Shown here: positions 1-64,000 of the stretch, piece after piece
Layout: each line of letters starts with the position of its first letter
Numbering within the stretch: position 1 is the first letter of the stretch
Origin: Symbiodinium natans
Lineage: Eukaryota > Sar > Dinophyceae > Suessiales > Symbiodiniaceae
NCBI GenBank assembly: GCA_905221605.1
Contig: CAJNDS010000036.1
Coordinates: 310,001-374,000 of the forward strand
Reading direction: 5' to 3'
Length of the DNA stretch: 64,000 nt
Notes under the pieces: generated by a model
Told to the model about the DNA's origin: nothing
Databases searched by the model: none
The model's input: only the letters and a program-made list of their open reading frames with translations
Made by a program: the position numbers and the translations under genes

Positions 1-526
1 TACGTATGATTACTGCTACAACACCATCATCTTATCAATGCTGTTTCATGTTCTTCATTTTCATCCTCACAAGCATATTCTTCGACGTTTGTTCAAGAAT
101 ACGAATGTGATCGCTCTGACGAATATGCCTATTCGGATGATCATGATCATTCTGATAAACTGTGATTCTTGTTGTTGTTGCTGCTTGTAGCACATATGAA
201 AGCCCCCAACATTCTGCCCGTCTACATTTCGTATGGGACCACTGCCGGTTTACCCGTGTTTCCGGGTTTAGCCCGAGGTACCCCGTCTGCCACAAGCAAA
301 TCAGACAGCGTAAGTCAGGCAGGACTTTTTGTAAGCCATGGGGTCATTTTCCGCACCTTTGAGTTCTCTACCGCGCCAAGGGACTCTAGACCCCAAACCC
401 TAAACCCCAAACCCCAAACCCCAAACCCCAAACCCCAAACCCTAAACCCTAAACCCTAAACCCCAAACCCTAATCCTAAACCCTAAACCCAAACCCCAAA
501 CCCCAAACCCTAAACCCTAAACCCTC
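1..526. other. Partial intron, no exon recognised
   Basis: About 380 bp of unique AT-rich to mixed sequence, then a CCCCAAA/CCCTAAA array (about 384-527). I looked for the CNBD that should follow the last channel exon and did not find it. Confidence 0.5.
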
Positions 527-564
527 CTCAGCCGGGGCATGGTAATCTCGAAGCGCAGCTCCAC
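527..564 (-). CDS. Channel exon: end of C-linker, toward CNBD
   Basis: Reads VELRFEITMPRL after an AG|G acceptor and continues the preceding exon's ISEPLR. The pattern SEPLR-VEL-x-FE is typical of the C-linker E'/F' region just before the cyclic-nucleotide-binding domain. The donor is probably GA (AG|GAGGG) and leads straight into a TTTAGGG array on the coding strand. It leaves two bases of a split codon, so the gene must continue past the left edge. Confidence 0.82.
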
Positions 565-3500
565 CTCGGCGCTGCGTCTTGTCATCGGAAACCGCAAGAA
601 GCCATGAAGGGCCAATACCGGGGTGGTTTAGGGTTTAGGGTTTAGGGTTTGGGGTTTAGGGTTTAGGGTTTAGGGTTTGGGGTTTAGGGTTTGGGGTTTA
701 GGGTTTAGGGTGTGGGGTTTAGGGTTTAGGGTTTAGGGTTTAGGGTTTAGGGTTTAGGGTTTAGGGTTTAGGGTTTAGGGTGTGGGTTTAGGGTTTAGGG
801 TGCCCACATATGGGGGCTTCAACCATGAGAATAGTTGCTTTTTTTTTTGAGAGGGGGGGGGGGTTATTAGAGTAGAGAAATATAGGGCACCATAAGGGAA
901 CACGAATAGCGTAGCTCAGGACTTAGGGTTTACTGGTTTGGGGCTTATGGGGTTTAGGCCTGAGGGTTTAGGGTTTTCGGGGATCCCAACCCTGCACGTT
1001 GATCTGACGAATGTCGGGCTTAAGGCTGAGCCCTTTTTTTTAACTCTCATTGTGCTAGTTTGAGTGGGGCTTGGGGTTTCGGGTTTAGTGCTTTTCAAAC
1101 CCTAAACCATAAACCGTAATATTAAGCCTAAACCACTAGCCCTAAACCTAAACCCTAAATCCCTTTTGAGCTCTTGATGGCCGCTGGGGGGGGGGGGGGG
1201 GGCGGGGGGGGGGGGGGGGCGGGGGGGGGGGGGCGGGCGGGGGGGGGGCGGGGGGGGGGGGGGGGGGGGGGGGGGGGCGGGGGGTGGGGGGGGGGGTGGA
1301 AGACTGGGGGGCTGTAAGGCCAGTCAAAAATGTATACAAAAAATATATATATATACATATATATTTGTACATATATATATATATATATTTACATATACAT
1401 ATATGCATATATGCATATACATATATATGTTTTATGACTATGTTGATATTGCTATTGATTTTATTATTGTTATTATTATTGGTATTATTCTTACTTAGTC
1501 TTAGTCTCATTCTTCTCATTATTATTATATTCCAAACTCTTTAATTATTGATGTTAGGGCTTGGGGTTCGGGGTTTAGGGCTTAGGGCTCAGGGAAGCAA
1601 ATGCTCCAAGAGGGTGAAGAAGCGGCTTCTGTCGGGGCCTGCGTCGTGGAGGTCGCTCTCTTGGGATCACGTGATCCTATTGCTGCTACGTCCCCCAACC
1701 GGCAAGCCGAACAGACCTAAACACCGAGCCCTCCCTCCCCCAGAGGATTTAGGGCCCTCCCTCCCCCAAAAGGTTTAGGGTTAGGGTTTAGGCGTAGGTA
1801 GGGTTGAGGGTTGAGGGTTTAGGTCCCTAAACCCTGGGCCCTTGAAGCATACCTGCACTGAGACCTCCACCCGAAGGGGTTCCGAGATGAACGCCAAGAG
1901 CTCGATGTCCTCCTCCGGCGTACGCCTCGGGCTTTGCAGCCTTTAGGGCCTTGGGAGCTTTGGGTCTGTAGGGTTTAGGGTTTAGGGTTAAGGGTTTAGG
2001 GTTTAGGTGAAATAGAGTTTGGGGTTGTAAGGGCTTTCGCCGTCAACCCTAAACCCTATGAAACCCTGAACCCTAAACCCTGGATGCAGGCCCATGTGGT
2101 CTTCAGGCTTTAGGGCTTTCGGGTTCTGGGGCCCTTCGCCTCAATTCGAACTACTCACAAGTGCACCTATACCGTAAACCCTAAACGCAAATTACACCCC
2201 AGACCCCAGCAAAACCAGGGGTTCCTCAGCCGAAGCCATACACCCTGAGCCCTCAAAACCCTGAACCCTCCAAACCCCCTGAAGCCTGAAGCCTGAACCC
2301 GAAAAACCTGTAAACCCCAAAAAACCTATGCACCCTCTAAATAACCCTATAAACCCGATAGACCCTGTATTACGGAGTAGAAGGAGGGAACCCTAGGAAG
2401 GCCCCTTAATCTTATTCCCCTATATACCCCTCATATATATATATATGTATGTATCTCTTGTATAGTCCCTATATACCCAAGTAGCCCCTAAATAACCCCT
2501 AAATAACCCCTAAGGTCCCCCTTATATGGGCTAAACCCTAAACCCTAAACCCTTAGTCCCTTGACTGTAAACCCCACAAACCCTGAACCCTAAGTCAGTG
2601 TCAGAGGCCCAGGCCGTTTCATCTCATCCATGGCATGCTGCGCGTTCCTCTGGACCTGAGGCGGCAGGTTTAGAGTTTAGGGTTTAGGGTTTAGGGTTTA
2701 GGGTTTAGTGTTTAGGGTTTAGGCGGTTTAGGGTTTAGGCGGTTTAGGGTTTAGGTAAGCCCACTGTAGCCCCAACAGCAAAGAGGACTGACTAAACATC
2801 CATCAGCCCTAAACCCTTAAACCGTTAAACCCTTAAACCCTTAAACCCTTAAACCCTTAAACCCTTAAACCCTTAAACCCTTAAACCTTTAAACCCTTAA
2901 ACCCTTAAACCCTTAAACCCTTAAACCCATAACAAGTAAACCCTAAAACCCTAAACCCTTAACCCTGAAAGCGCAAGCCCAGAGCCCAAAACAAACGAGC
3001 CAGGCTCACGAGGCAGCTAACCCAGAGACTCCAAGACCTCCTAATTAAGAAATGTCCCGTAACCTATAATAGGAACCCTAATGTGATTTTAAGGTCTATT
3101 CCCTAATTGAGAAATGTACCTTAAATTATAATAGGAAGTCTACTATTATGTAAAGGTACATTTCCTAATTGAGAGGTTTTGGAGTCTCTGGGAATGTCCA
3201 GTGTGCGGAGCATCCCAGGATCTGCGTTGTACCCTGCACAGTGCATATCGTCTTCGGCAGCGCTGGTGCCAAATGGGCTTATGGTTTAATTAGGGTCTTT
3301 GGGGTTTAGGGTTTAGGGTCCATCTTTCTTCTCATAATCTTGGCTTTCTTCTTACAATCTTGGCAGAAAGTCCACGTGGCCCGCGTTGGAGGCTCCGCCA
3401 AAATTCCCTGGACAGAATGTGCCTCGCGGGCACTTGCGGCTCGGCCCGCAGCCTACATGTTCACTGCAGGGCTGAGGCGCAAGGATTTCTTCCTCGAAGT

Positions 3501-6500
3501 CGTCAATGTTGACAGGGTGCCAAGAATACCGAATGGCCGTCCTGCTGCAATCTGCCGGTCCGCAGGCGACCTCAAAGTGAAGGCGGACTTTCTCCATCCA
3601 GCTTTTACACCCCTAAACCCTAACCCGAAACTCTAGTACGCTCTAAACCCTTACTAAACCCTAAGCCCTAAACCGATACCTCTGAAGAAAACTCTCAGTC
3701 ACTCATCTGGAACCACAACAGCGGAGAAGAGGCTGTAGGGCTTCGGGCTCATAGCCCCCCACGCGAAACCCTGAACCCTGGACCCTCAACCCGCAACCCG
3801 GAACCCTGAAGCATAAACCCGGAACCCTAAACCTGAACCCTAAACCCGAAACCCTACACTCTGAACCCTAACCTTCAACACTGAACCCCTAAAGCAAATC
3901 ACATCAACACCCGAGCTCGCTGCGCGCAGCGCCGTGCCTCGGACGGAAAGGTATGTAGGGTTTAGGGTTTAGTGTTTAGGGTTTGGGGTTTAGGGTTTTC
4001 GGTTTAAGTTTTAGGGTTTAGGCTTTAGGGTTTAGGCGGACTGAACTCAGGCCGCTGTTGAAGGCTCTGCCTCCTGCCTCGTTTGAGGGTCAGGGCGGTT
4101 GGGGCCTTAAACATGTTATAACCTTACTTAGGGCACTTACTCACAACCCTACTTGTATCTGCCCATGAACCTGCGGTTTAGGGTTTGCTGTAGGGTTTTC
4201 GGGTGAGTGATACTCCCCTCACAACCCGCAAGTAGCGTTGATGCAAGTAAGTTTCCTTAGATACCTAGTCGAGTTTTTCCCTACAGCCCCTTCATCCATG
4301 TCATATATGTACATATATATATATATATGCTCACCCCCCCCCCTCCACAGAACCCCGGAAGCAAAATAAAGGGCTGAGGGCGCGACGGACAGCATAGCTG
4401 CACACAGTAGCCAGACACGTTAACAAACAATAGAGATATATGGTACCCCCCTCCCCAAAGATCCATACTTTTTTGCTTTGTTTAATGCCTTTGATATTTT
4501 TCTCTGTTGTTGTATGTTTTGCTTTTGTTGTCTGTTAAACCTATGGGCTTCTATTTTAAAACCCTTATTGAAATATTGAATGTCCAGAAGGGTTGGCATT
4601 ATTGAAACCCTTTTTGAAATATTGAACTTCAACAAGGGTGGTCATTATTGAAACCCTTATTGAAATATTGAATTTCAATAAGGGTTGGCATTATTGAAAC
4701 CCTTCTTGAAGTATTGAACTTCAATAAGGGTGGTCATTATGGAAACCCTTATTGAAATATTGAATTCCAATAAGGGCGGAACCAAGAACCAAGAACTAAG
4801 AACTAAGACTGCTAGGGACTCTTGGTCTGAGTTCCTACTTCCTAGTACAGCCCTTATTCAAATTCAATATTTCAATAAGGGCTTTAAAATAGAAACACAT
4901 AGGTTTGGATTCTTAGTTCCTAGTACCGCCCTTATTGAAATTCAATATATTTCAATAAGGATTTCAATAAGAGGTAACCCAGGAACTAAGAATCCGTACC
5001 GGAGAATCCCTGGCAGTCTTAGTTCTTAGTTCTTAGTTCCGCCCTTATTGAAATTCAATATTTCAATAAGGGTTTCGATAATACTCCACCCTTATTGAAA
5101 TTCAATAATTCAATAAGGCTTCAATAAGGAGTATTATTGAAATCCTTATTGAAATATTGAATTTCAATAAGGGCGGAATGAAGAAATAAAACTAAGACTG
5201 TCGGGGACTCCTGGTCTTAGTTCTTAGTTCCTAGTACCGCCCTTATTGAAATTCGATATTTCAATAAGGGTTTCAATAAGAGGTAACCCAGGACTTACGA
5301 ATCCAGACCAAGAGTGTCTGACAATCTTAGTTCTTAGTTTTTAGTTCCAGCCTTATTCAAATCCAATATTTCCATAAGGGCTTCAATAAGAGGCAACCCA
5401 AGAACTAAGAATCCAGACCAAGAGTGTCTGACAATCTTAGTTCTTAGTTCCAGCCTTATTGAAATTCAATATTTCAATAATGGTTTCAATAAAAGGTAAC
5501 CCAAGAACTAAGAATCCAGCCCAAGAGTGTCTGACAATCTTAGTTCTTAGTTCTTAGTTCCAGCCTTGTTGAAATTCAATATTTCAATAAGGGTTTCAAG
5601 AAGAGGTAACCTTCAATCTTTCCGTCAAGACAGCAGAAAGGATTGCCCCTCCCTCCCCCTCCTGTCCGCTCCCTGGTTGTTTCTAAAGGGCTTGTTCAAG
5701 GCTTATCCCAGGGACTAGGGTTTGAAAGAGAAGGCCCGAAACTCTATAGGGTTTAAGGCTTTAATCCCGAAGCCTTAAAGCCTGTAGGGTTTACGCTCAA
5801 ACCTTAAACCCTAATTCTTTAATCATACAAAAGGTTTCAAGGTTAAGCACTTAGACTTAAATCCTTAATAACCGTAACTCTTTAAACCCCATAGTGATGG
5901 CTTAAAGGTTTAAGGTGTAAGGTCTAGGTACATATCTGTCATGAGTGTGGAACCCCTGAAAAAATCTTATCAAAACTCCAGTTTCCAAAAACCCACCCCA
6001 TGGTTTGGAATTTTGGAAACTCGAGGAATTTGCCCAAAATCCAAAAATCGAGCAAATTCCTCGAGTTTCCAAAATTCCAAAAAATCCACCCCAAGGTTTG
6101 GAATTTTGGAAACTCAAGGAATTTGCTCGATTTTTGGATTTTGAGGCTCCCGCTCGAGTTTCCAAAAACCCGAAACTTGGGCTGGAGTTTTTGGGTTTTT
6201 GGAATTTTGGAAACTCGAGGAATGTCCTCAAAATCCAAAAATCGAGCAAATTCCTCGAGTTTCCAAAATTCCAAATTCCAAAAAAATCCACCCCAAGGTT
6301 GGGAATGTTGGAAACTCTCGAGTTTTGGATTTTGAGGCTCCCGCTCGAGTTTCCAAAAAACCAAACCTTGGGGTGGATTTTTTTGGATTTTTGGAATCTG
6401 GAAACTCGAGGAATTGCTCGATTTTTGGATTTTGAGGCTCCCGCTCGAGTTTCCAAAAATCCAAACCTTGGGGTGGCTGTTTTGGGATTTTTGGAATTTT

Positions 6501-9500
6501 GGAAACTCGAGGAATTTTGGAGTGGTGCTTTTCCCCCCCCCCTTCCTGGACAGACCGGAAATACAATTCCGGGGCTCCGGGGTCTGTCGAGGGGGGGGGG
6601 GGGGGGGGGTGACTATATATATATATTATATAACCCTAAACCCTAAAAACCACCTCTCCCTCACCCCCCCCCCCCCCCCCATTCCCTCCCCCCCCCAGCA
6701 TCCGCCCACACCGTTCCGGGTGGGTTGCAGTTATGGACACAACTCCCCCCCCCCCCCTTCCCCCCACCCCCCCCACCCCCACTCCCCCCTAACACCCTAA
6801 CACCCTAAACCGAAAGCCTCAATACCTGCTCGGGTTCAGTCGGCCCCCATGTCGGCCCTAAACCCTACGTACACCCTAGACCCTAAACGGCGCTTTTGCA
6901 AGCAGCCAAAGGCCGGGACGGCTGGAGATGTGGTTCTCCTTGAGGTACTCCTTGCAAAACCCTACATAACCCTAACCCCAAATCCTGAATCCTGAATCCT
7001 AAGCCCTAAATCCTTCATCCTAAACACTTCGCCCGGAATAAGAAGAAGACCTAGGTTCAAGCTTGAGGGTTTAGGGTGCAAGGAGTGGGCTAGTCTTGAC
7101 ATGAGGGTTTAGGTTTTAGGGTTAGGGTTTAGAGTACCCTACGGGAACCCTACGAGGGATTCTTGAGTCCCTAAACCCAAAACCCTAAACCCTAAACCCT
7201 AAACCCTAAACCCTTGAGAGCTGGCCATGTGCGCTGCAAATCAAATCCGGGGAACTGGCCTCTCGGTCCAAGGCTTGCAGGCCCTAAACCCTAAACCCTG
7301 AACCCTAAACCCTAAACCCTAAACCCTAAACCCTAAACCCTAAACCCTAAACCCTTGAGGGTTTAAAGTTTCAGGGTTTTAGGGTTTCGGGGGCTTTTAA
7401 GGGGTAAGGATTAAAGGATTGAAGGGATTAGACTTTAAGGGCTTATTGTTGGGCTCAGAATTGAACCCTACATCCAGGAACCTCTACCTAAACCGCACAA
7501 AGCCTAAAGACAAAACCCTAAACCTTAAACAAAACCCAAACCCCACAAACCCGAAACCATGAACCCAATCCTGAATCATGGCACTAAATAATACCCTAAA
7601 CCCTAAACCCTAAACCCTACTTATACACCACAAGGTGTACGATGGCCGCCGCTGACTTGTCCTTCAACGCTGCCAGCTTCGTTGTCTCCTGGTGTGTGCC
7701 GAGAGCCCGGAATAGTGGGGCTTGGGTTTTAGGTCTAGAAAGGTTTACGTCATGCGATAAAGGGGTTAAAGGGCTTAGTGGCGGTTTACCCGGTTCAGGG
7801 TTTCCGGTTTACGGAAACCCTAAACCCTAAACCCTAAATAGGGAAGAGGGTAGGGGATGGCTGAGTCTCTAAGCTCCGAATCCTAACGTCTAGATACTCT
7901 GAAGCTGGGCACTCCATGGACTGTCTGGGGCTATTCTGAGGTTGGGCGCTCCAGGGACCTGCAAATACTCTGAGGTTGGGGATTGGGGGACTGGCGAAGA
8001 GTAGATCTAAGAACCCCACACCGGGTGAGAAAAATAGGGTTTAGGGTACCCTAAACCCTAAACCCCTAACCCCTAAACCCTAAACCCTAAACCATAAACC
8101 CCAAGTTCCAAGCCCTTGACCGCTTGAGGAGCAGGCCTTGGACCGTGCGATGGACAGGCGCGTCATGGAGGTGGTGATGCTGCTGACGATGGACCTCGTG
8201 TTTGGGGTGATAGAGGGTTTAGGGTTTAGGGTTTAGGGTTTAGGGTTTAGGGTTTCGGGTTTCGGGTTTAGGGTTTGGGGTTGTAGAGGTTAGGGGTTAG
8301 AGTCTTTGAGTCAGGGTACCCAGGAGTAGCCTTAAAAAATAAAAAAAAGCACCCTATTTCGGTTAAAAGGGGCTCATAAGGTAACCTGAAACCCTATTCG
8401 CAAAAAAAGGGTAGTAAGGGCCTACTCTGGGCCCTAGCTCCCCTAAACCCTAAACCCTAAACCCTAAACCCTAAACCCTAAAGCCTAAAGCCTAAACCCT
8501 AAACCCTAAACCCTAAAGCCTAAACCGAAAAACTCGAAAGCTCACAAAAATAACTCTGAGTCCTAGTTAAGCACCCATGACCAACACTTCCGGGGGCCCC
8601 CACGCCGAGAGGATGAAACACAGCAGCAGCGCGATGACTGAGTAGGTGCGCTCGTACCTCGGTCTTCCGGGGTTTAGGGTTTAGGGTTTAGGGTTTAGGG
8701 TTTAGGGCCCTTAATTCCTTGTTATGAAGACATGTGCCTGGCACGCCTGACATACGCACCCATGGGCAGCCGTGTGATCTTTTGAGGAGAGTGCATGTTT
8801 CGAAGCAGCCGCCCTAAACCCCGCTTAAGCCCCCAAGCCCCCAAATGGGGTTGATCCAGAGTACAGGCTTTCTTCGGCAACCCAAACCATGAGGAGTCCG
8901 AGTCCAAAGAGACGCATCAATCACAACTATCATGTGAATGGGGCTCTGGTAAGCCACTTCTCCGACATGCTGCGTCTTCTGGGGCCTCCTATTGTACTTA
9001 GCAAGCCTTAGAATCAAGGATACCCCCTAAACCCTAAACCCTAAAAACACCATAATGTAATATGAAACCTCCCCCTACCCCCTAATATTACCCCCCCCCC
9101 CCCCCCCATAATACCACAATATAACTGTAAGGGGGTATTTAATGTCAGGGGGGAGGGGGGGGGGGGGGGGGGTTGTAATATTAGGGAGAGGGGATTAAAC
9201 CCTTGAAGCCCTCTGCAGCCGAGGTGCGCGTTGGATGGATAGACGTCCGTGGAGCCGGCCTTCCGCGATTTAGGGTTTAGGGTTTAGGGTTTAGGGTTTA
9301 GGGTTTAGGCGCGGGCCAATGAAGCCGGTCGGTTCGTTCAATTAGTGCATGGCTGTTGCATCAATACTTGAAGCGTTAAAGTTTGTCTAGGACGCTTTGG
9401 ACCTGACTGCTCATGTTGTCATACTGATCGAGCTTCCGGGGTTTAGGGTTTAGGGTTCAGGGTTTAGGACTATTGAGGGCATCAGGGGTTTCTGTGGGCT

Positions 9501-12500
9501 CCATGGTTTTAGGGAGATTTCCGGGGCCTCATCTGGGCAGGGCACCTGATATGGCTTAGGGTTTAGGGTTTAGGGTTTAGGGCTTAGGGTTTAGGGCTTA
9601 GGGTTTAGGGATTAGGGATTACGGATTAGGGTTGAAGGTTCCAAGGATGCTGGAGTTTAGGGCATTAGAAAGTTTAGGGTTTAGGGAGTTTTGGGGGAGT
9701 TTTGGGAGTTTTGGGGAGTTTTGGGGAGTTTTGGGGAGTTTTGGGGAGTTTTGGGGAGTTTTGGGGAGTTTTGGGGAGTTTTGGGGAGTTTTGGGGAGTT
9801 TTGGGGGTTTAAGGTTTAGGGTTTAGGGTTTAGTGCCCTTGGAAGGAAAGCAAGCTCCGGGTTCCAAAGCTTGCCGGGTCTAGAACTTGTGGGGCTTCAA
9901 AGAGTTTCGGGTCTTAGCGTTTCGTTTCTACGGTCTTAGTGTCTAGGGCTCAGGGCGTTAGGCTTTAGGGAGCTGTGGGATTGGAAGGGCATGAAGAGCA
10001 TATGCACTACACCCTACCTGTAGCCCCATTACAACGCAAGGTCCCAGGGAAATCTCCCCAGAGTAGCCAGCAACCTTCTGGACCCCAAACCCGAAACCCT
10101 AAACCCCAAAACCCTAAAACTCGAAACCCTAAAGGCCCTTAATCTGGACCCTAAAACCAAAACCCAAAACCCCAAAACCCTAAAACTCGAAACCCTAAAG
10201 CTTCTGGATCCCCAGTACTATCCCCTGAACCCTAAACCCTAAGCCCTAAACCCTAAACCCTAAACCCTTCTCACAGCAGCCGAAACCTCAAACCTTTTGG
10301 TTCAGGGTTTAGGGTCTACTTGGCGGTTCGTGGTTAGTGGTAAGTAGGGTGATAAGAGGGTATCTATACTTACAACCATACTTCGGGTACTGATAACCCT
10401 GTTTAGAAGTACCATGAACCTTCAAGTCTAAGTAGGGTCAAGGGTTTAAGGTTTGGGGCGAACTCTCAACCCCAGACCATAGGGGGGCGCACAAACTGCG
10501 TCAAGCTCCAATGGTAGCTCAGCATGTACAGCGGATAGATCCCCCTTGGCACGCGACACAAGCAAAGTCGTGGGTCCAGCACTCGAGACTTGAACAGAGG
10601 GAACCTCAAGTGAGGGTGCGTACCTCACGTTTCCCTTGGAACATTCCCAAACTTTAGACCCTAAACCCTAAACCCTAAGCCCTTAACCCCCCAAGGCTCC
10701 ATCAGCACCCTCGACACCTGCCTCAGGCCTCGGGACCAACTCTCTATAAGCAGAGCCCCAATACCAGGTTAGCTGGTTTAGGGTTTAGGACATATCCGAC
10801 AAGGGCCCCTGCAGAGTTTCACGCATGGATGTGCTGCTCAATAAAGGAGTGTCAGTTGAAGTTCATTACGGTTCATCAGGGTTAAGGGCTCAGGGTTATG
10901 GGTTAAGAGTTACGGGAAGTTCAATGTTCCGTTATAGTACGGTCCTTTACCTGTTATAAAGGGTTCTACCTTAAACCCTAAACCCTAAACCCGAAAACCC
11001 TACAACCCTGAACCCTAAACCCTAAACCCAAGACCGTTCTGAAGTATGGGCCCTTTGGGTTTTTTAGGGTTTGGGGCTTAAAGGTATATAGAGGTTCCCC
11101 ACTGAAGAGCCCGCAAAAGAGGGACCAAGCAGCTGCCGTAAGATAAGCGGGGGGCGGGATTTATCTAAGCAACCCTTGGGAAGTTTCAGGAGTAAAGCAG
11201 CAAGAAGTAAACTCGGTCGCAATGTCTGCGGGCTGTAACAGATGTTTAAGGTTCAAGATTTAGGGCTGACGGCCAGGGAACGGATTCCAAGAAGCTTCAA
11301 CCCGAAAACCTAAAGCCTCAGTCTAGACTCGATAATCGAAGCCCTCACCCCTAACATTTAATCGGAAGGCCTAGAAACCAGACTGATCCCAAGGCAAAAC
11401 CCGAACATGGACTGCGCGCTGTGAACCGGTGCGGTCGGAGGGTCCACCATGTCAATATACACACTGTATATACATATATATATATACATATCTAGGTATA
11501 TATAGGTACACACACACCTGTCATCTTCCCTCCGCCAAAAGCTGTATTTGTCTTGCCTAAACCATGAACCCTTTACTTAAACTTCTTACTTGTGACGTTC
11601 AGGAGGATGCTTTGCAGCAGTACACGGGTGTACGCATTTAGGACCGAAATAGCATCTGGAATCGCGAAAAAACACTAACCAGACTTTTCGCATTGCCCTC
11701 ATGCGCGGTCATGTATGGCCTAATATAGGGGCCTGAATAATTAGAATAGGATTTTGGGGTTATTCTATAAAGGGACCCTAAGGGAATACTATTCTTAGTT
11801 GTCCAGTAACCTGGGGAATTACAGGATAACCTTTGGGAATCTAAAGGGCTTATATTATCCCAAAAAGGTTAAAGGTTACCTACTCTACTACTAGGTATAG
11901 TAGAACTATAAAGGGACCCGAAGGGAATACTATTCGTCATTTTTCATAAGCCCTAAACCCTAAACCCTAAACCTAAAACCTACCCCTATAGTAACTTTCC
12001 CAAGATGCGCAACCACACGATGTTAAGTTCGCCACTGGGACCGGAGATCAAATGAAGGCCGTGCCGCGGGCATGGTTTGTTGGTTGTGCGCGTGTTCTCT
12101 GCCCCACAATTTGGTTTAGGGTTTAGGGTTTGGGGTTTAGGGTTTAGGGCTCAGGGTTAGGGTTTAGGGTTTAGGGTTTAGGGTTAGCCTAAACCCTACG
12201 CCCTAAACCCTAAACCGGTAGTGCACAAGTCTCGGGGTAGTTGCATGGTCCTTGATCCGGTCCCGGAATTGGGGGAACCCATACCTTTTATATACCCTAG
12301 AAAGCCCAGAGCCCATACTACCCAACCCTTTGAGCAGGTAAGGGCAACACAATTATTAATATTATTATTATTATTATCATTATCATTTTTTATTTATATT
12401 ATAATATATCATACTATATTATAATATATTATATTATACTATATTATACTATATTGTACTATATTATACTATATTATACTATATTATACTATATTATACT

Positions 12501-14304
12501 ATATTATACTATATTATACTATATTATACTATATTATACTATATTATACTATATTATACTATATTGTACTATATTATACTATATATATATATGATATTAT
12601 ATGTGTTTCTATATATACCGATATCGGGACCCGTTGTACTTCCTCTTAGAACGGGGCATGGTAAACTGCACGGTATGTTGCCTTCAATTTGCTGGTGTGA
12701 GTGGCATGATAAGATGTACGGCTTCTAATAGGCATGCGTTCCCCAAAACCCTAAAACCCTAAACCCTAAACCCTAAACCCTAAAACCTAAACGTAAAACC
12801 CTAAACCCGAAATCCTAAATCCTAAACCCTAAACCCTCCATCCTGTTGCGGGATACAGATCTGAATCGAGCCTCCTGGCCTTGCTAATTGAAGTTCTGAA
12901 CTCTAAACCAAACATTTCGATTCTAAACTCTACAGCCAGAATCCGTAAACCCTAAACCCTGAAACTTGCAAAGTCTGAGCCATCAATCACCAACACTTCT
13001 GAACCCCAAGCCTTGGAAATCCATGTTTTTTTTTTTTTTACCTCCCAAGCCCCAAAAAACTGACCTTCTACAGTCAAGCCCTAAACAGGGTTTAGGGTTT
13101 AGGGTTTGGGGTTTAGCGCACCATCTCTTCACTTCTAAACCCTGAGCCCTGAATACCTGGACTTCCAACTTCGAACCCTCGGGTCCGACGTCACCAGACA
13201 TTAAGGTTTAAAGGGCTCAGGGTTTAGGGTTCAGCGTTTAGGGTTTAGGGTTTAGGGTTTTAGGGTTTAGGGTTTAGGGTTTAGGGTTTAGGGTTTGTTG
13301 GAAATACTGCCCACAACATACTAGGGAACCTTGGATTACCTCCCGCTATTAGACCCTAAACTAAACCAACTCGGCAAAGGGTTGAGGGTTGAGGGTTTGG
13401 GTTTTAGAGAACCATGACCCTACATGCCTCAAACCATACCCTAAACCCTAAACCTCAAACCTGAACCCTAAAGCCTGCAAGCCCTAAACCCCGGAAAACC
13501 ATACGTAAACCTAAACCGCAAACCCTAAACCCTAAACCCCAAACCCTAAACCCTAAACCCCAAACCCTACATAAATGCCCCTAGGGCTTGCCGAGCAAGT
13601 CTTGAGCCCCGCGCAAGTCTTGGAAGCGAGCCTGCTGCAACCAGCTACCTTCCTGCGGGTTTAAGGTTTGCAGGGCTTGGGCTTTATCGGGTTTAGGGGG
13701 GGGTTTAGTCCCTAAACCCTAAACCCTAAACCCTGAGCCCTAAGCCCTGAGCCCTAAGCCCTAAACCCTAAGCCCTAAGCCCTAAACCCTAAACCCTAAG
13801 CCCTTTTGCCCTAAACCCTAATTAAACCCTAAGCCCTAAACCCTAAGCCCTAAACCCTAAAAGCCCTAAACCCTAAGCACAAGTGAGGGAACTTCGAGGC
13901 TGCCTGGCTCTGGGGAGTGCCCCTTGGCCTGAGAGGGCCTTTCAACGCAACGAAGCCCTGAGGGTGAACGCACCGCATTATTATTACTATTATTATTATT
14001 ATTACTACTATTACTAATATTACTGTTATTATTATTATTATTATTATTATGATTATTTATCAGTATTATTATTATTATTATTATTATCATTTTTTGTTAT
14101 ATTCGTGTGGATATTTTTATTACGATTATTTTTGTTATCATTATGATTATGATTATTATCATGATGATTTTTTGATTATTGATTATGATGATGATGATTT
14201 TTATTAGTATGATTATGATTATTCTTGTTATGATTCTGATGATTATGATGATTATTTTGCTTATTATGATGTTTCTGATCATTATGATTAATATGACTCT
14301 TCTT

Positions 14305-14341
<37 letters not shown>

Positions 14342-16950
14342 CATGTATATATACATGTAAGAGGTACTTTAAGGCCCAAGTACTCCGTATTAGGTACATG
14401 GACCCTTAGGGAAGCCTAACGAAGCCGAGGGGTGAAGGGTTGTGGGTACTGGGCTAAGCCTAAGAAAGCCTAGGAGTGTGGGGTTGTGGGGTTTAGGCTT
14501 AGGCTTAAGGGTTAAGGGTTAAGGGTTAAGGGTTGGGTTAAGGGTTAAGGGTTAAGGGTTAAGGGTTAAGGGTTAAGGGTTAAGGGTTAAGGGTTAAGGG
14601 TCAAGGGTTAAGGGTTAAGGGTTTAGGGTTTAGGGTCTTCGGTTGAGTGCGTGGGGGTCATTGGATGGCGTTTGAGCCGAGGGGGCTAGGCTACAGATTG
14701 TCGATTCGGAGGCGTACAGGGTTTAGGGTTCTATACCCCATAAACCCTATACAAGCTAACCCCCGAATATAGGGCACGCCCCCCATCCCCCCCCCCCCGC
14801 CCCCAAACAGTAGGCAAATGGAGCCCCAGGTAGGATTTAGAAACTAATTCGGACCATACACGTTTACATGAAACGACTACTGCTGGGGGAGGGGCGGGGA
14901 AGGGAAGCGGGGACTGTGGGTTCCGAGCTTTTGCCTTCAAATGCCCGGCGGCAGCAGCGCCTCTTGAAACATTGCTTCAGGGTTTTCGGGTTTAGGGTTT
15001 AGGGTTTAGGGTTTCGGGTTAGGGTTCAGGGCTAGGGGAGAACAGCTTCTAGAGTTGATCTTGAGGTGTGGCCTTGGTGCCCAGTACCTGGGCCCAACAT
15101 CAGCTTGAGTGTTCGATTAGGGCTTTAGGGTGTAGGGTTTAGGGTTTAGGGCTTAGGGTGTGGCATCGAAATCAGTCAGCACGCAGTGCTTGCCATTGCT
15201 TGCTAAGACAGCTCAGGTCCCTCAAGAGGTGTCCTGTAAGCTGAGATCCCCAACGCCGTACCTGGCTGGGCTTTGGAGTGATTTCTGGGGTTTGGGGTTT
15301 ACGGGTCAGGGTTTTGCAGGGGTTGTTTGCTCGGTGCGAGGAATCTTAAAACTCCGCCAGGATCTGCCAGAAACAAAGCAGTCGCAAGCAAGTCCTAAAC
15401 ACTTCTTGGGTGTTGGGCCTAACATTCAAGTCTGTCAGGGGGTTAGCGCCCTTTGGAAGCCCACAAACCCTAAACCCTCCCTGCAGCCCCGCGATTTTAC
15501 ACATCCCTGGTGCCGGACCCACCCCCCACCAAAGGTAAAACAGCTATTGAAGAGAGCCTAACCGTGGTTATAAACACGCCCCTAAACCCTAAACCCTAAA
15601 CCCTAAACCCTAAACCCTAAAGCCTAAAGCCTAAAGCCTAAACCCTAAACCCCTGCTGCCTAAGCCCAGTCACTGAGGCCCCGAAGCCTCCGCCATGTAG
15701 AGCTTGGGGCTTTGAGGTAAGGGTTTAGGGTTTAGGGCCATTTAGGGTTTAGGGTTTAGGGTTTAGGGCTTAGGGTTTAGGGTTTAGGGTTTAGGGTTTA
15801 GGGTTTAGGGTTTAGGGTTTAGGGTTTAGGTGGCTGCTGGTGAGGCAGTTCCTGAACCCTTGACCCGAAATCCGAAAGCCTACACCCCAAAAACTCTAAG
15901 ATACTCTAAGCCTAGACCCGAAGCCCTTGAACCCTAAACCCTAAACCACTTTACCCGCTTAACCGAGCCCCAAACCCTAAGCCCGAACAATCTACGGCTT
16001 AGGGACCCTATAAAGTCAGAGTCCCTAAACCCTAAACCCTAAACCCTAAACCCTAAACCCTAAACCCTAAACCCTAAACCCTAAACCCTAAACCCTAAAC
16101 CCTAGTCTCCCCCTCAAAAAAAACCGTGCCAGGGCCGCCAGGCGCACGCGAGCACCTCGGAGCTTGCGCACCCGGAAGAGGGGTTAGGGTTTAGGGTTTA
16201 GGGTTTAGGGTTTAGGGTTTAGGTTTAGGGTTTAGGGTTCAGGGGTCTCAGTTTAGGGCCTAAGTACCTCTCTCTTTATCTCTGTCGTTTTCGCTTTGTT
16301 GAGGTGCTAAACTCGCACAAGCCATTGCGTTCAGGGTCGTTTGGGGGTTGGGGTTTAGGGTTTAGATAGGACTCTTGGTCCCTTGGTGCTGCCGCGCTAG
16401 CTCTCACTGATACATTGTAAGTATTACGAGGGTTTAGTAAGTTCAGAGTTTAGGGTTTAAATGGCTTAGGGCTTGGGGCTTAGGTTATTGGAACTATGTC
16501 TGGCAGCCCTACTCGTGACCAGCTCAACAAAGATCAACCCAAAGCTCCCGGAACCCGAAATGAAACTTCTTGGAAACTGAGGGGCTCCGTTTTGGGTCTC
16601 CTGATAAGGGGATTCTGCCTTAAATGCAAGGGGCAACTATGCTATAGGGTTCAATTGAAGCCCCTAGTCCCTGATCCCTAAACCCTCCCCTGCACCCTCC
16701 AATCCTTAGCCCTCAGAGTCCCCCTGCGTGGTTCACCCACACCAGGAAGATGAAAATCTTGCAAATGCCGAGCACAATGCGACTCACCTGCATAGGTTTC
16801 GGTTTGGGTTTCAGCTTCCGTTTGGGCGGGAAGGGGTGGGAGGGTTTAGGGTTTAGGGTTTAGGGTTTAGGGTTTAGGGTTTAGGGTTTAGGGTTTAGGG
16901 TTTAGGGTTTAGGGTTTAGGGTTTAGGGTTTAGGGTTTAGGGTTTAGGGT

Positions 16951-16989
<39 letters not shown>

Positions 16990-19900
16990 GGTTTAGGGTT
17001 TAGGGTTTAGGGTTTAGGGTTTAGGGTGGGAGGGGGGGGGGGGGGGCCGGGCTTAGGCTTTCGGGACACAGATGGTTTTGAAACACTGTGGGGCATATTA
17101 TATTAAAACCCTAAGCCCTATAAGCCCCAGACCCAAAACCCAAACCGTAGAGGGGTCTCTTGCCAAGGCCCCACTACTCTCCCTTGACTCGGTTCCGTAG
17201 TATCCAAACCCTTCTTCTGGGTGTAGCGTAGGAATCATGGGTTTACAAGGGATCCCTGGCCGACAAGAGGGGAATTAAGCGTACTGCTTAAGAGATTCGG
17301 AGGTCGAGCTGCTATGTGCAGGAGGCTTCTGAAATCAGAGGATCCAACCCCTCGGGTTAGATCAATGTCGGTTTCTGTGGTTCGAGCAGAGATCCTAGCT
17401 TGAAGAACTGGCCTTGGTACCCCAAGACCTGAACCCTCAGGAAGCCCCTACAGCCCGAAGCCGAAACCCTTCGGTACCTTGTACCCCCCCCGGTATATAA
17501 TCGTTAAAGGCATTACATTTACATGGAAATTGGTCTAAATAGCTGTTCCAAAAAACCCTATATTTCCCACAAAGCAACCTGACCAAAGCTTCCCGATCAA
17601 CCCCATAAACCCTAAACCCCAAACCAACTCCCTACAGGCACCCAATCCCCAACTTCCCCCCCCCCCTTACGAAGACACCGAGTAGACCTGAGATCCAAAC
17701 ACCTCCAAGACTTGAACCCCTCAACCCCCCCGGAAGGCTAACCCTTACAAAGCTCCTTGGGGTGTGCTTTAGGGTTTAGGGTTTAGGGTTTAGGGGTTTA
17801 GGTTTTAGGGTTTAGGGTATATAGGGATGGCCCCACTACCCTCGCCCAGCCAGCCTCAGACTGGAAGTAGTAGTGGAACCTTAGGTTGGCAGGAGGGATA
17901 AACACCCAACAGTTCGTGTTTACGGTTTAGGGTTTAGGGTTTAGGGTTTAGTCATTTTCTCTCGGGGGGAGGGGGTACAACATCTGTTTATCAGAATACA
18001 CAAGAGAAGGCACCACAATTGGGGTCCAGGTCGGGTTCATGGTTCGGAGTTCAACCGATCACGGAGGTCATCCATGGTGCTTAGCGGGCAGCCGGCAGTG
18101 AGTAATTCCTGTTTGCAGGGTGCTTTGCTTTGGGCGTTAGCGGACAGCCGGCGGTGGGTAATGACTGTGTGTAGGGTGCTCTTGGCATTTTCAAATGTCC
18201 AGACTCCGGACGCAGCCAAGGTGTCTGCAGTGCACAGAATACTGGTTCATAGTTGGGATAGTAATAAAATTTTAAAACTTTATTCCTTATTGAGTTTAAG
18301 TACCCTAAAAAATGTAAAATGTTACCCCACTATGATAAAGAATATGGTTGTTGTTCAAAACTCTTGTGCCATTCCTAAGGCTGCAGGTTTCCCTTGCCCC
18401 TCGCCCTGTGGTTGGCCATGCAGGCAAAATACGCCAACTAGAAAACTTGATACTCACACAATGCAGCGGCGATCGTTGTAGAATCTTGCGCTCGCCCTCG
18501 TGCCCCCCTTGCTCCATGCGGGTTGTGGGCGACATGGTTAGCGCAAGCAACATATGCATGGCCGCCGTACTCTACTGTTTGAGGCGGGGGTCCACCATAT
18601 ATCTTTGCACAGATGCTCATTCAAAAACACATACATGTCACAGGCATTCCATAACTAGCTGGTTCCCAAATCCCCCTGCTAAGAAGCAGAAAGCGTCGGG
18701 GTCTCGGGTTCAGGGTTTAGGGATGAGTTCTTTTCGCGTGGTCGGGATGGTTCAGGATTTAGGGTTTAGGGCTCAGGATGTAGGACTTCCTAAGGGGCAC
18801 CTCCAAGAAACTAAGACCTGCAGTCGTAGATTTTGGGGCTGAGGTTTGGGGACTGCTAGGGTTTAGGGCTGATGCTTTTTCAGGGTGTTGGGGTTTATCG
18901 GGTAAATAGGGTATCTAGGAAACCCTAAACCCTAAACCCTAAACCCTAAACCCTAAACCCTAAACCCTAAACGCTAAACCCTAAACCCTAACTTTTAGGG
19001 TTTTAGACGTTAGGATTATTTAGGGTTGCCTCAAGCTGTGCTGCCAAGCAGCAGCACCCGCACCGACTCCGGCAGCTGGTTCACGTTCAGGAGGCGCCTG
19101 GGCACCGCCACCCCGAGCCCACCCTAAACCCTGAACCCTAAACCCTAAACCCTAAACCCTAAACCCTAGAGCCTAAAAATTTGAAACCCAAACGCTTCCC
19201 CTGAATCCCAGCTGAATATTCTGGACTTTACGCCCCGGTTTAAGTTATTGGCCCTGAAAAGCCTCCCCGAACTCCAACCTACCTACATTCCGCGTGATAA
19301 ACTGGTCCACCCTAAACCCTAGACCCTAAAACCCGACTATACAGGGTGCAGCGGTGGAAGGTTTCGGGATGCCCCGCAGGTGGGTGCTCGATCCCCCCAC
19401 CCCCCGACTTTGAAAGGGTTGAAGGGCGTTTATGGTTTTGGGGTTTAGTAGGGTTCTAGCAAACCAAAATTAATCCATGGTTCACGGGGTTTCTGACCCA
19501 CTACTCACGTGTAGGCGAGTCAGACAAAAGCTCTTGAGAAGGCTGGCCATGTTGTTGATGGAATTGCTTGGGCAGAGCGTGCCTCCGCTTGCCGTGCGAG
19601 AGCACCGCCAAGCCATCGCCGCTGCACTTGTGGCAAATGACGGAAGACCGTCTGTGTCAGAGAAGGGAACGTTTCTCTGCAGCAACCCAAAGCACCTGCA
19701 AGCTTATTGGATCTAAATTCCCGAAATTGACCCTAAATCGGGGCGGATGGGTCTGTGTTGTACGGCGTGGCAATTTACGGTCTGGGACCCCCCCCCCCCC
19801 CAATCACCCCTTTGAAAAAGTTTAGGGCAGAAGCCTGTTTATAAGGTACCTCATCTGGCAACTCGCCTCCCCAAACAGTTCTTCATGTGTTTATTTACTT

Positions 19901-20360
19901 ATGTTTATTATTTTCTTTATATATATATATATACATACAGTTATTTTATTCTATTTTTTTGGTTTAGGGTGGGGGGGGGGGCTGGGGCTTAGGGACAAGG
20001 ACAGCCCTCATCATATTCTTGGCATCCGGCCATAGACGCATCATCCGAATCATCCGGATGCTCTTGATCTCAGCGAAGGGCTTTAGAAGAGCTGGCTTGT
20101 GACGAATGATTCTGCACAGTTTGGGTCCTTACATCAGCTTACCTTGAAAAGAGAAAGAGAGGCTTGAACTATTCACAAGTGTATACGATCTGTCCCAGGT
20201 GTCCCGATGTGTAGACCCCCTAGGAGCCTACAACTCTGCAGTTGCATAGACAGACTTTCAAGAAAAAAATGGTGTAGGCCCTAACATAACATTCATACGA
20301 ACAGAAGCCCCAAACACACACCCTTTTATCCCAACCCCCCCCCCTCCCCCGCCCCCCGCG

Positions 20361-20444
<84 letters not shown>

Positions 20445-23400
20445 TCCCCCCGCCCCCGAAAAAAAACACAGCTTCGCAGTGGCTGGTCAAAAAGAGGGTT
20501 TAGATGCGCCGGGCGGTGGGTTTAGGGTGTAGAGTTCAGGGGTTTGGGTACAATGCACAAGCCTTCCCCTACACCTCAAACCTCAAACCTCCAAATTTGT
20601 CCCTGTGACAGGCATCAACGGCCACACTTTAGAGTTTAGGGCTTCGGTGTCTAGAGGTTTAGGGTTTAGGAGGGTTCAGGGTACAGGTTTTGATCCATGA
20701 GTCATTCCTGATAACAAAACAACGGCGTTCAGCTGTTTTTTGGGCCAAGCCCTAGATACCAGACATCACATGGACGGTTCTGTAAACGAAGGTTCCTTGG
20801 AGCCCTAAACTTGCGGGCAGAGCAACAGATTCTTGGTCAGGACTCACCACACCTATGGCTTACCCCAACACTCAAAACCCCAAAATCCTAAACTTTCCTA
20901 ATCATCCCTAAGCCAGACATCAACCCCTTGCAGGGTTTTTGGGGTTTAGGGTTCAGGTCCTGAACCCCACAAACCCTAAACCCTAAACCCTAAACCCGAC
21001 ACCCGCAACCACCACGGCATCCCGGCTGTCTTCCCCATGCGGGCGGCGTTCAAGCTACCGACGCCGCCGATGGCCACCTGCAGAGTGGAAAGCTGCGGTG
21101 CCTAGGGTTTAGGGTTTAGGGTTTAGGGTTTAGGGTTTAGGGTTTAGGGTTTAGGGTTTAGGGTTTAGGGTTTAGGGTTTAGGGTTTAGGGTTTAGGCTT
21201 TAGGCTTTAGGCTTTAGGCTTTAGGGTTTAGGGTTTAGGGTTTAGGGATTAGGGATTAGGGTTTAGGGTTTAGGGTTTAGGGTTTAGACCTTAAGGCTCA
21301 AGTGAGTTATAAATAGGGTGATAAGCACTCTGAATAAGGTTATAACCGATGAGGACTGTAGTTACCATCCTTCTGACCCTGCTTATAACTACCCATGAAC
21401 CTCCAAGTAGGCGTTGGGGGCTCTAGTGGTTTTTACTGGGATATAAAACCTGAACACTAAACCCTCAAAAACCCTGTCAACCCAAGACGGAACCCAGAAC
21501 GTGAGCCCCCGAAAAAGGGGAATAATTAAGGGTTTACTGTAAGGGATATGTCGGATACTCGTAGCCCTACTAAGAACTACCCATGGACCTTCTAGTATAC
21601 TTGGCATCTTGGATCTTGACGCGCTAAGTTCAAGTGCAAGGCCTCAGCCCAATCGACGCAGAGCATGGAGACGTCCTGGGTGCCAGATCAACCCTCAACC
21701 CTGAACCCTACGTAAAAGCCAAAGGTGAAGTCCGCTGTTGGATGTCCTTTGTCAGGAACCCTGCTCTGAAAAAAACGTACTTCAAAATGTACCTCCCCCC
21801 CCAAGAAAGATCGTTGCAAAAACCGACCAACGCTTCGGTGTTCCCTGAAGAAGGTTTAGGGTTTGGGGCTTAGGGATGTAAGGTTTAGGGTTTATAGAAT
21901 CAGTTTAGAACCGAGCCCAAAACCCCTGAACACCGATTGAATGCTAAATCCTAATCCTAAACCCCGAAGCCCTAAGCCCTATACCCCCCCCCCCCCCCCC
22001 CCCGCCCACCGAACCTCAAACCCTGCAAAAAAGGCCCCTGCAACCTGAAACCTACCACCCTGGCCCGAAACCCTTGACGCCTAAACCACAAAACCTCCAT
22101 ATGCCTAAGGACCCCCCACCCCCCCCCCACAAAAAAAAAAAAAAAACAGACAATACTCCCTACTTCCCTTATAAGGAAAAACTCTCTTTTATCGGGGGCA
22201 CTGGGGCTTCGTAAGCTACTAATAGCAAAAACAATCTGCGCTCTGATGGCTCTTCTCTTCGTCTGAGCCCAGGGCTAGAGACATCCACGTTCTCGCATAG
22301 TGAGGTATAACCTCCGGCAGGGCCAGACTTTTGGGTTTGGGGTATGGGGTTGGGGCTTAGGGTTTAGGGTTTAGGGTGACTTTACATTATTGAACCCATT
22401 TTAGGGTCTTATGTATGGGCCCTCCCGCTAAAATTCCTGATGACAAGGATTTTGGGGTTTGGGGTTTCCCTAAACCATAGACCCTTCAAACCCTAAACCC
22501 TAAACCCGAAACTCTAAACCGTCCGGTTGGCCTTTCCAACCCTGCCATGAAAGACGTTTAGGGGTTGACGTTGAGTTTCAGCAGTCACGCAGCCAAAGTT
22601 GGGCATCAAATCCCCCCCCAGGGCCGACATGTTTCAATACTATAAGGAAGAGGTTTGATTTGCTAGAAAAATTGAGGGTCGAGATTGACCACTTGGGATG
22701 TGGGGAAATCCCCCTATACTATCACCATGTCTGTTGGCATGGGTTGGCATGGTGTTTGCAGCCCCTGCCCCAGAGCACGCCAAAAGCATGATTCCATCTG
22801 ATTCCCAGTCCCCCGGCTCGAAAGTTCGAGCCCCGAGCCCGGCCAACAGCTAGTTCCCAACCGTTCCGATGTTAGGATTCTTGCTTGGGGCCAAATGCCT
22901 TAAACCCTGAACCCTAAACCCTAAACCCTTCATGCTTACCTTTCTTTCTGCTCAAGCATACCTACGATCATTAGACTGAGTGCTAGCGCGAAGCCAGCGA
23001 AGTACTAGCGCCACGTTGGTGTTTAATTAAGGAGCTGTACTTGGGGGGCCGCCTCAGAACGAAGACATAAAAAGAAACTAGATCATGGTTCGTGTGCCTT
23101 TCGAGTTTAAAAACAAGGCTTTTGAGAGCTCACCATATAGGGCCTATGCTACTAATGGTTATGATCCACAGCTTATACTACTGAAATTCACCAGAAAGAA
23201 TTCATACTCATAAGCAATGTAGGTACAGTAGTCGGAGGTGCAGGGCAGTCGCACCTTCTCAGGCCGCATCTCCACCACGTCGCCAGGAAGCATGTAGCCC
23301 GTGACGAATGAAAGTGGGAAGTCAACGGACCAGAATAAGCGCACCTGATTATTTCCAGCATCGTTGGGGTTTGTGAAGGGTTTAGGGTTTAGGGTTTAGG

Positions 23401-26400
23401 GTTGTCCACACCTGATAGTCAGCTTGGATGGCCCTTAGAACCCTCTCTGAACATGTAGTCCTGAATGTTCCGAGAGCCTACCGAGTCAGCATCTTCGGGG
23501 TTTATGCCAGGTGTTTAGGCCTTTTCCAGGCGCTTCTAGGCGTGGTTGTCCAGTAACCTGGGGGGAATGTAACGTTAACCTTGGGGATTTTTAAGGGGAT
23601 TGCAGTACCCCAAAAAGGTTGAAGGTTACCTACTCTACTACTAGGTAGGGCTTCGGAGTGTAGAAGGGTGTTTAGGGTAGGGTTCACTGGGCTGCTCCGA
23701 GGGATTTGGATTTTCGGGTTTGGGGCTCTTAAGCCCTAAACCCTGAACCCTGAACCCTAAACCAAAAGCCCCGAATCCTAAACCCTAATGGGCTTTAGCG
23801 AGCTTGACGGCCATGCATGGGTTCGGGCCCATGGGGCTTTTACGTGGGCGCCTCGATGTTATAGGGGTCAGGGTCAACTCCCTAAAGTTTTACAGCTCTT
23901 TTAGTTTTGGGGTCCCTAAACCCCTAGACCCTGAACTTGAACCCTGAAGCCTGAGCCCTGAACCCTGCCTTTTTGTTTCTATAGCAGGGTCCGCGACTTC
24001 GAAAACCCTACTTCTAGGACTTACATGCTTTGCAGCCTCACCGTGCCTGCCACTCCAAAGCCCTGCAACATGCGGGAGCCTATGAAGTCAAGAGTGCAAA
24101 GCCCCACCCTAAACCCTGCCTAAACCCCATAAACCCTACGAGTATATATGTAACCCTTAAAATCCCAAGACACCCCAGAAACCCGACCCCATATCCCCCC
24201 AAAGAAAACGAGACCACCGAAAGCCCCAAGAAAAACCCAAACAGCCTTAGGTGGGGCTTGTCGCTCAACCCCAAACCCCAAACCCTAAACCCTTAACCCT
24301 AAACCCCAAACCCTAAACCCTAAACCCTAAACCCTGAACAGTTGAACCGTCACACTAAGCCCCAACGCCGATTGGATTTTGTTGCCGAAGCCTGGGCTCT
24401 AACAAAAACAACTCCAGGCGTTTCAGGACTCGCTCCTAGAAATTTAGAACTTAGGGGCTTATCGGGGGCTTAGGCTCTCAGCCTACACTTCAAAAACCTA
24501 CTACAAGGGTGGCTGTCAAAATTATGGTCCCCTTTTGGGGTGTACCCTAAATATTAGGTGCCGTATTATCATAGGGATCCAAAAAGGACAATAATTTTGA
24601 CTACCGCCCAGAAATTGTTTAAGGTTTTAGAGCCTCTTCGTTCCATCTTCGGCCGTGGGGCGATCCAGGCGATGAAGTCGAGGACGACGGAAGGCCCAAG
24701 GTCAAACAGTGACAGCGGGATCATCTGGCCAAAGTGGGAGAGTTACCGTGCAGAGGTTGGGGTAGTTAGGGTTTAGGGTCTAGGGTTCTATGTATGGAGT
24801 CGGTGCCAAGGGCAGTTAGGGTGTAGGATTCAGGGTTTACTTGAAGGTTCATGGTAGTAAGAACTAGGGTTACAAGTACCGAAACTAAGATTATAACCAC
24901 TTAGAGCTCTTGTTACCTTACTTACAGATCCGTACTTCTAACTACCCATAAACCTCCAAGTAGGGTTTGGGGCTCAAGGTTTTGGGGTAGGTAAGGGCTG
25001 AGAATTGTTCATCGGACCGCTAGGGCCACCTGGCAAGACCTCCCGAAAAAAGGCACGTGTTCGGTTCTATAAGTGCCTCTTAGATCTTCTGGTGGCTTCA
25101 TACGGGATTGGGTTGGGGTTGTTTTTGTTTAGGGGGGGTGACATCGTGCACCCTCAGGATCATATTGGTTGGCATCGCCCTCTTTTGAGAGCAACGCGCT
25201 AAGTAGGAAGAGATCTCATATCTCAGAGCACCCTAAGCCCTAAACACCCTGTTCTGAAGGCTCCTTTTTTCGGTCAGGGACCTTAAAATGCGGTACCGGC
25301 ATCCATGTCAGGGGAAGCTGTGTCCCGCGTGGTCGTCGCCTTCGTGCCGGCGCCCACCTCAAGGGAGGCTGTGCGTTCGTCACCCTCCTGCCAATGCCAG
25401 CGGCCACCTCACTGGGAGGCTGTGCGTTCGTCACCCTCCTGCCAATGCCAGCGGCCACCTCACTGGGAGGCTGTGCGTTCGTCACCCTCCTGCCAATGCC
25501 AGCGGCCACCTCACTGGGAGGCTGTGCGTTCGTCACCCTCCTGCCAATGCCAGCGGCCACCTCACCGGGAGGCTGCGCGTTCGTCACCCTCCTGCCAGCG
25601 CCCACATGGGGCTGTACAACAACCCCGATGGAAACCTGCTGGTCCCCAAAAATGTCATCGTTTTTTTTTACTCCTTATCGTTTTACAGTGTATGCGCACA
25701 AAACACAGTATTGTTGGCTAGAATTCTTATCGTTTTACAGCGGTTGCTTATAAAAGGAAATGCTTCGGAGCACTTGGTTTCCACCAGGCCCCCAGAGACA
25801 CCACAAGACCAGAGTCACCACAGGGCACACATCTTCAACCCTGGAATGGTCCAGGTCCTTCAACAGACCCCATCGTGAACAAAAAGTTATCGTTCTGGTT
25901 ATCGTTTTGATATCGTTTTTGACCTAAAGAACTCGGGGTGTGAGGGTGTAAGGGCTGTTAGGCGTGTAAGGGGCCACACAACAAAAACCCTGCAGAAAGT
26001 TATCGTTTTATTTTACTCCTTATCGTTTTACAAGCTAAACGATACTCGGGCGCACTCCTTTCTAAACCGCAAGCCGCGGGGTTATTATACAACCCCACAT
26101 CAAGGGAGGCCGCGCGGTGGTAAATTTGCCACCTTCTCCCTTGCCGCCCTGGCGGCAGGGTCTGACGACTTCTCCTTCCAGCCGCTCCCTCCATGCTCTT
26201 CTTCCTACTAATTGCTTAAGAACCCCCAAAAAACAAACAAGTATTATTCCTTATAAGGGCAATATAGGGATTCTTTGAAAATTCTTTTGGGGTTCTTAAG
26301 CAACTAGTAGCTTGTGCTTGTCTCCTTCAGCTCGGCCTTGACCATTGGCTCGGAGAGCCCCGGAAGAAAAACCACACGGGGATTGACGATAGTAGGGGCA

Positions 26401-29400
26401 CCTTATTTGGGGTCCTTCTTAGAAGCGGATCCTACCATTTGGGGTCTAGATGAGGGGTCCCTTCCTGTCGTAAACCCCAAAAGTACATCACAACACGGTG
26501 TTGCATTCACGCCTGCGTCGGAGTTTGATTTGGGTTTGGGACTTTGCAAGTTTGGAGCATGTTTTAGGGTTTAGGGTTTAGGGTGTCTTCGTCTGTCCTA
26601 TTTTGTTTCCTCGGGACTTGAAGGTTTGGAGCGTGTCTGACCCTTCATGGCAAGGTGGGAGGCCCTAAACACGAAACTCCTCACCCCGAAGCCCTAACCC
26701 TTTTAAGCCTTCACAAACCTCAAGCCCGGACTCTAAAACCCGAAGCCCTACTTGGAGGTTCATGGGCAGTTATGAGTGGGGTAGATGTGGGGTATCTATA
26801 CTTATAACGATCCATGAACCTCCAAGTAGACACCCCAAACCCGAAGACCTAGATTCCCAACATCTTGTCTTTTCCTGGCCAGAAAAAACCCCGAACTCTA
26901 AAGGATCGGATTAGGGTTTAGGGTTTAGGGTTTTGGGTTTGGGGTTGAGGGTTTAGGGTTTATGGCCTCACTAGACTACAACCCTTTGGGCAAGTTCGCA
27001 ACCCTTAATCAGTAGTTGATATAGGGGCCTCAATACTTAAAGTAGGGTTTTGGGGGGATTACTCTAGTATGAATATACAGTGACCTAAGGGAATACTCTT
27101 AGTAATGATTCCGACCCTATATAACTATATACAGGGACCTAAGGGAAAACCATTAGTTTTATTATTCCTAAACCCTAAACCCTAAACCCTAAACCCTAAA
27201 CCCTTAGGCCCCATTGGGGCCTTCCTTTTGAGTAGGGGAAGCTGGGCCTGGGGTAGCGGCCGGAAGCGCTGCACCCCAAGCCGTTTAGGGTTTAGGGTTT
27301 AGGGTTTAGGGTTTAGGGTTTAGGGTTTAGGAGGATCCCCGCTATCTCTAACAGCCCCTCGAGACGGCGCACCACGCACTCGTAGAGCACGAAGAGGCAA
27401 GCGGATGAATCCCAACCTCAACTTACTGGTGCTTCGTCAGGAATAAGGGTTTAAGGACTAAGGTTTAGGGTCTGGGGTTTAGGGTTTAAGGTTTAAGTCG
27501 ACTTATCCCTTTCTTCAAGGGTCGTATAGGATACCTGATCCCCTCCTGTCCCAGTAAGTGCTAGTAAGTCCACTGCAGAAATGCTGCGGCCTCGAGGGGT
27601 TTACCGGGTTTGGGGTTTGGAGTTTTGGGGGGCCCCCATTCCCATGAAGGCTAAACAGTAAGTCCTAAACCCTACTTCTGGCAAACCCCACATATAGGGT
27701 TTCTGGAGCTCAGGCGGTGGGGGTGCAAGAGTTTAGGGATAGGGTTTAGGGTTTAGGGTTTAGGGTTTAGGGTTTAGGGTTTAGGGTTTAGGGTTTAGGG
27801 TTTAGGGTTTAGGGTTTTTAGGGCATTTCTGAGCAGTTCTCTCAGCTGCCTTTTTTCTTGAGGAAGCCCTAAACTCTAAAATCCGTAGACCCCAAACCCT
27901 AAACCCTAAACCCTAAACCCTAAACCCTAAAACCCTTAACTCTAAATCCGTAGACCCTAAACATGAGGCGCTGTACTTTTTTTAAGGAACTTCTTGAGGG
28001 ACCCCCTCCCACACATTCAGAGAGCTGACCATGCTTGAGGGTCTAGGGTTTAGGGTTTAGGGTTTAAGGTTTAGGGTTTAGGGCTTCGGGTTCAGCGTTT
28101 AAAGTTTAGGGTTTAGGGTTTGAGGGTTCAGGGTTTGAGGTGTCAGAGTTTCGGAGATTCAGGGTTTAGGGTTTCGGGTTCAGGCCCTGCATCTCAATCG
28201 CCCGTAACCCTCATCCGCTCCGTAAGCCCTTACAAAACCTTTTTGGAATCCCTTTCGTCCCACGCCCTGGAAAAAACACCTGTAGAAACCCTTATGAGAA
28301 GCCCTTACACCCTAAACCCTCAAACCCTCAAACCCTCAAACCCTCAAACCCGCAAACCCTCAAACCCTCAAACCCTCAAACCCTCAAACCCTCAAACCCT
28401 CAAACCCTCAAACCCTCAAACCCTCAAACCCCAAACCCCAAAACCCTAAACCCTGCTAGTAGAACAGCCCCAGTTTGGGAGGACTTGAAAGGACAGCTTC
28501 TGAGGGCCCCACGCGCACTACCGGATCCCACAAGCCCTCTCGGCCGGATTTACACCCTAAACCCCTAAACCCCTAAACCCCTAAACCCCTAACCCTAAAC
28601 CCTAAACCCTAAAGCCTAAACCCCAAACCCCAAGCCCTCTCGGCCCCCCGGCAGGAGCGGAACGTGGCATTCGGCGAGATCATCAAAGGCATGATACGGC
28701 TCCGGACCCGTTGGGCACACCTGCGCTTTAAGGGGGGGCCCTACGAAGAAAAGGTGCAGGGTTTAGGGTTTAGGGTTTAGGGTTTAGGGTTTAGGGTTCA
28801 CAGCTGAGGGTTGAGGCTTTTGGGCCACTTAGGGCTGTGGGGATCGGTTTAAGGCTTAGGGGTTTAGGGGCTTTCAGGGTTGTAGGCTTTTTGGGTTTAG
28901 GGCTTTAGAGTTCTAGGGTTTAGGGCCAAAACCCTAAACCCCTATCCACCCTACAGAACCTACAGACCCTCTGCCCTCTGGTTTAGGTCTACAGACTGCA
29001 GACCTAAACCCGATGGACTTCCTGGACCGTCTGGACTCTCTAGACACTACAGGGGGTCCCTATAAACCCTGTAGACCCTGTCTCTAAACCCTAAACCCTA
29101 AACCCCGCACCCTAAACCCCAAACCCAAGTTCAGGGATTTGGAAGGAGCCGAAGTGCTTTGGAGCTTGTTTTATTGAGAGTGTGCTGGTGGATTTGGAGC
29201 CTTCTTCTCAAAGCGACTGAAGCCCTAAATCCAAAACCCTTGGGCTTCGGGCTGAATAGGGTGTTAGGGTGTTAGGGTTTGTGGGTCTTGTTTAGGAAAC
29301 CCTAAACCCTAAACCCTAAACCCTCTATAGGGTCTAAGGGACAACTATGAAAAGGCCCCTCCCCCTCTGGGGCTCACGCCCTTCGATGCGACCGGGCTCA

Positions 29401-32400
29401 GATGTCGAGGTGCCTTTTTGGGCGAGCTTCCCTAAGGGTCCATGTACCCAATTGAGTTTAGGGTTTAGGGTTTAGGGTTTAGGGCTTAGAGTTCAGGGTT
29501 TAGGGTTTAGGGCACCTCCTATATAGGGACTTTTTTGCGCCCAAGTATAGAATGATGAGGTACATGGACCCTTAGGGTTTAGGTTGAAGAGTTTTGGGTG
29601 TGTCTAAGGTTTGACGCATGAGCAGTTCTGACGGTTCACAGGAATGACAACATTTCCGGCTGTTCACGGGCTTGAAACGCTGCAAATTACGGCATTTCAG
29701 ACCGCTCACAGGCTCGAACTGCTGCGAAATGCCACATTTCTCACTGTTTGCAAGCTCCAAATACTGCGAACTGTTGACAGGCTGCAACGCTGCAAATAGT
29801 GACTGTGGATTCCCAAGCTCCAGATGCTGCAAAATACTCCCGGCTGTTCCAAAGTTTGTGCATTATAGTATTGGTAGGTGTCTTGTGCACCCTAAACACA
29901 GAGCTTCAAGCTACAATCCACAGCATTCTCACGATTCGCCGAAGTAGAAACAAATCCCGCCGGAACCCTAAACCCTAAACCAAAGGGTACCAACTGGGCT
30001 ACCAAGTCTGATGGCTTTCTTACAACCCCAAACCCTAAACCCTAAACCCTAAACCCTAAACCCTAAATTGGGGGGTGCCCCTTCGCGAGGCCGAAGCCCT
30101 AAAATCCCAAAAGCCCAAGGGTCGACTGAAGCCAGGCTGCTCTCGGATTCCGTGTCGGACGCTGAATCTGCAGAGGTGGGTTAGTTAGGATTTAGGGTTT
30201 AGGGTTTAGGGCTTAGGGCTTAGGGGTTAGGGTTTAGGGTTTAGGGTTTAGGGTTTAGGGTTCAGGGTTTAGGGTTTTAGGGCTTGATCATTTCCAGATA
30301 GCGGAGGATGTCCTGATGGTCGCGGCTTGGGATGGTCCAGCAACAATGAGAGTATCTACTGATCGGGCGGTTTAGGGTTTAGGGTTTAGGGTTTAGGGTT
30401 TAGGGTTTAGGGTTTAGGGTTTAGGGTTTAGGGCTACGACCCCGGGCCCACATATTAAACCTCCCCAAACATTAAATTCTCCCATTAAAGCTACAGTCTA
30501 TTGTAGGGGGAGTATTTAATATCATGGGGTAGGGGGGGTAATATGAGGGTTTAAGGTTTAGGGTTCAGGGTTGAGGGTTTAGGGAGGGTTTAGGGAGGAC
30601 TACTGGGCAACCGCTGATTTACATGTTCCTTCCTCTCATGGAGTTAGGAACGGGACTCGGACCGAAAGCCTCCTGGTTCCCCAAAAAAAGTACGCGAAAA
30701 AGTGGACCCCTCTGGGCTGCACATTGGGATGTTCCCCCTTGTACATCTGGGATTTGTAGTACCCCGATGATAATCCCTATTAAGGACTGTTAGTATAAGA
30801 GGAGCATCCCAAGCTACATACAGGGTAAGGTTCCATGCAGGCACAACCTTAAACCTTAAACCCTCAACCCCATAAGCCTTCAACCCTGAACCGTAAAACC
30901 TTAGACCTTAACACGTAAACCCTAAACCTTGAACCCCAAACCCTAAACCCTGAGCCTTTCATCTTAACACCTATAAACCCTAAACCTTGGGCCATATAGG
31001 TCGGCTGGAGAGGTGCGCCCAGTTCCTTGAAGCCGAGTGGCTTGGCAGCTTGCGAGAAATGATGATCATACACTTTTTGCTTAAGGAGCTACCGACAAAT
31101 ACAGGATGAGAATCCCTACATTACCCTTATGAGGAGGAATACGTTTATTTTTGGGATGTTCTTATGCAAATAGTCTTACTGGAAGCATGATCTGTCAACA
31201 GCACGTATAAATTGCGATGGCTCCGCGTGAGCCCTACAACCCTCTAAACCATCCAAACCCTCTAAACCCCTTGAACCCCCCAAACCCCTTGAACCCCCTA
31301 AACCCAAAACTTGGAAACCTCCAAGCAAAAAAAGCCCACATCTCTGCCTCCGTCCGACTCAGTACCGTCGCCGTCTAAAAGCTGCGAGGCGACGGCGAGC
31401 TGGCTTGCCTCCTCCGAGGCAATTTCAGAACGTTGGGTTGAACCCTAAACCCTAAACCCTAAACCCTAGACCCTTAGTTCGAGGGCAGGTTTCGGAGGAT
31501 TCTTTGGCTTAGGGTTAAGGTTTCAGGAAAGCTCTGCTTGAGGATTCACGGGCAGTTTTAAGTAGGGTTCGTGGCAAGCGATTGAAAATGCATTGTGGGC
31601 CTCACTCATTCCCCTCAGCTCTGAAACCCCCTCACCCCCTAAGCCCCCAAAACCCTAAACACCGAAAACCCCGAAAAGCCCTAAACCCCGAAGCTCCTTC
31701 CCCCGTAAGCCCCGAAGCCCCCTCAACCATAAACTCCAAACCCCTTCAACCGCACCCCGAACCAATTAATGACTAGCAATAAGCCCTAACCTCCAGACCC
31801 GGAACCACCAAACCCTAAACCCTAAACTCCCTCAACTCCCTCAACTCCCTAAGCTCCCTAAACTCCCTAAACTCCCCAAACTCCCTAAACTCCCTAAACT
31901 CCCGAAACCCTAAACTCCCTAAACTCCCTAAACCCTAAACTCCCTAAACCCTAAACCCTAAACCCTAGACTCCCTAAACCCTAAACCCCAAACTCCCTAA
32001 ACCCTAAACCCTAAACCCTAAACCCTAAACCCTAAACTCCCTAAACCCTAAACCCCTTGAGCCGCAACTCGGGCCTTGAGGCGAGTCAAGGAGTTCTTGG
32101 CGGCCTTGGACCTGGCGATGCCCCAGCACTTTTGGGTTAGGGTTTAGGGTTTAGGGTTTAGGGTTTAGGGTTTAGGGTTTAGGGTTTAGGGTTTAGGGTT
32201 TAGGGTTTAGGGTTTAGGGTTTAGGGTTTAGGGTTTAGGGCTTAGGGTTTAGAGTTTAGGGTTTAGGGTTTAGGGTTTAGGGTTTAGGGCTTAGGGTTTA
32301 GGGTTAGAGCGTTACAGGGTTAGAGGGTTACAGGGTTATGGGGTTATGGGGCTATATAGCGTTATAGGGTCTAGGGCTGAGGCTTTTCGGGTTGAGTTGT

Positions 32401-32904
32401 TTTGGGGGGTTTGAGGGTTATAGGGTTGTAGGGTTCCAATGTGAAGGGTTGTAGGGTTTAGGGTGCATTCATGTGCCTCAACAAAATTTTATACTTTAGG
32501 GTAGTGGTTTAGGAGCTTGCGGTCCTGAAGTTCAGGGCTTCTCGGGGGTCTAGGCGCTAAACCCTCAACCCTAAACCCCTAACCCTAAACCCTAAACCCT
32601 AAACCCTAAACCCTGCACCGGAAACCCTAAGTCCCTGAACCATGAAACCTCAGCCGTACCCTAAACCCTAACCCTAAACCCTAAACCCTAAACCCTAAAC
32701 CCCAAACCCTAAGCCCTAAACCCCCCCCCAATCCCCAAAGCTCTTGAGTTGGCTGGCGGATCGAAGCCAAGTGGCTGCCAGCACCCAGCCAGTTCGAAGG
32801 TGGTCATCTTGGCCTGGCAGCGTGCGGTTTAGGGTATAGGGATTGGGGTTCTGGTTTAGGGTTTAGGGTTTAGGGCTTAGGGTTTAGGGTTTAGGGTTTA
32901 GGGT

Positions 32905-32943
<39 letters not shown>

Positions 32944-35900
32944 GGTTTTGGGGTTTTGGGTACAACTTGAGGGTCCGTGGGTGGCTCATTAGTAGGGTTG
33001 CAAATTGGGTCCAACTTACAACTACCCAGGCCCCTAAACCCTAAACCCTAAACCCTAAGCCCTAAGCCCTAAATGCACCTCCAGGTTCTGAGGGTTTTAA
33101 GGCTGAGGTTTTAGAGTCCAGGGTTTAGGGTTTAGGGTTTAGGCTTTAGGGTTTAGGGCTGCCAAACTTGAGGCCTGAAACCCTCAAGCCTCCAGACAAA
33201 AACAGCAACATATGAACTCTCAAGGCTCTAGGAGTCTTCTATTCCTGGGTTCTTGCGCCCGAGGGCCATGATCCGTAAGGATTAGGGTTTAGGGTTTGGG
33301 GTTATAGGGATGATGACCTGCATGAGCGTGGCTTCATAAGGTGGTGGAACTCTCGCGAGGCGTCTTCTGTGGTACTTGGCTGCACGTAGGAGGGTGGCAA
33401 AAACATGAACTTTTAGCTGCCTTGTTAAGAATCCCAATGAACCCAAAAAGGCTAAGGATGTAAAGTTACAGTAAAACACCACAAAGGTAGTCGTCCGCGA
33501 GTAACTCTTCCCAGGCATGATCTATGTCTTGGGGAAGATGTTGCCAAAAGACTCTAGTGGCGCGCGGGGCGCGACCCATCTGCAGGATCGCGCTAATGAG
33601 ATTGCCCTTCCTTACTACGGACATTTTATTCACCGAAATTGGCTTTAGGGTAAATCTTCCTGAAGGCGTGCAACTTGGTTTTGCCGCCAGTGCTGCAAAT
33701 CTGCTTCTGCGCAACAAGAGAGTTCAAGTTGGGTAAGGGCGCGTACTTGAGTTCGTTGCACAAGTGTCACCTGTCAAGGGTCATCTGTAACCAATGAGCA
33801 GGCAGAATGACACTTAGGGTTTTCATGCCTTGAGCACATAGCCCCCAACCCTAAACATGGTAAAGCCGGAAAAGCCCTATAAGCCCTTAGGGTTTAGGGT
33901 TCAGGGTTTAGGGTTACAAGCCCTATAAGCCCTTTCAGACCTATAAGCCCCAAGCCGTAAACCCTATGGTCCTTAAACTTTACAGATCATGGGCTCTTGG
34001 GCCCAAGAGCCCTCAGAGAAGAGTCCTTAGAGTCTTAGGTTGCATGATAGTCGATGGGTTAGGGCTTTGAGTACGTCTTTGTTAAACAATGTAAACCCAC
34101 AATGCTGTATGTTTCGTCTTCACGGCATCGGATTGTTAGACATGCTTGAAACGACAACCCTACTATACCCGGGGGACTAAACTATCAACCCAGGGGGGGC
34201 CATTGGAGTCTCAGGGAAAGCCCCCTAAACCCTAGACCCTCGACCCTAAACCCTAACCAAACCTCAAACCCTACAGCAAGTAAGACAACGCTTGCGCCGG
34301 GCTCGCCAGCACAGGCTGCGCTTCACCTGCCATCAAGGGGCTGAAGGACCGACACTTATGGGGCACCTTAGGGGTTATTTAGGGTTTAGGGTTTAGGGTT
34401 TAGGGTTTTAGGGCTGCTTAGGTATATAGGGGCTATGTAAGGTTCATGTAGGGGTTATATAGGGGAATAAGATTAAGCGTCCCTTCTAGGGGTCCCTCCT
34501 TTTAGCCCGTTAAAGCCAGCGCGCAGAGAGCCACAGAGGCTTTGGAAAAGCTATAGGACGATCACTACTTAGAAGTAGGGTTTAGGGTTTAGGGTTGAGG
34601 ATTTCGGGTATAGGGTTTAGTGCTACGGGAGGGCCCTCGTCACGGCAACTTACTAGACCTTTCTCTAGCGGACTGAAGCCCCGAAACTCAACTCCAACGA
34701 GGCCTTTCGCGGAGGGTCAGTCGTGTTCTTCTGTGGGGTTACAAGTAGGGCCACTGTAAGCACAATTGCTTACAGCCCTTTTTAGGGTTCGTAGTATCCT
34801 ACTTATAACTACCCATGAGACTTCAAGCAGCCCCTAAACCCTAAACCCTAAATCCGAAACCCTAAACCTTAACCCCTAAACCCTGAACCCTAACCCTAAG
34901 CAGACAGTTTTTCTGGAGCCTCAACAACAAATCGAGGCAAGGACACGGCCCTCCAGACACTGCACTGCGTGCTTACCACAGCGCACGCGACCTTGCGGAG
35001 CACACCCTAACTCCTAAACCCGAACCCCGGAACCCTAAACCCTAAACCCTAAGCCAACTACCCGTGACCTTCGACGGCGGCCACGCCGGAGTGGAACGAG
35101 CTGCGCGCGCTGCTGTTGACCTCCGGGCGCAGGGGACTTGTTGGGGGCCTACTTGGATGTTTCATGGGTAGTTAGTGGGGTTTAGGGTTTAGGGTTTAGG
35201 GTTTAGGGTTTAGGGTTTAGGGTCTAGGGTTTAGGGTTTAGGGCTACTTGGAGGGTCATGGGTAGCTATAAGTGGGGTTATGAGTAGTGTAACTTTACTT
35301 ATAACTGGTTAGAACCGGAAAATTAAAAAGTGAAACTATATATACATAAACCAATACATCCTACATAAGCCCTCAAACCCCGTCAGACCCCCTTAAGCCC
35401 CCCTTAAAGCCTCTTGCATTCCTCGTAAGCCCTCCTATAAACCCCAAACCGGATGAGAATTTTGGGGCCCGAAGGATCGGAGACTGTAGTGGCAAGGGTG
35501 ATGGACGCTGAGCCAGAGCTCGCAGGCTCAAGGATGGTTTAGGGTTTAAGGCTTTATGGCCTTTAAGGTTTAGGGCCTCTAGGGCTTAGCCCCAGAAACC
35601 GCCCAATATGTCAATGAAAAAGCCTGAAGTTCAAGGTTCAACTCCGAAAATCTCGCATGAAGCCCCAAACACGAATCAAGCACTGAAGCCCCAAGAATCC
35701 CCAAACCTCAAAGACTTAACCCGAGAACCCTAGAACCATGACAACCCAAAAACCCCCCAAAAACCCTCACACCCGACAGCCCCAGAACCCTAGAACCCTA
35801 ACACCCTAAAACTGAAAACCCCAAAACCCCTAGAACTTAATACCCGAAGCCTCTAAAACTCAAAACTCCCCCCCAAAACCCCCTGCACCCTAAAACTGAA

Positions 35901-38900
35901 CGCCCCAAAACCCCTAAAACTTAAAACCCTAAACCTCTAAAACCCTAAACCCTAAACCCTAAACCCCTAAAACTCAACCCCCCCCAAAAAAGAACCTGCG
36001 CGCCTGAACCTCCGGAGCTAGACCGCCCGGCTCTCCGGGCCTCGGTTTAGGGTTTAGGGCGTCTACTTGCCCCAGCATCCTAAGGGGCACCAAAGGCTGA
36101 AAGATTAGAGTTTAGGCTTCGCGCTTCTAATCCCTTCCCCCCAATATTAAACGGCCCCCCCCCCCTTTAATATTAGGGGGATGTTTTTATCCAGATATCA
36201 TGTTTGGGGTTCAAAGGGTTAGGGTCTAGGCTGGGAAGGGAGGGACGGGAGCTTCAGGATGTTGGTTGGCTTGAGGGTTTGGGGATTAGGAAGCCCTCAG
36301 CCCTGAGAGAATATCAATATGAAATGTACGAAGGAACGAAAGAAAACCCACTAAAAGCCCCAACTTGTTCTTTCATGAATGCGCCCATTCCTTGCCCATG
36401 AATAATATGAATACTGTACGGGCTTTTGGAGGGGCTTCAGGGACAGGGAGAGTGCGGCTATTTAACGTTTTTCTTTGAGTGCTTGAAGACTTGGATGTGC
36501 CAGTGAATAAGAGTTAGGGTCTCAAGAAATGATGGGTGAACAAGACGGTGGAACAAGAGTGAGAGAGATGGATGGTACGTCTTAAAGGTGAATCATGAGG
36601 TGTGACAGGGAGTGAGCAGTTCCTTTCGTACACCATCAATCTCATGACACCTTAACTGCCCAAGAGTCCGTCCATGAAGAGCACATAGTATCCCCAAAAG
36701 TGTAAAGTGTACTCACTCAGCTACAATATTGAAACTTAGTAGCCCAGTAGCCATATTACAATAAGGGCAGCCTTTTTTGGGTTTGGTACCTTCTAAGGGA
36801 ACCCATAAGCAAAAAAAGTGTAAAGGGTACCACTGGGCTACGAAGGAAAAGTCCCGAGGCTATAGGGTTTCAGTGTTTGAGGAACCTTTTGGCCTGGGCA
36901 GCCTTCTGAGTTCCCGAAGCCCGTACCTTAGGATTTAGTGTTGGGGGTTAAGGGTTTAGGGTTTAGGGTTTAGGGCTTAGGGCGAGCCCTAAACCCTGGA
37001 CATAGTACCCGTCGAGGGTCGTTTTGGCTTCGGGACTCTCCACCATGCCAAAGACCACCTCGAAAGCTGAGTGGGGGAAGGGCTCAGGATTGAGATAGAG
37101 CTTAGGATACCCATTTGGGGGTTTAGGGTTTAGGGTTTAGGGTTTAGGGTTTAGGGTTTAGGGATGAGGAAAAGGCGCAGGATGCTTGTAGAGCTTAAGA
37201 TAGGAATCCCAAAGCCCAATATGGGTGGGGGTTTCCGTTTAGAGTTTAGGGTTTAGGGTTTAGGGTTTGAGTTTAGGGTTTAGGGTTTAGGGTTTAGGGT
37301 TTAGGGTTTAGGGTTTAGGGTTTAGGGTTTAGGGTTTAGGGTTTAGGGTTTAGGGTTTAGGGGTTAGGGGTTAGGGTTTAGGGTTTAGGGTTTAAGGTTT
37401 AGGGGGTATATAGGGCTACCTTGTTTGTTAAAAGGGAATCCTACTACTTGGGGGTTTATACTAGGGGTTTTACATGTTCGTAAGCCTCCATATGTAGGGC
37501 TTAGGGTGTAAGGTCTAGAGTCTAGGGTTTGGTGTTACTTGAAGGTTCACGGGTACGTAGGTATACGTAGGGTTATAGGCACCCTCAATAGTGCTACAAA
37601 TCGGGTTATCCCACTTACAACCCTACTTGCAACTTCGAACGAGGGCTGGCTCTAGGCTTTCGGGTTTTTGGAGTTCAGGGCTCCAAGATTCCCGCTCCCC
37701 CGTATTTACCAGGAAAGACCTTCACTCTAAACCCTAAACCCTAAACCCTAAACCCTAAACCCTAAACCCTAAACCCTAAACCCCAAACCCTAAACCCTAA
37801 ACCCCAATACAAGCGACCCTACCTTGTGCTATACTCCCATAGAACCTTAATACAAAACATTATGCTTAATATTCCCCGTCGGTTTTATGTAAATAAACAT
37901 GAAAATGTTTCCTGAGGGGGCTATAGCAAAGTTTTCGGATTGCCCTGTGGTGCCCTACTTTAGGGTTCAGGGTGTAGGGTAGTTTAGGGTTTGAGGCAAA
38001 AGGCTTGGGTTGAAGAAGACATTGAGTCACTGCGGAGCTGCCAGGGCTTTCGGCTCAGGCTTTGGTGCACCCCAAAATAAGCACCCTAATGTATTCCTCT
38101 TCTCATCCTTGAAACCTAAAACCCTTAAACCCTAACCCTAAACAGACCAGGGTTGACCCCAAGCCTCGTAAGTATCAAAACCCGTGGACCCTAAGTACCA
38201 ATTGCATTTCATCTTTTTTAATCCCACACCCAGCACCCTAATCAGCTGAACCATGAACGCCGAAATCCCCAGCGCGTGGTAGCCCAGTAACCAGGTTAGA
38301 TTGCTAGGATGGCCCTTCGAACCCTCTGAAAGATCTTCCTGAAGATGATCCTCTGAAACGGGAAAATATCAAGTGTCCCAAGGGCCCACCGCGATTGTAA
38401 GGGTACCTTCTTCGGGGTTGGCTACTTTAGAAGGGAACCAGGAACCAAAACAAAAAAACGGCGCAAAGGGGGCACCACTGAGCTACCAAGACGGCCCTGG
38501 AGCCGCTAAACCCTAAACCCTGAACCCTGAACCCTAAACCCTAAACCCTAAACCCTAAGCCCCTCACTTTTGAAGCCTTCCGTGCACAGTGCATGAAGCC
38601 AGCATCCTGCGATGCGCGCCTGAGGAATGACGGTCTGCTCCTCGTCCAGTATCTCGGGACTTCCTTCAGATGGTTTAGGGTTCGCGGATTCAGGGTTTAG
38701 GGCTAGCCCTAAATCCAGGGTGGCGTTCGCAGGGCACCTGATGCCGCTGCTGCAAAGAGGTATGCAAAAAAGCGTTTAGGGTTTAGGGTTTTGGGTATGC
38801 AAACAAGCGTTTAGGGTTTAGGGTTTAGGGTTTTGGGTTTAGGGCTTAGGGTTATCAAAGGCTTAGGGTTTAGGGGTTTGGGTGTAGCGTTTTGGCCTTC

Positions 38901-41900
38901 GTCGAATCTGGGGTCCTGACTTGGAAGTCAGGCATATTTGTAAACACTACACCCGAATCCCCCATTAGGGTGTATTCCAAATGACCTCAACATCTTTTCG
39001 TTTCGGCGCTGGCCCAGCTAGGCCGTAAACCCCAACAGTCTTAGTTCCAGGCGGTAAGGTAGTGATGCCTATGAACATACTGGAAAAGTCAAATAGCTCA
39101 TTATAAAGATTGCGCACGCGAACTGTGATGCAAGCGTACTGAAAGACTAGGTTTATCCGGTGGTGGATTGTCAAGTCACGAACGACCGAGTCAAGATGGA
39201 CCTCGAAACAGAGTCAGGTTTGAATGGGGCGCTGTAGATGTCTTTCTTAGTATTCACACCGCGGGCACAATAATTAGCATACAAGTCCGCATCAAAAACT
39301 ATCAACCATAGCATAATTTCGTGCATTTCGTCAACTGATTTACAACAATCTGCGGGTTGAAATAGCATGTTTAAGAAGAATGCGCCGCAAATGCTGTACG
39401 CAAAAGACCGGTTCAGTCACACGCTGGTTTATAAGTAATGGGACTGTGCTCACTACATTTACTTCGCCTGTTCACCAAGAGGTTTCTGCTGACGGTGTTC
39501 ATCTGGGTCTTTGACCTGTGTCCAAGCTTATGATCAACCGCCCCTTAGGGTTTAGGGTTTAGGGCCTGAATTACCCGAAGCTTTCTTTCTCTCTAGCTAC
39601 AGTGTTTAGTGGGCTCTACCTACCAATTGAGAGGGAATGCCTTGCCAAGCTTCAGGCAAGCAGACTTACCGGAATCTAAGCCCTAAACCCTAAACCCATA
39701 TGGTCCCTTACCCTTTTCAGAGGGTTCTGAAGTATGGGCCCTTGGGTTTCTTATAGGTATTTAGGGGGTGGATAAAGGGTCACCTTTTAATAGATTTAAG
39801 GCCCATGAGGAGGGACCATTTTACCCCGGATGGCCCTTAGAACCCCTTGACAAAATTCACGAACATGATCCTTTTAAACCCAATAAGGAAAAGTGTAAAA
39901 TGCCCCAAGGGCCTACTGAGTAACTACTCTCAGAGTCCACCAAAAAAGGACCCCATGTTCAGGCGTGAGCCTCTTACCCTTTCTGAAGTATGGGCTTTCT
40001 GGGGTATATAGGGGGTCCTTTTAAGGGCCCATACTAGGGGACCCTTAGTAGTCCACCAAAAAGGTATCCTTGGTAAAGGCCGGTGGCCTATTTATCTGTT
40101 GCCCCTATACCTTAACATAGCCCCTAGATACCCTAGTAAGAACCCCCCCTGCAAAACCGAAACCCTACTTAAAGAGACCGCCAACCCATATAAGCTATCC
40201 GATCAAATTCGGGCGTGGGCCTGGGAGCACTGGCAGCTGCTGTAAGTTGGCCGTCTTCGAGTGCATCAAGCCAGCAGCCTGTCGGGTTTAGGGGTTGAGG
40301 CTCTGGAAACCCTAAACCCTAAACCCCAAACCCTAAACCCTAAACCCTAACCTTGCAAGACTTCCAGGCCCCAAGAGAAAACCAGGGATTGAGTGGACAA
40401 CCCTTCCCCCCCCCCCCCCCCGCCCTTTTGGCTTAAAGGGGTCGTATTCACAAGGATCCTGGAGCCCTGAACTCTAAAACAACCCCAAGCCCTAAAGGTT
40501 TAGGGTGTAGGGTTTAGGGTTTAGGGTTTAGGGTCCAGGGTTTAGGGTTTAGGATTTAGGGTTCAGGGTTTTAAACCCCAAATGAACCAAAAACCGGACT
40601 AAGGCCGAATTCTGAGCCCGAGATTTTTCGAGCGCAGATCCTGGGCGCGCACGCTCAACATGGCTTACGGTCTTTTTTGGGGGACTATGCCCTCCTGGAA
40701 CCCTAGTTAAATTAATTAAAAAACTACAAAAAATAGTATTCCCGTGGCTCTTTATCGAAAAAACACAAAACATAGTCGTTGTTCAGGGGGCTTTCGGGGA
40801 ATCCTACCACCCCCGATGCCCTTCTTGGCTGCGGTTTAGGGTTTTTTGAGGTTCGGGTTTGGGAGCTTTGGGCTTTGGGATTTAGGGCTTTAGGCTTCGG
40901 AGGTTACTGCGGCTTGTATAAGGAGCTTTCAGTTGAGTTGCCTGAAAAAGGATCTGTATATATATATATACTATATATGATATATATATATACTTCCTTG
41001 CTGAGGCATTGTAAACACCCTAAACCCTAGAAGCCCCTGAGCCCTGAGCACTGCAAGTTCCGTCCAACATGGTGACTGCGCCCAATACCCCAGGCTAGGT
41101 ATACCGTTCAACCAGGCCCGAGACTGTGCACAATCAGGGGGTTCTATATTGAAGCAATGGAGGAAGCTGAAAAAAACAACTAAATTAAATTGGAAGCCTG
41201 CAGCCCTAAGAACCCTAAAACCCCCTAAAGCCCCTAAACCCCAAAAAGCCTCAGCCCTACACCCCCTGCACACCCGAAAGCCCAAAAAAACCACGACATC
41301 CCGAAGCCTTACTTGAAGGTTCAGGTGTAATTCTAAGTAGGGGTTTTTAAGAAGGGTAACAACCGTCTTAGTTGCTGAGTTCATACGTCCCGCAAAAAAG
41401 GTGTACACTTTCAGTTCTATAGGGGATTATCGTATCCCCAGAGAGTGTAAAGTGTGCTCACCCAGCTACTAGGTAGTTATACTTTTGTAAGCTCAGGGTA
41501 CTTCTACCCCTACTTACAAGCACCCCTGATCATGCACCCCAAGCATCCCAAACCCAAGAACCCTAAACCCTAAACCCTAACCCTAAACCCTCAACTCGAA
41601 GAGGCCCCAAATAATCCGAAGTTCTATTTCCCCAAAGCCCCTCAACCCTACCACCTACAAAATCCAAACCCTAGCAGCCTTCGTTGGCCGGACGCCCGGC
41701 AGGGCGCTCGGGTCCGCGCTATTTGGCCGCTCGTTCTGGGAGGTAGGGGGTTAGGGTTTCGGGTTTTAGGAAGGTAAACGGGTCAAAGAAGGTTTGTGAT
41801 TCAGGTGGTTTGTAGAGTTTGGGGCTGCAGGGCTGAGGCTGGAGTAAGTAAGCCCCCCTACCCTCCAAGAAGGTTCTTTCTGAAGGTTCTTTCTGAAACC

Positions 41901-42254
41901 CTAAACCCTAAACCCCAAACCCTAAACCCACCCCAAACATGTACCTGTGGTATACTTGGGCTTTACTCGAAGCTTCGCGCGTAGCACAAAAGCAGGTTTC
42001 TAAGTGCCCTGTCCTGATTTCCCTAAACCCTAAAACCCTACACCCTAAACCCGAAGTTATGCCAACTTGCAAGCTCATGGACCCGAAACTCTCAACCCCA
42101 AGTCATGCCAACTTGCGATCTCATGGACCCGAAGCCCTAAACCCTAAACCCTAAAAACTCACTCGGCGGCAGCTCGACTGACATGCTGAGTGCGAAACCG
42201 CGACATCGAGGTCAACGCGGCCTACTACATTCTGCGCAGCGACTGCCGCGAGTC
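527..42254 (-). CDS. Spliced gene model: HCN/CNG/EAG-type six-TM cation channel (33 exons traced, 3' end outside window)
   Basis: Thirty-three islands on the minus strand join with consistent phase into about 1.54 kb of coding sequence (about 514 residues) spread over 41.7 kb. The order is a cytoplasmic N-terminus (exons 42254-30127), pre-S1 and S1 (28720-27373), S1-S2 and S2 (24724-23255), S3 (22311-22270), S3-S4 and S4 (21077-19041), S4-S5 linker (18079), S5 (16787-16125), turret and pore helix (13648-10493), filter loop (9259), S6 (8657-8137), C-linker (8137-527). From the pre-S1 region to the C-linker the joined peptide aligns almost gap-free, from memory, with the voltage-gated/cyclic-nucleotide channel superfamily. 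The CNBD would lie left of position 527, outside the window. The expected role is cation conductance across a membrane. The 5' end is not certain: exons at 44-48 kb may also belong. Ion selectivity cannot be read because GYG is absent. Confidence 0.85.
628..808. repeat. TTTAGGG telomere-like array
   Basis: About 25 heptamers, mostly TTTAGGG with TTTGGGG and GTGTGGGG-type variants. It is interior to the 1306-bp intron and faces the CCCTAAA array at 1140-1160. Confidence 0.9.
1187..1300. repeat. Poly-G tract
   Basis: Near-continuous G run broken by single C/T. Its length is liable to assembly error. Followed by TA-rich microsatellite (1335-1430) and TTA-rich sequence (1440-1545). Confidence 0.9.
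1871..1925 (-). CDS. Channel exon: C-linker
   Basis: After AG|G it reads RTPEEDIELLAFISEPLR. The motif LLxxISEPLR is the signature of protist HCN/CNG C-linkers. The donor GTGGAG repeats the first six bases of the next exon (GTGGAG at 564), giving a 7-bp direct repeat (GGTGGAG) around the 1306-bp intron. A second GT (CAG|GTATGC) lies 18 nt downstream, but using it would duplicate the VEL segment, so I prefer the earlier site. Confidence 0.88.
2615..2655 (-). CDS. Channel exon: C-linker
   Basis: Acceptor CTCAG|GTCC and donor CG|GCCTGG (GC type). Reads VQRNAQHAMDEMK and supplies the first two bases of the following Arg codon. The spacing between the previous ISSRPGLW segment and the next RTPEED segment matches the C-linker A'-B' helices. 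Flanks on the plus strand are CCCTAAGTC on the left and TTTAGAGTTTAGGG on the right. Confidence 0.85.
2807..2930. repeat. CCCTTAAA 8-mer array
   Basis: About 14 copies of an octamer that is the telomere heptamer with one extra T, locally homogenised. Confidence 0.9.
3356..3600 (-). CDS. Cys-rich open island, possible exon or nested gene fragment
   Basis: About 80 codons open on the minus strand with seven Cys (contains GCGPSRKCPRGTFCPGNFGG) and a perfect GTAAGA donor at 3351-3355. The plus strand is open as well (FFLEVVNVDRVPRIPNGRP), with a pyrimidine-rich tract and CAG acceptor at 3340-3366. The Cys spacing suggests an extracellular domain on the minus reading. It does not belong to the channel chain. 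Product unknown. Confidence 0.4.
4550..5612. repeat. Hairpin satellite A (TTATTGAAAT...ATTTCAATAA)
   Basis: At least 14 copies of an imperfect palindrome of about 30 bp, CCCTTATTGAAAT with its reverse complement ATTTCAATAAGGG. Copies are about 47 bp apart at the left end and about 100 bp apart further right, where spacers carry AACTAAGAAC and its inverse GTTCTTAGTT. Arms stay paired while the loop and spacers vary. Confidence 0.85.
5955..6522. repeat. Hairpin satellite B (CTCGAGTTTCCAAAATTCC)
   Basis: Inverted pairs of TTTGGAATTTTGGAAACTCGAGG and its complement repeat about eight times, with ATCCAAAAATCGAG between. All six frames look open because the unit lacks stop codons; these are not genes. 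Confidence 0.85.
6906..6950 (-). CDS. Channel exon: post-S6 / C-linker A' helix
   Basis: Reads EYLKENHISSRPGLW after GCAAG|G. The pattern YLKENxIS follows S6 in this channel family at the expected distance from TRLSIARSK. The 3' boundary shares a G with the next exon (TG|GC...CA|GG or TGG|CT...AG|G), so it is uncertain by one base. The next intron is the largest in the gene, about 4.25 kb. Confidence 0.88.
7217..7288. other. Unassigned island between exons 7662 and 6950
   Basis: A 70-bp GC-richer stretch flanked by CCCTAAA on both sides. It is open on minus (LQALDREASSPDLICSAH), but the channel exons on either side join without it, so it is either alternative or not coding. Confidence 0.3.
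7662..7688 (-). CDS. Channel micro-exon (27 nt), post-S6 linker
   Basis: Nine codons, ETTKLAALK, between acceptor CACCAG|G and donor AAG|GACAAG (GA type). It exactly fills the gap between TRLSIARSK and EYLKENHIS; the resulting 20-residue segment has the usual length for the S6-to-C-linker joint. Without homology on both sides an exon this short would be invisible. Confidence 0.82.
8137..8194 (-). CDS. Channel exon: S6 cytoplasmic end
   Basis: Reads SIVSSITTSMTRLSIARSK. The SxxSSIT-x-x-MTRL segment is the conserved lower S6 of protist CNG/HCN-like channels. Acceptor CACGAG|G, donor AAG|GCCTGC (GC). Flanked by CCCTAAA on the left and TTTAGGG on the right of the plus strand. Confidence 0.92.
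8604..8657 (-). CDS. Channel exon: S6
   Basis: Reads YERTYSVIALLLCFILS and is completed by an Ala codon split with the next exon. The joined ERTYSV...SSIT aligns without a gap to the S6 of the family. Acceptor ACCGAG|G; donor GC|GTGGGG. Bounded by CCCTAAA and TTTAGGG arrays. Confidence 0.92.
9228..9259 (-). CDS. Channel exon: selectivity-filter to S6 loop
   Basis: Reads AGSTDVYPSN plus a split Ala. It connects the pore helix (WSLTQF) to S6 (ERTYSV), where protist members usually have TPAS-x-(D/E)V-x-P-x-N. There is no GYG. Acceptor GGAAG|G; donor GC|GCACC. Confidence 0.86.
9260..10492. other. Channel intron with 10-mer minisatellite
   Basis: Contains two small unassigned islands (9310-9440, 9840-9900), the 9690-9806 repeat and telomere-like arrays. 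Nothing recognised as coding. Confidence 0.5.
9690..9806. repeat. 10-bp minisatellite GTTTTGGGGA
   Basis: About 11 tandem copies inside a TTTAGGG context, probably derived from it. Confidence 0.9.
10493..10544 (-). CDS. Channel exon: pore helix
   Basis: Reads GIYPLYMLSYHWSLTQF. The HWSLTQF core is the pore helix of dinoflagellate-type channels. Acceptor GCCAAG|G; donor TTT|GTGCGC (GT). The surrounding 150 bp are not telomere-like, so this island is larger than the exon itself. Confidence 0.9.
11799..11896. mobile_element. MITE-like palindromic element, family D copy 1
   Basis: Starts GTCCAGTAACCTGGGG and ends AAAGGTTACCTACTCTACTA. Its ends recur almost unchanged at 23545-23647, while the middle has diverged. 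Short, non-coding, with partly inverted ends (GTAACCT / AGGTTAC). Confidence 0.6.
12418..12590. repeat. 10-bp AT satellite TATTATACTA
   Basis: About 16 tandem copies, nearly perfect, following a (TTA)n stretch. Confidence 0.92.
13615..13648 (-). CDS. Channel exon: S5-pore turret
   Basis: Reads SWLQQARFQD with split codons at both ends. SW after S5 is the usual turret start. Two donors are possible because CAAGACTTGC occurs twice in tandem: the exon ends at 13615 or, if the second copy is used, at 13597, adding six residues. Both keep the phase. Confidence 0.82.
13649..16124. other. Channel intron (2.5 kb)
   Basis: Contains a TTA/GAT-type microsatellite with (TA)n (13978-14340), a GGGTTAA array (14508-14622), open islands at 15160-15480 with no recognised product, a small island with a plus-strand GTAAGG donor at 15655-15715, and telomere-like arrays (15575-15655, 15720-15832, 16020-16104). 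Confidence 0.5.
14508..14622. repeat. GGGTTAA heptamer array
   Basis: About 16 copies of a one-base variant of the telomere heptamer, homogenised. Confidence 0.9.
16125..16155 (-). CDS. Channel exon: S5 outer end
   Basis: Reads VLACAWRPWH plus a split Gly, directly after VWVNH of the previous exon. NH-x-x-AC-x-W is the conserved outer half of S5. Acceptor CCGAG|G; donor G|GTTTTTT. Bounded by CCCTAAA on the left and TTTAGGG on the right. Confidence 0.86.
16728..16787 (-). CDS. Channel exon: S5
   Basis: Twenty codons, VSRIVLGICKIFIFLVWVNH, a hydrophobic helix ending in the S5 signature W-x-NH. Acceptor ATGCAG|G; donor CAC|GCAGGG (GC). Telomere-like arrays begin a few dozen bases away on both sides. 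Confidence 0.92.
16843..17027. repeat. TTTAGGG array with internal TTGAGGG block
   Basis: About 26 heptamers. Seven consecutive ones are TTGAGGG, bracketed by the standard type. Confidence 0.92.
18046..18079 (-). CDS. Channel exon: S4-S5 linker
   Basis: Reads TMDDLRDRLNS, the S4-S5 linker (family pattern DD(L/F)-x-(D/E)R(I/L)NSE). The upstream junction shares AGCAC with the previous exon, so the acceptor could shift by a few bases. An alternative acceptor at 18108 (ACAG|GAAT) would add about ten residues. The donor is read as GA (TCC|GAACC), but a Glu codon may be retained. Confidence 0.75.
18081..18180. repeat. Tandem duplication of the acceptor region before the S4-S5 exon
   Basis: TTAGCGGGCAGCCGGCAGTG... 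at 18081 recurs as TTAGCGGACAGCCGGCGGTG... at 18137, period 56 bp with about 80% identity. The exon-proximal copy carries the splice acceptor. Confidence 0.75.
19041..19097 (-). CDS. Channel exon: S4 (degenerate voltage sensor)
   Basis: Reads RLLNVNQLPESVRVLLLGS after CCCAG|G. It sits where S4 is expected, between ARMG and TMDDL, with correct phase. Arg occurs at the first and thirteenth positions; the residues between at three-residue spacing are Asn, Gln and Glu instead of Arg. The donor side is ambiguous because of the shared AGCAC. Confidence 0.68.
19477..19716 (+). CDS. Open island on plus strand, unknown product
   Basis: About 79 codons ending in TAA, with a helical, protein-like section RQKLLRRLAMLLMELLGQSV and a plausible AG|G acceptor (GTGTAG|GCGAG) inside. 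It lies within the 19098-21033 intron of the minus-strand channel. It could be a terminal exon of an overlapping plus-strand gene or a mobile gene fragment. I recognise no domain. Confidence 0.42.
   Translation: MVHGVSDPLLTCRRVRQKLLRRLAMLLMELLGQSVPPLAVREHRQAIAAALVANDGRPSVSEKGTFLCSNPKHLQAYWI
20334..20453. repeat. Poly-C tract
   Basis: Nearly pure C, broken by a few G/T. The length in the assembly should not be trusted. Confidence 0.9.
21034..21077 (-). CDS. Channel exon: S3-S4 junction
   Basis: Reads VAIGGVGSLNAARM and a split Gly. SL-x-A-x-R-M is typical for the start of S4. Acceptor CTGCAG|G; donor GG|GAAGAC (GA). Flanks are CCCTAAACCC on the left and a 180-bp TTTAGGG array on the right. 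Confidence 0.76.
21103..21288. repeat. TTTAGGG array with TTTAGGC block
   Basis: About 26 heptamers with four consecutive TTTAGGC units in the middle. It begins about 25 bp upstream (coding sense) of the S3-S4 exon acceptor. Confidence 0.92.
22270..22311 (-). CDS. Channel exon: S3
   Basis: Reads VIPHYARTWMSLAL. HY-x-RTW-x-x-L at the start of S3 follows MRPEK in this family at exactly this distance. Acceptor CCGGAG|G; the 3' junction shares a G (GC donor if shifted by one). Confidence 0.84.
23255..23344 (-). CDS. Channel exon: S2 and S2-S3 loop
   Basis: The longest channel exon, 30 codons. It contains FWSVDFPLSFVTGYML and later VEMRPEK, the conserved S2 (FW-x-x-D...(F/V)TGY) and S2-S3 loop of HCN/EAG-like channels. 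Acceptor AATCAG|G; donor AAG|GTGCGA. The open frame runs on past the donor for 30 more codons without homology. Confidence 0.93.
23545..23647. mobile_element. MITE-like palindromic element, family D copy 2
   Basis: Same termini as 11799-11896 (TTGTCCAGTAACCTGGGG ... GGTTACCTACTCTACTACTA), with a diverged centre. A third, weaker relative is near 62150-62240. Confidence 0.6.
24662..24724 (-). CDS. Channel exon: S1 end and S1-S2 loop
   Basis: Reads MIPLSLFDLGPSVVLDFI and then AWI. YE-x-x-MIPL-x-x-F is the family's S1 exit, and the segment leads into S2 (RLFWSVD). Acceptor GCCAG|A (not AG|G); donor ATC|GCCCCA (GC). Confidence 0.88.
25357..25600. repeat. 51-bp minisatellite, about 5 copies
   Basis: Exact 51-bp period (ACTGGGAGGCTGTGCGTTCG... 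at 25411, 25462, 25513, 25564), with a diverged first copy. 51 bp is 17 codons and the array is stop-free in several frames on both strands, so it gives long false ORFs. Confidence 0.9.
26748..26829. mobile_element. MITE-like element, family A (18-bp perfect TIR)
   Basis: Begins CTACTTGGAGGTTCATGG and ends with its exact reverse complement CCATGAACCTCCAAGTAG, 82 bp in all. Relatives with the same termini occur near 24838-24966, 35253-35310, 53697-53790, 55880-55975 and 63480-63649. Confidence 0.72.
27373..27416 (-). CDS. Channel exon: S1
   Basis: Reads WDSSACLFVLYECV with a split Cys before it. WD-x-x-x-x-x-x-x-LY(D/E) is the standard S1 start. Acceptor TTGAG|G; donor GTG|GTGCGC. Confidence 0.9.
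27737..27818. repeat. TTTAGGG array
   Basis: Eleven uninterrupted heptamers in the intron between the S1 and pre-S1 exons. Confidence 0.92.
28308..28432. repeat. CCCTCAAA 8-mer array
   Basis: About 14 homogenised octamers, another local derivative of the telomere-like heptamer. A CCCCTAAA octamer block follows at 28555-28590. Confidence 0.9.
28653..28720 (-). CDS. Channel exon: pre-S1 segment
   Basis: Reads CAQRVRSRIMPLMISPNATF followed by RS and one base of the split Cys. The pattern (I/V)-x-P-N-x-x-(F/L)R-x-x-WD precedes S1 in this superfamily. Acceptor GCGCAG|G; donor T|GCCGGG (GC). The plus strand is also open here (see rejected items). Confidence 0.87.
29640..29840. repeat. Degenerate tandem repeat, about 45 bp
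   Basis: Four to five diverged copies of a unit with GCTGCAAAT/GCTGCGAA and AGCTC/GGCTC. Both strands stay open through it; no product recognised. Confidence 0.6.
30127..30167 (-). CDS. Channel N-terminal exon
   Basis: Reads IQRPTRNPRAAWL and two bases of a Gln codon; phase fits both neighbours, with donor CA|GTCGAC. A second frame is also open (a Ser/Glu-rich peptide containing SDTESESS), so the frame rests on phase continuity alone. The upstream junction shares a G (AA|GC...CA|G). Confidence 0.58.
30168..30282. other. 115-bp intron made of telomere-like repeats
   Basis: Between channel exons 30283-30312 and 30127-30167. Apart from about 15 bp at one end it is entirely TTTAGGG and one-base variants (TTAGGGC, GTTAGGG, TTCAGGG). 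Confidence 0.6.
30283..30312 (-). CDS. Channel N-terminal exon (30 nt)
   Basis: Reads DILRYLEMIK after ACCATCAG|G; the donor shares a G (AA|GCCC). It is followed by a 115-bp intron made almost wholly of telomere-like repeats. No recognised domain. Confidence 0.6.
30725..30811. mobile_element. MITE-like element, family B
   Basis: Ends are TTGGGATGTTCCCCCTTGTA and the partly inverted GTATAAGAGGAGCATCCCAA, enclosing AATCCCTATTAAGGACTGTT. The same design recurs at 50213-50297, 50383-50469, 51195-51250 and 52598-52701. Confidence 0.65.
31352..31411 (-). CDS. Channel N-terminal exon, acidic/Ser-rich
   Basis: Reads EASQLAVASQLLDGDGTESD after CGGAG|G, ending at a GA-type donor with a shared G. No domain recognised; probably a disordered cytoplasmic stretch. 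Confidence 0.65.
31822..32050. repeat. CTCCCTAAA / CCCTAAA mixed array
   Basis: A 9-mer variant interspersed with the standard heptamer, running up to the 3' side of the exon at 32054-32111. Confidence 0.88.
32054..32111 (-). CDS. Channel N-terminal exon, basic helix
   Basis: Reads SKAAKNSLTRLKARVAAQG after CGCCAG|G, ending GGG|GTTTAGGG so that the GT donor is part of the telomere-like array itself. Left flank CCCTAAA, right flank a 170-bp TTTAGGG array. Confidence 0.72.
32134..32312. repeat. TTTAGGG array
   Basis: About 25 heptamers starting 20 bp from the acceptor of the exon at 32054-32111. Confidence 0.92.
32790..32813 (-). CDS. Channel N-terminal micro-exon (24 nt)
   Basis: Reads AKMTTFEL after CTGCCAG|G, with a GC donor sharing a G. 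Phase fits the exons on both sides. A longer open frame exists through the donor, so the end is inferred. Confidence 0.58.
33466..33736. other. Open island on both strands, unknown
   Basis: On minus, about 50 codons with stop (contains LQMGRAPRATRVFWQHLPQD). On plus, 70 codons with stop (contains LPEGVQLGFAASAANLLLR). It is free of telomere repeats and sits inside the 32814-34296 intron. I cannot choose the strand. It may be a nested gene or a relic of a mobile element. Confidence 0.4.
34297..34326 (-). CDS. Channel N-terminal exon, basic
   Basis: Reads VKRSLCWRAR after GATGGCAG|G. The donor is placed by phase only (CG|GCGC, shared G). Rich in Arg/Lys; no domain recognised. Confidence 0.58.
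35070..35120 (-). CDS. Channel N-terminal exon
   Basis: Reads VNSSARSSFHSGVAAVE after CCGGAG|G; donor GAAG|GTCACG or one base earlier. High GC at third positions (AAC AGC AGC GCG CGC). Phase-consistent with both neighbours. Confidence 0.68.
36010..36040 (-). CDS. Channel N-terminal exon (31 nt)
   Basis: Reads PGEPGGLAPE after ACCGAG|G, donor GAG|GTTCAG. Gly/Pro-rich linker. The TTTAGGG array starts six bases upstream of the acceptor. Confidence 0.62.
36721..36842. mobile_element. MITE-like element, family C
   Basis: Starts GTAGCCCAGTAGCC and ends GGTACCACTGGGCTAC (inverted ends GTAGCCCAGT / ACTGGGCTAC). Relatives with similar ends are at 38279-38492 and 45467-45575. Confidence 0.6.
37009..37058 (-). 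CDS. Channel N-terminal exon
   Basis: Reads VVFGMVESPEAKTTLDG after TTTCGAG|G, donor GG|GTACTA. The same frame stays open upstream (EPFPHSAFE). Strongly protein-like codon use; no domain named. Confidence 0.7.
37236..37410. repeat. TTTAGGG array
   Basis: About 24 heptamers with two TTAGGGG-type variants near the right end. Confidence 0.92.
38620..38663 (-). CDS. Channel N-terminal exon
   Basis: Reads SPEILDEEQTVIPQ after CTGAAG|G, donor CAG|GCGCGC (GC). The opposite strand is also open, but phase continuity favours minus. Confidence 0.65.
38965..39430 (-). CDS. Two-part open island, unknown product (possible nested gene)
   Basis: Free of telomere repeats, with less GC-biased codons than the channel exons. 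Right part (39430 to about 39200) reads LFQPADCCKSVDEMHEIMLW and ARGVNTKKDIYSAPFK. Left part starts well at TTTCGAG|GTCCATC (about 39205) and reads VHLDSVVRDLTIHHRINLVF and GITTLPPGTKTVGVYG, ending in TAA at 38960-38965. The two are in different frames and overlap, so there is a frameshift, an intron, or two genes. It lies inside channel intron 38664-40220. No family recognised. Confidence 0.45.
40221..40278 (-). CDS. Channel N-terminal exon
   Basis: Reads AAGLMHSKTANLQQLPVLP plus a split Gly after CGACAG|G; GC donor (G|GCCC). Its first 20 bases have a near copy just past the donor of the next exon at about 38.6 kb. Confidence 0.62.
41694..41735 (-). CDS. Channel N-terminal exon
   Basis: Reads NERPNSADPSALPG after CTCCCAG|A, donor GGC|GTCCGG. 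The plus strand here is equally open (AFVGRTPGRALGSALF, then a GTAGGG donor), so strand is inferred from phase continuity. Confidence 0.5.
42199..42254 (-). CDS. Channel N-terminal exon (most 5' in the continuous chain)
   Basis: Reads LAAVAAQNVVGRVDLDVA after GCCAG|G, donor GCG|GTTTCG. The plus strand is open too and ends in TGA (VNAAYYILRSDC...), so strand is not proven. If minus is right, the EF-hand exon at 44751-44837 could precede it in phase. Confidence 0.52.
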
Positions 42255-42576
42255 CTGGCTCGTGCACGTGTGACACGAGCCGGATGTCTCGCCCTGTCAC
42301 AACCAGTGTTCGACAGTTGCGCGTGAAAGCGCCGGTCCAAAGTAAAAGCCACCCAATAGGCTCCGCATCGTTGAACCCACGCGCGCTGACAAACCCTAAG
42401 ACCCTAAACCCTGAACCCTACAGCCTGAACCCTAACCTTACTGCGAGACCTAAGCCCAAAACCCTAAATCCTACATCCAAAGCTTGTTGGCCCTTGGTCA
42501 CTGGCCTAGGGAACCCTAAGCTCTGAAGCCCTGTGAGACAGTAGATAGGTTTAGGGTTTAGGGTTTAGGGTTTAGG

Positions 42577-42620
42577 GTTCAGGGTTCAGGGTTCAGGGTT
42601 CAGGGTTCAGGGTTCAGGGT
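42577..42620. repeat. TTCAGGG heptamer block
   Basis: Six to seven homogenised variant heptamers inside a TTTAGGG array. Confidence 0.9.
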
Positions 42621-42714
42621 AGGGTTTAGGGTTTAGGGTTATCCGCCGACCCCAGCTTTGAGCGGGGGAGGCGCTAGTGAAGACTCCATGGCGTCGGCGT
42701 AACCCCGCACCTTA

Positions 42715-44206
42715 AGCTGATTTTAAAAGGCCCCAGTCCGTGCCCCGCCCTTCCCGCCCCTAACCCTCCCACCACCACCCTTCCCAACCATTCCACTCCA
42801 TCCTCCTCCCCTACCCCTTCCCCACTCGATCAGATGACTGACTTTAAAGACTGACTTTAAAGGGCTCCAGTGCATGCCCGCCCCCTCTTCCTCCGCCCTC
42901 CCCCCACGCCCCCCTTCTCCGCCACCCCACCCCCCCCCCCCGCCCCCACCCCGCCACCCCCCCCGCACCCCCCCCCCCCCACCCACCCCCCCCCCTAGAC
43001 GACTGACTTGAAAGACTGACTTTCAAGGGTTTCAGTGCCAGTGCCCCTCCGCTTTGCTCCGCCGCTCAGGGGGGGGTGGGGGGGGGGGGGGTGGGGGGGG
43101 GGGGTGTGGGGCGGGTCTGGGGGTGGGGGTGGCGGGTGGGGGGGGGGGGGGGTGGGGCCCCGCCACCCCCGCACCCCCCCAGCCACCCTGGACTTCAAAA
43201 CACCCTCCGACTCCCCCCCCCCACACCCGCTTGGTCCGATCGACTTTGAGCTGGCCCCCCCCTCCTCCGCCCCCCCCACCCCCCCCCCCCGCCCCGCCCC
43301 CCGCCCCCCCCCCCCCCAACCCCCCCCCCGCCACCCCGACCCACACACCCCCGGCCCCCCACAACCCCCCCCTTCCCCCCCGCGCAACCCGCCCCCCCCC
43401 CCCCCCGCCCCAACCCACCCCGACCCCCCCCCCCCCCCGGCAACCCCCCCCCCCCCCCCCCCCCCTTGACTTCAAAGCCAGGCTCCAGTCCACCCCACCC
43501 CCACCCAACCCCCCCTCCCCCACCCGCCCCGCACCCCCCCCCCCACCCCCCCACCTCCCCCCCCCCCCCCCACCCCCCAACCCCCCCCCCCCCCCCACCC
43601 CCCCCCAAACCCACCCGCCAAACCCCCCAACCCCACCCCCTCACCCGCCTCCACCCCCCCCCCCCCCACCCCCCCCATTCTCCGCTTGCTACCCCCACCC
43701 CCCCCACCCCCCCCCCACCCTCCACCCCAGCGCCCCCCCCCCCCACCACCACCCCGCCACCCCCGCACCCCCCGCCCCCGCACCCCCCCCCCACCCACCC
43801 CCCCCCCCCCCCCGCCTAGTTGACTGACTTTTAAAAGACCAACCCCAGAGGGCCCCCAGGCCCGCCCCCCCCCCCGCTTGCCCGCCCTTTGCTCCGCTCC
43901 CCCCCCACCGCCCCACCCCTGTGCTGACCCGCCTATGGTCGTGCCGCATGAAAAAATTGTTCCCCCCCCCCCCCTCCCCCCCCCAACCCACCCCCTCCTC
44001 GATGTGACGGCTCCAAATGGCAATGCCCCGCCCCCTCCGCTCCGCCTGCTGCCGCCTCCCCCACCCCCCTTCCCTCCCACCTCCCCCCCCCCACCCCCCC
44101 GCACCCCCCCGCCACCCCCCCCCCCACCCCCCCCCACCCCCCCCCCCACCCCCCCCCCACCCGCCACCCGCACCCCCACCCCCTGCCCCCACCCACCCCC
44201 CCCCCA

Positions 44207-44263
<57 letters not shown>

Positions 44264-44304
44264 TAGATGACTGACTTTAAAGACTGACTTTAAAGGGCTC
44301 CAGT
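42715..44304. repeat. C-rich block with recurring 45-bp spacer
   Basis: About 1.5 kb of poly-C interrupted by A, G, T. It is punctuated by a conserved spacer TGACTGACTTTAAAGACTGA...AGGGCTCCAGTG at about 42832, 43003 and 44264, with diverged forms at 42715, 43466 and 43816. The many long Pro- or Gly-only frames are artefacts of composition. Confidence 0.85.
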
Positions 44305-44310
44305 GGACAA

Positions 44311-44576
44311 GACCCGGAAGTGTATGCACACCACGGTCCAGCATCTACTGGACCCGGTATATAAGTGTTATGTATATGTCTATATGCTTAAGCCACGGTC
44401 CGGAGCTTTCACCGAACCCGGAAGTGTATGCACACCACGGTCCAGCGTGCACCGGACCCGGTATATTAGTGTTCTGTATAATTATGTATAAACCACGGTC
44501 CGGAGCTTTCATCGAACCCGGAAGTGTAGGCACACCACGGTCCAGCATATACCGGACCCGGTATATATAAGTGCAT
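44311..44576. repeat. 100-104 bp tandem repeat, 2.7 copies
   Basis: Starts of ACCCGGAAGTGTATGCACAC at 44312, 44416 and 44516. Each unit contains the inverted pair CCACGGTCCAGC / CCGGACCCGG with a variable loop and a TATATAAGTG segment. Confidence 0.88.
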
Positions 44577-44750
44577 ATACCCCCCCCCCTGCCCCGGTCG
44601 CGGATGGCCTCTCAGCACACTACCGACTAAGCCCTCCTAATGCCCTTGAAACCCTGAACGCTCAACCCTAAGCCCTAAACCCTAAGCCCTAAACCCTAGG
44701 CCCTAAACCCGAAACCCTAAACCCTAAACCGTAGACCGCTCACTCTCCTC

Positions 44751-44837
44751 CTGCCTCTGCGAATTCGTCGAAAGATGGCCTGCCATCCTTGTTCTTGTCC
44801 GGTTTGCGCGGAGCATCAGGTTGAGGGGTCGGCGGCA
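44751..44837 (-). CDS. EF-hand exon
   Basis: Reads PDAPRKPDKNKDGRPSFDEF followed by AEA. The loop D-x-N-x-D-G-x-x-S-x-x-E has Ca-binding residues at positions 1, 3, 5 and 12; position 8 is Pro instead of the usual Ile/Val, which may weaken binding. Acceptor CGCCAG|T. The frame reaches TGA at 44740-44742, so this could be a terminal exon; a GA donor at 44750 would instead join it in phase to the exon at 42199-42254. Ca sensing is inferred from the motif only. Confidence 0.7.
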
Positions 44838-45055
44838 CTGGCGGTAGCCATTAAATCGGGCAGCGCGAGGTCCCCAAAGGACCGAGCAAATGCGGACCTT
44901 TTAGCCCGGGTCGTCCCGGGAATAGCCTTGCTGGCCTCTGGCCTTCTGCGAAGCAGAATTAGGCCGGACGCCAGTGCCGCCGACCCCCGCGTGCCGCCGG
45001 TGAACGGTTTTTTTTTCGTGGTTTTTTGCGTCGCCACGGAGGCCCCCAGAGGGCG

Positions 45056-45175
45056 CGCATCATGAGCATCAGCGGGTCCAGCCCGGGACCCCCAGGCGCG
45101 CATCAGGAGCATCAGCGGCTCCCGGGGCGGGACCCCGGGGGCGCATCAGGAGCATGATGCCCCCCAAAGGGCGGG
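45056..45175. repeat. Imperfect repeat GCGCATCAGGAGCAT
   Basis: Three to four copies of GCGCATCA(G/T)GAGCAT with CCCCGGGG-type palindromes between, in a GC-rich section (44840-45200) that is open on both strands but not recognisable. Confidence 0.6.
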
Positions 45176-46039
45176 CATAAGCGACGTGTCTAAGCCCGGG
45201 GCTAGGAAAAAGGGAGTTTAGGGGCCTTATAAAGTGCTTAGAAACGTTAAGGGAGTCTAGGAGCCTCAAACGCTTAGAGATTTGAAGGGAGTTTAGGGGC
45301 CTGAAAATGCTTAGAAACTTAACGCTTAGAGATTTTAAGGGAGTTTCGGGGCCTCAACATGCTTAGAAACTGCTCGCCCCAGGCTTCTGCGTGCGCTGCC
45401 CGCCCATGGGCGCAGCCCCTTAAAATAGTAGAGAGGTTTAGGGTGTAGGGCTTAGGGCTCAAGGACTTCGTAGCCCAGCAACCAAATTATGATAAGGGTA
45501 CACTGTTTTGGCTGGTTACTGTATAAGGGAACCTTGTACCAAAACAAGGGTAAAGGGTACTGCTGTGCTGCCAAGAGGATTAGGGTTTAGGGTTTAGGGT
45601 TTGGGGTTGGGATGCTAACAGCAGCTAACAGGGTTTCTAATAGGGGTTCTATAATCCCTACTAAGGACTGTTACCCCAAACCCTAAACCCCAAACCCCAA
45701 ACCCCAAACCCTAAACCCTAAACCCTAAACCCTGATAACAGAAAGGGGGAATTCCCAAGTTTTGGGGACTTTAGACGGACAGCCTCTGAGGGCCCCACGT
45801 GCGCTACCGGCCGGCCACCTGTTCAGGGCGGTGGGACCCTAAAAACCCGCAACCAAGAGGCTTGCACGTTTTCCTTACATTTTTCGGGTTCAGGGTTTAC
45901 GGTTTAGGGTTTAGGGTTTAGGGTTTAGGGTTCCTGGTAGCTCAAGAACCCCGAAAAATATTCTTCCTTTTAAGAGTAAAAGCCCTAAACCCTAAACCCT
46001 AAACCCTAAACCCTGAACCCTAAACCCTAAACCCTAAAC

Positions 46040-46069
46040 CCATTGCTGAAGCAAATAGTCGATGGACGC
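46040..46069 (-). CDS. Exon-like island (30 nt)
   Basis: Reads ASIDYLLQQW after ATCGCAG|G and ends TGG|GTTTAGGG. Joins in phase after the island at 46788-46830 and can join the EF-hand exon. Plus and other minus frames are also open over 46040-46160. Confidence 0.5.
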
Positions 46070-46787
46070 CTGCGATACCACACTCTGCAGGGTCCTCTGG
46101 GAGACTCTGCGGGAAGCTCTCTGGGATGCTCCAGGGTGGGAAATCCAGGAACACTCTGTTTAGGGTTTAGGGTTTAGGGTTTGGGGTTTGGGGTTTGGGG
46201 TTTAGGGTTTGGGGTTTGGGGTTTAGGGTTTGGGGTTTGGGGTTTAGGGTTTAGGGCTTGGGGTTTGGGGTTTAGGGACTCTCCGCCCCAGCTTTGTGAG
46301 CTCCTTCCAGCCTGCCCGTAACCCGAGCCGGCCAAAACCTCAAATCCTCAAACCCTGTGTGTTTTAACCCTTAAGTCCCCTTAAATCCTAAACCCTAAAC
46401 CCTTAAAGCTCTGCACACGAACCCTAACCCGTAAACCTAAACCCCTAAGCCCTGAAGCCCGTGCGGTCCAACAATGTCTCAAACCTTACAGGCACATACA
46501 GCCGTGACCTGTACTTAGAGCCGCTGCAACAAGTGCATATGTTCAATGGCTCCTTTCTGAAACGAAGGCATGGGAAATAAACAACACAGTTTCTCAACAA
46601 AAACGGCCCAGATTAGGATTTCGGGCTTCCAGACCTAGACCCTTCCCCCCATCCCCCCGAAACCGGCGTTCTACCCCCCTCCAAACACAAACGAAATCTT
46701 AAGCCCTGAACCAAACCCTAAACCCTAAATCCGAAACCCTAAACCCTAAACCCTGAATCCTAAACCCTAAACCCTAAACCCTAAACC

Positions 46788-46830
46788 CTTCTTAAGAGCC
46801 TTCAGGATGAAGCCGGGCAGGCTTCTTCGC
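46788..46830 (-). CDS. Exon-like island, basic helix
   Basis: Reads RRSLPGFILKALKK after GGGAG|G, ending AAG|GGTTTAGG (shared G). Flanked by CCCTAAACCC and GGTTTAGGG at once on each side. Confidence 0.58.
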
Positions 46831-47937
46831 CTCCCCCGACATGGAGGTTTAGGGTTTAGGGTTTAGGGTTCAGGGTTTAGGGTTTAGGGCTTAGGGTTTA
46901 GGGTTTAGGGTTTAGGGTTTAGGGTTTAGGGTTTAGGGTTGGGGGGGGGGGGGGTTAGGGTTTAGGGTTTAGGATTTAGGGTTGAGGGTTTAGGGTTTTA
47001 GGGTTTCCGGGCTTAGGGTTTAGGGACATTCGGCAGCCCGACCCCTCCAGACCTAGCACCCCCAAGACCCCTACCTGGGGCTCAGCCTACCTTGACCTCA
47101 GGACTTACAAGGAGGGGCCCGGGGCCCCTTAGTTTTTGGGTTTAGGGTTCCGGGGTCACTGCTCCCAAAAAAAACGTCCATTTTGGGTTCTGTACTATGT
47201 AAGGTAGCCCCCTCTTGTTTAGGTATCCGAAAGGGGACCTTGGGCCGAAGAGCAACCCTAGGATTGAAAGGGGTATCCTTTTTGGTTTTTAAAAAGGCTC
47301 AGAAGGGAACTCAAACCTTAAGCAAATGGACTCCGGGCCTACTCTGGGTCCTAGGAAAATTGGATTTAAGGTTTGGGGTCTAGGGGGGAGTTTGAAGTGC
47401 CCAAGCTTGGGTTTCAGGTATTGCAAAAGGTTGGCAAGTTAGGGTTTAGGTTTAGGGTTTCGCGCTTGGTCAATGTCAGGGGGGGGGGGGGGGGGTGGTA
47501 CTTACTCCTAAACCCTAAACCCTAAACCCTAAACCCTAAACCCTAAACCCTATATTGGGCTTAAGATGGCTTAGTTTGGGGCATGGGCCCTGCGATTCGG
47601 AGGCCACATGTGGTTGAAGGTAGCTCCAGTTCTGCCGGGCTCAGGGGCTATGCGAGGGTTTAGGGTTTAGGGTTTAAGGTTTTGTTGGTTAGGGTTTAGG
47701 GTTTGGAAGCCTAAACCCTAAACCCCTGCACCCCTTATCCCCCAAACCCCTAAACCCTGCAACCTGGAGGTTTAGGGCCGAGCTGAGCTATCTATTAAGG
47801 GACCTTTGGCTTCTTTTCAGAGAACCTAGAAACTAAAGAAGGCAAACGGGTACCCTGAAGCCCGCCAAGCCCTAAACCCCAAACCCTCAACCCTAAACCC
47901 TAAACCCCTACTGATTAAACCTGAGAGAGCTACTGGC

Positions 47938-47991
47938 CTGCATGAGGTACTCGTGGTGGGCCTGAACTTGCCTTGCCATGGACTGCAGGCC
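47938..47991 (-). CDS. Exon-like island
   Basis: Eighteen codons, GLQSMARQVQAHHEYLMQ, after GCCGCAG|G with a GC donor (CAG|GCCAG). Helical, no domain. Bounded by CCCTAAA on the left and a 120-bp TTTAGGG array on the right. Likely the same gene as the EF-hand exon. Confidence 0.62.
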
Positions 47992-48000
47992 CTGCGGCTG

Positions 48001-48120
48001 AGGGTTTAGGGTTTAGGGTTTAGGGTTTAGGGTTTAGGGTTTAGGGTTTAGGGTTTAGGGTTTAGGGTTTAGGGTTTAGGGTTTAGGGTTTAGGGTTTAG
48101 GGTTTAGGGTTTAGGGTTTA
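48001..48120. repeat. TTTAGGG array
   Basis: Seventeen nearly perfect heptamers directly beside the exon-like island at 47938-47991. Confidence 0.93.
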
Positions 48121-48425
48121 GCATTTAGGGGGACCCACAGAGGGACCTGAACTACCGATTTTATAATCAGCCATAACTATAGTTGCCCTACTCCTAACCC
48201 CTAAACCCTAAACCCTAAACCCTAAACCCTAAACCCTAAACCCTAGGGATCCCCGGACCTTGAGGGTCTAGAGGCTTTGGGGTTTAGGCGGTTTAGGGTT
48301 AGGAGTTAGGGGTTAGCCGACCCTAGACCAGACACCCATAAATTGGGGGAACCCTAAACCCTAAACCCTAAACCCTAAACCCTAAACCCTAAACCCTACC
48401 TTCAAGTAAGGGATCCCTTGGTTGC

Positions 48426-48450
48426 CTTGACGACCCTGAGTCTGACACGC
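48426..48450 (-). CDS. Exon-like island (25 nt)
   Basis: Reads RVRLRVVK after AACTCAG|G with GC donor AAG|GCAACC. The same frame is open upstream as MLEQLR. Phase fits the 47938-47991 island. Confidence 0.48.
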
Positions 48451-50083
48451 CTGAGTTGTTCCAGCATCCTAGGGTTTAGGGTTTAGGGTTTAGGGTTTAG
48501 GTTTAGCGTTTAGGGTTTGAGGGCTTGGGGTTTTAGGGTTTAGGGGTTTAGGGTTTTTAGGATTAAGGGAATCAAAGACTCCCCAAGAAGGTGAAAGGCT
48601 TCCTACTCTACTACTTTCTAAGACTATACTCCCCTCAGAACCTTATTAAAAATGATATGTTTAATATCCTCTGGGGTTTTATATAAACAAAAACAAAAAA
48701 CAATTCCCAAGGGGGATATAGAAGACTCAGCGAACCTCCTGGAGGATCGCGTCGAAGTCGGTGGCCCCGTGTCTCCGCGCTCCTTTGGGGGTTTCGGGTT
48801 GGGTGCCTCAACTTTGGGGTTTCTGGGGTTTGTAGCGTTTGCAGAGTTTGTAGGGTTTAGAGTTTAGAGTTTTGATAGGGTTGGGGGGACCGCGTTGTGG
48901 GGTTTGGGGTCTTGGGCTTGTCGTTGCAGGGTTTAGGTTCTTACTGTTCTATGAGTTGCACCTCACACTAGGAACAATGACTACGAATCGCTAGATAGAT
49001 AGATGTTACAGAAGGGCTTAGGGGAGGGCTGGAGGATCAGGGTTACACGTGGGGTAACTCGAACTATATATCCATATGTTTAGGCCCTGAAACCCTTCGT
49101 ATAACTACCCATAAACCTTCAAGTAGGGCTATAGGGTTTAGGGCTCGAGACGGACGCTTTCAGCGGGCTTACATCTGCATGCCTTCTCAGGAAAAAAGGT
49201 GCGTGTAGCAATACATGGAACTGGTGGCTCCTTCCGCCCCAAACCCTAACCCCCAAACCTGAAACCCTGAACGGCTTTATCAAGGGACTAGAGGAGGGAC
49301 CCCTTATAAGGGACATTAGGGGTTCTTTGGGAGTGATTTAGGGGCTAATTAGGTATATAGGGACTCTATAAGGTATATGTAGGGGTTATATAGGGCAAAA
49401 AGATTAGGATCCCTTCTAGGGATACCCCTTAAGTTTGGAGAGTCTGTGGTGCTTAGGGCATGGGGGAACGGCAGGTCTTCAGGACCCAATGTTGCGAAAC
49501 CACCAAGCCCCGAACCTTAAGCCCTGAACCCCCCCCAAGCCCAAGTAATCTAAGGGCCCGGGTTTAGGGTTTATGGTTGAGGGATCAGAGTTGAGGGTTT
49601 AGGGTTGAGGGTTTAAGGTTGAGGGTTTTGGGCTTCTATTTTCCTGTACTTCAGGTCTCAGCAGATGTCGGATGCACCGAAGCTCTGAGCCCAACCCCCC
49701 TTCAAAAGCCCCTGAGAGCCCTGAACCCGAAGCCCAAGCTGCCACTTCAGCATCTCGCAACGGTTGGTTCTTAGTAGGGCATGAGGGAACTAAGTACCTT
49801 GTATCCACCCAATAGAATCACTGAAAGGGTACATATATGTATATATATATGTATGTATACAGGGGAGATAAGGTACCTGATTCCCTCATCCCCTACTAAG
49901 AACCAATAAATTAAACCCTAAGCCCTAAAGCTCCAAATAACCCCAGCTGCCAAAGTAGGTACTCTTCAAAGACTTTAGACCCCAATGCAGGTATTGTGTG
50001 TATGCTTGCAGTCCCCTACACCCTAAACCCTAAGCCCTAAACCCTAAGGCAATTAACCCTAAACCCTAAACCCTGCAACCGGC

Positions 50084-50129
50084 CTTCGCGAAGGTTAATC
50101 GTCCCATGCGTCTGCTGCCGGACCAAAAC
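50084..50129 (-). CDS. Exon-like island
   Basis: Reads VLVRQQTHGTINLRE after CACCAAG|G, donor GAAG|GCCGG (GC). Flanks CCCTAAACCC and GGGTTTAGGG. Phase to the 48426 island does not match, so an exon is missing or the genes differ. Confidence 0.58.
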
Positions 50130-50186
50130 CTTGGTGGGTTTAGGGTTCAATGTTTAGGGTTTTGGGTTTTGGGTTTATCGCGTTTA

Positions 50187-50469
50187 ACATCCCAAGTTGT
50201 AGGTTTGAGCACGTGGGATGTTCCCCCCTAAACCAACAGTCCTTACTAGGGGGCACTATTGTCCCTATTAAGGACTTTTAGTATAAGGGAGAACATCCAT
50301 AGGGTTTAGGGCCTAGGGCTAGGAGAAGCCCCTAGAACCCTAGAGAACCCTCTGCTTGATTACCGTGCTCAAACCTACAACTTGGGATGTTCCCCTTTCT
50401 GCTAACAGTCCTTAATAGGGAACGATAATCCCCATAAAGGACTGTTAGCATAAGGGGGGACATCCCAAC
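50187..50469. mobile_element. Two family-B elements within a 27-bp perfect inverted repeat
   Basis: 50187-50213 and 50364-50390 are perfect reverse complements (ACATCCCAAGTTGTAGGTTT... / ...AAACCTACAACTTGGGATGT). The first arm runs into one family-B hairpin (50213-50297) and the second arm overlaps the start of another (50383-50469). Confidence 0.7.
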
Positions 50470-50762
50470 CTAAACCTCTACAAACCCAAAGCCCTACTTG
50501 AAGGTTCACGGGCGGAAAGGAGTGGGGCTGGTCCTTGGGGACGACCTGACACTAAACACACACGCACCCTAGTCCACAAACTCGTCCACAAACCCTAAAC
50601 CCCAACCCACAAAAGCCTGAAACCCGAAACCCCAAACCCCCCCCCCCACCCCCCACCCCTGAACCCTTAACCCTGAACCCTAAACCCTAAACCCTAAACC
50701 CTAAACCCTAAACCCTAAAAAAAAAAAAAACAATGAGCCGCTGGCGGACTTCGCGCCCTTGC

Positions 50763-50793
50763 CTCGCAGCCCCGGACTTTGCGCCCAGGAGTG
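50763..50793 (-). CDS. Exon-like island (31 nt)
   Basis: Reads HSWAQSPGLRG or, with one codon more, KHSWAQSPGLRG; acceptor CTGAAG|C, GC donor GAG|GCAAGG. The frame stays open past the donor. Flanked by CCCTAAA plus poly-A on the left and TTTAGGG on the right. Confidence 0.45.
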
Positions 50794-53101
50794 CTTCAGT
50801 GCGTAGGGGCTTCGGGTTTTTGGGTTAGGGTTTAGGGTTTAGGGTTTAGGGTTTGGGGTTTAGGGTTTAGGGTTTAGGGTTTAGGGGTTTAGGGGTTTAG
50901 GGGTTTAGGGGTTTCGGGGTTTAGGGGTTTAGGGGGTTTAGGGGGTTTAGGGGTTTAGGGTTTAGGGTTTAAGGTCTAGGGTTTAGGGTTTATGGTTTAG
51001 GGGCTTCGGGTTTTGGGTCACAGGATTAGGGCAAATACCCCCTTGTGTTCCATCATAAGGTAGTCTCCAAAAAGAGCTTCCCTGATACACCCCAAAAAAG
51101 GTCACTGGTACTTCCTAGAGGACCCCCAAAAATAGCACCCCTGATTTTCGGAAACCCCAATAAACAATCATACTGGGTTGATATCCTTTGGGTTGGGATG
51201 CTCCCCCTTATGCGAACAGTCCCTAAGAGGGAGTATGATAGGGGGGTACTATCATCCCCATGAAGGGCGAACCCTAAACCCTAAACCCTAAACCCTAAAC
51301 CCTAAACCCTAAACCCTAAACCGGGTTCTGTGACCTACAAGAAGAGGAGACGGAAGGAGCCATTGAGGGTTTATAGTTAGGGTTGATGAGGCTAGGGTGC
51401 ACGAGTCCCTAAAGATCGCCAATAAGTATTTGGGTTTAGGGTTTAGGGTTTAGGGTTTGGGGTTTAGGGTTTGGGGTTTGGGGGTTCGGGTTTAGGATTC
51501 GCGGCTTATCGGCTGTTGCTCGTCCTTGGGGGTTTGTGGGTTGTGCGGTTCGGGTGTTTTTGGTTCACGAAGTTCAGGGAATGTGGGTCACAGAGTCTGG
51601 AGGGCGTGCAAAGTTTAGGGTTACAAGCTTTAGAGGGCAGAGCTTAACGTTTAGGGCTTCGGGCATGGGGCTGCCCTACTTTGAAAGGCTGACTTACGGC
51701 TCCTTTCCCTACTAAGAACCAGTCAAAACCGACTCAGAGTCTGTTCATGGGTGGTTCTCTAAATTAGGGCCCTTTTTGGCCTTTTTTACAAGGGTGCCGT
51801 ATTCATTTACGGAACTGCCTCATGTTGATAGAAAATAAAAAAAGCCAAGTTTTCCATCAAGCATTCGTTTGCGCTTACAAGAAATTCAGGTTTTGCCACA
51901 AGACAACTCCTCGGCATAGGAGAAACCTAGAGACACTATTTGGTCCCTGTGGCTTTCGGACTGGGGTTTAGGGTGCCCCTTGCTGTTGGATGGCTGGCGA
52001 GTTGGGTTTCGGGGTTTAGTTTTGACAAGCTCAAGAATCCAACATCCCATAACATCCCCAAAGTGGCGTGCCTCCTTTGAACAGAGATCCTAATGTGGTT
52101 TGGGGACTTTTTTTGCTAACAGGGATGTTGTAGTCTCTGGGAAGCTAAGGTAGCCAAGCCGTGTGCCCGTGAAGCCTAAGATAAAAGGAACAAGGGACTA
52201 CTGGGCGTCCTCAAGGTGATGACAGGCTACAGGTCGATATGGGGGATTACGAAAATAGGGGGCCGCTAAAATAGACCCCCAAAGAGTAGGATGCCCTTAT
52301 CATGAGGAACACAATAAGGCACCCCTAATATCGTAAAACCACCCTTTTGCGCTTCTAGAGTGTCTCTCGGATGCTACTTCCTGCAACGCGCCTTTGTCCG
52401 GGTTGAGGAGCCTAGGAGGACGACCGCTGGAGGCTTCAGGGTTCGGGTTTAGGACTTTACGTGCAGGCTGTTGTGCTCTGGGCTCCATTAAGGCCTTATC
52501 CGACCTTGGCATACACCAGGAAGGGGGGGGGAGGGGGGTAGGGGAGTCAGGAGGAGCCGGTGACCCTCACCCAGTGACTCCGCGGCGAAGCTGCCCGATG
52601 TTCCCCCTTATACTAACAGCCCTTAATCGGGATTCTAGTACCCCGGTACCCCCTATTACAATCCCGACTAAGGACTGTTAGTGTAAGGAGAAACATCCCG
52701 AATGAGGCCTCTTAGCCCAAGATTGGGGCTTACAACTTCGGTTTCTTCACCCGCCGAGCTCCGTGGTAGGTTTGGGGTGGGCTTGGGGTCGGGGTAGGCT
52801 TCCCTAACCCCTAAACCCATGAAGAAACCCTCAGCCCTAAACAGCTGATAAGTTGAGGGCTGATACAGTGCACAGCCCCCCCCCCCCCCCCCCCAAACAA
52901 GAGACCCGGCCCATAAGGCCGTCAACCCATCCCTGAACCCTTTTGAAGGCCTTCAAACCCTTCCCTTAAAACCCCTAAATCCCGTAATTTAACCCTTTGA
53001 ACCCTTTAAACCCGTCAAACTCTTCAAACCCTGATGCCCCTCTGAAGCCTAGTTCGGAATAATCCCACATTGGCAGTGGGGGCCGGGAAAAAGGGGGGTG
53101 T
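50794..53101. other. Non-coding stretch with family-B elements
   Basis: TTTAGGGG 8-mer block (50881-50955), family-B hairpins at 51195-51250 and 52598-52701, and a small island at 51330-51365 whose minus strand shows a very pyrimidine-rich tract followed by TTGTAG|GTCACAG. Unique stretches at 51700-52560 show no gene I recognise. Confidence 0.45.
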
Positions 53102-53141
53102 CTGGCGTTTGTCCGAGCCCGCTGCCCGGCCGTCATCCGAC
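53102..53141 (-). CDS. Exon-like island
   Basis: Reads SDDGRAAGSDKRQ after CTTAAG|G. No domain; strand inferred from the acceptor and GC-rich third positions. Confidence 0.4.
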
Positions 53142-53795
53142 CTTAAGCTTGGAAGTCTAGCATCTAGGGTGCAGAGCTTTAGGATTTTTGAGGAAGCATT
53201 TAAGCAACCTGCATCGAAGAATTGAGGGTTTAGGGTGCCCGGTTGGGGGGGGTTAGGGTGCCTGTAGGTGCTAAGGTTTACAGGTTTGGGGGGAGGTCGG
53301 GGCTTCTTCTAGCTTCGGGCTTAGAGCCCCCTACGGGCCATGTACCCATATAGTCTGTACTTGGGCCAAAAAAACACGTTCCATACAGTAGCTTTAGGAC
53401 CCGAATGCACACTGTTATCCAAACCCAAGAGTAACCTAAGAATGAATAGGGTGAATAGGGCGCCCTTTCTGGTTTGAAGGGCCTCACTCGTGTAAGGGAA
53501 CCCAAACCAAGAAAAAGGAAATAAGGGCCTACTCTGGGTCCTGGCTGTATAGGACCCTTAACCCTAAACCTTAAACCCCAAACCACAAACCCTTAAAGTT
53601 AGGGGCCGGGGGGGGGCATGTAGCCAAAGGCACCTGTGACTCGAGCTCGGGAACTCTGGGAGCCCGAACAATACACAGCCCTGAGCCGTAAACCCTAGTT
53701 GAAGGTTCATTGGGTAATTATAAGTAGGGTGATAAAGTACCCTAAACAAGGATATGACCAGTTATAACTATGGTTACCCTACTTGTAACCCTACC

Positions 53796-53941
53796 CCTAA
53801 ACCCTAAACCCTAAACCCTAAACCCTAAACCCTAAACCCTAAACCCTAAACCCTAAACCCTAAACCCTAAACCCTAAAACCTAAACCCTAAACCCTAAAC
53901 CCTAAACCCTAAACCCTAAACCCTAAACCCTAAACCCTAAC
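53796..53941. repeat. CCCTAAA array
   Basis: About 20 heptamers, followed after 95 bp by an opposite TTTAGGG array (54034-54137). The pair brackets a small island at 53975-54030. Confidence 0.93.
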
Positions 53942-55432
53942 CTTCAAGTACACCCTTACTTGAAACTTGGGCCGGAGGTAGGGCAACTGCAGCAACCCGA
54001 AGTGGGCACACATAAGCCAACTGAAGTGAGTACGGGTTTAGGGTTTAGGTTTAGGGTTTAGGGTTTAGGGTTTAGGGTTTAGGGTTTAGGGTTTAGGGTT
54101 TAGGGTTTAGGGTTTAGGGTTTAGGGTTTAGGGTTTGGGACACAGAGGGTACCATGTTGCACTTACAGGCGTTCATCAGGCTCATCAGGGAGCTCAACCC
54201 AACGAACAGGCTTCATACGGAACCCTCAGCCTAAAATCCAAGAAGCCCCCTAGCCCTCTAAAGCTCGAAGCACTAGAAACTCTTATGTGCCAGGTTTATG
54301 TACAATGTGCAGGGGATGTCAGGTCAAACTTGTGCAAGCAGATCAGCAAAAACACAAAAACCCAAAACAAAACCGAGAGTCAACAGCAACTTTCGTCCAA
54401 ACAAAACATACATGGACATGCATGAACCATACACTGGGCAGGTGCTTAAGCCTTTGGAAAATGTATATAGGGCCCATATTAAAAACCAAGTAAGGAAAAA
54501 GAGAAATGTCCCAACAGCCAACCCGGTATAGATCCTGAAAACCCTCCAAACACACTGCGAAAGAGCCGGGGCCGTAAACCCGAAACATTAAACCCGAAAC
54601 CCTAAACCCTGAAAACCCTGAAAACCCTAAACCCCTAAACCCTGAAAAGCCTGAAAACCCTGAAAAACCTACACCCCAAACTCCAAACCCTACAAACCCG
54701 AAACCCTGAAAACCCTGAAAAGCCTACACCCTCAACCCTAAAAACCCTGAAAACCCTGAAAATCCTGAAAACCCTAAACGCCCTAAACCCTAAACCCTAA
54801 CCCTAAACCCTAAACCGAAAACTCTAAACCCTAAACCCTAAGCCTTAAAAACCCCAAACCCGAAACCCTCAAAACCCTAAACCCTAAACCCTGAACCCTG
54901 AAAACTGAAAACCCTAAACCCTAAACTGCCCGGCGAGTGGCCGTCCCTTTCCGAGCTCACAGGATGCCGATGACACGCTGCTGCCGAAGGCTCGCCCCAA
55001 AAAGTATTTTTGCTGTGGTTTGGGGGTTTAGGGTTTGGGGTTAGGGTTTAGGGTTTAGGGTTTAGGGTTTAGGGTTTAGGGTTTCGGGTTTAGGGTTTAG
55101 GGTTTAGGGTTCAGGGTTTAGGGTTTAGGGTTTTCAGTGTTTTCTTGGCTTATAGGGCTCGAAAAGCTTGAGCTCTCCTAACCTTCCCTTCAAAGGCGCT
55201 TCCCCCCCCCAAAAAGGACTTGCGTTGTGCTAGTTCAGGGTTTTCGTGGCTTACCTGAACCTTCTGGCCTCAAAGTAGGGTTACGAAAAGCCGCTCATCA
55301 GGTTCTTTGGCAAGGAACCTCAAAGCCCATCACAAAGCCCTTCAGGGCTTCATGGGTTTAGGGTTTCGTACGGTTTTGGGTTCTCACTTCCTCCAACAAG
55401 TATCCAACTAAATCTCATTTAGGGTTTGGGGT

Positions 55433-55684
55433 TTGGGGTTTAGGCACTGCCGATGCTGCCCCTGCAAATTCTTGCTTCGCCGTTGCATGATGCTGAGCCG
55501 AAGTGGCTACAGCAAGTTTAGACGAAGGGTTGAAGCTGCGTTTTTTTTGCAAGACACTAAACTGATGCACGTTCCGCTTACTCGCTCGGATTGCTGGGTA
55601 CACCATGAGAGAAGCACACCCCTTAAAAAACTCCGTTTTGCCTACAGCTTAGTGGCAATAAATGACTCTTTATATAATTTGTAG
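55433..55684 (+). CDS. Open frame on plus strand, unknown product
   Basis: About 83 codons ending in TAG, without telomere repeats after its first 20 bp. Contains FLLRRCMMLSRSGYSKFRRR, DTKLMHVPLTRSDCWVHHER and LRFAYSLVAINDSLYNL. Codon use is less GC-biased than the micro-exons. Could be a terminal exon or a mobile-element gene; no family recognised. The minus strand is open for about 60 codons but less protein-like. Confidence 0.45.
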   Translation: MGFRHCRCCPCKFLLRRCMMLSRSGYSKFRRRVEAAFFLQDTKLMHVPLTRSDCWVHHERSTPLKKLRFAYSLVAINDSLYNL

Positions 55685-57244
55685 GTAACGGTATATAAAC
55701 TTGTCAACTATGAAACTGCGGCAAAAAAAGAGTCCCGGAAAAAATGCGGTTTTCGATTCGGGGGGATTTGCCTACAGCTGTATCGGTTACCCTAAACCCT
55801 AAACCCTAAACCCTAAACCCTCCTAATCAAAGGGTAATTACTACTAACCTGTAGCCGTCATCTCGGGATGTGGGTGCACATGAAGGTTCATGATGGGTAA
55901 TTGTAAGTAGTGTTCTAAGTACCCTAAATAAGGATTTAACCAGCTATAACTATAGTTAGCCTACTTATAAACCTACTTCTAAGGGCCGAAGTGTGTGCGA
56001 TGAAGGCGAAACAGAGTGTTTGTACACTCACAAGAATATCATTCCAGACTCATACTGGATGGCAATAAGGGGGTACTATAATCCCTAGTACGGCCTGTTC
56101 GTAGAAGGGGTTACATCTTAATGTATACTACAAATATATTGCGCATACTCTGCGGTACTACTGTAGAATGGAGCATACTATACTATACAGACCCCTGACC
56201 CTAAACCGTTAGCAATGCCTAGCACTATACGGCGGCAGCGAGGCTGGACGAAGGCCATGTTTTGGGTTAAGAGCCGTCGGAGTGGTGCAGGGCCTAGGGC
56301 TGTGAGGTTTAGGAAAGTAAAGCATTGCATAACTCTTACATCCCTAAACCCTAAACCCTAAACCCTAAACATGTTCCTCCTGGAGTTGTCTATGGTCCAT
56401 TTTCGTAGTCGTTGCCGTGCTATCCTCCGCTCTGGAAAAGTAGACCACACTTCTCCGTACGCTTTACTGGGGTAGGTTGAGGGCCCTGTAAAAGTTGAAA
56501 CTTTGTGGCTTTATGAGGATTCTGTAGAGGATTAAGGGTAACAATCATTGTAAAAATATGTTCAAAACTACTCCTGTTCCTTCAGTCCGCTATCCTTCCA
56601 TCCCGTATCGTGTAGTTACGCTGCTATCGCCTGTTTTGTCGGGGCTTCCAACATTAGGGTACCTCTTGGAAGCTGCTAAGCAGAGTTCCAGGCAAACGCT
56701 AAAAACCTAAACCACAGCGCTATAGCTTGCCGCATTGCTTCAAGAGTTGGGGCGGAGAGGGGCGCTGGGGTGGGGGCGGGAATTCATCTACTGTGTTATA
56801 GGTTAATTGGGTATACTCTCCAAAGTAAAAGCGATTGTTACTAAGCTGCTACCGGTAGATGTCCAAGTGGCCCCAAAGTCATGGCCGTTGCTACCAGTGA
56901 GTTTGGGGTGTGGGCGTAGGTTTAGTGGGACCTTCATCTTATTCCCCTATAAAACCCCTGCATCTGTCTATTTATACTCTATATAGTCCCGATACATCTG
57001 AGTAGCCCCTACATTGCCCCTTAGGTCCGGGTCCCTCCAGTAGTAGTGTCTTGATGTAGGGTTCTAGGGGTTTGCTGCTTAGTAGGAGGGTAGGGGCCGC
57101 TAGAATTGAATGGCCCCCCGTTTCAGCGGTGGTTAGGGCTTAGGGCTAGGTCTGAAGGTTTAGGATTCAGGCTGTACATAAGGGTTTCAACAAACCCTGA
57201 ACCCTAAACCCTAAGCCCAAAACCCTAAACCCGAAGCCCTGAAG

Positions 57245-57293
57245 TTACTTTTTGCTCGGCTTGGCTCCGGCGGCGATCAGCAACGAGGCGCAC
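57245..57293 (-). CDS. Ankyrin-like exon
   Basis: Reads CASLLIAAGAKPSKK after TTGCAG|G, preceded by a pyrimidine-rich tract. LLIAAGAKP resembles the end of an ankyrin repeat. It ends either at a TAA stop (57245-57247) or at a GTAAC donor starting at 57248. Upstream exons were not found between here and the TBCC gene. Confidence 0.5.
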
Positions 57294-59306
57294 CTGCAAC
57301 TGCAACGAGCTGGAGGGAGACAGGGCAGGTTGAGGGTGCAGTGGTTTAGGATTTGGGGGTAAGATTCAATATACAGTATTTTACTATGTACATCTATATA
57401 TATATACATATATGTATAGATGTATATATGTGTATGTGGTTGAGGGTGTAGTGGTTTAGGGTTTAGATATAAGATATCAGATAAAAGACACCGTATCATT
57501 TTTGCTATATATATATGTTTCTCTCGGTAGTTACTGATGTATTGAAAATATAAATAAACATATACATACAGAAATATATATATATATACATATACACAGA
57601 TACAGACTTATATACTTATTTTGATATCATATGTTGTGGGTTAACAGGGTATAGCCTCCCGGGGTGGTGGTGGTGGTGGTGGCGGCGGCGGCGGTGGTGG
57701 TGGGGAGTGTATACCTACTAGCAGGGTTTAGGATCTAGGATCTAGATGGTTTAGGTGTGATAACTACCTAAGACGTTTTGGGATTGAAAGGCTGCGGGTT
57801 TACACGCTCAGGTTGTAGTAGAGCTTCCAAAGCCGCGCGAACTAGAATTAGAAGGCTAGAATGCTTGTAAGGTACCTACCGAAAAAATCGTCCCTAACCC
57901 CCCTCGCGGGCCCCCCAAATCGTAGCTTCAGTGGGGCTGTTCTGAAGAATGGGGGCCCGTGCGGAGAGGGGTGGGGGTGCGGGGTTCTCCATTGCAGCAT
58001 TTTCTTGTCGGTACCAAAGCCCCACGCTCTCAACCCCAAACCCTCAACTGTTCAGGGCTTAACCGGTTTAGGGTCAGGGTGTGGGGTTTTGGGTTCATTG
58101 TTCAGGGTTTCGGGCGACTCAGCTCTCTCTCTCTCTCTCTCTCCCTCCCTCCCTCCCCAAATGCTAAAAGCCCCCCTAAACCCCTAAACCCTGAAACCCT
58201 AAACCCTAAACCCTAAACCCTGAATTCTAAAAATACCCCAAGCCCAGGAGTTGATGTTGAGCTTTAGGGCTGGAGGGGCCTCTCAGGTTCTCTTCCGTGA
58301 CCATGGCATAATCAGGGTACCCCCCCAAGAGAACCTAGAAAAAAAGGGCAAAAGCGGTGACTAATAGCATTCAATACCTTATGGTCCTTTTATTATTTGA
58401 TTTAGAATACCCCCCCCCCCCCCCCACCCCCGACACCCCCCACACCCCCCCCCCCACAAAAAAAGAGATACCTATTCTAATTATGAAGGCCTCAATGCTG
58501 GGCTTTCTTCTGGTTGGCTCTTAGGACTTTAACCTGTTGGGTTTTTGTAGAAACCACTATAAGGAGCCTAAAATTTAAACTTTAGGCGGGGTTCAGAAGT
58601 CAGCCAAGTATAGTATGTGGGGAGTCGGAATACATCTACTCCTGCTGGTCTATGTGCCCAGCGACTTACGAGGCGCCCACTGTCCAAGTCTTGGGTACAT
58701 GGGCCCTGAGGGTTTAGGGTTTAGGGTTTAGGGTTTAGGGTTTAGGGTTAAGGGATTAGCGTTGGTTTTGAGTAGACTTCGCAACAACCTTCCCTGACTC
58801 CCTAAACCCTAAACCCTAAACCCCATAGTTGCGGAACCCCGGCAGCCCCCTAAATGCCATCAAGGGATTCCTGAACCCTATAGGGTTTTGGGTTTTGGGT
58901 GGTAGCCCGGTGGTACGGGCTTAAAGGGGTTGATAAGGGAATCTCAACCCTGACAGTAAGCCCTGTATTCAGGAGACGCGACTTACTAATTGGTAAAGTT
59001 TGGGAGTCGCAGGCGGGATTAGGCTTTTGCGGAGAAGTGGGGAATGACAAGTGTTACCCGTCGTCGATGTTCTTTGACTCGGAATCTGCCTCGGATGGTC
59101 GAGAGCCTGCCGAGCTTCGTGCATGTACTTGCGGGGGGCAGACGTGCTCATGGCTTGTTGAATCTGCTCTCACATTCTCCGCCGGGATTTCCAATGGACC
59201 CTCGTGAACGGAATATCGAGCGCGCATTTGCGCATGAGAGGAGGCGGCTCTCCTCGGCATGACCCAAGGCTGCTTGGCCAACAGCCTCCGCCTTGGGTCT
59301 TGCTGC
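57294..59306. other. Intergenic/3' flank of the TBCC-domain gene
   Basis: AT microsatellites (57390-57600), GGT/GGC triplets (57661-57706), a CT run (58125-58160), C-rich runs near 58410-58455, short telomere-like arrays, and GC-rich sequence at 59054-59306 that is open on minus in another frame and may be 3' UTR. No further gene recognised. Confidence 0.45.
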
Positions 59307-59859
59307 TCAGGTTCGGATGCCCAGGCCCCTGACAAGCGGCGTCTTGGAGATGAGGTCCAAAACCTGCTTCTGCTGCCTCAGCGTTCGCGCATGGTTGAGG
59401 GACGCCGCCCCAACTTGGCGAGACACCTCCGCGGTGTCCTCCACTCTCAAGTGCAGTCCTCTGCACGCTAGCGGCGGATCGGGCAAGCGCGGCCGTATTT
59501 GCGGACCTGCAAGGCAGGAGCCTTGTTGCTCGGCCTCCAGCGGTGGAAGGCACAGCGATGCATGCGTCGGGAGGGCGCAGGGGTTGCTAGGAAGCCCTTC
59601 GTCCCCGGGCTCGTCGGCGTGGACGCTCAGGCAGACGACCTCGTCGAGGGGAGCGATACGCCACCGACACCTTGGCGGCCCGGAGCTGAAATCCACCACC
59701 GCGTTCCAGAAGTTTCGCTCAACATCCAGGCCGGCGGCACGGAACTGCCCCGCGCATTGCGCGAAGCCTGCGCTCCAAGGTGCAAACGTCAAGTCCTCGG
59801 AGTCGACCATGGTGGGCGGCGTCTTGGAGTAGATGTGAAAAGTGCAATGTCGGCAGTTC
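59307..59859 (-). CDS. TBCC-domain gene: terminal exon
   Basis: 183 codons plus TGA, more than five times longer than any other traced exon. The first 65 residues finish the C-CAP domain (NCRHCTFHIYSKTPP, FAPWSAGFAQCAGQF, AAGLDVERNFWNAVVDFSS). The rest is Pro/acidic and ends QVLDLISKTPLVRGLGIRT. Codons are strongly GC-ending. Acceptor TCCTAG|GAAC repeats GAAC from the donor side. Confidence 0.87.
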
Positions 59860-62800
59860 CTAGGATGGCCCCTCAAAGCCTCTGAAACAAAAAATCTGAA
59901 GATGATCCTCTTAAACCCAACAGGGGAAAATGTATAAAATGTCCCACAGGCCTACCTCGTAGCCCTAAACCCTAAACCCTAAACCCTAAACCCTAAACCC
60001 TAAACCCTAAACCCTAAACAGGGAAGAGATGTAAAATCTCCCAAAGGCCTCCCTGGGTTCTTCACGCGCACCTGCTGGGCTGCCGCCCAGACGGTGCAGG
60101 ATTGGCAGTCCCGGATGCACAAGGCCCCCTTCACCTTGGGTTTCTGGGTTTTTGGGGTTTCTGGGGTTTGGGGTTTAGGGTTTTAGGGTTTTGGGGTTTT
60201 GGGGTTTTAGGGTTTTGGGGTTTAGGGTTTGAGGGTTTAGGGTTTTAGGGTTTTAGGGTTTAGGGTAACTACAAAAAAAGAACCGCTAAACCCCGCTAAG
60301 TGGGGCAAGAAGTAAAATGATTATAACTAGAACCGGTTATAAGCTTGTTGGGGTACTGATAGCCCTGCTAAAACTACCCATGGGCCTTCAAGTAAACTCA
60401 CGACCCTAAACCCTAAACCCTAAACCCAAAACCCTGTAAATCCTAAACCCTAAACCCTAAACCCTATAAATCCTAAAACCCTAAACCCTAAACCTTAAAC
60501 CCTGAACCCAAAACCCTAAAACCCACCATCCTTAACAGCGAGCCAGTCGCCACCCCCACAAGGATCAGCGACTCGACGCAGGAGTCGACGAAGGTCTGAA
60601 AGGTGGGGCGGGTTTGAGGTTTAGGGTTTAGGGTTTGGGGTTTGAGGTTTAGGGTTTAGGGTTTGGGGTTTGGGGGGTTTAGGGGGTTTGGGGGGTTTAG
60701 GGTTTAGGGTTTAGGGTTTAGGGTTTGGGGTTTAGGGTTTGGGGCTGCGCCAAAGAGCTTCTCCGAAATCCTGCAAACTCGGAGACTGAACCTTGGGTTG
60801 CGAGTGTCCTAGACAGGGTTATAGCCGTTTCCCTAACCTTAAACCCTAAACCCTAAACCCTAAACCCCACCTATGACTTGCCAGGAACCTCCAAGCAAGG
60901 ACGGTTCTTTCGAGCCCAAGCACCATGCAATTTGAGCTAAAAGGTGCCAGGATCCGAGGTCAGGTTTAGGGTTTGGGGTTTAGGGTTTGGGGTTTGGGGT
61001 TTGGGGTTTGGGGTTTAGGATTTAGGGTTCAGGGTTTAGGGTTTAGGGTTCTGGGTCTAGGGTTTACGGGTTTTTCGAACCTATAGCCTGCGATTGCAGC
61101 TACCTCTCTGAGAAGTGGTGATATGAGTATATTGTGCAACCTTATCATGTAGGGTACGTTTGACCCTATGTACGGTTAACCCAGAAACAAGCACTTTATA
61201 GCCAAAAACCCTAAACCTTAAACCCTAAACCTTAAACCCTAAACCCTAAACCCTAAACCCTAAACCCTAACCCTAAACCCTAAACCCTAAACCCTGAACC
61301 TTAAACCTACAGGGGTTTCGAATGAGGGCCCTGCCTTGGTCTGAGAAGATGTTGTTCTTAGGGTTTAGGGTTTAGGGTTTAGGGTTTAGGGTTTAGGGTC
61401 TAGGGTCTAGGGTTTAGGGTTTAGGGTTTAGGGTTTGGGTCCCCCTAAGCCTGAAGCTTTAAAGGCCCACCCTAAACTGCAAAACCTGAACCCCTCGCGC
61501 TTTTAGGACGGAGGCTCTGGACCCTAAACCCTAAACCCCCTAAACCCTAAACCCTGAACCCCAAACCCGAGACCCGAAACCCTAAACCCTAAACCCTAAA
61601 CCCCACACCCTAAACCCTAAACCCTAAACCCGACCTTGCAGCCTTTATGAAGCCGGGCCTGGGCCGTAGGGTCGCAGATGTAAACCTGGCAGCGTTGCGG
61701 AGGGGATGTGAGGTGTAGAGATTTCGTCGAGGTTTGCCCTTAGCCCTTCCAACCCTCTGAGGGGTTACGGGTTTAAGGCTAGGGTTTAGGGATTCGGGTT
61801 TCGGCTCAGTCTAGGTTTGGCGTATTGTAATATTTAATGCGTGCCCCAAAAACCTCTGCAAATGCAATATATTTGAAGGGGCCTTTTTCGGGCACGTACA
61901 ATATCGTACTGTGAGCTTACGCACCACACATAGGGGCCTGTTGGCGCTGGAAAGTTTATCTTTCTTCTAATGAACCCCGAACCTCACAACCCCGAACCCC
62001 AGACCGAAAATCCTCCTAGACACTAATAACCCCAAACCCAAACCCTGATGAACCCCGCTTAAAGACTTAGAGACAACAAACCGTAAAATCCCAAACCGCC
62101 AAACCCTTAGAGTTCACAGCTGTTGAGACAAAACCTTGGGGGCTGAATACCCTATCCCAAAACAAGTTAAACTATCCTTTTACATATAGTAGGATTCTAT
62201 ATAACCAAAAAAGGTTAAAGTTAAAGGTTACCTACCCAGGCATAAGAAATTCTATATACGGGAGGTCATGATTCTTTCAGCACTCTCTGCTCCGTTGAGT
62301 CACGCGCTGTTTCGCATCATTCAGCTGATTTAGCTTGCGGCTTTGGGTTTGGGGTGTCGGGGTTTAGGGGCTTAGACTCTGTGACCCCACAGCTTTTGCG
62401 CAAAAAACTGATTTTCTGAGTCCTGACTTTTGAGAATGCCGAGCACGCGTCGGTTTAGGGTTTAGGGTTTAGGGTTTAGGGTTTAGGGTTTCGGGCTTAG
62501 GGTCTTAGAGTTTTAGGGTTCAGGGTGTGTCGATTTGATGACCAACCCGACATTGTAGTGAACAAATTCCGACTCCGTACCGTACATTTCATTGGGCACC
62601 TCATTGGAACCCGAATACAAGAGTCGGATTTACATTACCCTTACAGCCCTTAAACAAATCTTGCTCAAGACCATCGAACCTATTCCTGACGGACCTATAA
62701 ACAAACCCCTACCCCTAAACCCGAAACCTTAAACCCCGAGACCCCAAAGCCTATAGACCCAAACCCTAAACCCTCTAGCCCTAAACCCTCGAGCCCTGAA

Positions 62801-63741
62801 CCCTAAAACCCCTAGCCCTAAACCCTAAACCCTGCACCCTCTAGCCCTAAACCCTAAACCCTCTAGACCTAAACCCTAAACCCTCTAGACCTAAACCCTA
62901 AACCCTAAACCCTAAACCTTAAACCCTAAACCCTTCAAGCATGCGCGCCTCGCAGCTTCGCAGATCTTCCATGTTCACCTGCTGCCCCGCGAGCGCGCCC
63001 GGCTTCCTCCGGCGAGGAGTTTCGAGGTTGGCCCATTGATCCGGGTTTAGGGCTTATAGGGTTTGGGGTTTGGGGTTTGGGGTTTAGGGTTTAGGGTTTA
63101 GGGTTTAGGGTTCGGGGTGTGGGGTTTAGGGTTTGGGGTGTAGGGTGTTATGGGTTTAGGGGTTTAGGCTGTTAGGGGTCCTCTTCACCTGCAATGAGGG
63201 ACAACACAACCTGGGTTTGGGGCTTTAGGAGTTTTTTTTGGGAGGGCTTTTCGGTTTTTTTTTTTTTTTTTTCGGATTTTCGGGCCTTTAGCTTTGAGGA
63301 CCTTGAGGGCGCCAGAGCTTTTAGGGTTTTATAGGGGTTTAGGGTTTGGGGTCTAGGGTTTTTTTGGGTTTGGGTTTTTCTAACGGTTTTTAGGGTTTTA
63401 TAGGGGTTTAGGGTTTGGGGTGTAGGGTTTAGGGTTTTTCAGGGCTTTAGGGTTTGGGGAATTTGGGGTTTGGCGTTGGCTGGAGGTTCGTGGTACTTAG
63501 TAACCAATTATAACTGTACTTATAACCCACTGATAAGCCCCCTTAAGTGCCCTAATATGGTTATAAGTACAGTTCTAAGGACAGTTATAATTGATTACAG
63601 TTATAAGAACAGTTATAATTGGTTAAAAAAACACCATGAACCTCCAAGCACCCGAAGCCCTTGCCAACTCCTGAGGATGATCTCGTGCGCCCGGCTGGCG
63701 ATCAGGAACGGGTTGAGGCCCGGATAGCCCCGCCGGAACTC
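59307..63741 (-). CDS. Spliced gene model: TBCC/RP2-type C-CAP domain protein (5' end outside window)
   Basis: Six minus-strand exons (63741-63671, 63006-62949, 61685-61635, 60595-60545, 60128-60061, 59859-59307) join in phase. The product contains the tubulin-binding-cofactor-C / CAP-like beta-helix: KPGALAGQQVNMEDL, VYICDPTAQARLHKG, TFVDSCVESLILVG, GALCIRDCQSCTVWAAAQQ, NCRHCTFHIYSKTPP, then FAPWSAGFAQCAGQF. In the family these domains occur in tubulin cofactor C, RP2 and TBCCD1, acting on tubulin or on Arl-type small GTPases. The catalytic Arg of cofactor C/RP2 sits in the QxxxR strand, and here QQVRV keeps that Arg. Which subfamily it belongs to cannot be told. Donors are GA, GC, GT, GC, GA. 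Confidence 0.88.
60061..60128 (-). CDS. TBCC-domain gene exon
   Basis: Reads GALCIRDCQSCTVWAAAQQ and VRV plus a split Lys. The C-x-x-C followed by ACQQ-like AAQQ-x-R is the most conserved strand of the C-CAP fold. The acceptor is AAG|GGGG, or one base later; the donor is GA (AA|GAACCC). Confidence 0.9.
60159..60267. repeat. Mixed TTTAGGG/TTTTGGGG array
   Basis: Hepta- and octamers with extra T or G, in the intron between the TBCC exons at 60128 and 60545. Confidence 0.88.
60545..60595 (-). CDS. TBCC-domain gene exon
   Basis: Reads TFVDSCVESLILVGVAT after TTTCAG|A. VDSCxxSLIxVG aligns with the i-x-GPv strand of C-CAP domains. The donor shares a G (GC type if shifted). Confidence 0.88.
61635..61685 (-). 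CDS. TBCC-domain gene exon
   Basis: Seventeen codons, VYICDPTAQARLHKGCK, after CTGCCAG|G and with a GT donor (AAG|GTCGGG) that leads directly into TTTAGGG. Confidence 0.9.
62765..62935. repeat. CCCTAAA array with CCCTCTAG(A/C) variants
   Basis: Standard heptamers alternate with a longer CCCTCTAG-type unit, ending close to the TBCC exon at 62949. Confidence 0.88.
62949..63006 (-). CDS. TBCC-domain gene exon
   Basis: Reads KPGALAGQQVNMEDLRSCE after GCCGGAG|G; GC donor GAG|GCGCGC. (R)KPG-x-L-x-GQQVN-x-EDL is the classical start of the C-CAP domain. Confidence 0.92.
63480..63649. mobile_element. MITE-like element, family A (nested palindrome)
   Basis: Outer ends GGAGGTTCGTGGT / ACCATGAACCTCC (one mismatch) and a perfect inner pair CCAATTATAACTGT / ACAGTTATAATTGG. 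About 170 bp, the longest and clearest family-A copy. It ends about 20 bp from the TBCC exon donor. Confidence 0.72.
63671..63741 (-). CDS. TBCC-domain gene exon, first in window
   Basis: Reads EFRRGYPGLNPFLIASRAHE and then IIL, ending in two bases of the Arg that opens KPGAL. Acceptor TTTGAG|G, donor AG|GAGTTG (GA). Lies upstream of the C-CAP domain; upstream exons must lie beyond 64000. Confidence 0.85.
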
Positions 63742-64000
63742 CTCAAACCCTAAGCCCTAAACCCTAAAGCCTAAACCCTAAACCCTCCAGGTCTTAAGGG
63801 AGGGTGCAGGAACTGTAGTAACTCCCAAGGTTATTTGGGCGCCTCCCTCCATGGAGAACCCCAAGCCCTAAACCCCAAACCCCAAACCCTAGACCCTAAA
63901 CCCTAAACCCTAAATCCTAAACCCTAAACCCCAAACCCTAAACCCTAAACCCTATAGACCCTAAACCCTAGACCCTAAACCCTAAATGCTTCTTTCGGGG
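63742..64000. other. Partial intron of the TBCC-domain gene
   Basis: CCCTAAA-type arrays around a 75-bp unique stretch; no exon recognised. Confidence 0.5.

Follow-up and report, generated by a model that had tools for sequence, protein, structure and literature searches.

Telomere-type repeats flank many very short exons, mostly in one direction, in genes of the dinoflagellate Symbiodinium natans

Introduction

Arrays of TTTAGGG, the dinoflagellate telomere repeat (PMC11453091), occur on both strands of a 64,000-nt stretch of a Symbiodinium natans contig (C36), hereafter the window, where they lie among the exons of a gene. What sets the direction of these arrays, and are they the ends of inserted introns, the scars of healed breaks, or companions of the splicing signals? 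A first-pass annotation had proposed that each intron is framed by telomere-like inverted repeats, whose pairing could loop the intron out, and that the intron could be a spreading element or the arrays telomere seeds that heal breaks. Here we report that telomere-type repeats within genes flank many very short exons, mostly in one direction, and that this framing, as read from the sequence, is probably related to the splicing of these exons. In the literature, we found no description of telomere-repeat arrays framing exons in fixed polarity.

Results

Arrays in the window and the genome

With F denoting TTTAGGG and R denoting CCCTAAA on the plus strand, and a threshold of ≥18 nt per array, the window holds 206 arrays (101 F and 105 R; unit counts 569 TTTAGGG and 518 CCCTAAA). 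These are interstitial telomeric sequences, lying at 310–374 kb of a 1,126-kb contig. Neighboring arrays form 49 RR, 46 FF, 55 RF and 55 FR pairs, with gaps of 30–160 nt found 42 times from R to F vs. 20 times from F to R; when the array labels were shuffled 20,000 times, such R-to-F gaps averaged 23.9 in number and never exceeded 38. Genome-wide (759 Mb), a 21-mer search yielded 1.18 million matches per strand (overlapping matches counted), vs. 33 and 41 for the reversed-pattern control. The DinoSL spliced leader was found as 205 exact 21-mers (reversed control 0), in agreement with a dinoflagellate origin. Self-comparison of the window gave 71 alignments, among which local duplications and low-complexity stretches are numerous; two-copy matches include 11798–11897 with 23545–23647, and 34418–34501 with 49349–49430.

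A channel gene split into micro-exons

The exons in question belong to a CNBD-type voltage-gated channel gene, identified through its homolog P0001, which aligns with all 95 residues of the query at 77% identity and carries precomputed Ion_trans (PF00520) and cNMP-binding (PF00027) domains. P0001 places 30 colinear minus-strand micro-exons in the window and 14 more past its left edge (C36:290591–309704), for a gene span of at least 69.5 kb, of which 0.5–50.1 kb of the window is part. The first-pass annotation had counted two genes here; this one is established, and no second was identified. Exon borders are homology-based and hence approximate, and array distances below are left and right in plus-strand window coordinates; exons were placed by tblastn with P0001, for which some E values are given, unless another basis is stated.

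Many exons have R to their left and F to their right: QQTHGTINLREG (50082–50120; E 0.31; 7 and 15 nt), QGLQSMARQVQAHHEYLMQA (47935–47994; 27 and 6 nt), AKMTTFELAGCWQ (32775–32813; E 1.5; 51 and 39 nt), DSASDTESESS (30127–30168; E 0.90; 59 and 22 nt), CAQRVRSRIMPLMISPNATFRSC (28651–28722; 27 and 35 nt), VAIGGVGSLNAARMGKT (21027–21077; 29 and 25 nt), EGSWLQQARFQD (13617–13652; 47 and 36 nt), YERTYSVIALLLCFILSA (8603–8656; 76 and 13 nt), KEYLKENHISSR (6918–6953; 29 and 150 nt), VQRNAQHAMDEMKR (2614–2655; 20 and 11 nt), and VELRFEITMPRLRR (523–564; R touching, F at 60 nt), beyond which the gene continues past the left edge. The same arrangement is seen for SIVSSITTSMTRLSIARSK (8137–8193; 35 and 20 nt), between an R array at 8048–8101 and an F array at 8214–8276 (to 8300 according to TRF); for VLACAW (16138–16155; 33 and 28 nt), which was placed by P0001 continuity without a tblastn match of its own and lies between a perfect R array of 11.7 units (16023–16104) and an F array (16184–16258); and for SKAAKNSLTRLKARVA (32060–32107; 4 and 29 nt), a weak match (34% identity, E 13) placed by order and by eye between R at 31856–32055 and F at 32137–32305.

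Other frames are partial. F lies on the right, with R farther off on the left, for MIPLSLFDLGPSVVLDFIAWI (24662–24724; F 41 nt, R 326 nt), VRLFWSVDFPLSFVTGYMLPGDVVEMRPEK (23255–23344; F 32 nt, R 325 nt) and AGSTDVYPSNA (9227–9259; F 9 nt, R 181 nt), and with nothing near on the left for VIPHYARTWMSL (22276–22311; F 45 nt) and VSRIVLGICKIFIFLVWVNH (16728–16787; F 53 nt). R occurs on both sides of ETTKLAALKD (7659–7691; E 4.5; 39 and 123 nt) and, as the nearest arrays, of the pore exon IYPLYMLSYHWSLTQF (10493–10540; 224 and 117 nt). Exceptions comprise AVASQLLDGDGTESD (31352–31396) and RLLNVNQLPESVRVL (19052–19096) with R left and right; WDSSACLFVLYECVV (27370–27414), RRTPEEDIELLAFISEPLRV (1868–1927) and the 24-nt exon FHYYFQSE (17855–17878; E 2.0, 8 residues identical) with F left and right; and RYGVGDLSLQ (15234–15263; E 0.90) with F 74 nt to its left. 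Arrays are not near DVSMLCVDWAE (21643–21675) or IKSIRMIRMMRLW (20030–20068), and are absent within 150 nt of RRHGATDFDAILQE (48736–48777).

Estimated donors of the 44 channel exons were GC in 25, GT in 11 and GA in 8 cases (the finder picks the nearest fitting dinucleotide), similar to the published S. natans shares of 58/23.6/18.4% (PMC10666404). Estimated AGG acceptors were found for 34 of the 44, below the 97.1% reported in the same source, so that some exon borders are probably misplaced.

Polarity follows the exons

In the sense direction, CCCUAAA predominates upstream of 31 of the 44 channel exons (opposite 6, neither or tie 7) and UUUAGGG downstream of 29 (opposite 7, neither or tie 8). 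The observed polarity score was never reached in 20,000 circular shifts, either for the 30 window exons or, separately, for the 14 outside. Around the window exons, sense CCCTAAA coverage is maximal at 40–60 nt upstream (53%; window mean 10%), and sense TTTAGGG covers 39% at 40–60 nt downstream, vs. 8% (upstream) and 11% (downstream) for the opposite orientation; past ~200 nt both coverages are at baseline, and in parts of the gene >600 nt from any exon the two orientations are balanced (F 0.068, R 0.071). The array polarity is tied to exons whichever strand is read, as initially proposed.

The extent of the framing is smaller than was first claimed: F at the 5′ end together with R at the 3′ end (within 150 nt) was found in only 19 of 43 channel intervals rather than in each intron, the reverse arrangement occurring once. 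Among the 11 exon islands from which the first-pass annotation had started, 9 have R as the nearest left-hand array and F as the nearest right-hand one, neither more than 80 nt away, whereas 16728–16787 (F on the left, 268 nt) and 36010–36040 (right F 910 nt off) do not. Eight overlap exons placed independently by P0001, in support of the initial view that most of the islands are exonic; 36010–36040, 60545–60595 and 62949–63006 lack P0001 support.

Recurrence in other loci

Among 12 other loci sampled, including 10-kb stretches, 8 contained 8–55 arrays, 2 contained 2–4, and 2 had none (the 10-kb stretches L013 and L017). CCCTAAA-to-TTTAGGG islands at these loci are exon-sized and coding-looking. 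An ankyrin gene at one locus (L020, plus strand of its contig) recapitulates the upstream half of the channel-gene pattern: R to F is 459:35 nt upstream, while F to R is just 386:196 nt downstream. There, ≥10 nt of R precedes 10 of 11 exons, and <10 nt of F follows 7 of 11; with R upstream often lacking F downstream, the 3′ half is able to stand alone.

For 22 myosin exons drawn from 13 contigs, no upstream bias was detected within 100 nt (predicted orientation 5, opposite 4, neither 13; R 101 nt, F 74 nt) or 200 nt (5, 6 and 11; R 161 nt, F 168 nt). Downstream, the predicted, opposite and neither classes numbered 5, 0 and 17 within 100 nt, and 4, 5 and 13 within 200 nt. For 7 of 21 myosin exons, the 200 nt on either side contain no unit at all, so splicing does not depend on the arrays.

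Discussion

What could orient the arrays

The reading we favor, tentatively and at somewhat less than an even chance, is that these are simple-repeat arrays of array-rich compartments, kept by splicing selection in a splice-compatible polarity. The sequence shows the polarity, the closeness to exons and the recurrence at other loci; from these we infer selection, a branch-site role, an enhancer role and a mechanism of array seeding. The very many interstitial arrays would have originated through slippage, telomerase or break repair, and splicing selection would then have sorted them by orientation. Within array-rich genes they are concentrated in the first and last 20–150 nt of introns, with the exon setting the polarity, i.e., sense CCCUAAA before the 3′ splice site and sense UUUAGGG after the 5′ splice site. 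A G-free C/A array upstream of the AG|G acceptor would offer no rival AG and could provide both pyrimidines and, close to where the branch site is expected, CUAAA, while the opposite polarity would place a decoy acceptor, UUUAG|GG, in every unit. Downstream of the donor, G-triplets (UAGGG) may act as intronic enhancers or may merely be tolerated; in animals, hnRNP A1 binds sites of this UAGGG type. Array content at the two ends of channel introns is independent (Spearman −0.11, p 0.47), as expected from two separate signals. Against splicing selection count the enrichment of arrays near exons over intron interiors, which purging of the wrong polarity alone would not produce, and the lack of upstream bias around the 22 myosin exons, as well as two observations considered below.

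Polarity could instead be a by-product of base asymmetry at intron ends that is independent of the arrays, or reflect chance or an assembly artefact, all of which we regard as highly improbable. Channel introns are indeed biased toward C/A upstream of exons and toward G/T downstream (GC skew −0.44 and +0.23 at 8–80 nt), but most of this bias disappears once array-like units are masked (−0.08 and +0.08; −0.18 and +0.11 are left at 8–40 nt), and the 7 array-free myosin exons are barely skewed (−0.01 and +0.09); chance is excluded by the circular shifts, and the reversed-pattern control also counts against these alternatives. Telomerase is a possible origin of the arrays through the healing of double-strand breaks, and telomeric repeats inserted during break repair are reported in primates and rodents (PMC7215372). 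That framed introns are themselves the scars of healed and rejoined breaks is very unlikely: outward from each exon both sides do read TTTAGGG 5′ to 3′, the exact telomere polarity, but the expected fusion scar (F–R gaps <30 nt) is rare (4 of 55 in the window, 3 of 68 at other loci), same-orientation neighbors are nearly as frequent as alternating ones, and why breaks would flank exons is left unexplained. We also give little credence, if slightly more, to introns being insertions (introners) that end in telomere-like terminal inverted repeats (TIRs). In its favor are the 19 framed intervals vs. 1 reversed, a few two-copy matches of 36–104 nt linking distant window introns, and published precedents, namely TIR- and TSD-bearing introners in Symbiodinium microadriaticum (PMC9860276) and simple inverted repeats reported as prevalent at both intron ends in free-living dinoflagellates (PMC10666404). 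However, the pairing of intron ends that the first-pass annotation had envisaged was not supported, ends of the same intron being no more complementary than ends from different introns (p 0.71–0.90). Boundary direct repeats gave no target-site duplication signal (3.98 vs. 3.81 shuffled, p 0.13; a weak test with homology-based borders), array starts vary from 0–188 and 3–177 nt from the splice sites (8 and 6 sites had none), arrays at both ends within 200 nt (24 of 43) are only slightly in excess of independence (odds ratio 2.7, p 0.25), and R without F is common among the short ankyrin-gene introns. The one framed-intron interior searched (8195–8603) likewise speaks against the intron as an element: it contains a dispersed MITE-like element (8318–8437, plus strand; TIR close to ACCCARGAGTAGSCT, bordered by TAG; 39 further scored matches at 73–82% identity) which stops at its own TIRs, not at the arrays. 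The window copy lies between arrays ~20 nt and 3 nt away, but none of 20 other copies examined has arrays abutting both ends, and no shared dispersed element with arrays as its own ends was found from this interior.

Pairing might rather occur across the exon, upstream CCCUAAA with downstream UUUAGGG, placing the micro-exon in a loop closed by telomeric RNA pairing. We consider this rather unlikely, including its variants in which the stem would define the exon or promote skipping or circular RNA, and in which pairing rather than single arrays would be kept, by selection or palindrome-mediated copying. Complementarity is higher across an exon's own flanks than across those of other exons at 80 nt (17.5 vs. 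15.0, p 0.009) and 150 nt (27.7 vs. 23.1, p 0.001), an excess that independent splicing signals do not predict but that is gone at 40 nt (p 0.24). The more R lies upstream of an exon, the more F tends to follow it (rho 0.46, p 0.0017, n = 44); with exact units, this correlation weakens as windows widen (0.24 at 400 nt), and with one mismatch allowed it is 0.38–0.39 up to 200 nt, vs. 0.16–0.26 for pseudo-exons. R-to-F gaps are exon-sized, 60–160 nt in 39 of 55 cases in the window and 58 of 68 in the 12 other loci, but array lengths across 98 R–F islands are uncorrelated (rho 0.00). Of 10 folded segments, 7 reached z ≤ −2.87, most of these pairing both arrays around the island, while the other 3 gave −1.81, −0.38 and +0.66, the last for segment 28600–28749 of the window, which contains just one third of its left array. 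For the ankyrin gene (n = 11 exons), array amounts correlate no less strongly across introns (0.72, p 0.02) than across exons (0.64, p 0.03), at odds with both exon-centered stems and splicing selection. A compartment-wide version, in which (CCCUAAA)n and (UUUAGGG)n pair across ~100 nt to display micro-exons in telomeric RNA stem loops, and repeat duplexes, perhaps bound by telomere- or hnRNP-type proteins, define the exons of genes that extend for tens of kb, is unlikely.

Relation to known systems

Like other interstitial telomeric sequences, the S. natans arrays are tandem telomere-type repeats at non-terminal sites, but they crowd exon borders in a single polarity and at the genome-wide abundance given above. 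Eimeria is an alveolate. In Eimeria tenella, AGGGTTT-rich R-segments alternate with segments nearly free of simple repeats (PMC3505466), a possible parallel to the two array-free 10-kb stretches in the S. natans sample; Eimeria also has CAG repeats, whereas runs of four or more CAG or CTG are absent from the 64-kb window, and the portion of that report available to us does not mention polarity relative to exons, the words “intron” and “exon” occurring 0 times. Dinoflagellate introners, described in Amoebophrya, S. microadriaticum and a Prorocentrum survey including S. natans, have inverted repeats near both intron ends (PMC7789003, PMC9860276, PMC10666404), from which the framed introns appear to differ in the three respects weighed above (target-site duplication, own-end pairing and, for one interior, a shared array-ended element). 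Plant telo boxes are telomere-identical motifs in or near genes, but they are short and lie in the 5′ region (PMC3022908), unlike arrays placed in pairs on either side of internal exons. hnRNP A1, whose SELEX motif is UAGGGA(U), also acts at telomeres, and its sites flanking an exon can loop it out (PMC3794818); a title cited there compares such sites with duplex-forming inverted repeats. Animal looping by hnRNP A1 concerns single regulated exons, however.

Implications

Introns framed by arrays can look as if they had terminal inverted repeats, which, if the pattern is general, would affect introner counts in dinoflagellates: searches for inverted repeats of 8–20 nt that lie no more than 30 bases from an intron end might count them as introners. 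Iso-Seq data for S. natans exist (PMC8045281), so the main claim is testable now. If the pattern is general, the telomere repeat would often accompany exons, in a set orientation, in a major lineage of marine algae, represented here by a coral-symbiont-type alga, and repeat expansion, splicing and long introns would be linked.

A channel gene divided into micro-exons

Used alone as homology queries, the exon peptides of the first-pass annotation did not retrieve a channel: what they matched best was a light-harvesting beta chain, at E = 0.017, and TMEM240, at E = 0.0034 and below its cut-off. With the pore exons added, weak alignments of residues 6–92 to SthK-type channels appeared (E = 0.026–0.027), while a Pfam search returned only two matches, both sub-threshold (E = 0.3 and 0.45). 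The joined peptide including the pore exons recovered five homologs among 78 candidates (E ≤ 2.9e-28). The best homolog, P0001, is an 836-aa protein with Ion_trans and cNMP-binding domains, 77% identical across the whole query; a second, P0003, is an Effrenium voratum protein. By tblastn, P0001 placed 30 colinear minus-strand exons in the window, from 50,120 to 523, among the matches listed (one of them, 16138–16155, by continuity), and 14 further exons to its left in C36:290591–309704, for a mapped gene span of C36:290591–360120. Single exon matches are short and weak, and many are individually non-significant (E up to 13 in the window and up to 0.46 for the outside exons used, among rows of at least 20 and at least 24 bits, respectively), so that these predicted exons are assigned by their colinear order. 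Exon limits were drawn by eye on the tblastn alignments, with trimming of most exons in the window and of 13 of the 14 beyond its left edge; a 15.1 kb interval of the gene probably hides further exons. Eight of the 11 islands originally read as exons are supported by exons placed with P0001. Neither a tRNA search nor an Rfam search gave a match.

Several other features were seen in and around this gene. Long poly-C/poly-G tracts lie at 42896–44263, 1186–1296, and 20335–20457, the exon at C36:290591–290630 has a C-run before it and a G-run after it, and five near-identical 51-bp tandem copies (97% match) occupy intronic positions 25345–25597. To the right of the window, long plus-strand open segments at 67172–74686 (joined numbering of L009 and L010) may represent a mobile element or a distinct gene with few introns. 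Elsewhere in the genome, at C2030:54723–60626, five Ion_trans matches, each within a 2079-aa open frame, apparently form one intronless multi-repeat channel gene.

Abundance and spacing of telomere-like arrays

The genome searched comprises 759,417,921 bases in 2543 contigs, and the window corresponds to C36:310001–374000. Exact DinoSL 21-mers occurred 205 times and the reversed control 0 times, and the source is therefore a dinoflagellate; 244 DinoSL were reported for Symbiodinium natans CCMP2548 with a looser search, in the part of PMC8045281 consulted. The 21-mer CCCTAAAx3 yielded 1,184,385 and 1,185,204 matches genome-wide (overlaps included), against 33 and 41 for its reversed control. 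The window alone holds 569 TTTAGGG and 518 CCCTAAA units, which form 206 arrays when an array is defined as exact units with gaps ≤12 covering at least 18 nt. We refer to TTTAGGG arrays as F and to CCCTAAA arrays as R, and to the stretch between an R on the left and an F on the right as an R–F island.

The order of neighboring arrays in the window is near random (RF 55, FR 55, RR 49, FF 46). Gap sizes are non-random: 39 of 55 R-to-F gaps measure 60–160 nt, compared to 13 of 55 F-to-R gaps. This pattern recurred in twelve further loci (R-to-F 58/68, F-to-R 21/68, RR 12/53, FF 23/65) totaling 117 kb, four of which adjoin the window, two of these four with more of the channel gene. Genome-wide, two units followed by 85–115 N and two further units matched 107,320 times in R–F order and 41,057 times in F–R order, counts that include several matches per site and are somewhat inflated since the N gap may itself hold arrays. 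For the same reason, the 191,698 matches to a pattern with a 250–280 N gap are not interpretable. Two of twelve sampled loci, L013 (C1:100001–110000) and L017 (C120:200001–210000), were array-free; their GC contents are 0.53 and 0.56, vs. 0.49–0.51 in loci with at least 24 arrays. On contig C1, plus-strand 21-mers start only at 235 kb, among the matches listed.

Arrays are polarized around channel exons

Read in gene sense, CCCTAAA covers 53% of positions 40–60 nt upstream of the 30 window exons and TTTAGGG covers 39% of positions 40–60 nt downstream, each with an average of about 10%. In circular-shift tests, the observed score was reached in 0 of 20,000 shifts each time, whether the 30 window exons, the 14 outside exons, or the full set of 44 was used. 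Within 100 nt, the predicted orientation (R upstream, F downstream) was dominant upstream of 31 of the 44 exons (opposite 6, neither or tied 7) and downstream of 29 (opposite 7, neither or tied 8). Among islands of 30–160 nt, a placed exon was contained in 13 of 42 R–F, 0 of 20 F–R, 1 of 14 R–R, and 3 of 19 F–F islands. The remaining 29 R–F islands contain no exon shown by P0001: part of them fall within the 15-kb unmapped stretch or beyond 50 kb on the right, and others are located within mapped introns. The polarity in the channel gene is a solid observation; arrays at both intron ends are present in 19 of 43 intervals. A chance or strand artefact was rejected through array-label shuffles, circular shifts, and recurrence in other loci.

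Recurrence and limits of the pattern in other loci

With introns of the channel gene as background in both runs, myosin-trained codon scores in the channel locus were higher for the 57 R–F than for the 19 F–R islands (p = 4.1e-7), and scores >8 were obtained for 22 R–F, 0 F–R, 2 of 22 F–F, and 3 of 13 R–R islands. Six other loci gave the same ranking with both training sets (41 vs. 15, p = 1.2e-5; scores >8 for 18 R–F, 0 F–R, 4 of 17 F–F, and 3 of 11 R–R islands). Coding-like R–F islands are recurrent in the sampled loci. On the minus strand of one of these, L014, the codon-scored islands DLDSSGSISFREF and QVDEYRVIFDIIDCNGDG appear EF-hand-like by eye; an EF-hand tblastn query in ten loci gave nothing above the 21-bit cut-off.

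In locus L020, a plus-strand ankyrin gene has 11 exons by homology, with borders set by eye. Upstream of these exons, R and F cover 459 and 35 nt, downstream F and R cover 386 and 196 nt, and 0 of 9600 shifts reached the observed value; half of the polarity is repeated in this gene. Of 28 myosin matches on other contigs, 22 exons were fetched, and orientation was counted on all 22. In the 100 nt upstream, R covered 101 and F 74 nt (predicted 5, opposite 4, neither 13); in the 100 nt downstream, F covered 151 and R 7 nt (predicted 5, opposite 0, neither 17). Within 200 nt, these values were R 161 and F 168 nt upstream, and F 209 and R 148 nt downstream. No polarity was seen upstream of these 22 myosin exons, which argues against its universality. 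Plain base composition as a cause was unsupported after masking of arrays, in an analysis that included 21 of the myosin exons (L029, with a stop codon, was omitted; L039, also with a stop codon, was retained).

Competing explanations for array-framed exons

Pairing of arrays across an exon, i.e., exon hairpins, would couple the two flanks of the same exon. An exon's upstream R and downstream F were correlated (rho = 0.46, p = 0.0017), and those at the two ends of an intron were not (rho = −0.11, p = 0.47). Own-exon flank complementarity was elevated for flanks of 80 nt and 150 nt, with no such excess at 40 nt. This exon-centered coupling is suggestive only, because the correlation weakens in wider windows, because pseudo-exons reproduce part of it once a single mismatch is tolerated, and because array lengths were uncorrelated across 98 R–F islands. 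In the L020 ankyrin gene, exon-wise and intron-wise correlations were both high. Ten folded segments had z-scores of −2.87, −6.05, −1.81, −3.54, −4.26, −3.99, −5.33, −3.42, +0.66, and −0.38, including segment 60500–60640, which holds a first-pass exon without homolog support. R-exon-F layouts generally fold in this way, and folding therefore indicates possibility, not function. We consider exon hairpins rather unlikely, below a splice-compatible sorting of repeats.

The first-pass annotation had instead seen the introns as elements with telomere-like terminal inverted repeats whose ends pair. As the main account, this is disfavored by three results: complementarity between an intron's own ends did not exceed that of mismatched intron ends, no target-site duplication was seen at the homology-based, approximate intron borders, and the one intron interior covered by the element test, 8195–8603, proved to be a dispersed MITE-like element (window copy 8318–8437). 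A search for the latter scored 40 of 140 candidates, 39 besides itself, at 73–82% identity. The window copy sits between close arrays, with F ending 17 nt before it (TRF) and R starting 3 nt after it. Around the 20 of 39 copies fetched (L044–L063), arrays occur in either orientation and at no fixed distance (within 200 nt, F 398 and R 305 nt on the left, F 181 and R 338 nt on the right), and in none of the 20 did arrays abut both ends upon inspection of 120 nt on each side. Thirteen of the 20 could be delimited by pattern, at 98–120 nt; these start near ACCCARGAGTA, with TAG after 12 and before 8 of the 13, and the terminal inverted repeat is about ACCCARGAGTAGSCT...AGGCCTACTCTGGGT with TAG at the borders. 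Since arrays lie outside the element at variable distance and orientation, they are not its ends. Two-copy matches between distant window introns, 11798–11897/23545–23647 (104 nt) and 34418–34501/49349–49430 (84 nt), are possibly further dispersed elements.

Telomere-like arrays polarized around exons were not described in the literature searched, which covered few subscription papers and included part of PMC11508785. Judging from the portions of the sources consulted, the nearest known systems are Eimeria R-segments and those of introner surveys, with dinoflagellate introners treated by Roy et al. 2023 (as cited in the part of PMC11453091 consulted). An introner origin, with introns spread as elements, seems improbable here, and the healing of breaks with telomere-like seeds slightly more so; both rank below the sorting of repeats. 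We tentatively favor, at somewhat short of an even chance, that the polarity in S. natans may reflect a splice-compatible sorting of abundant simple repeats.
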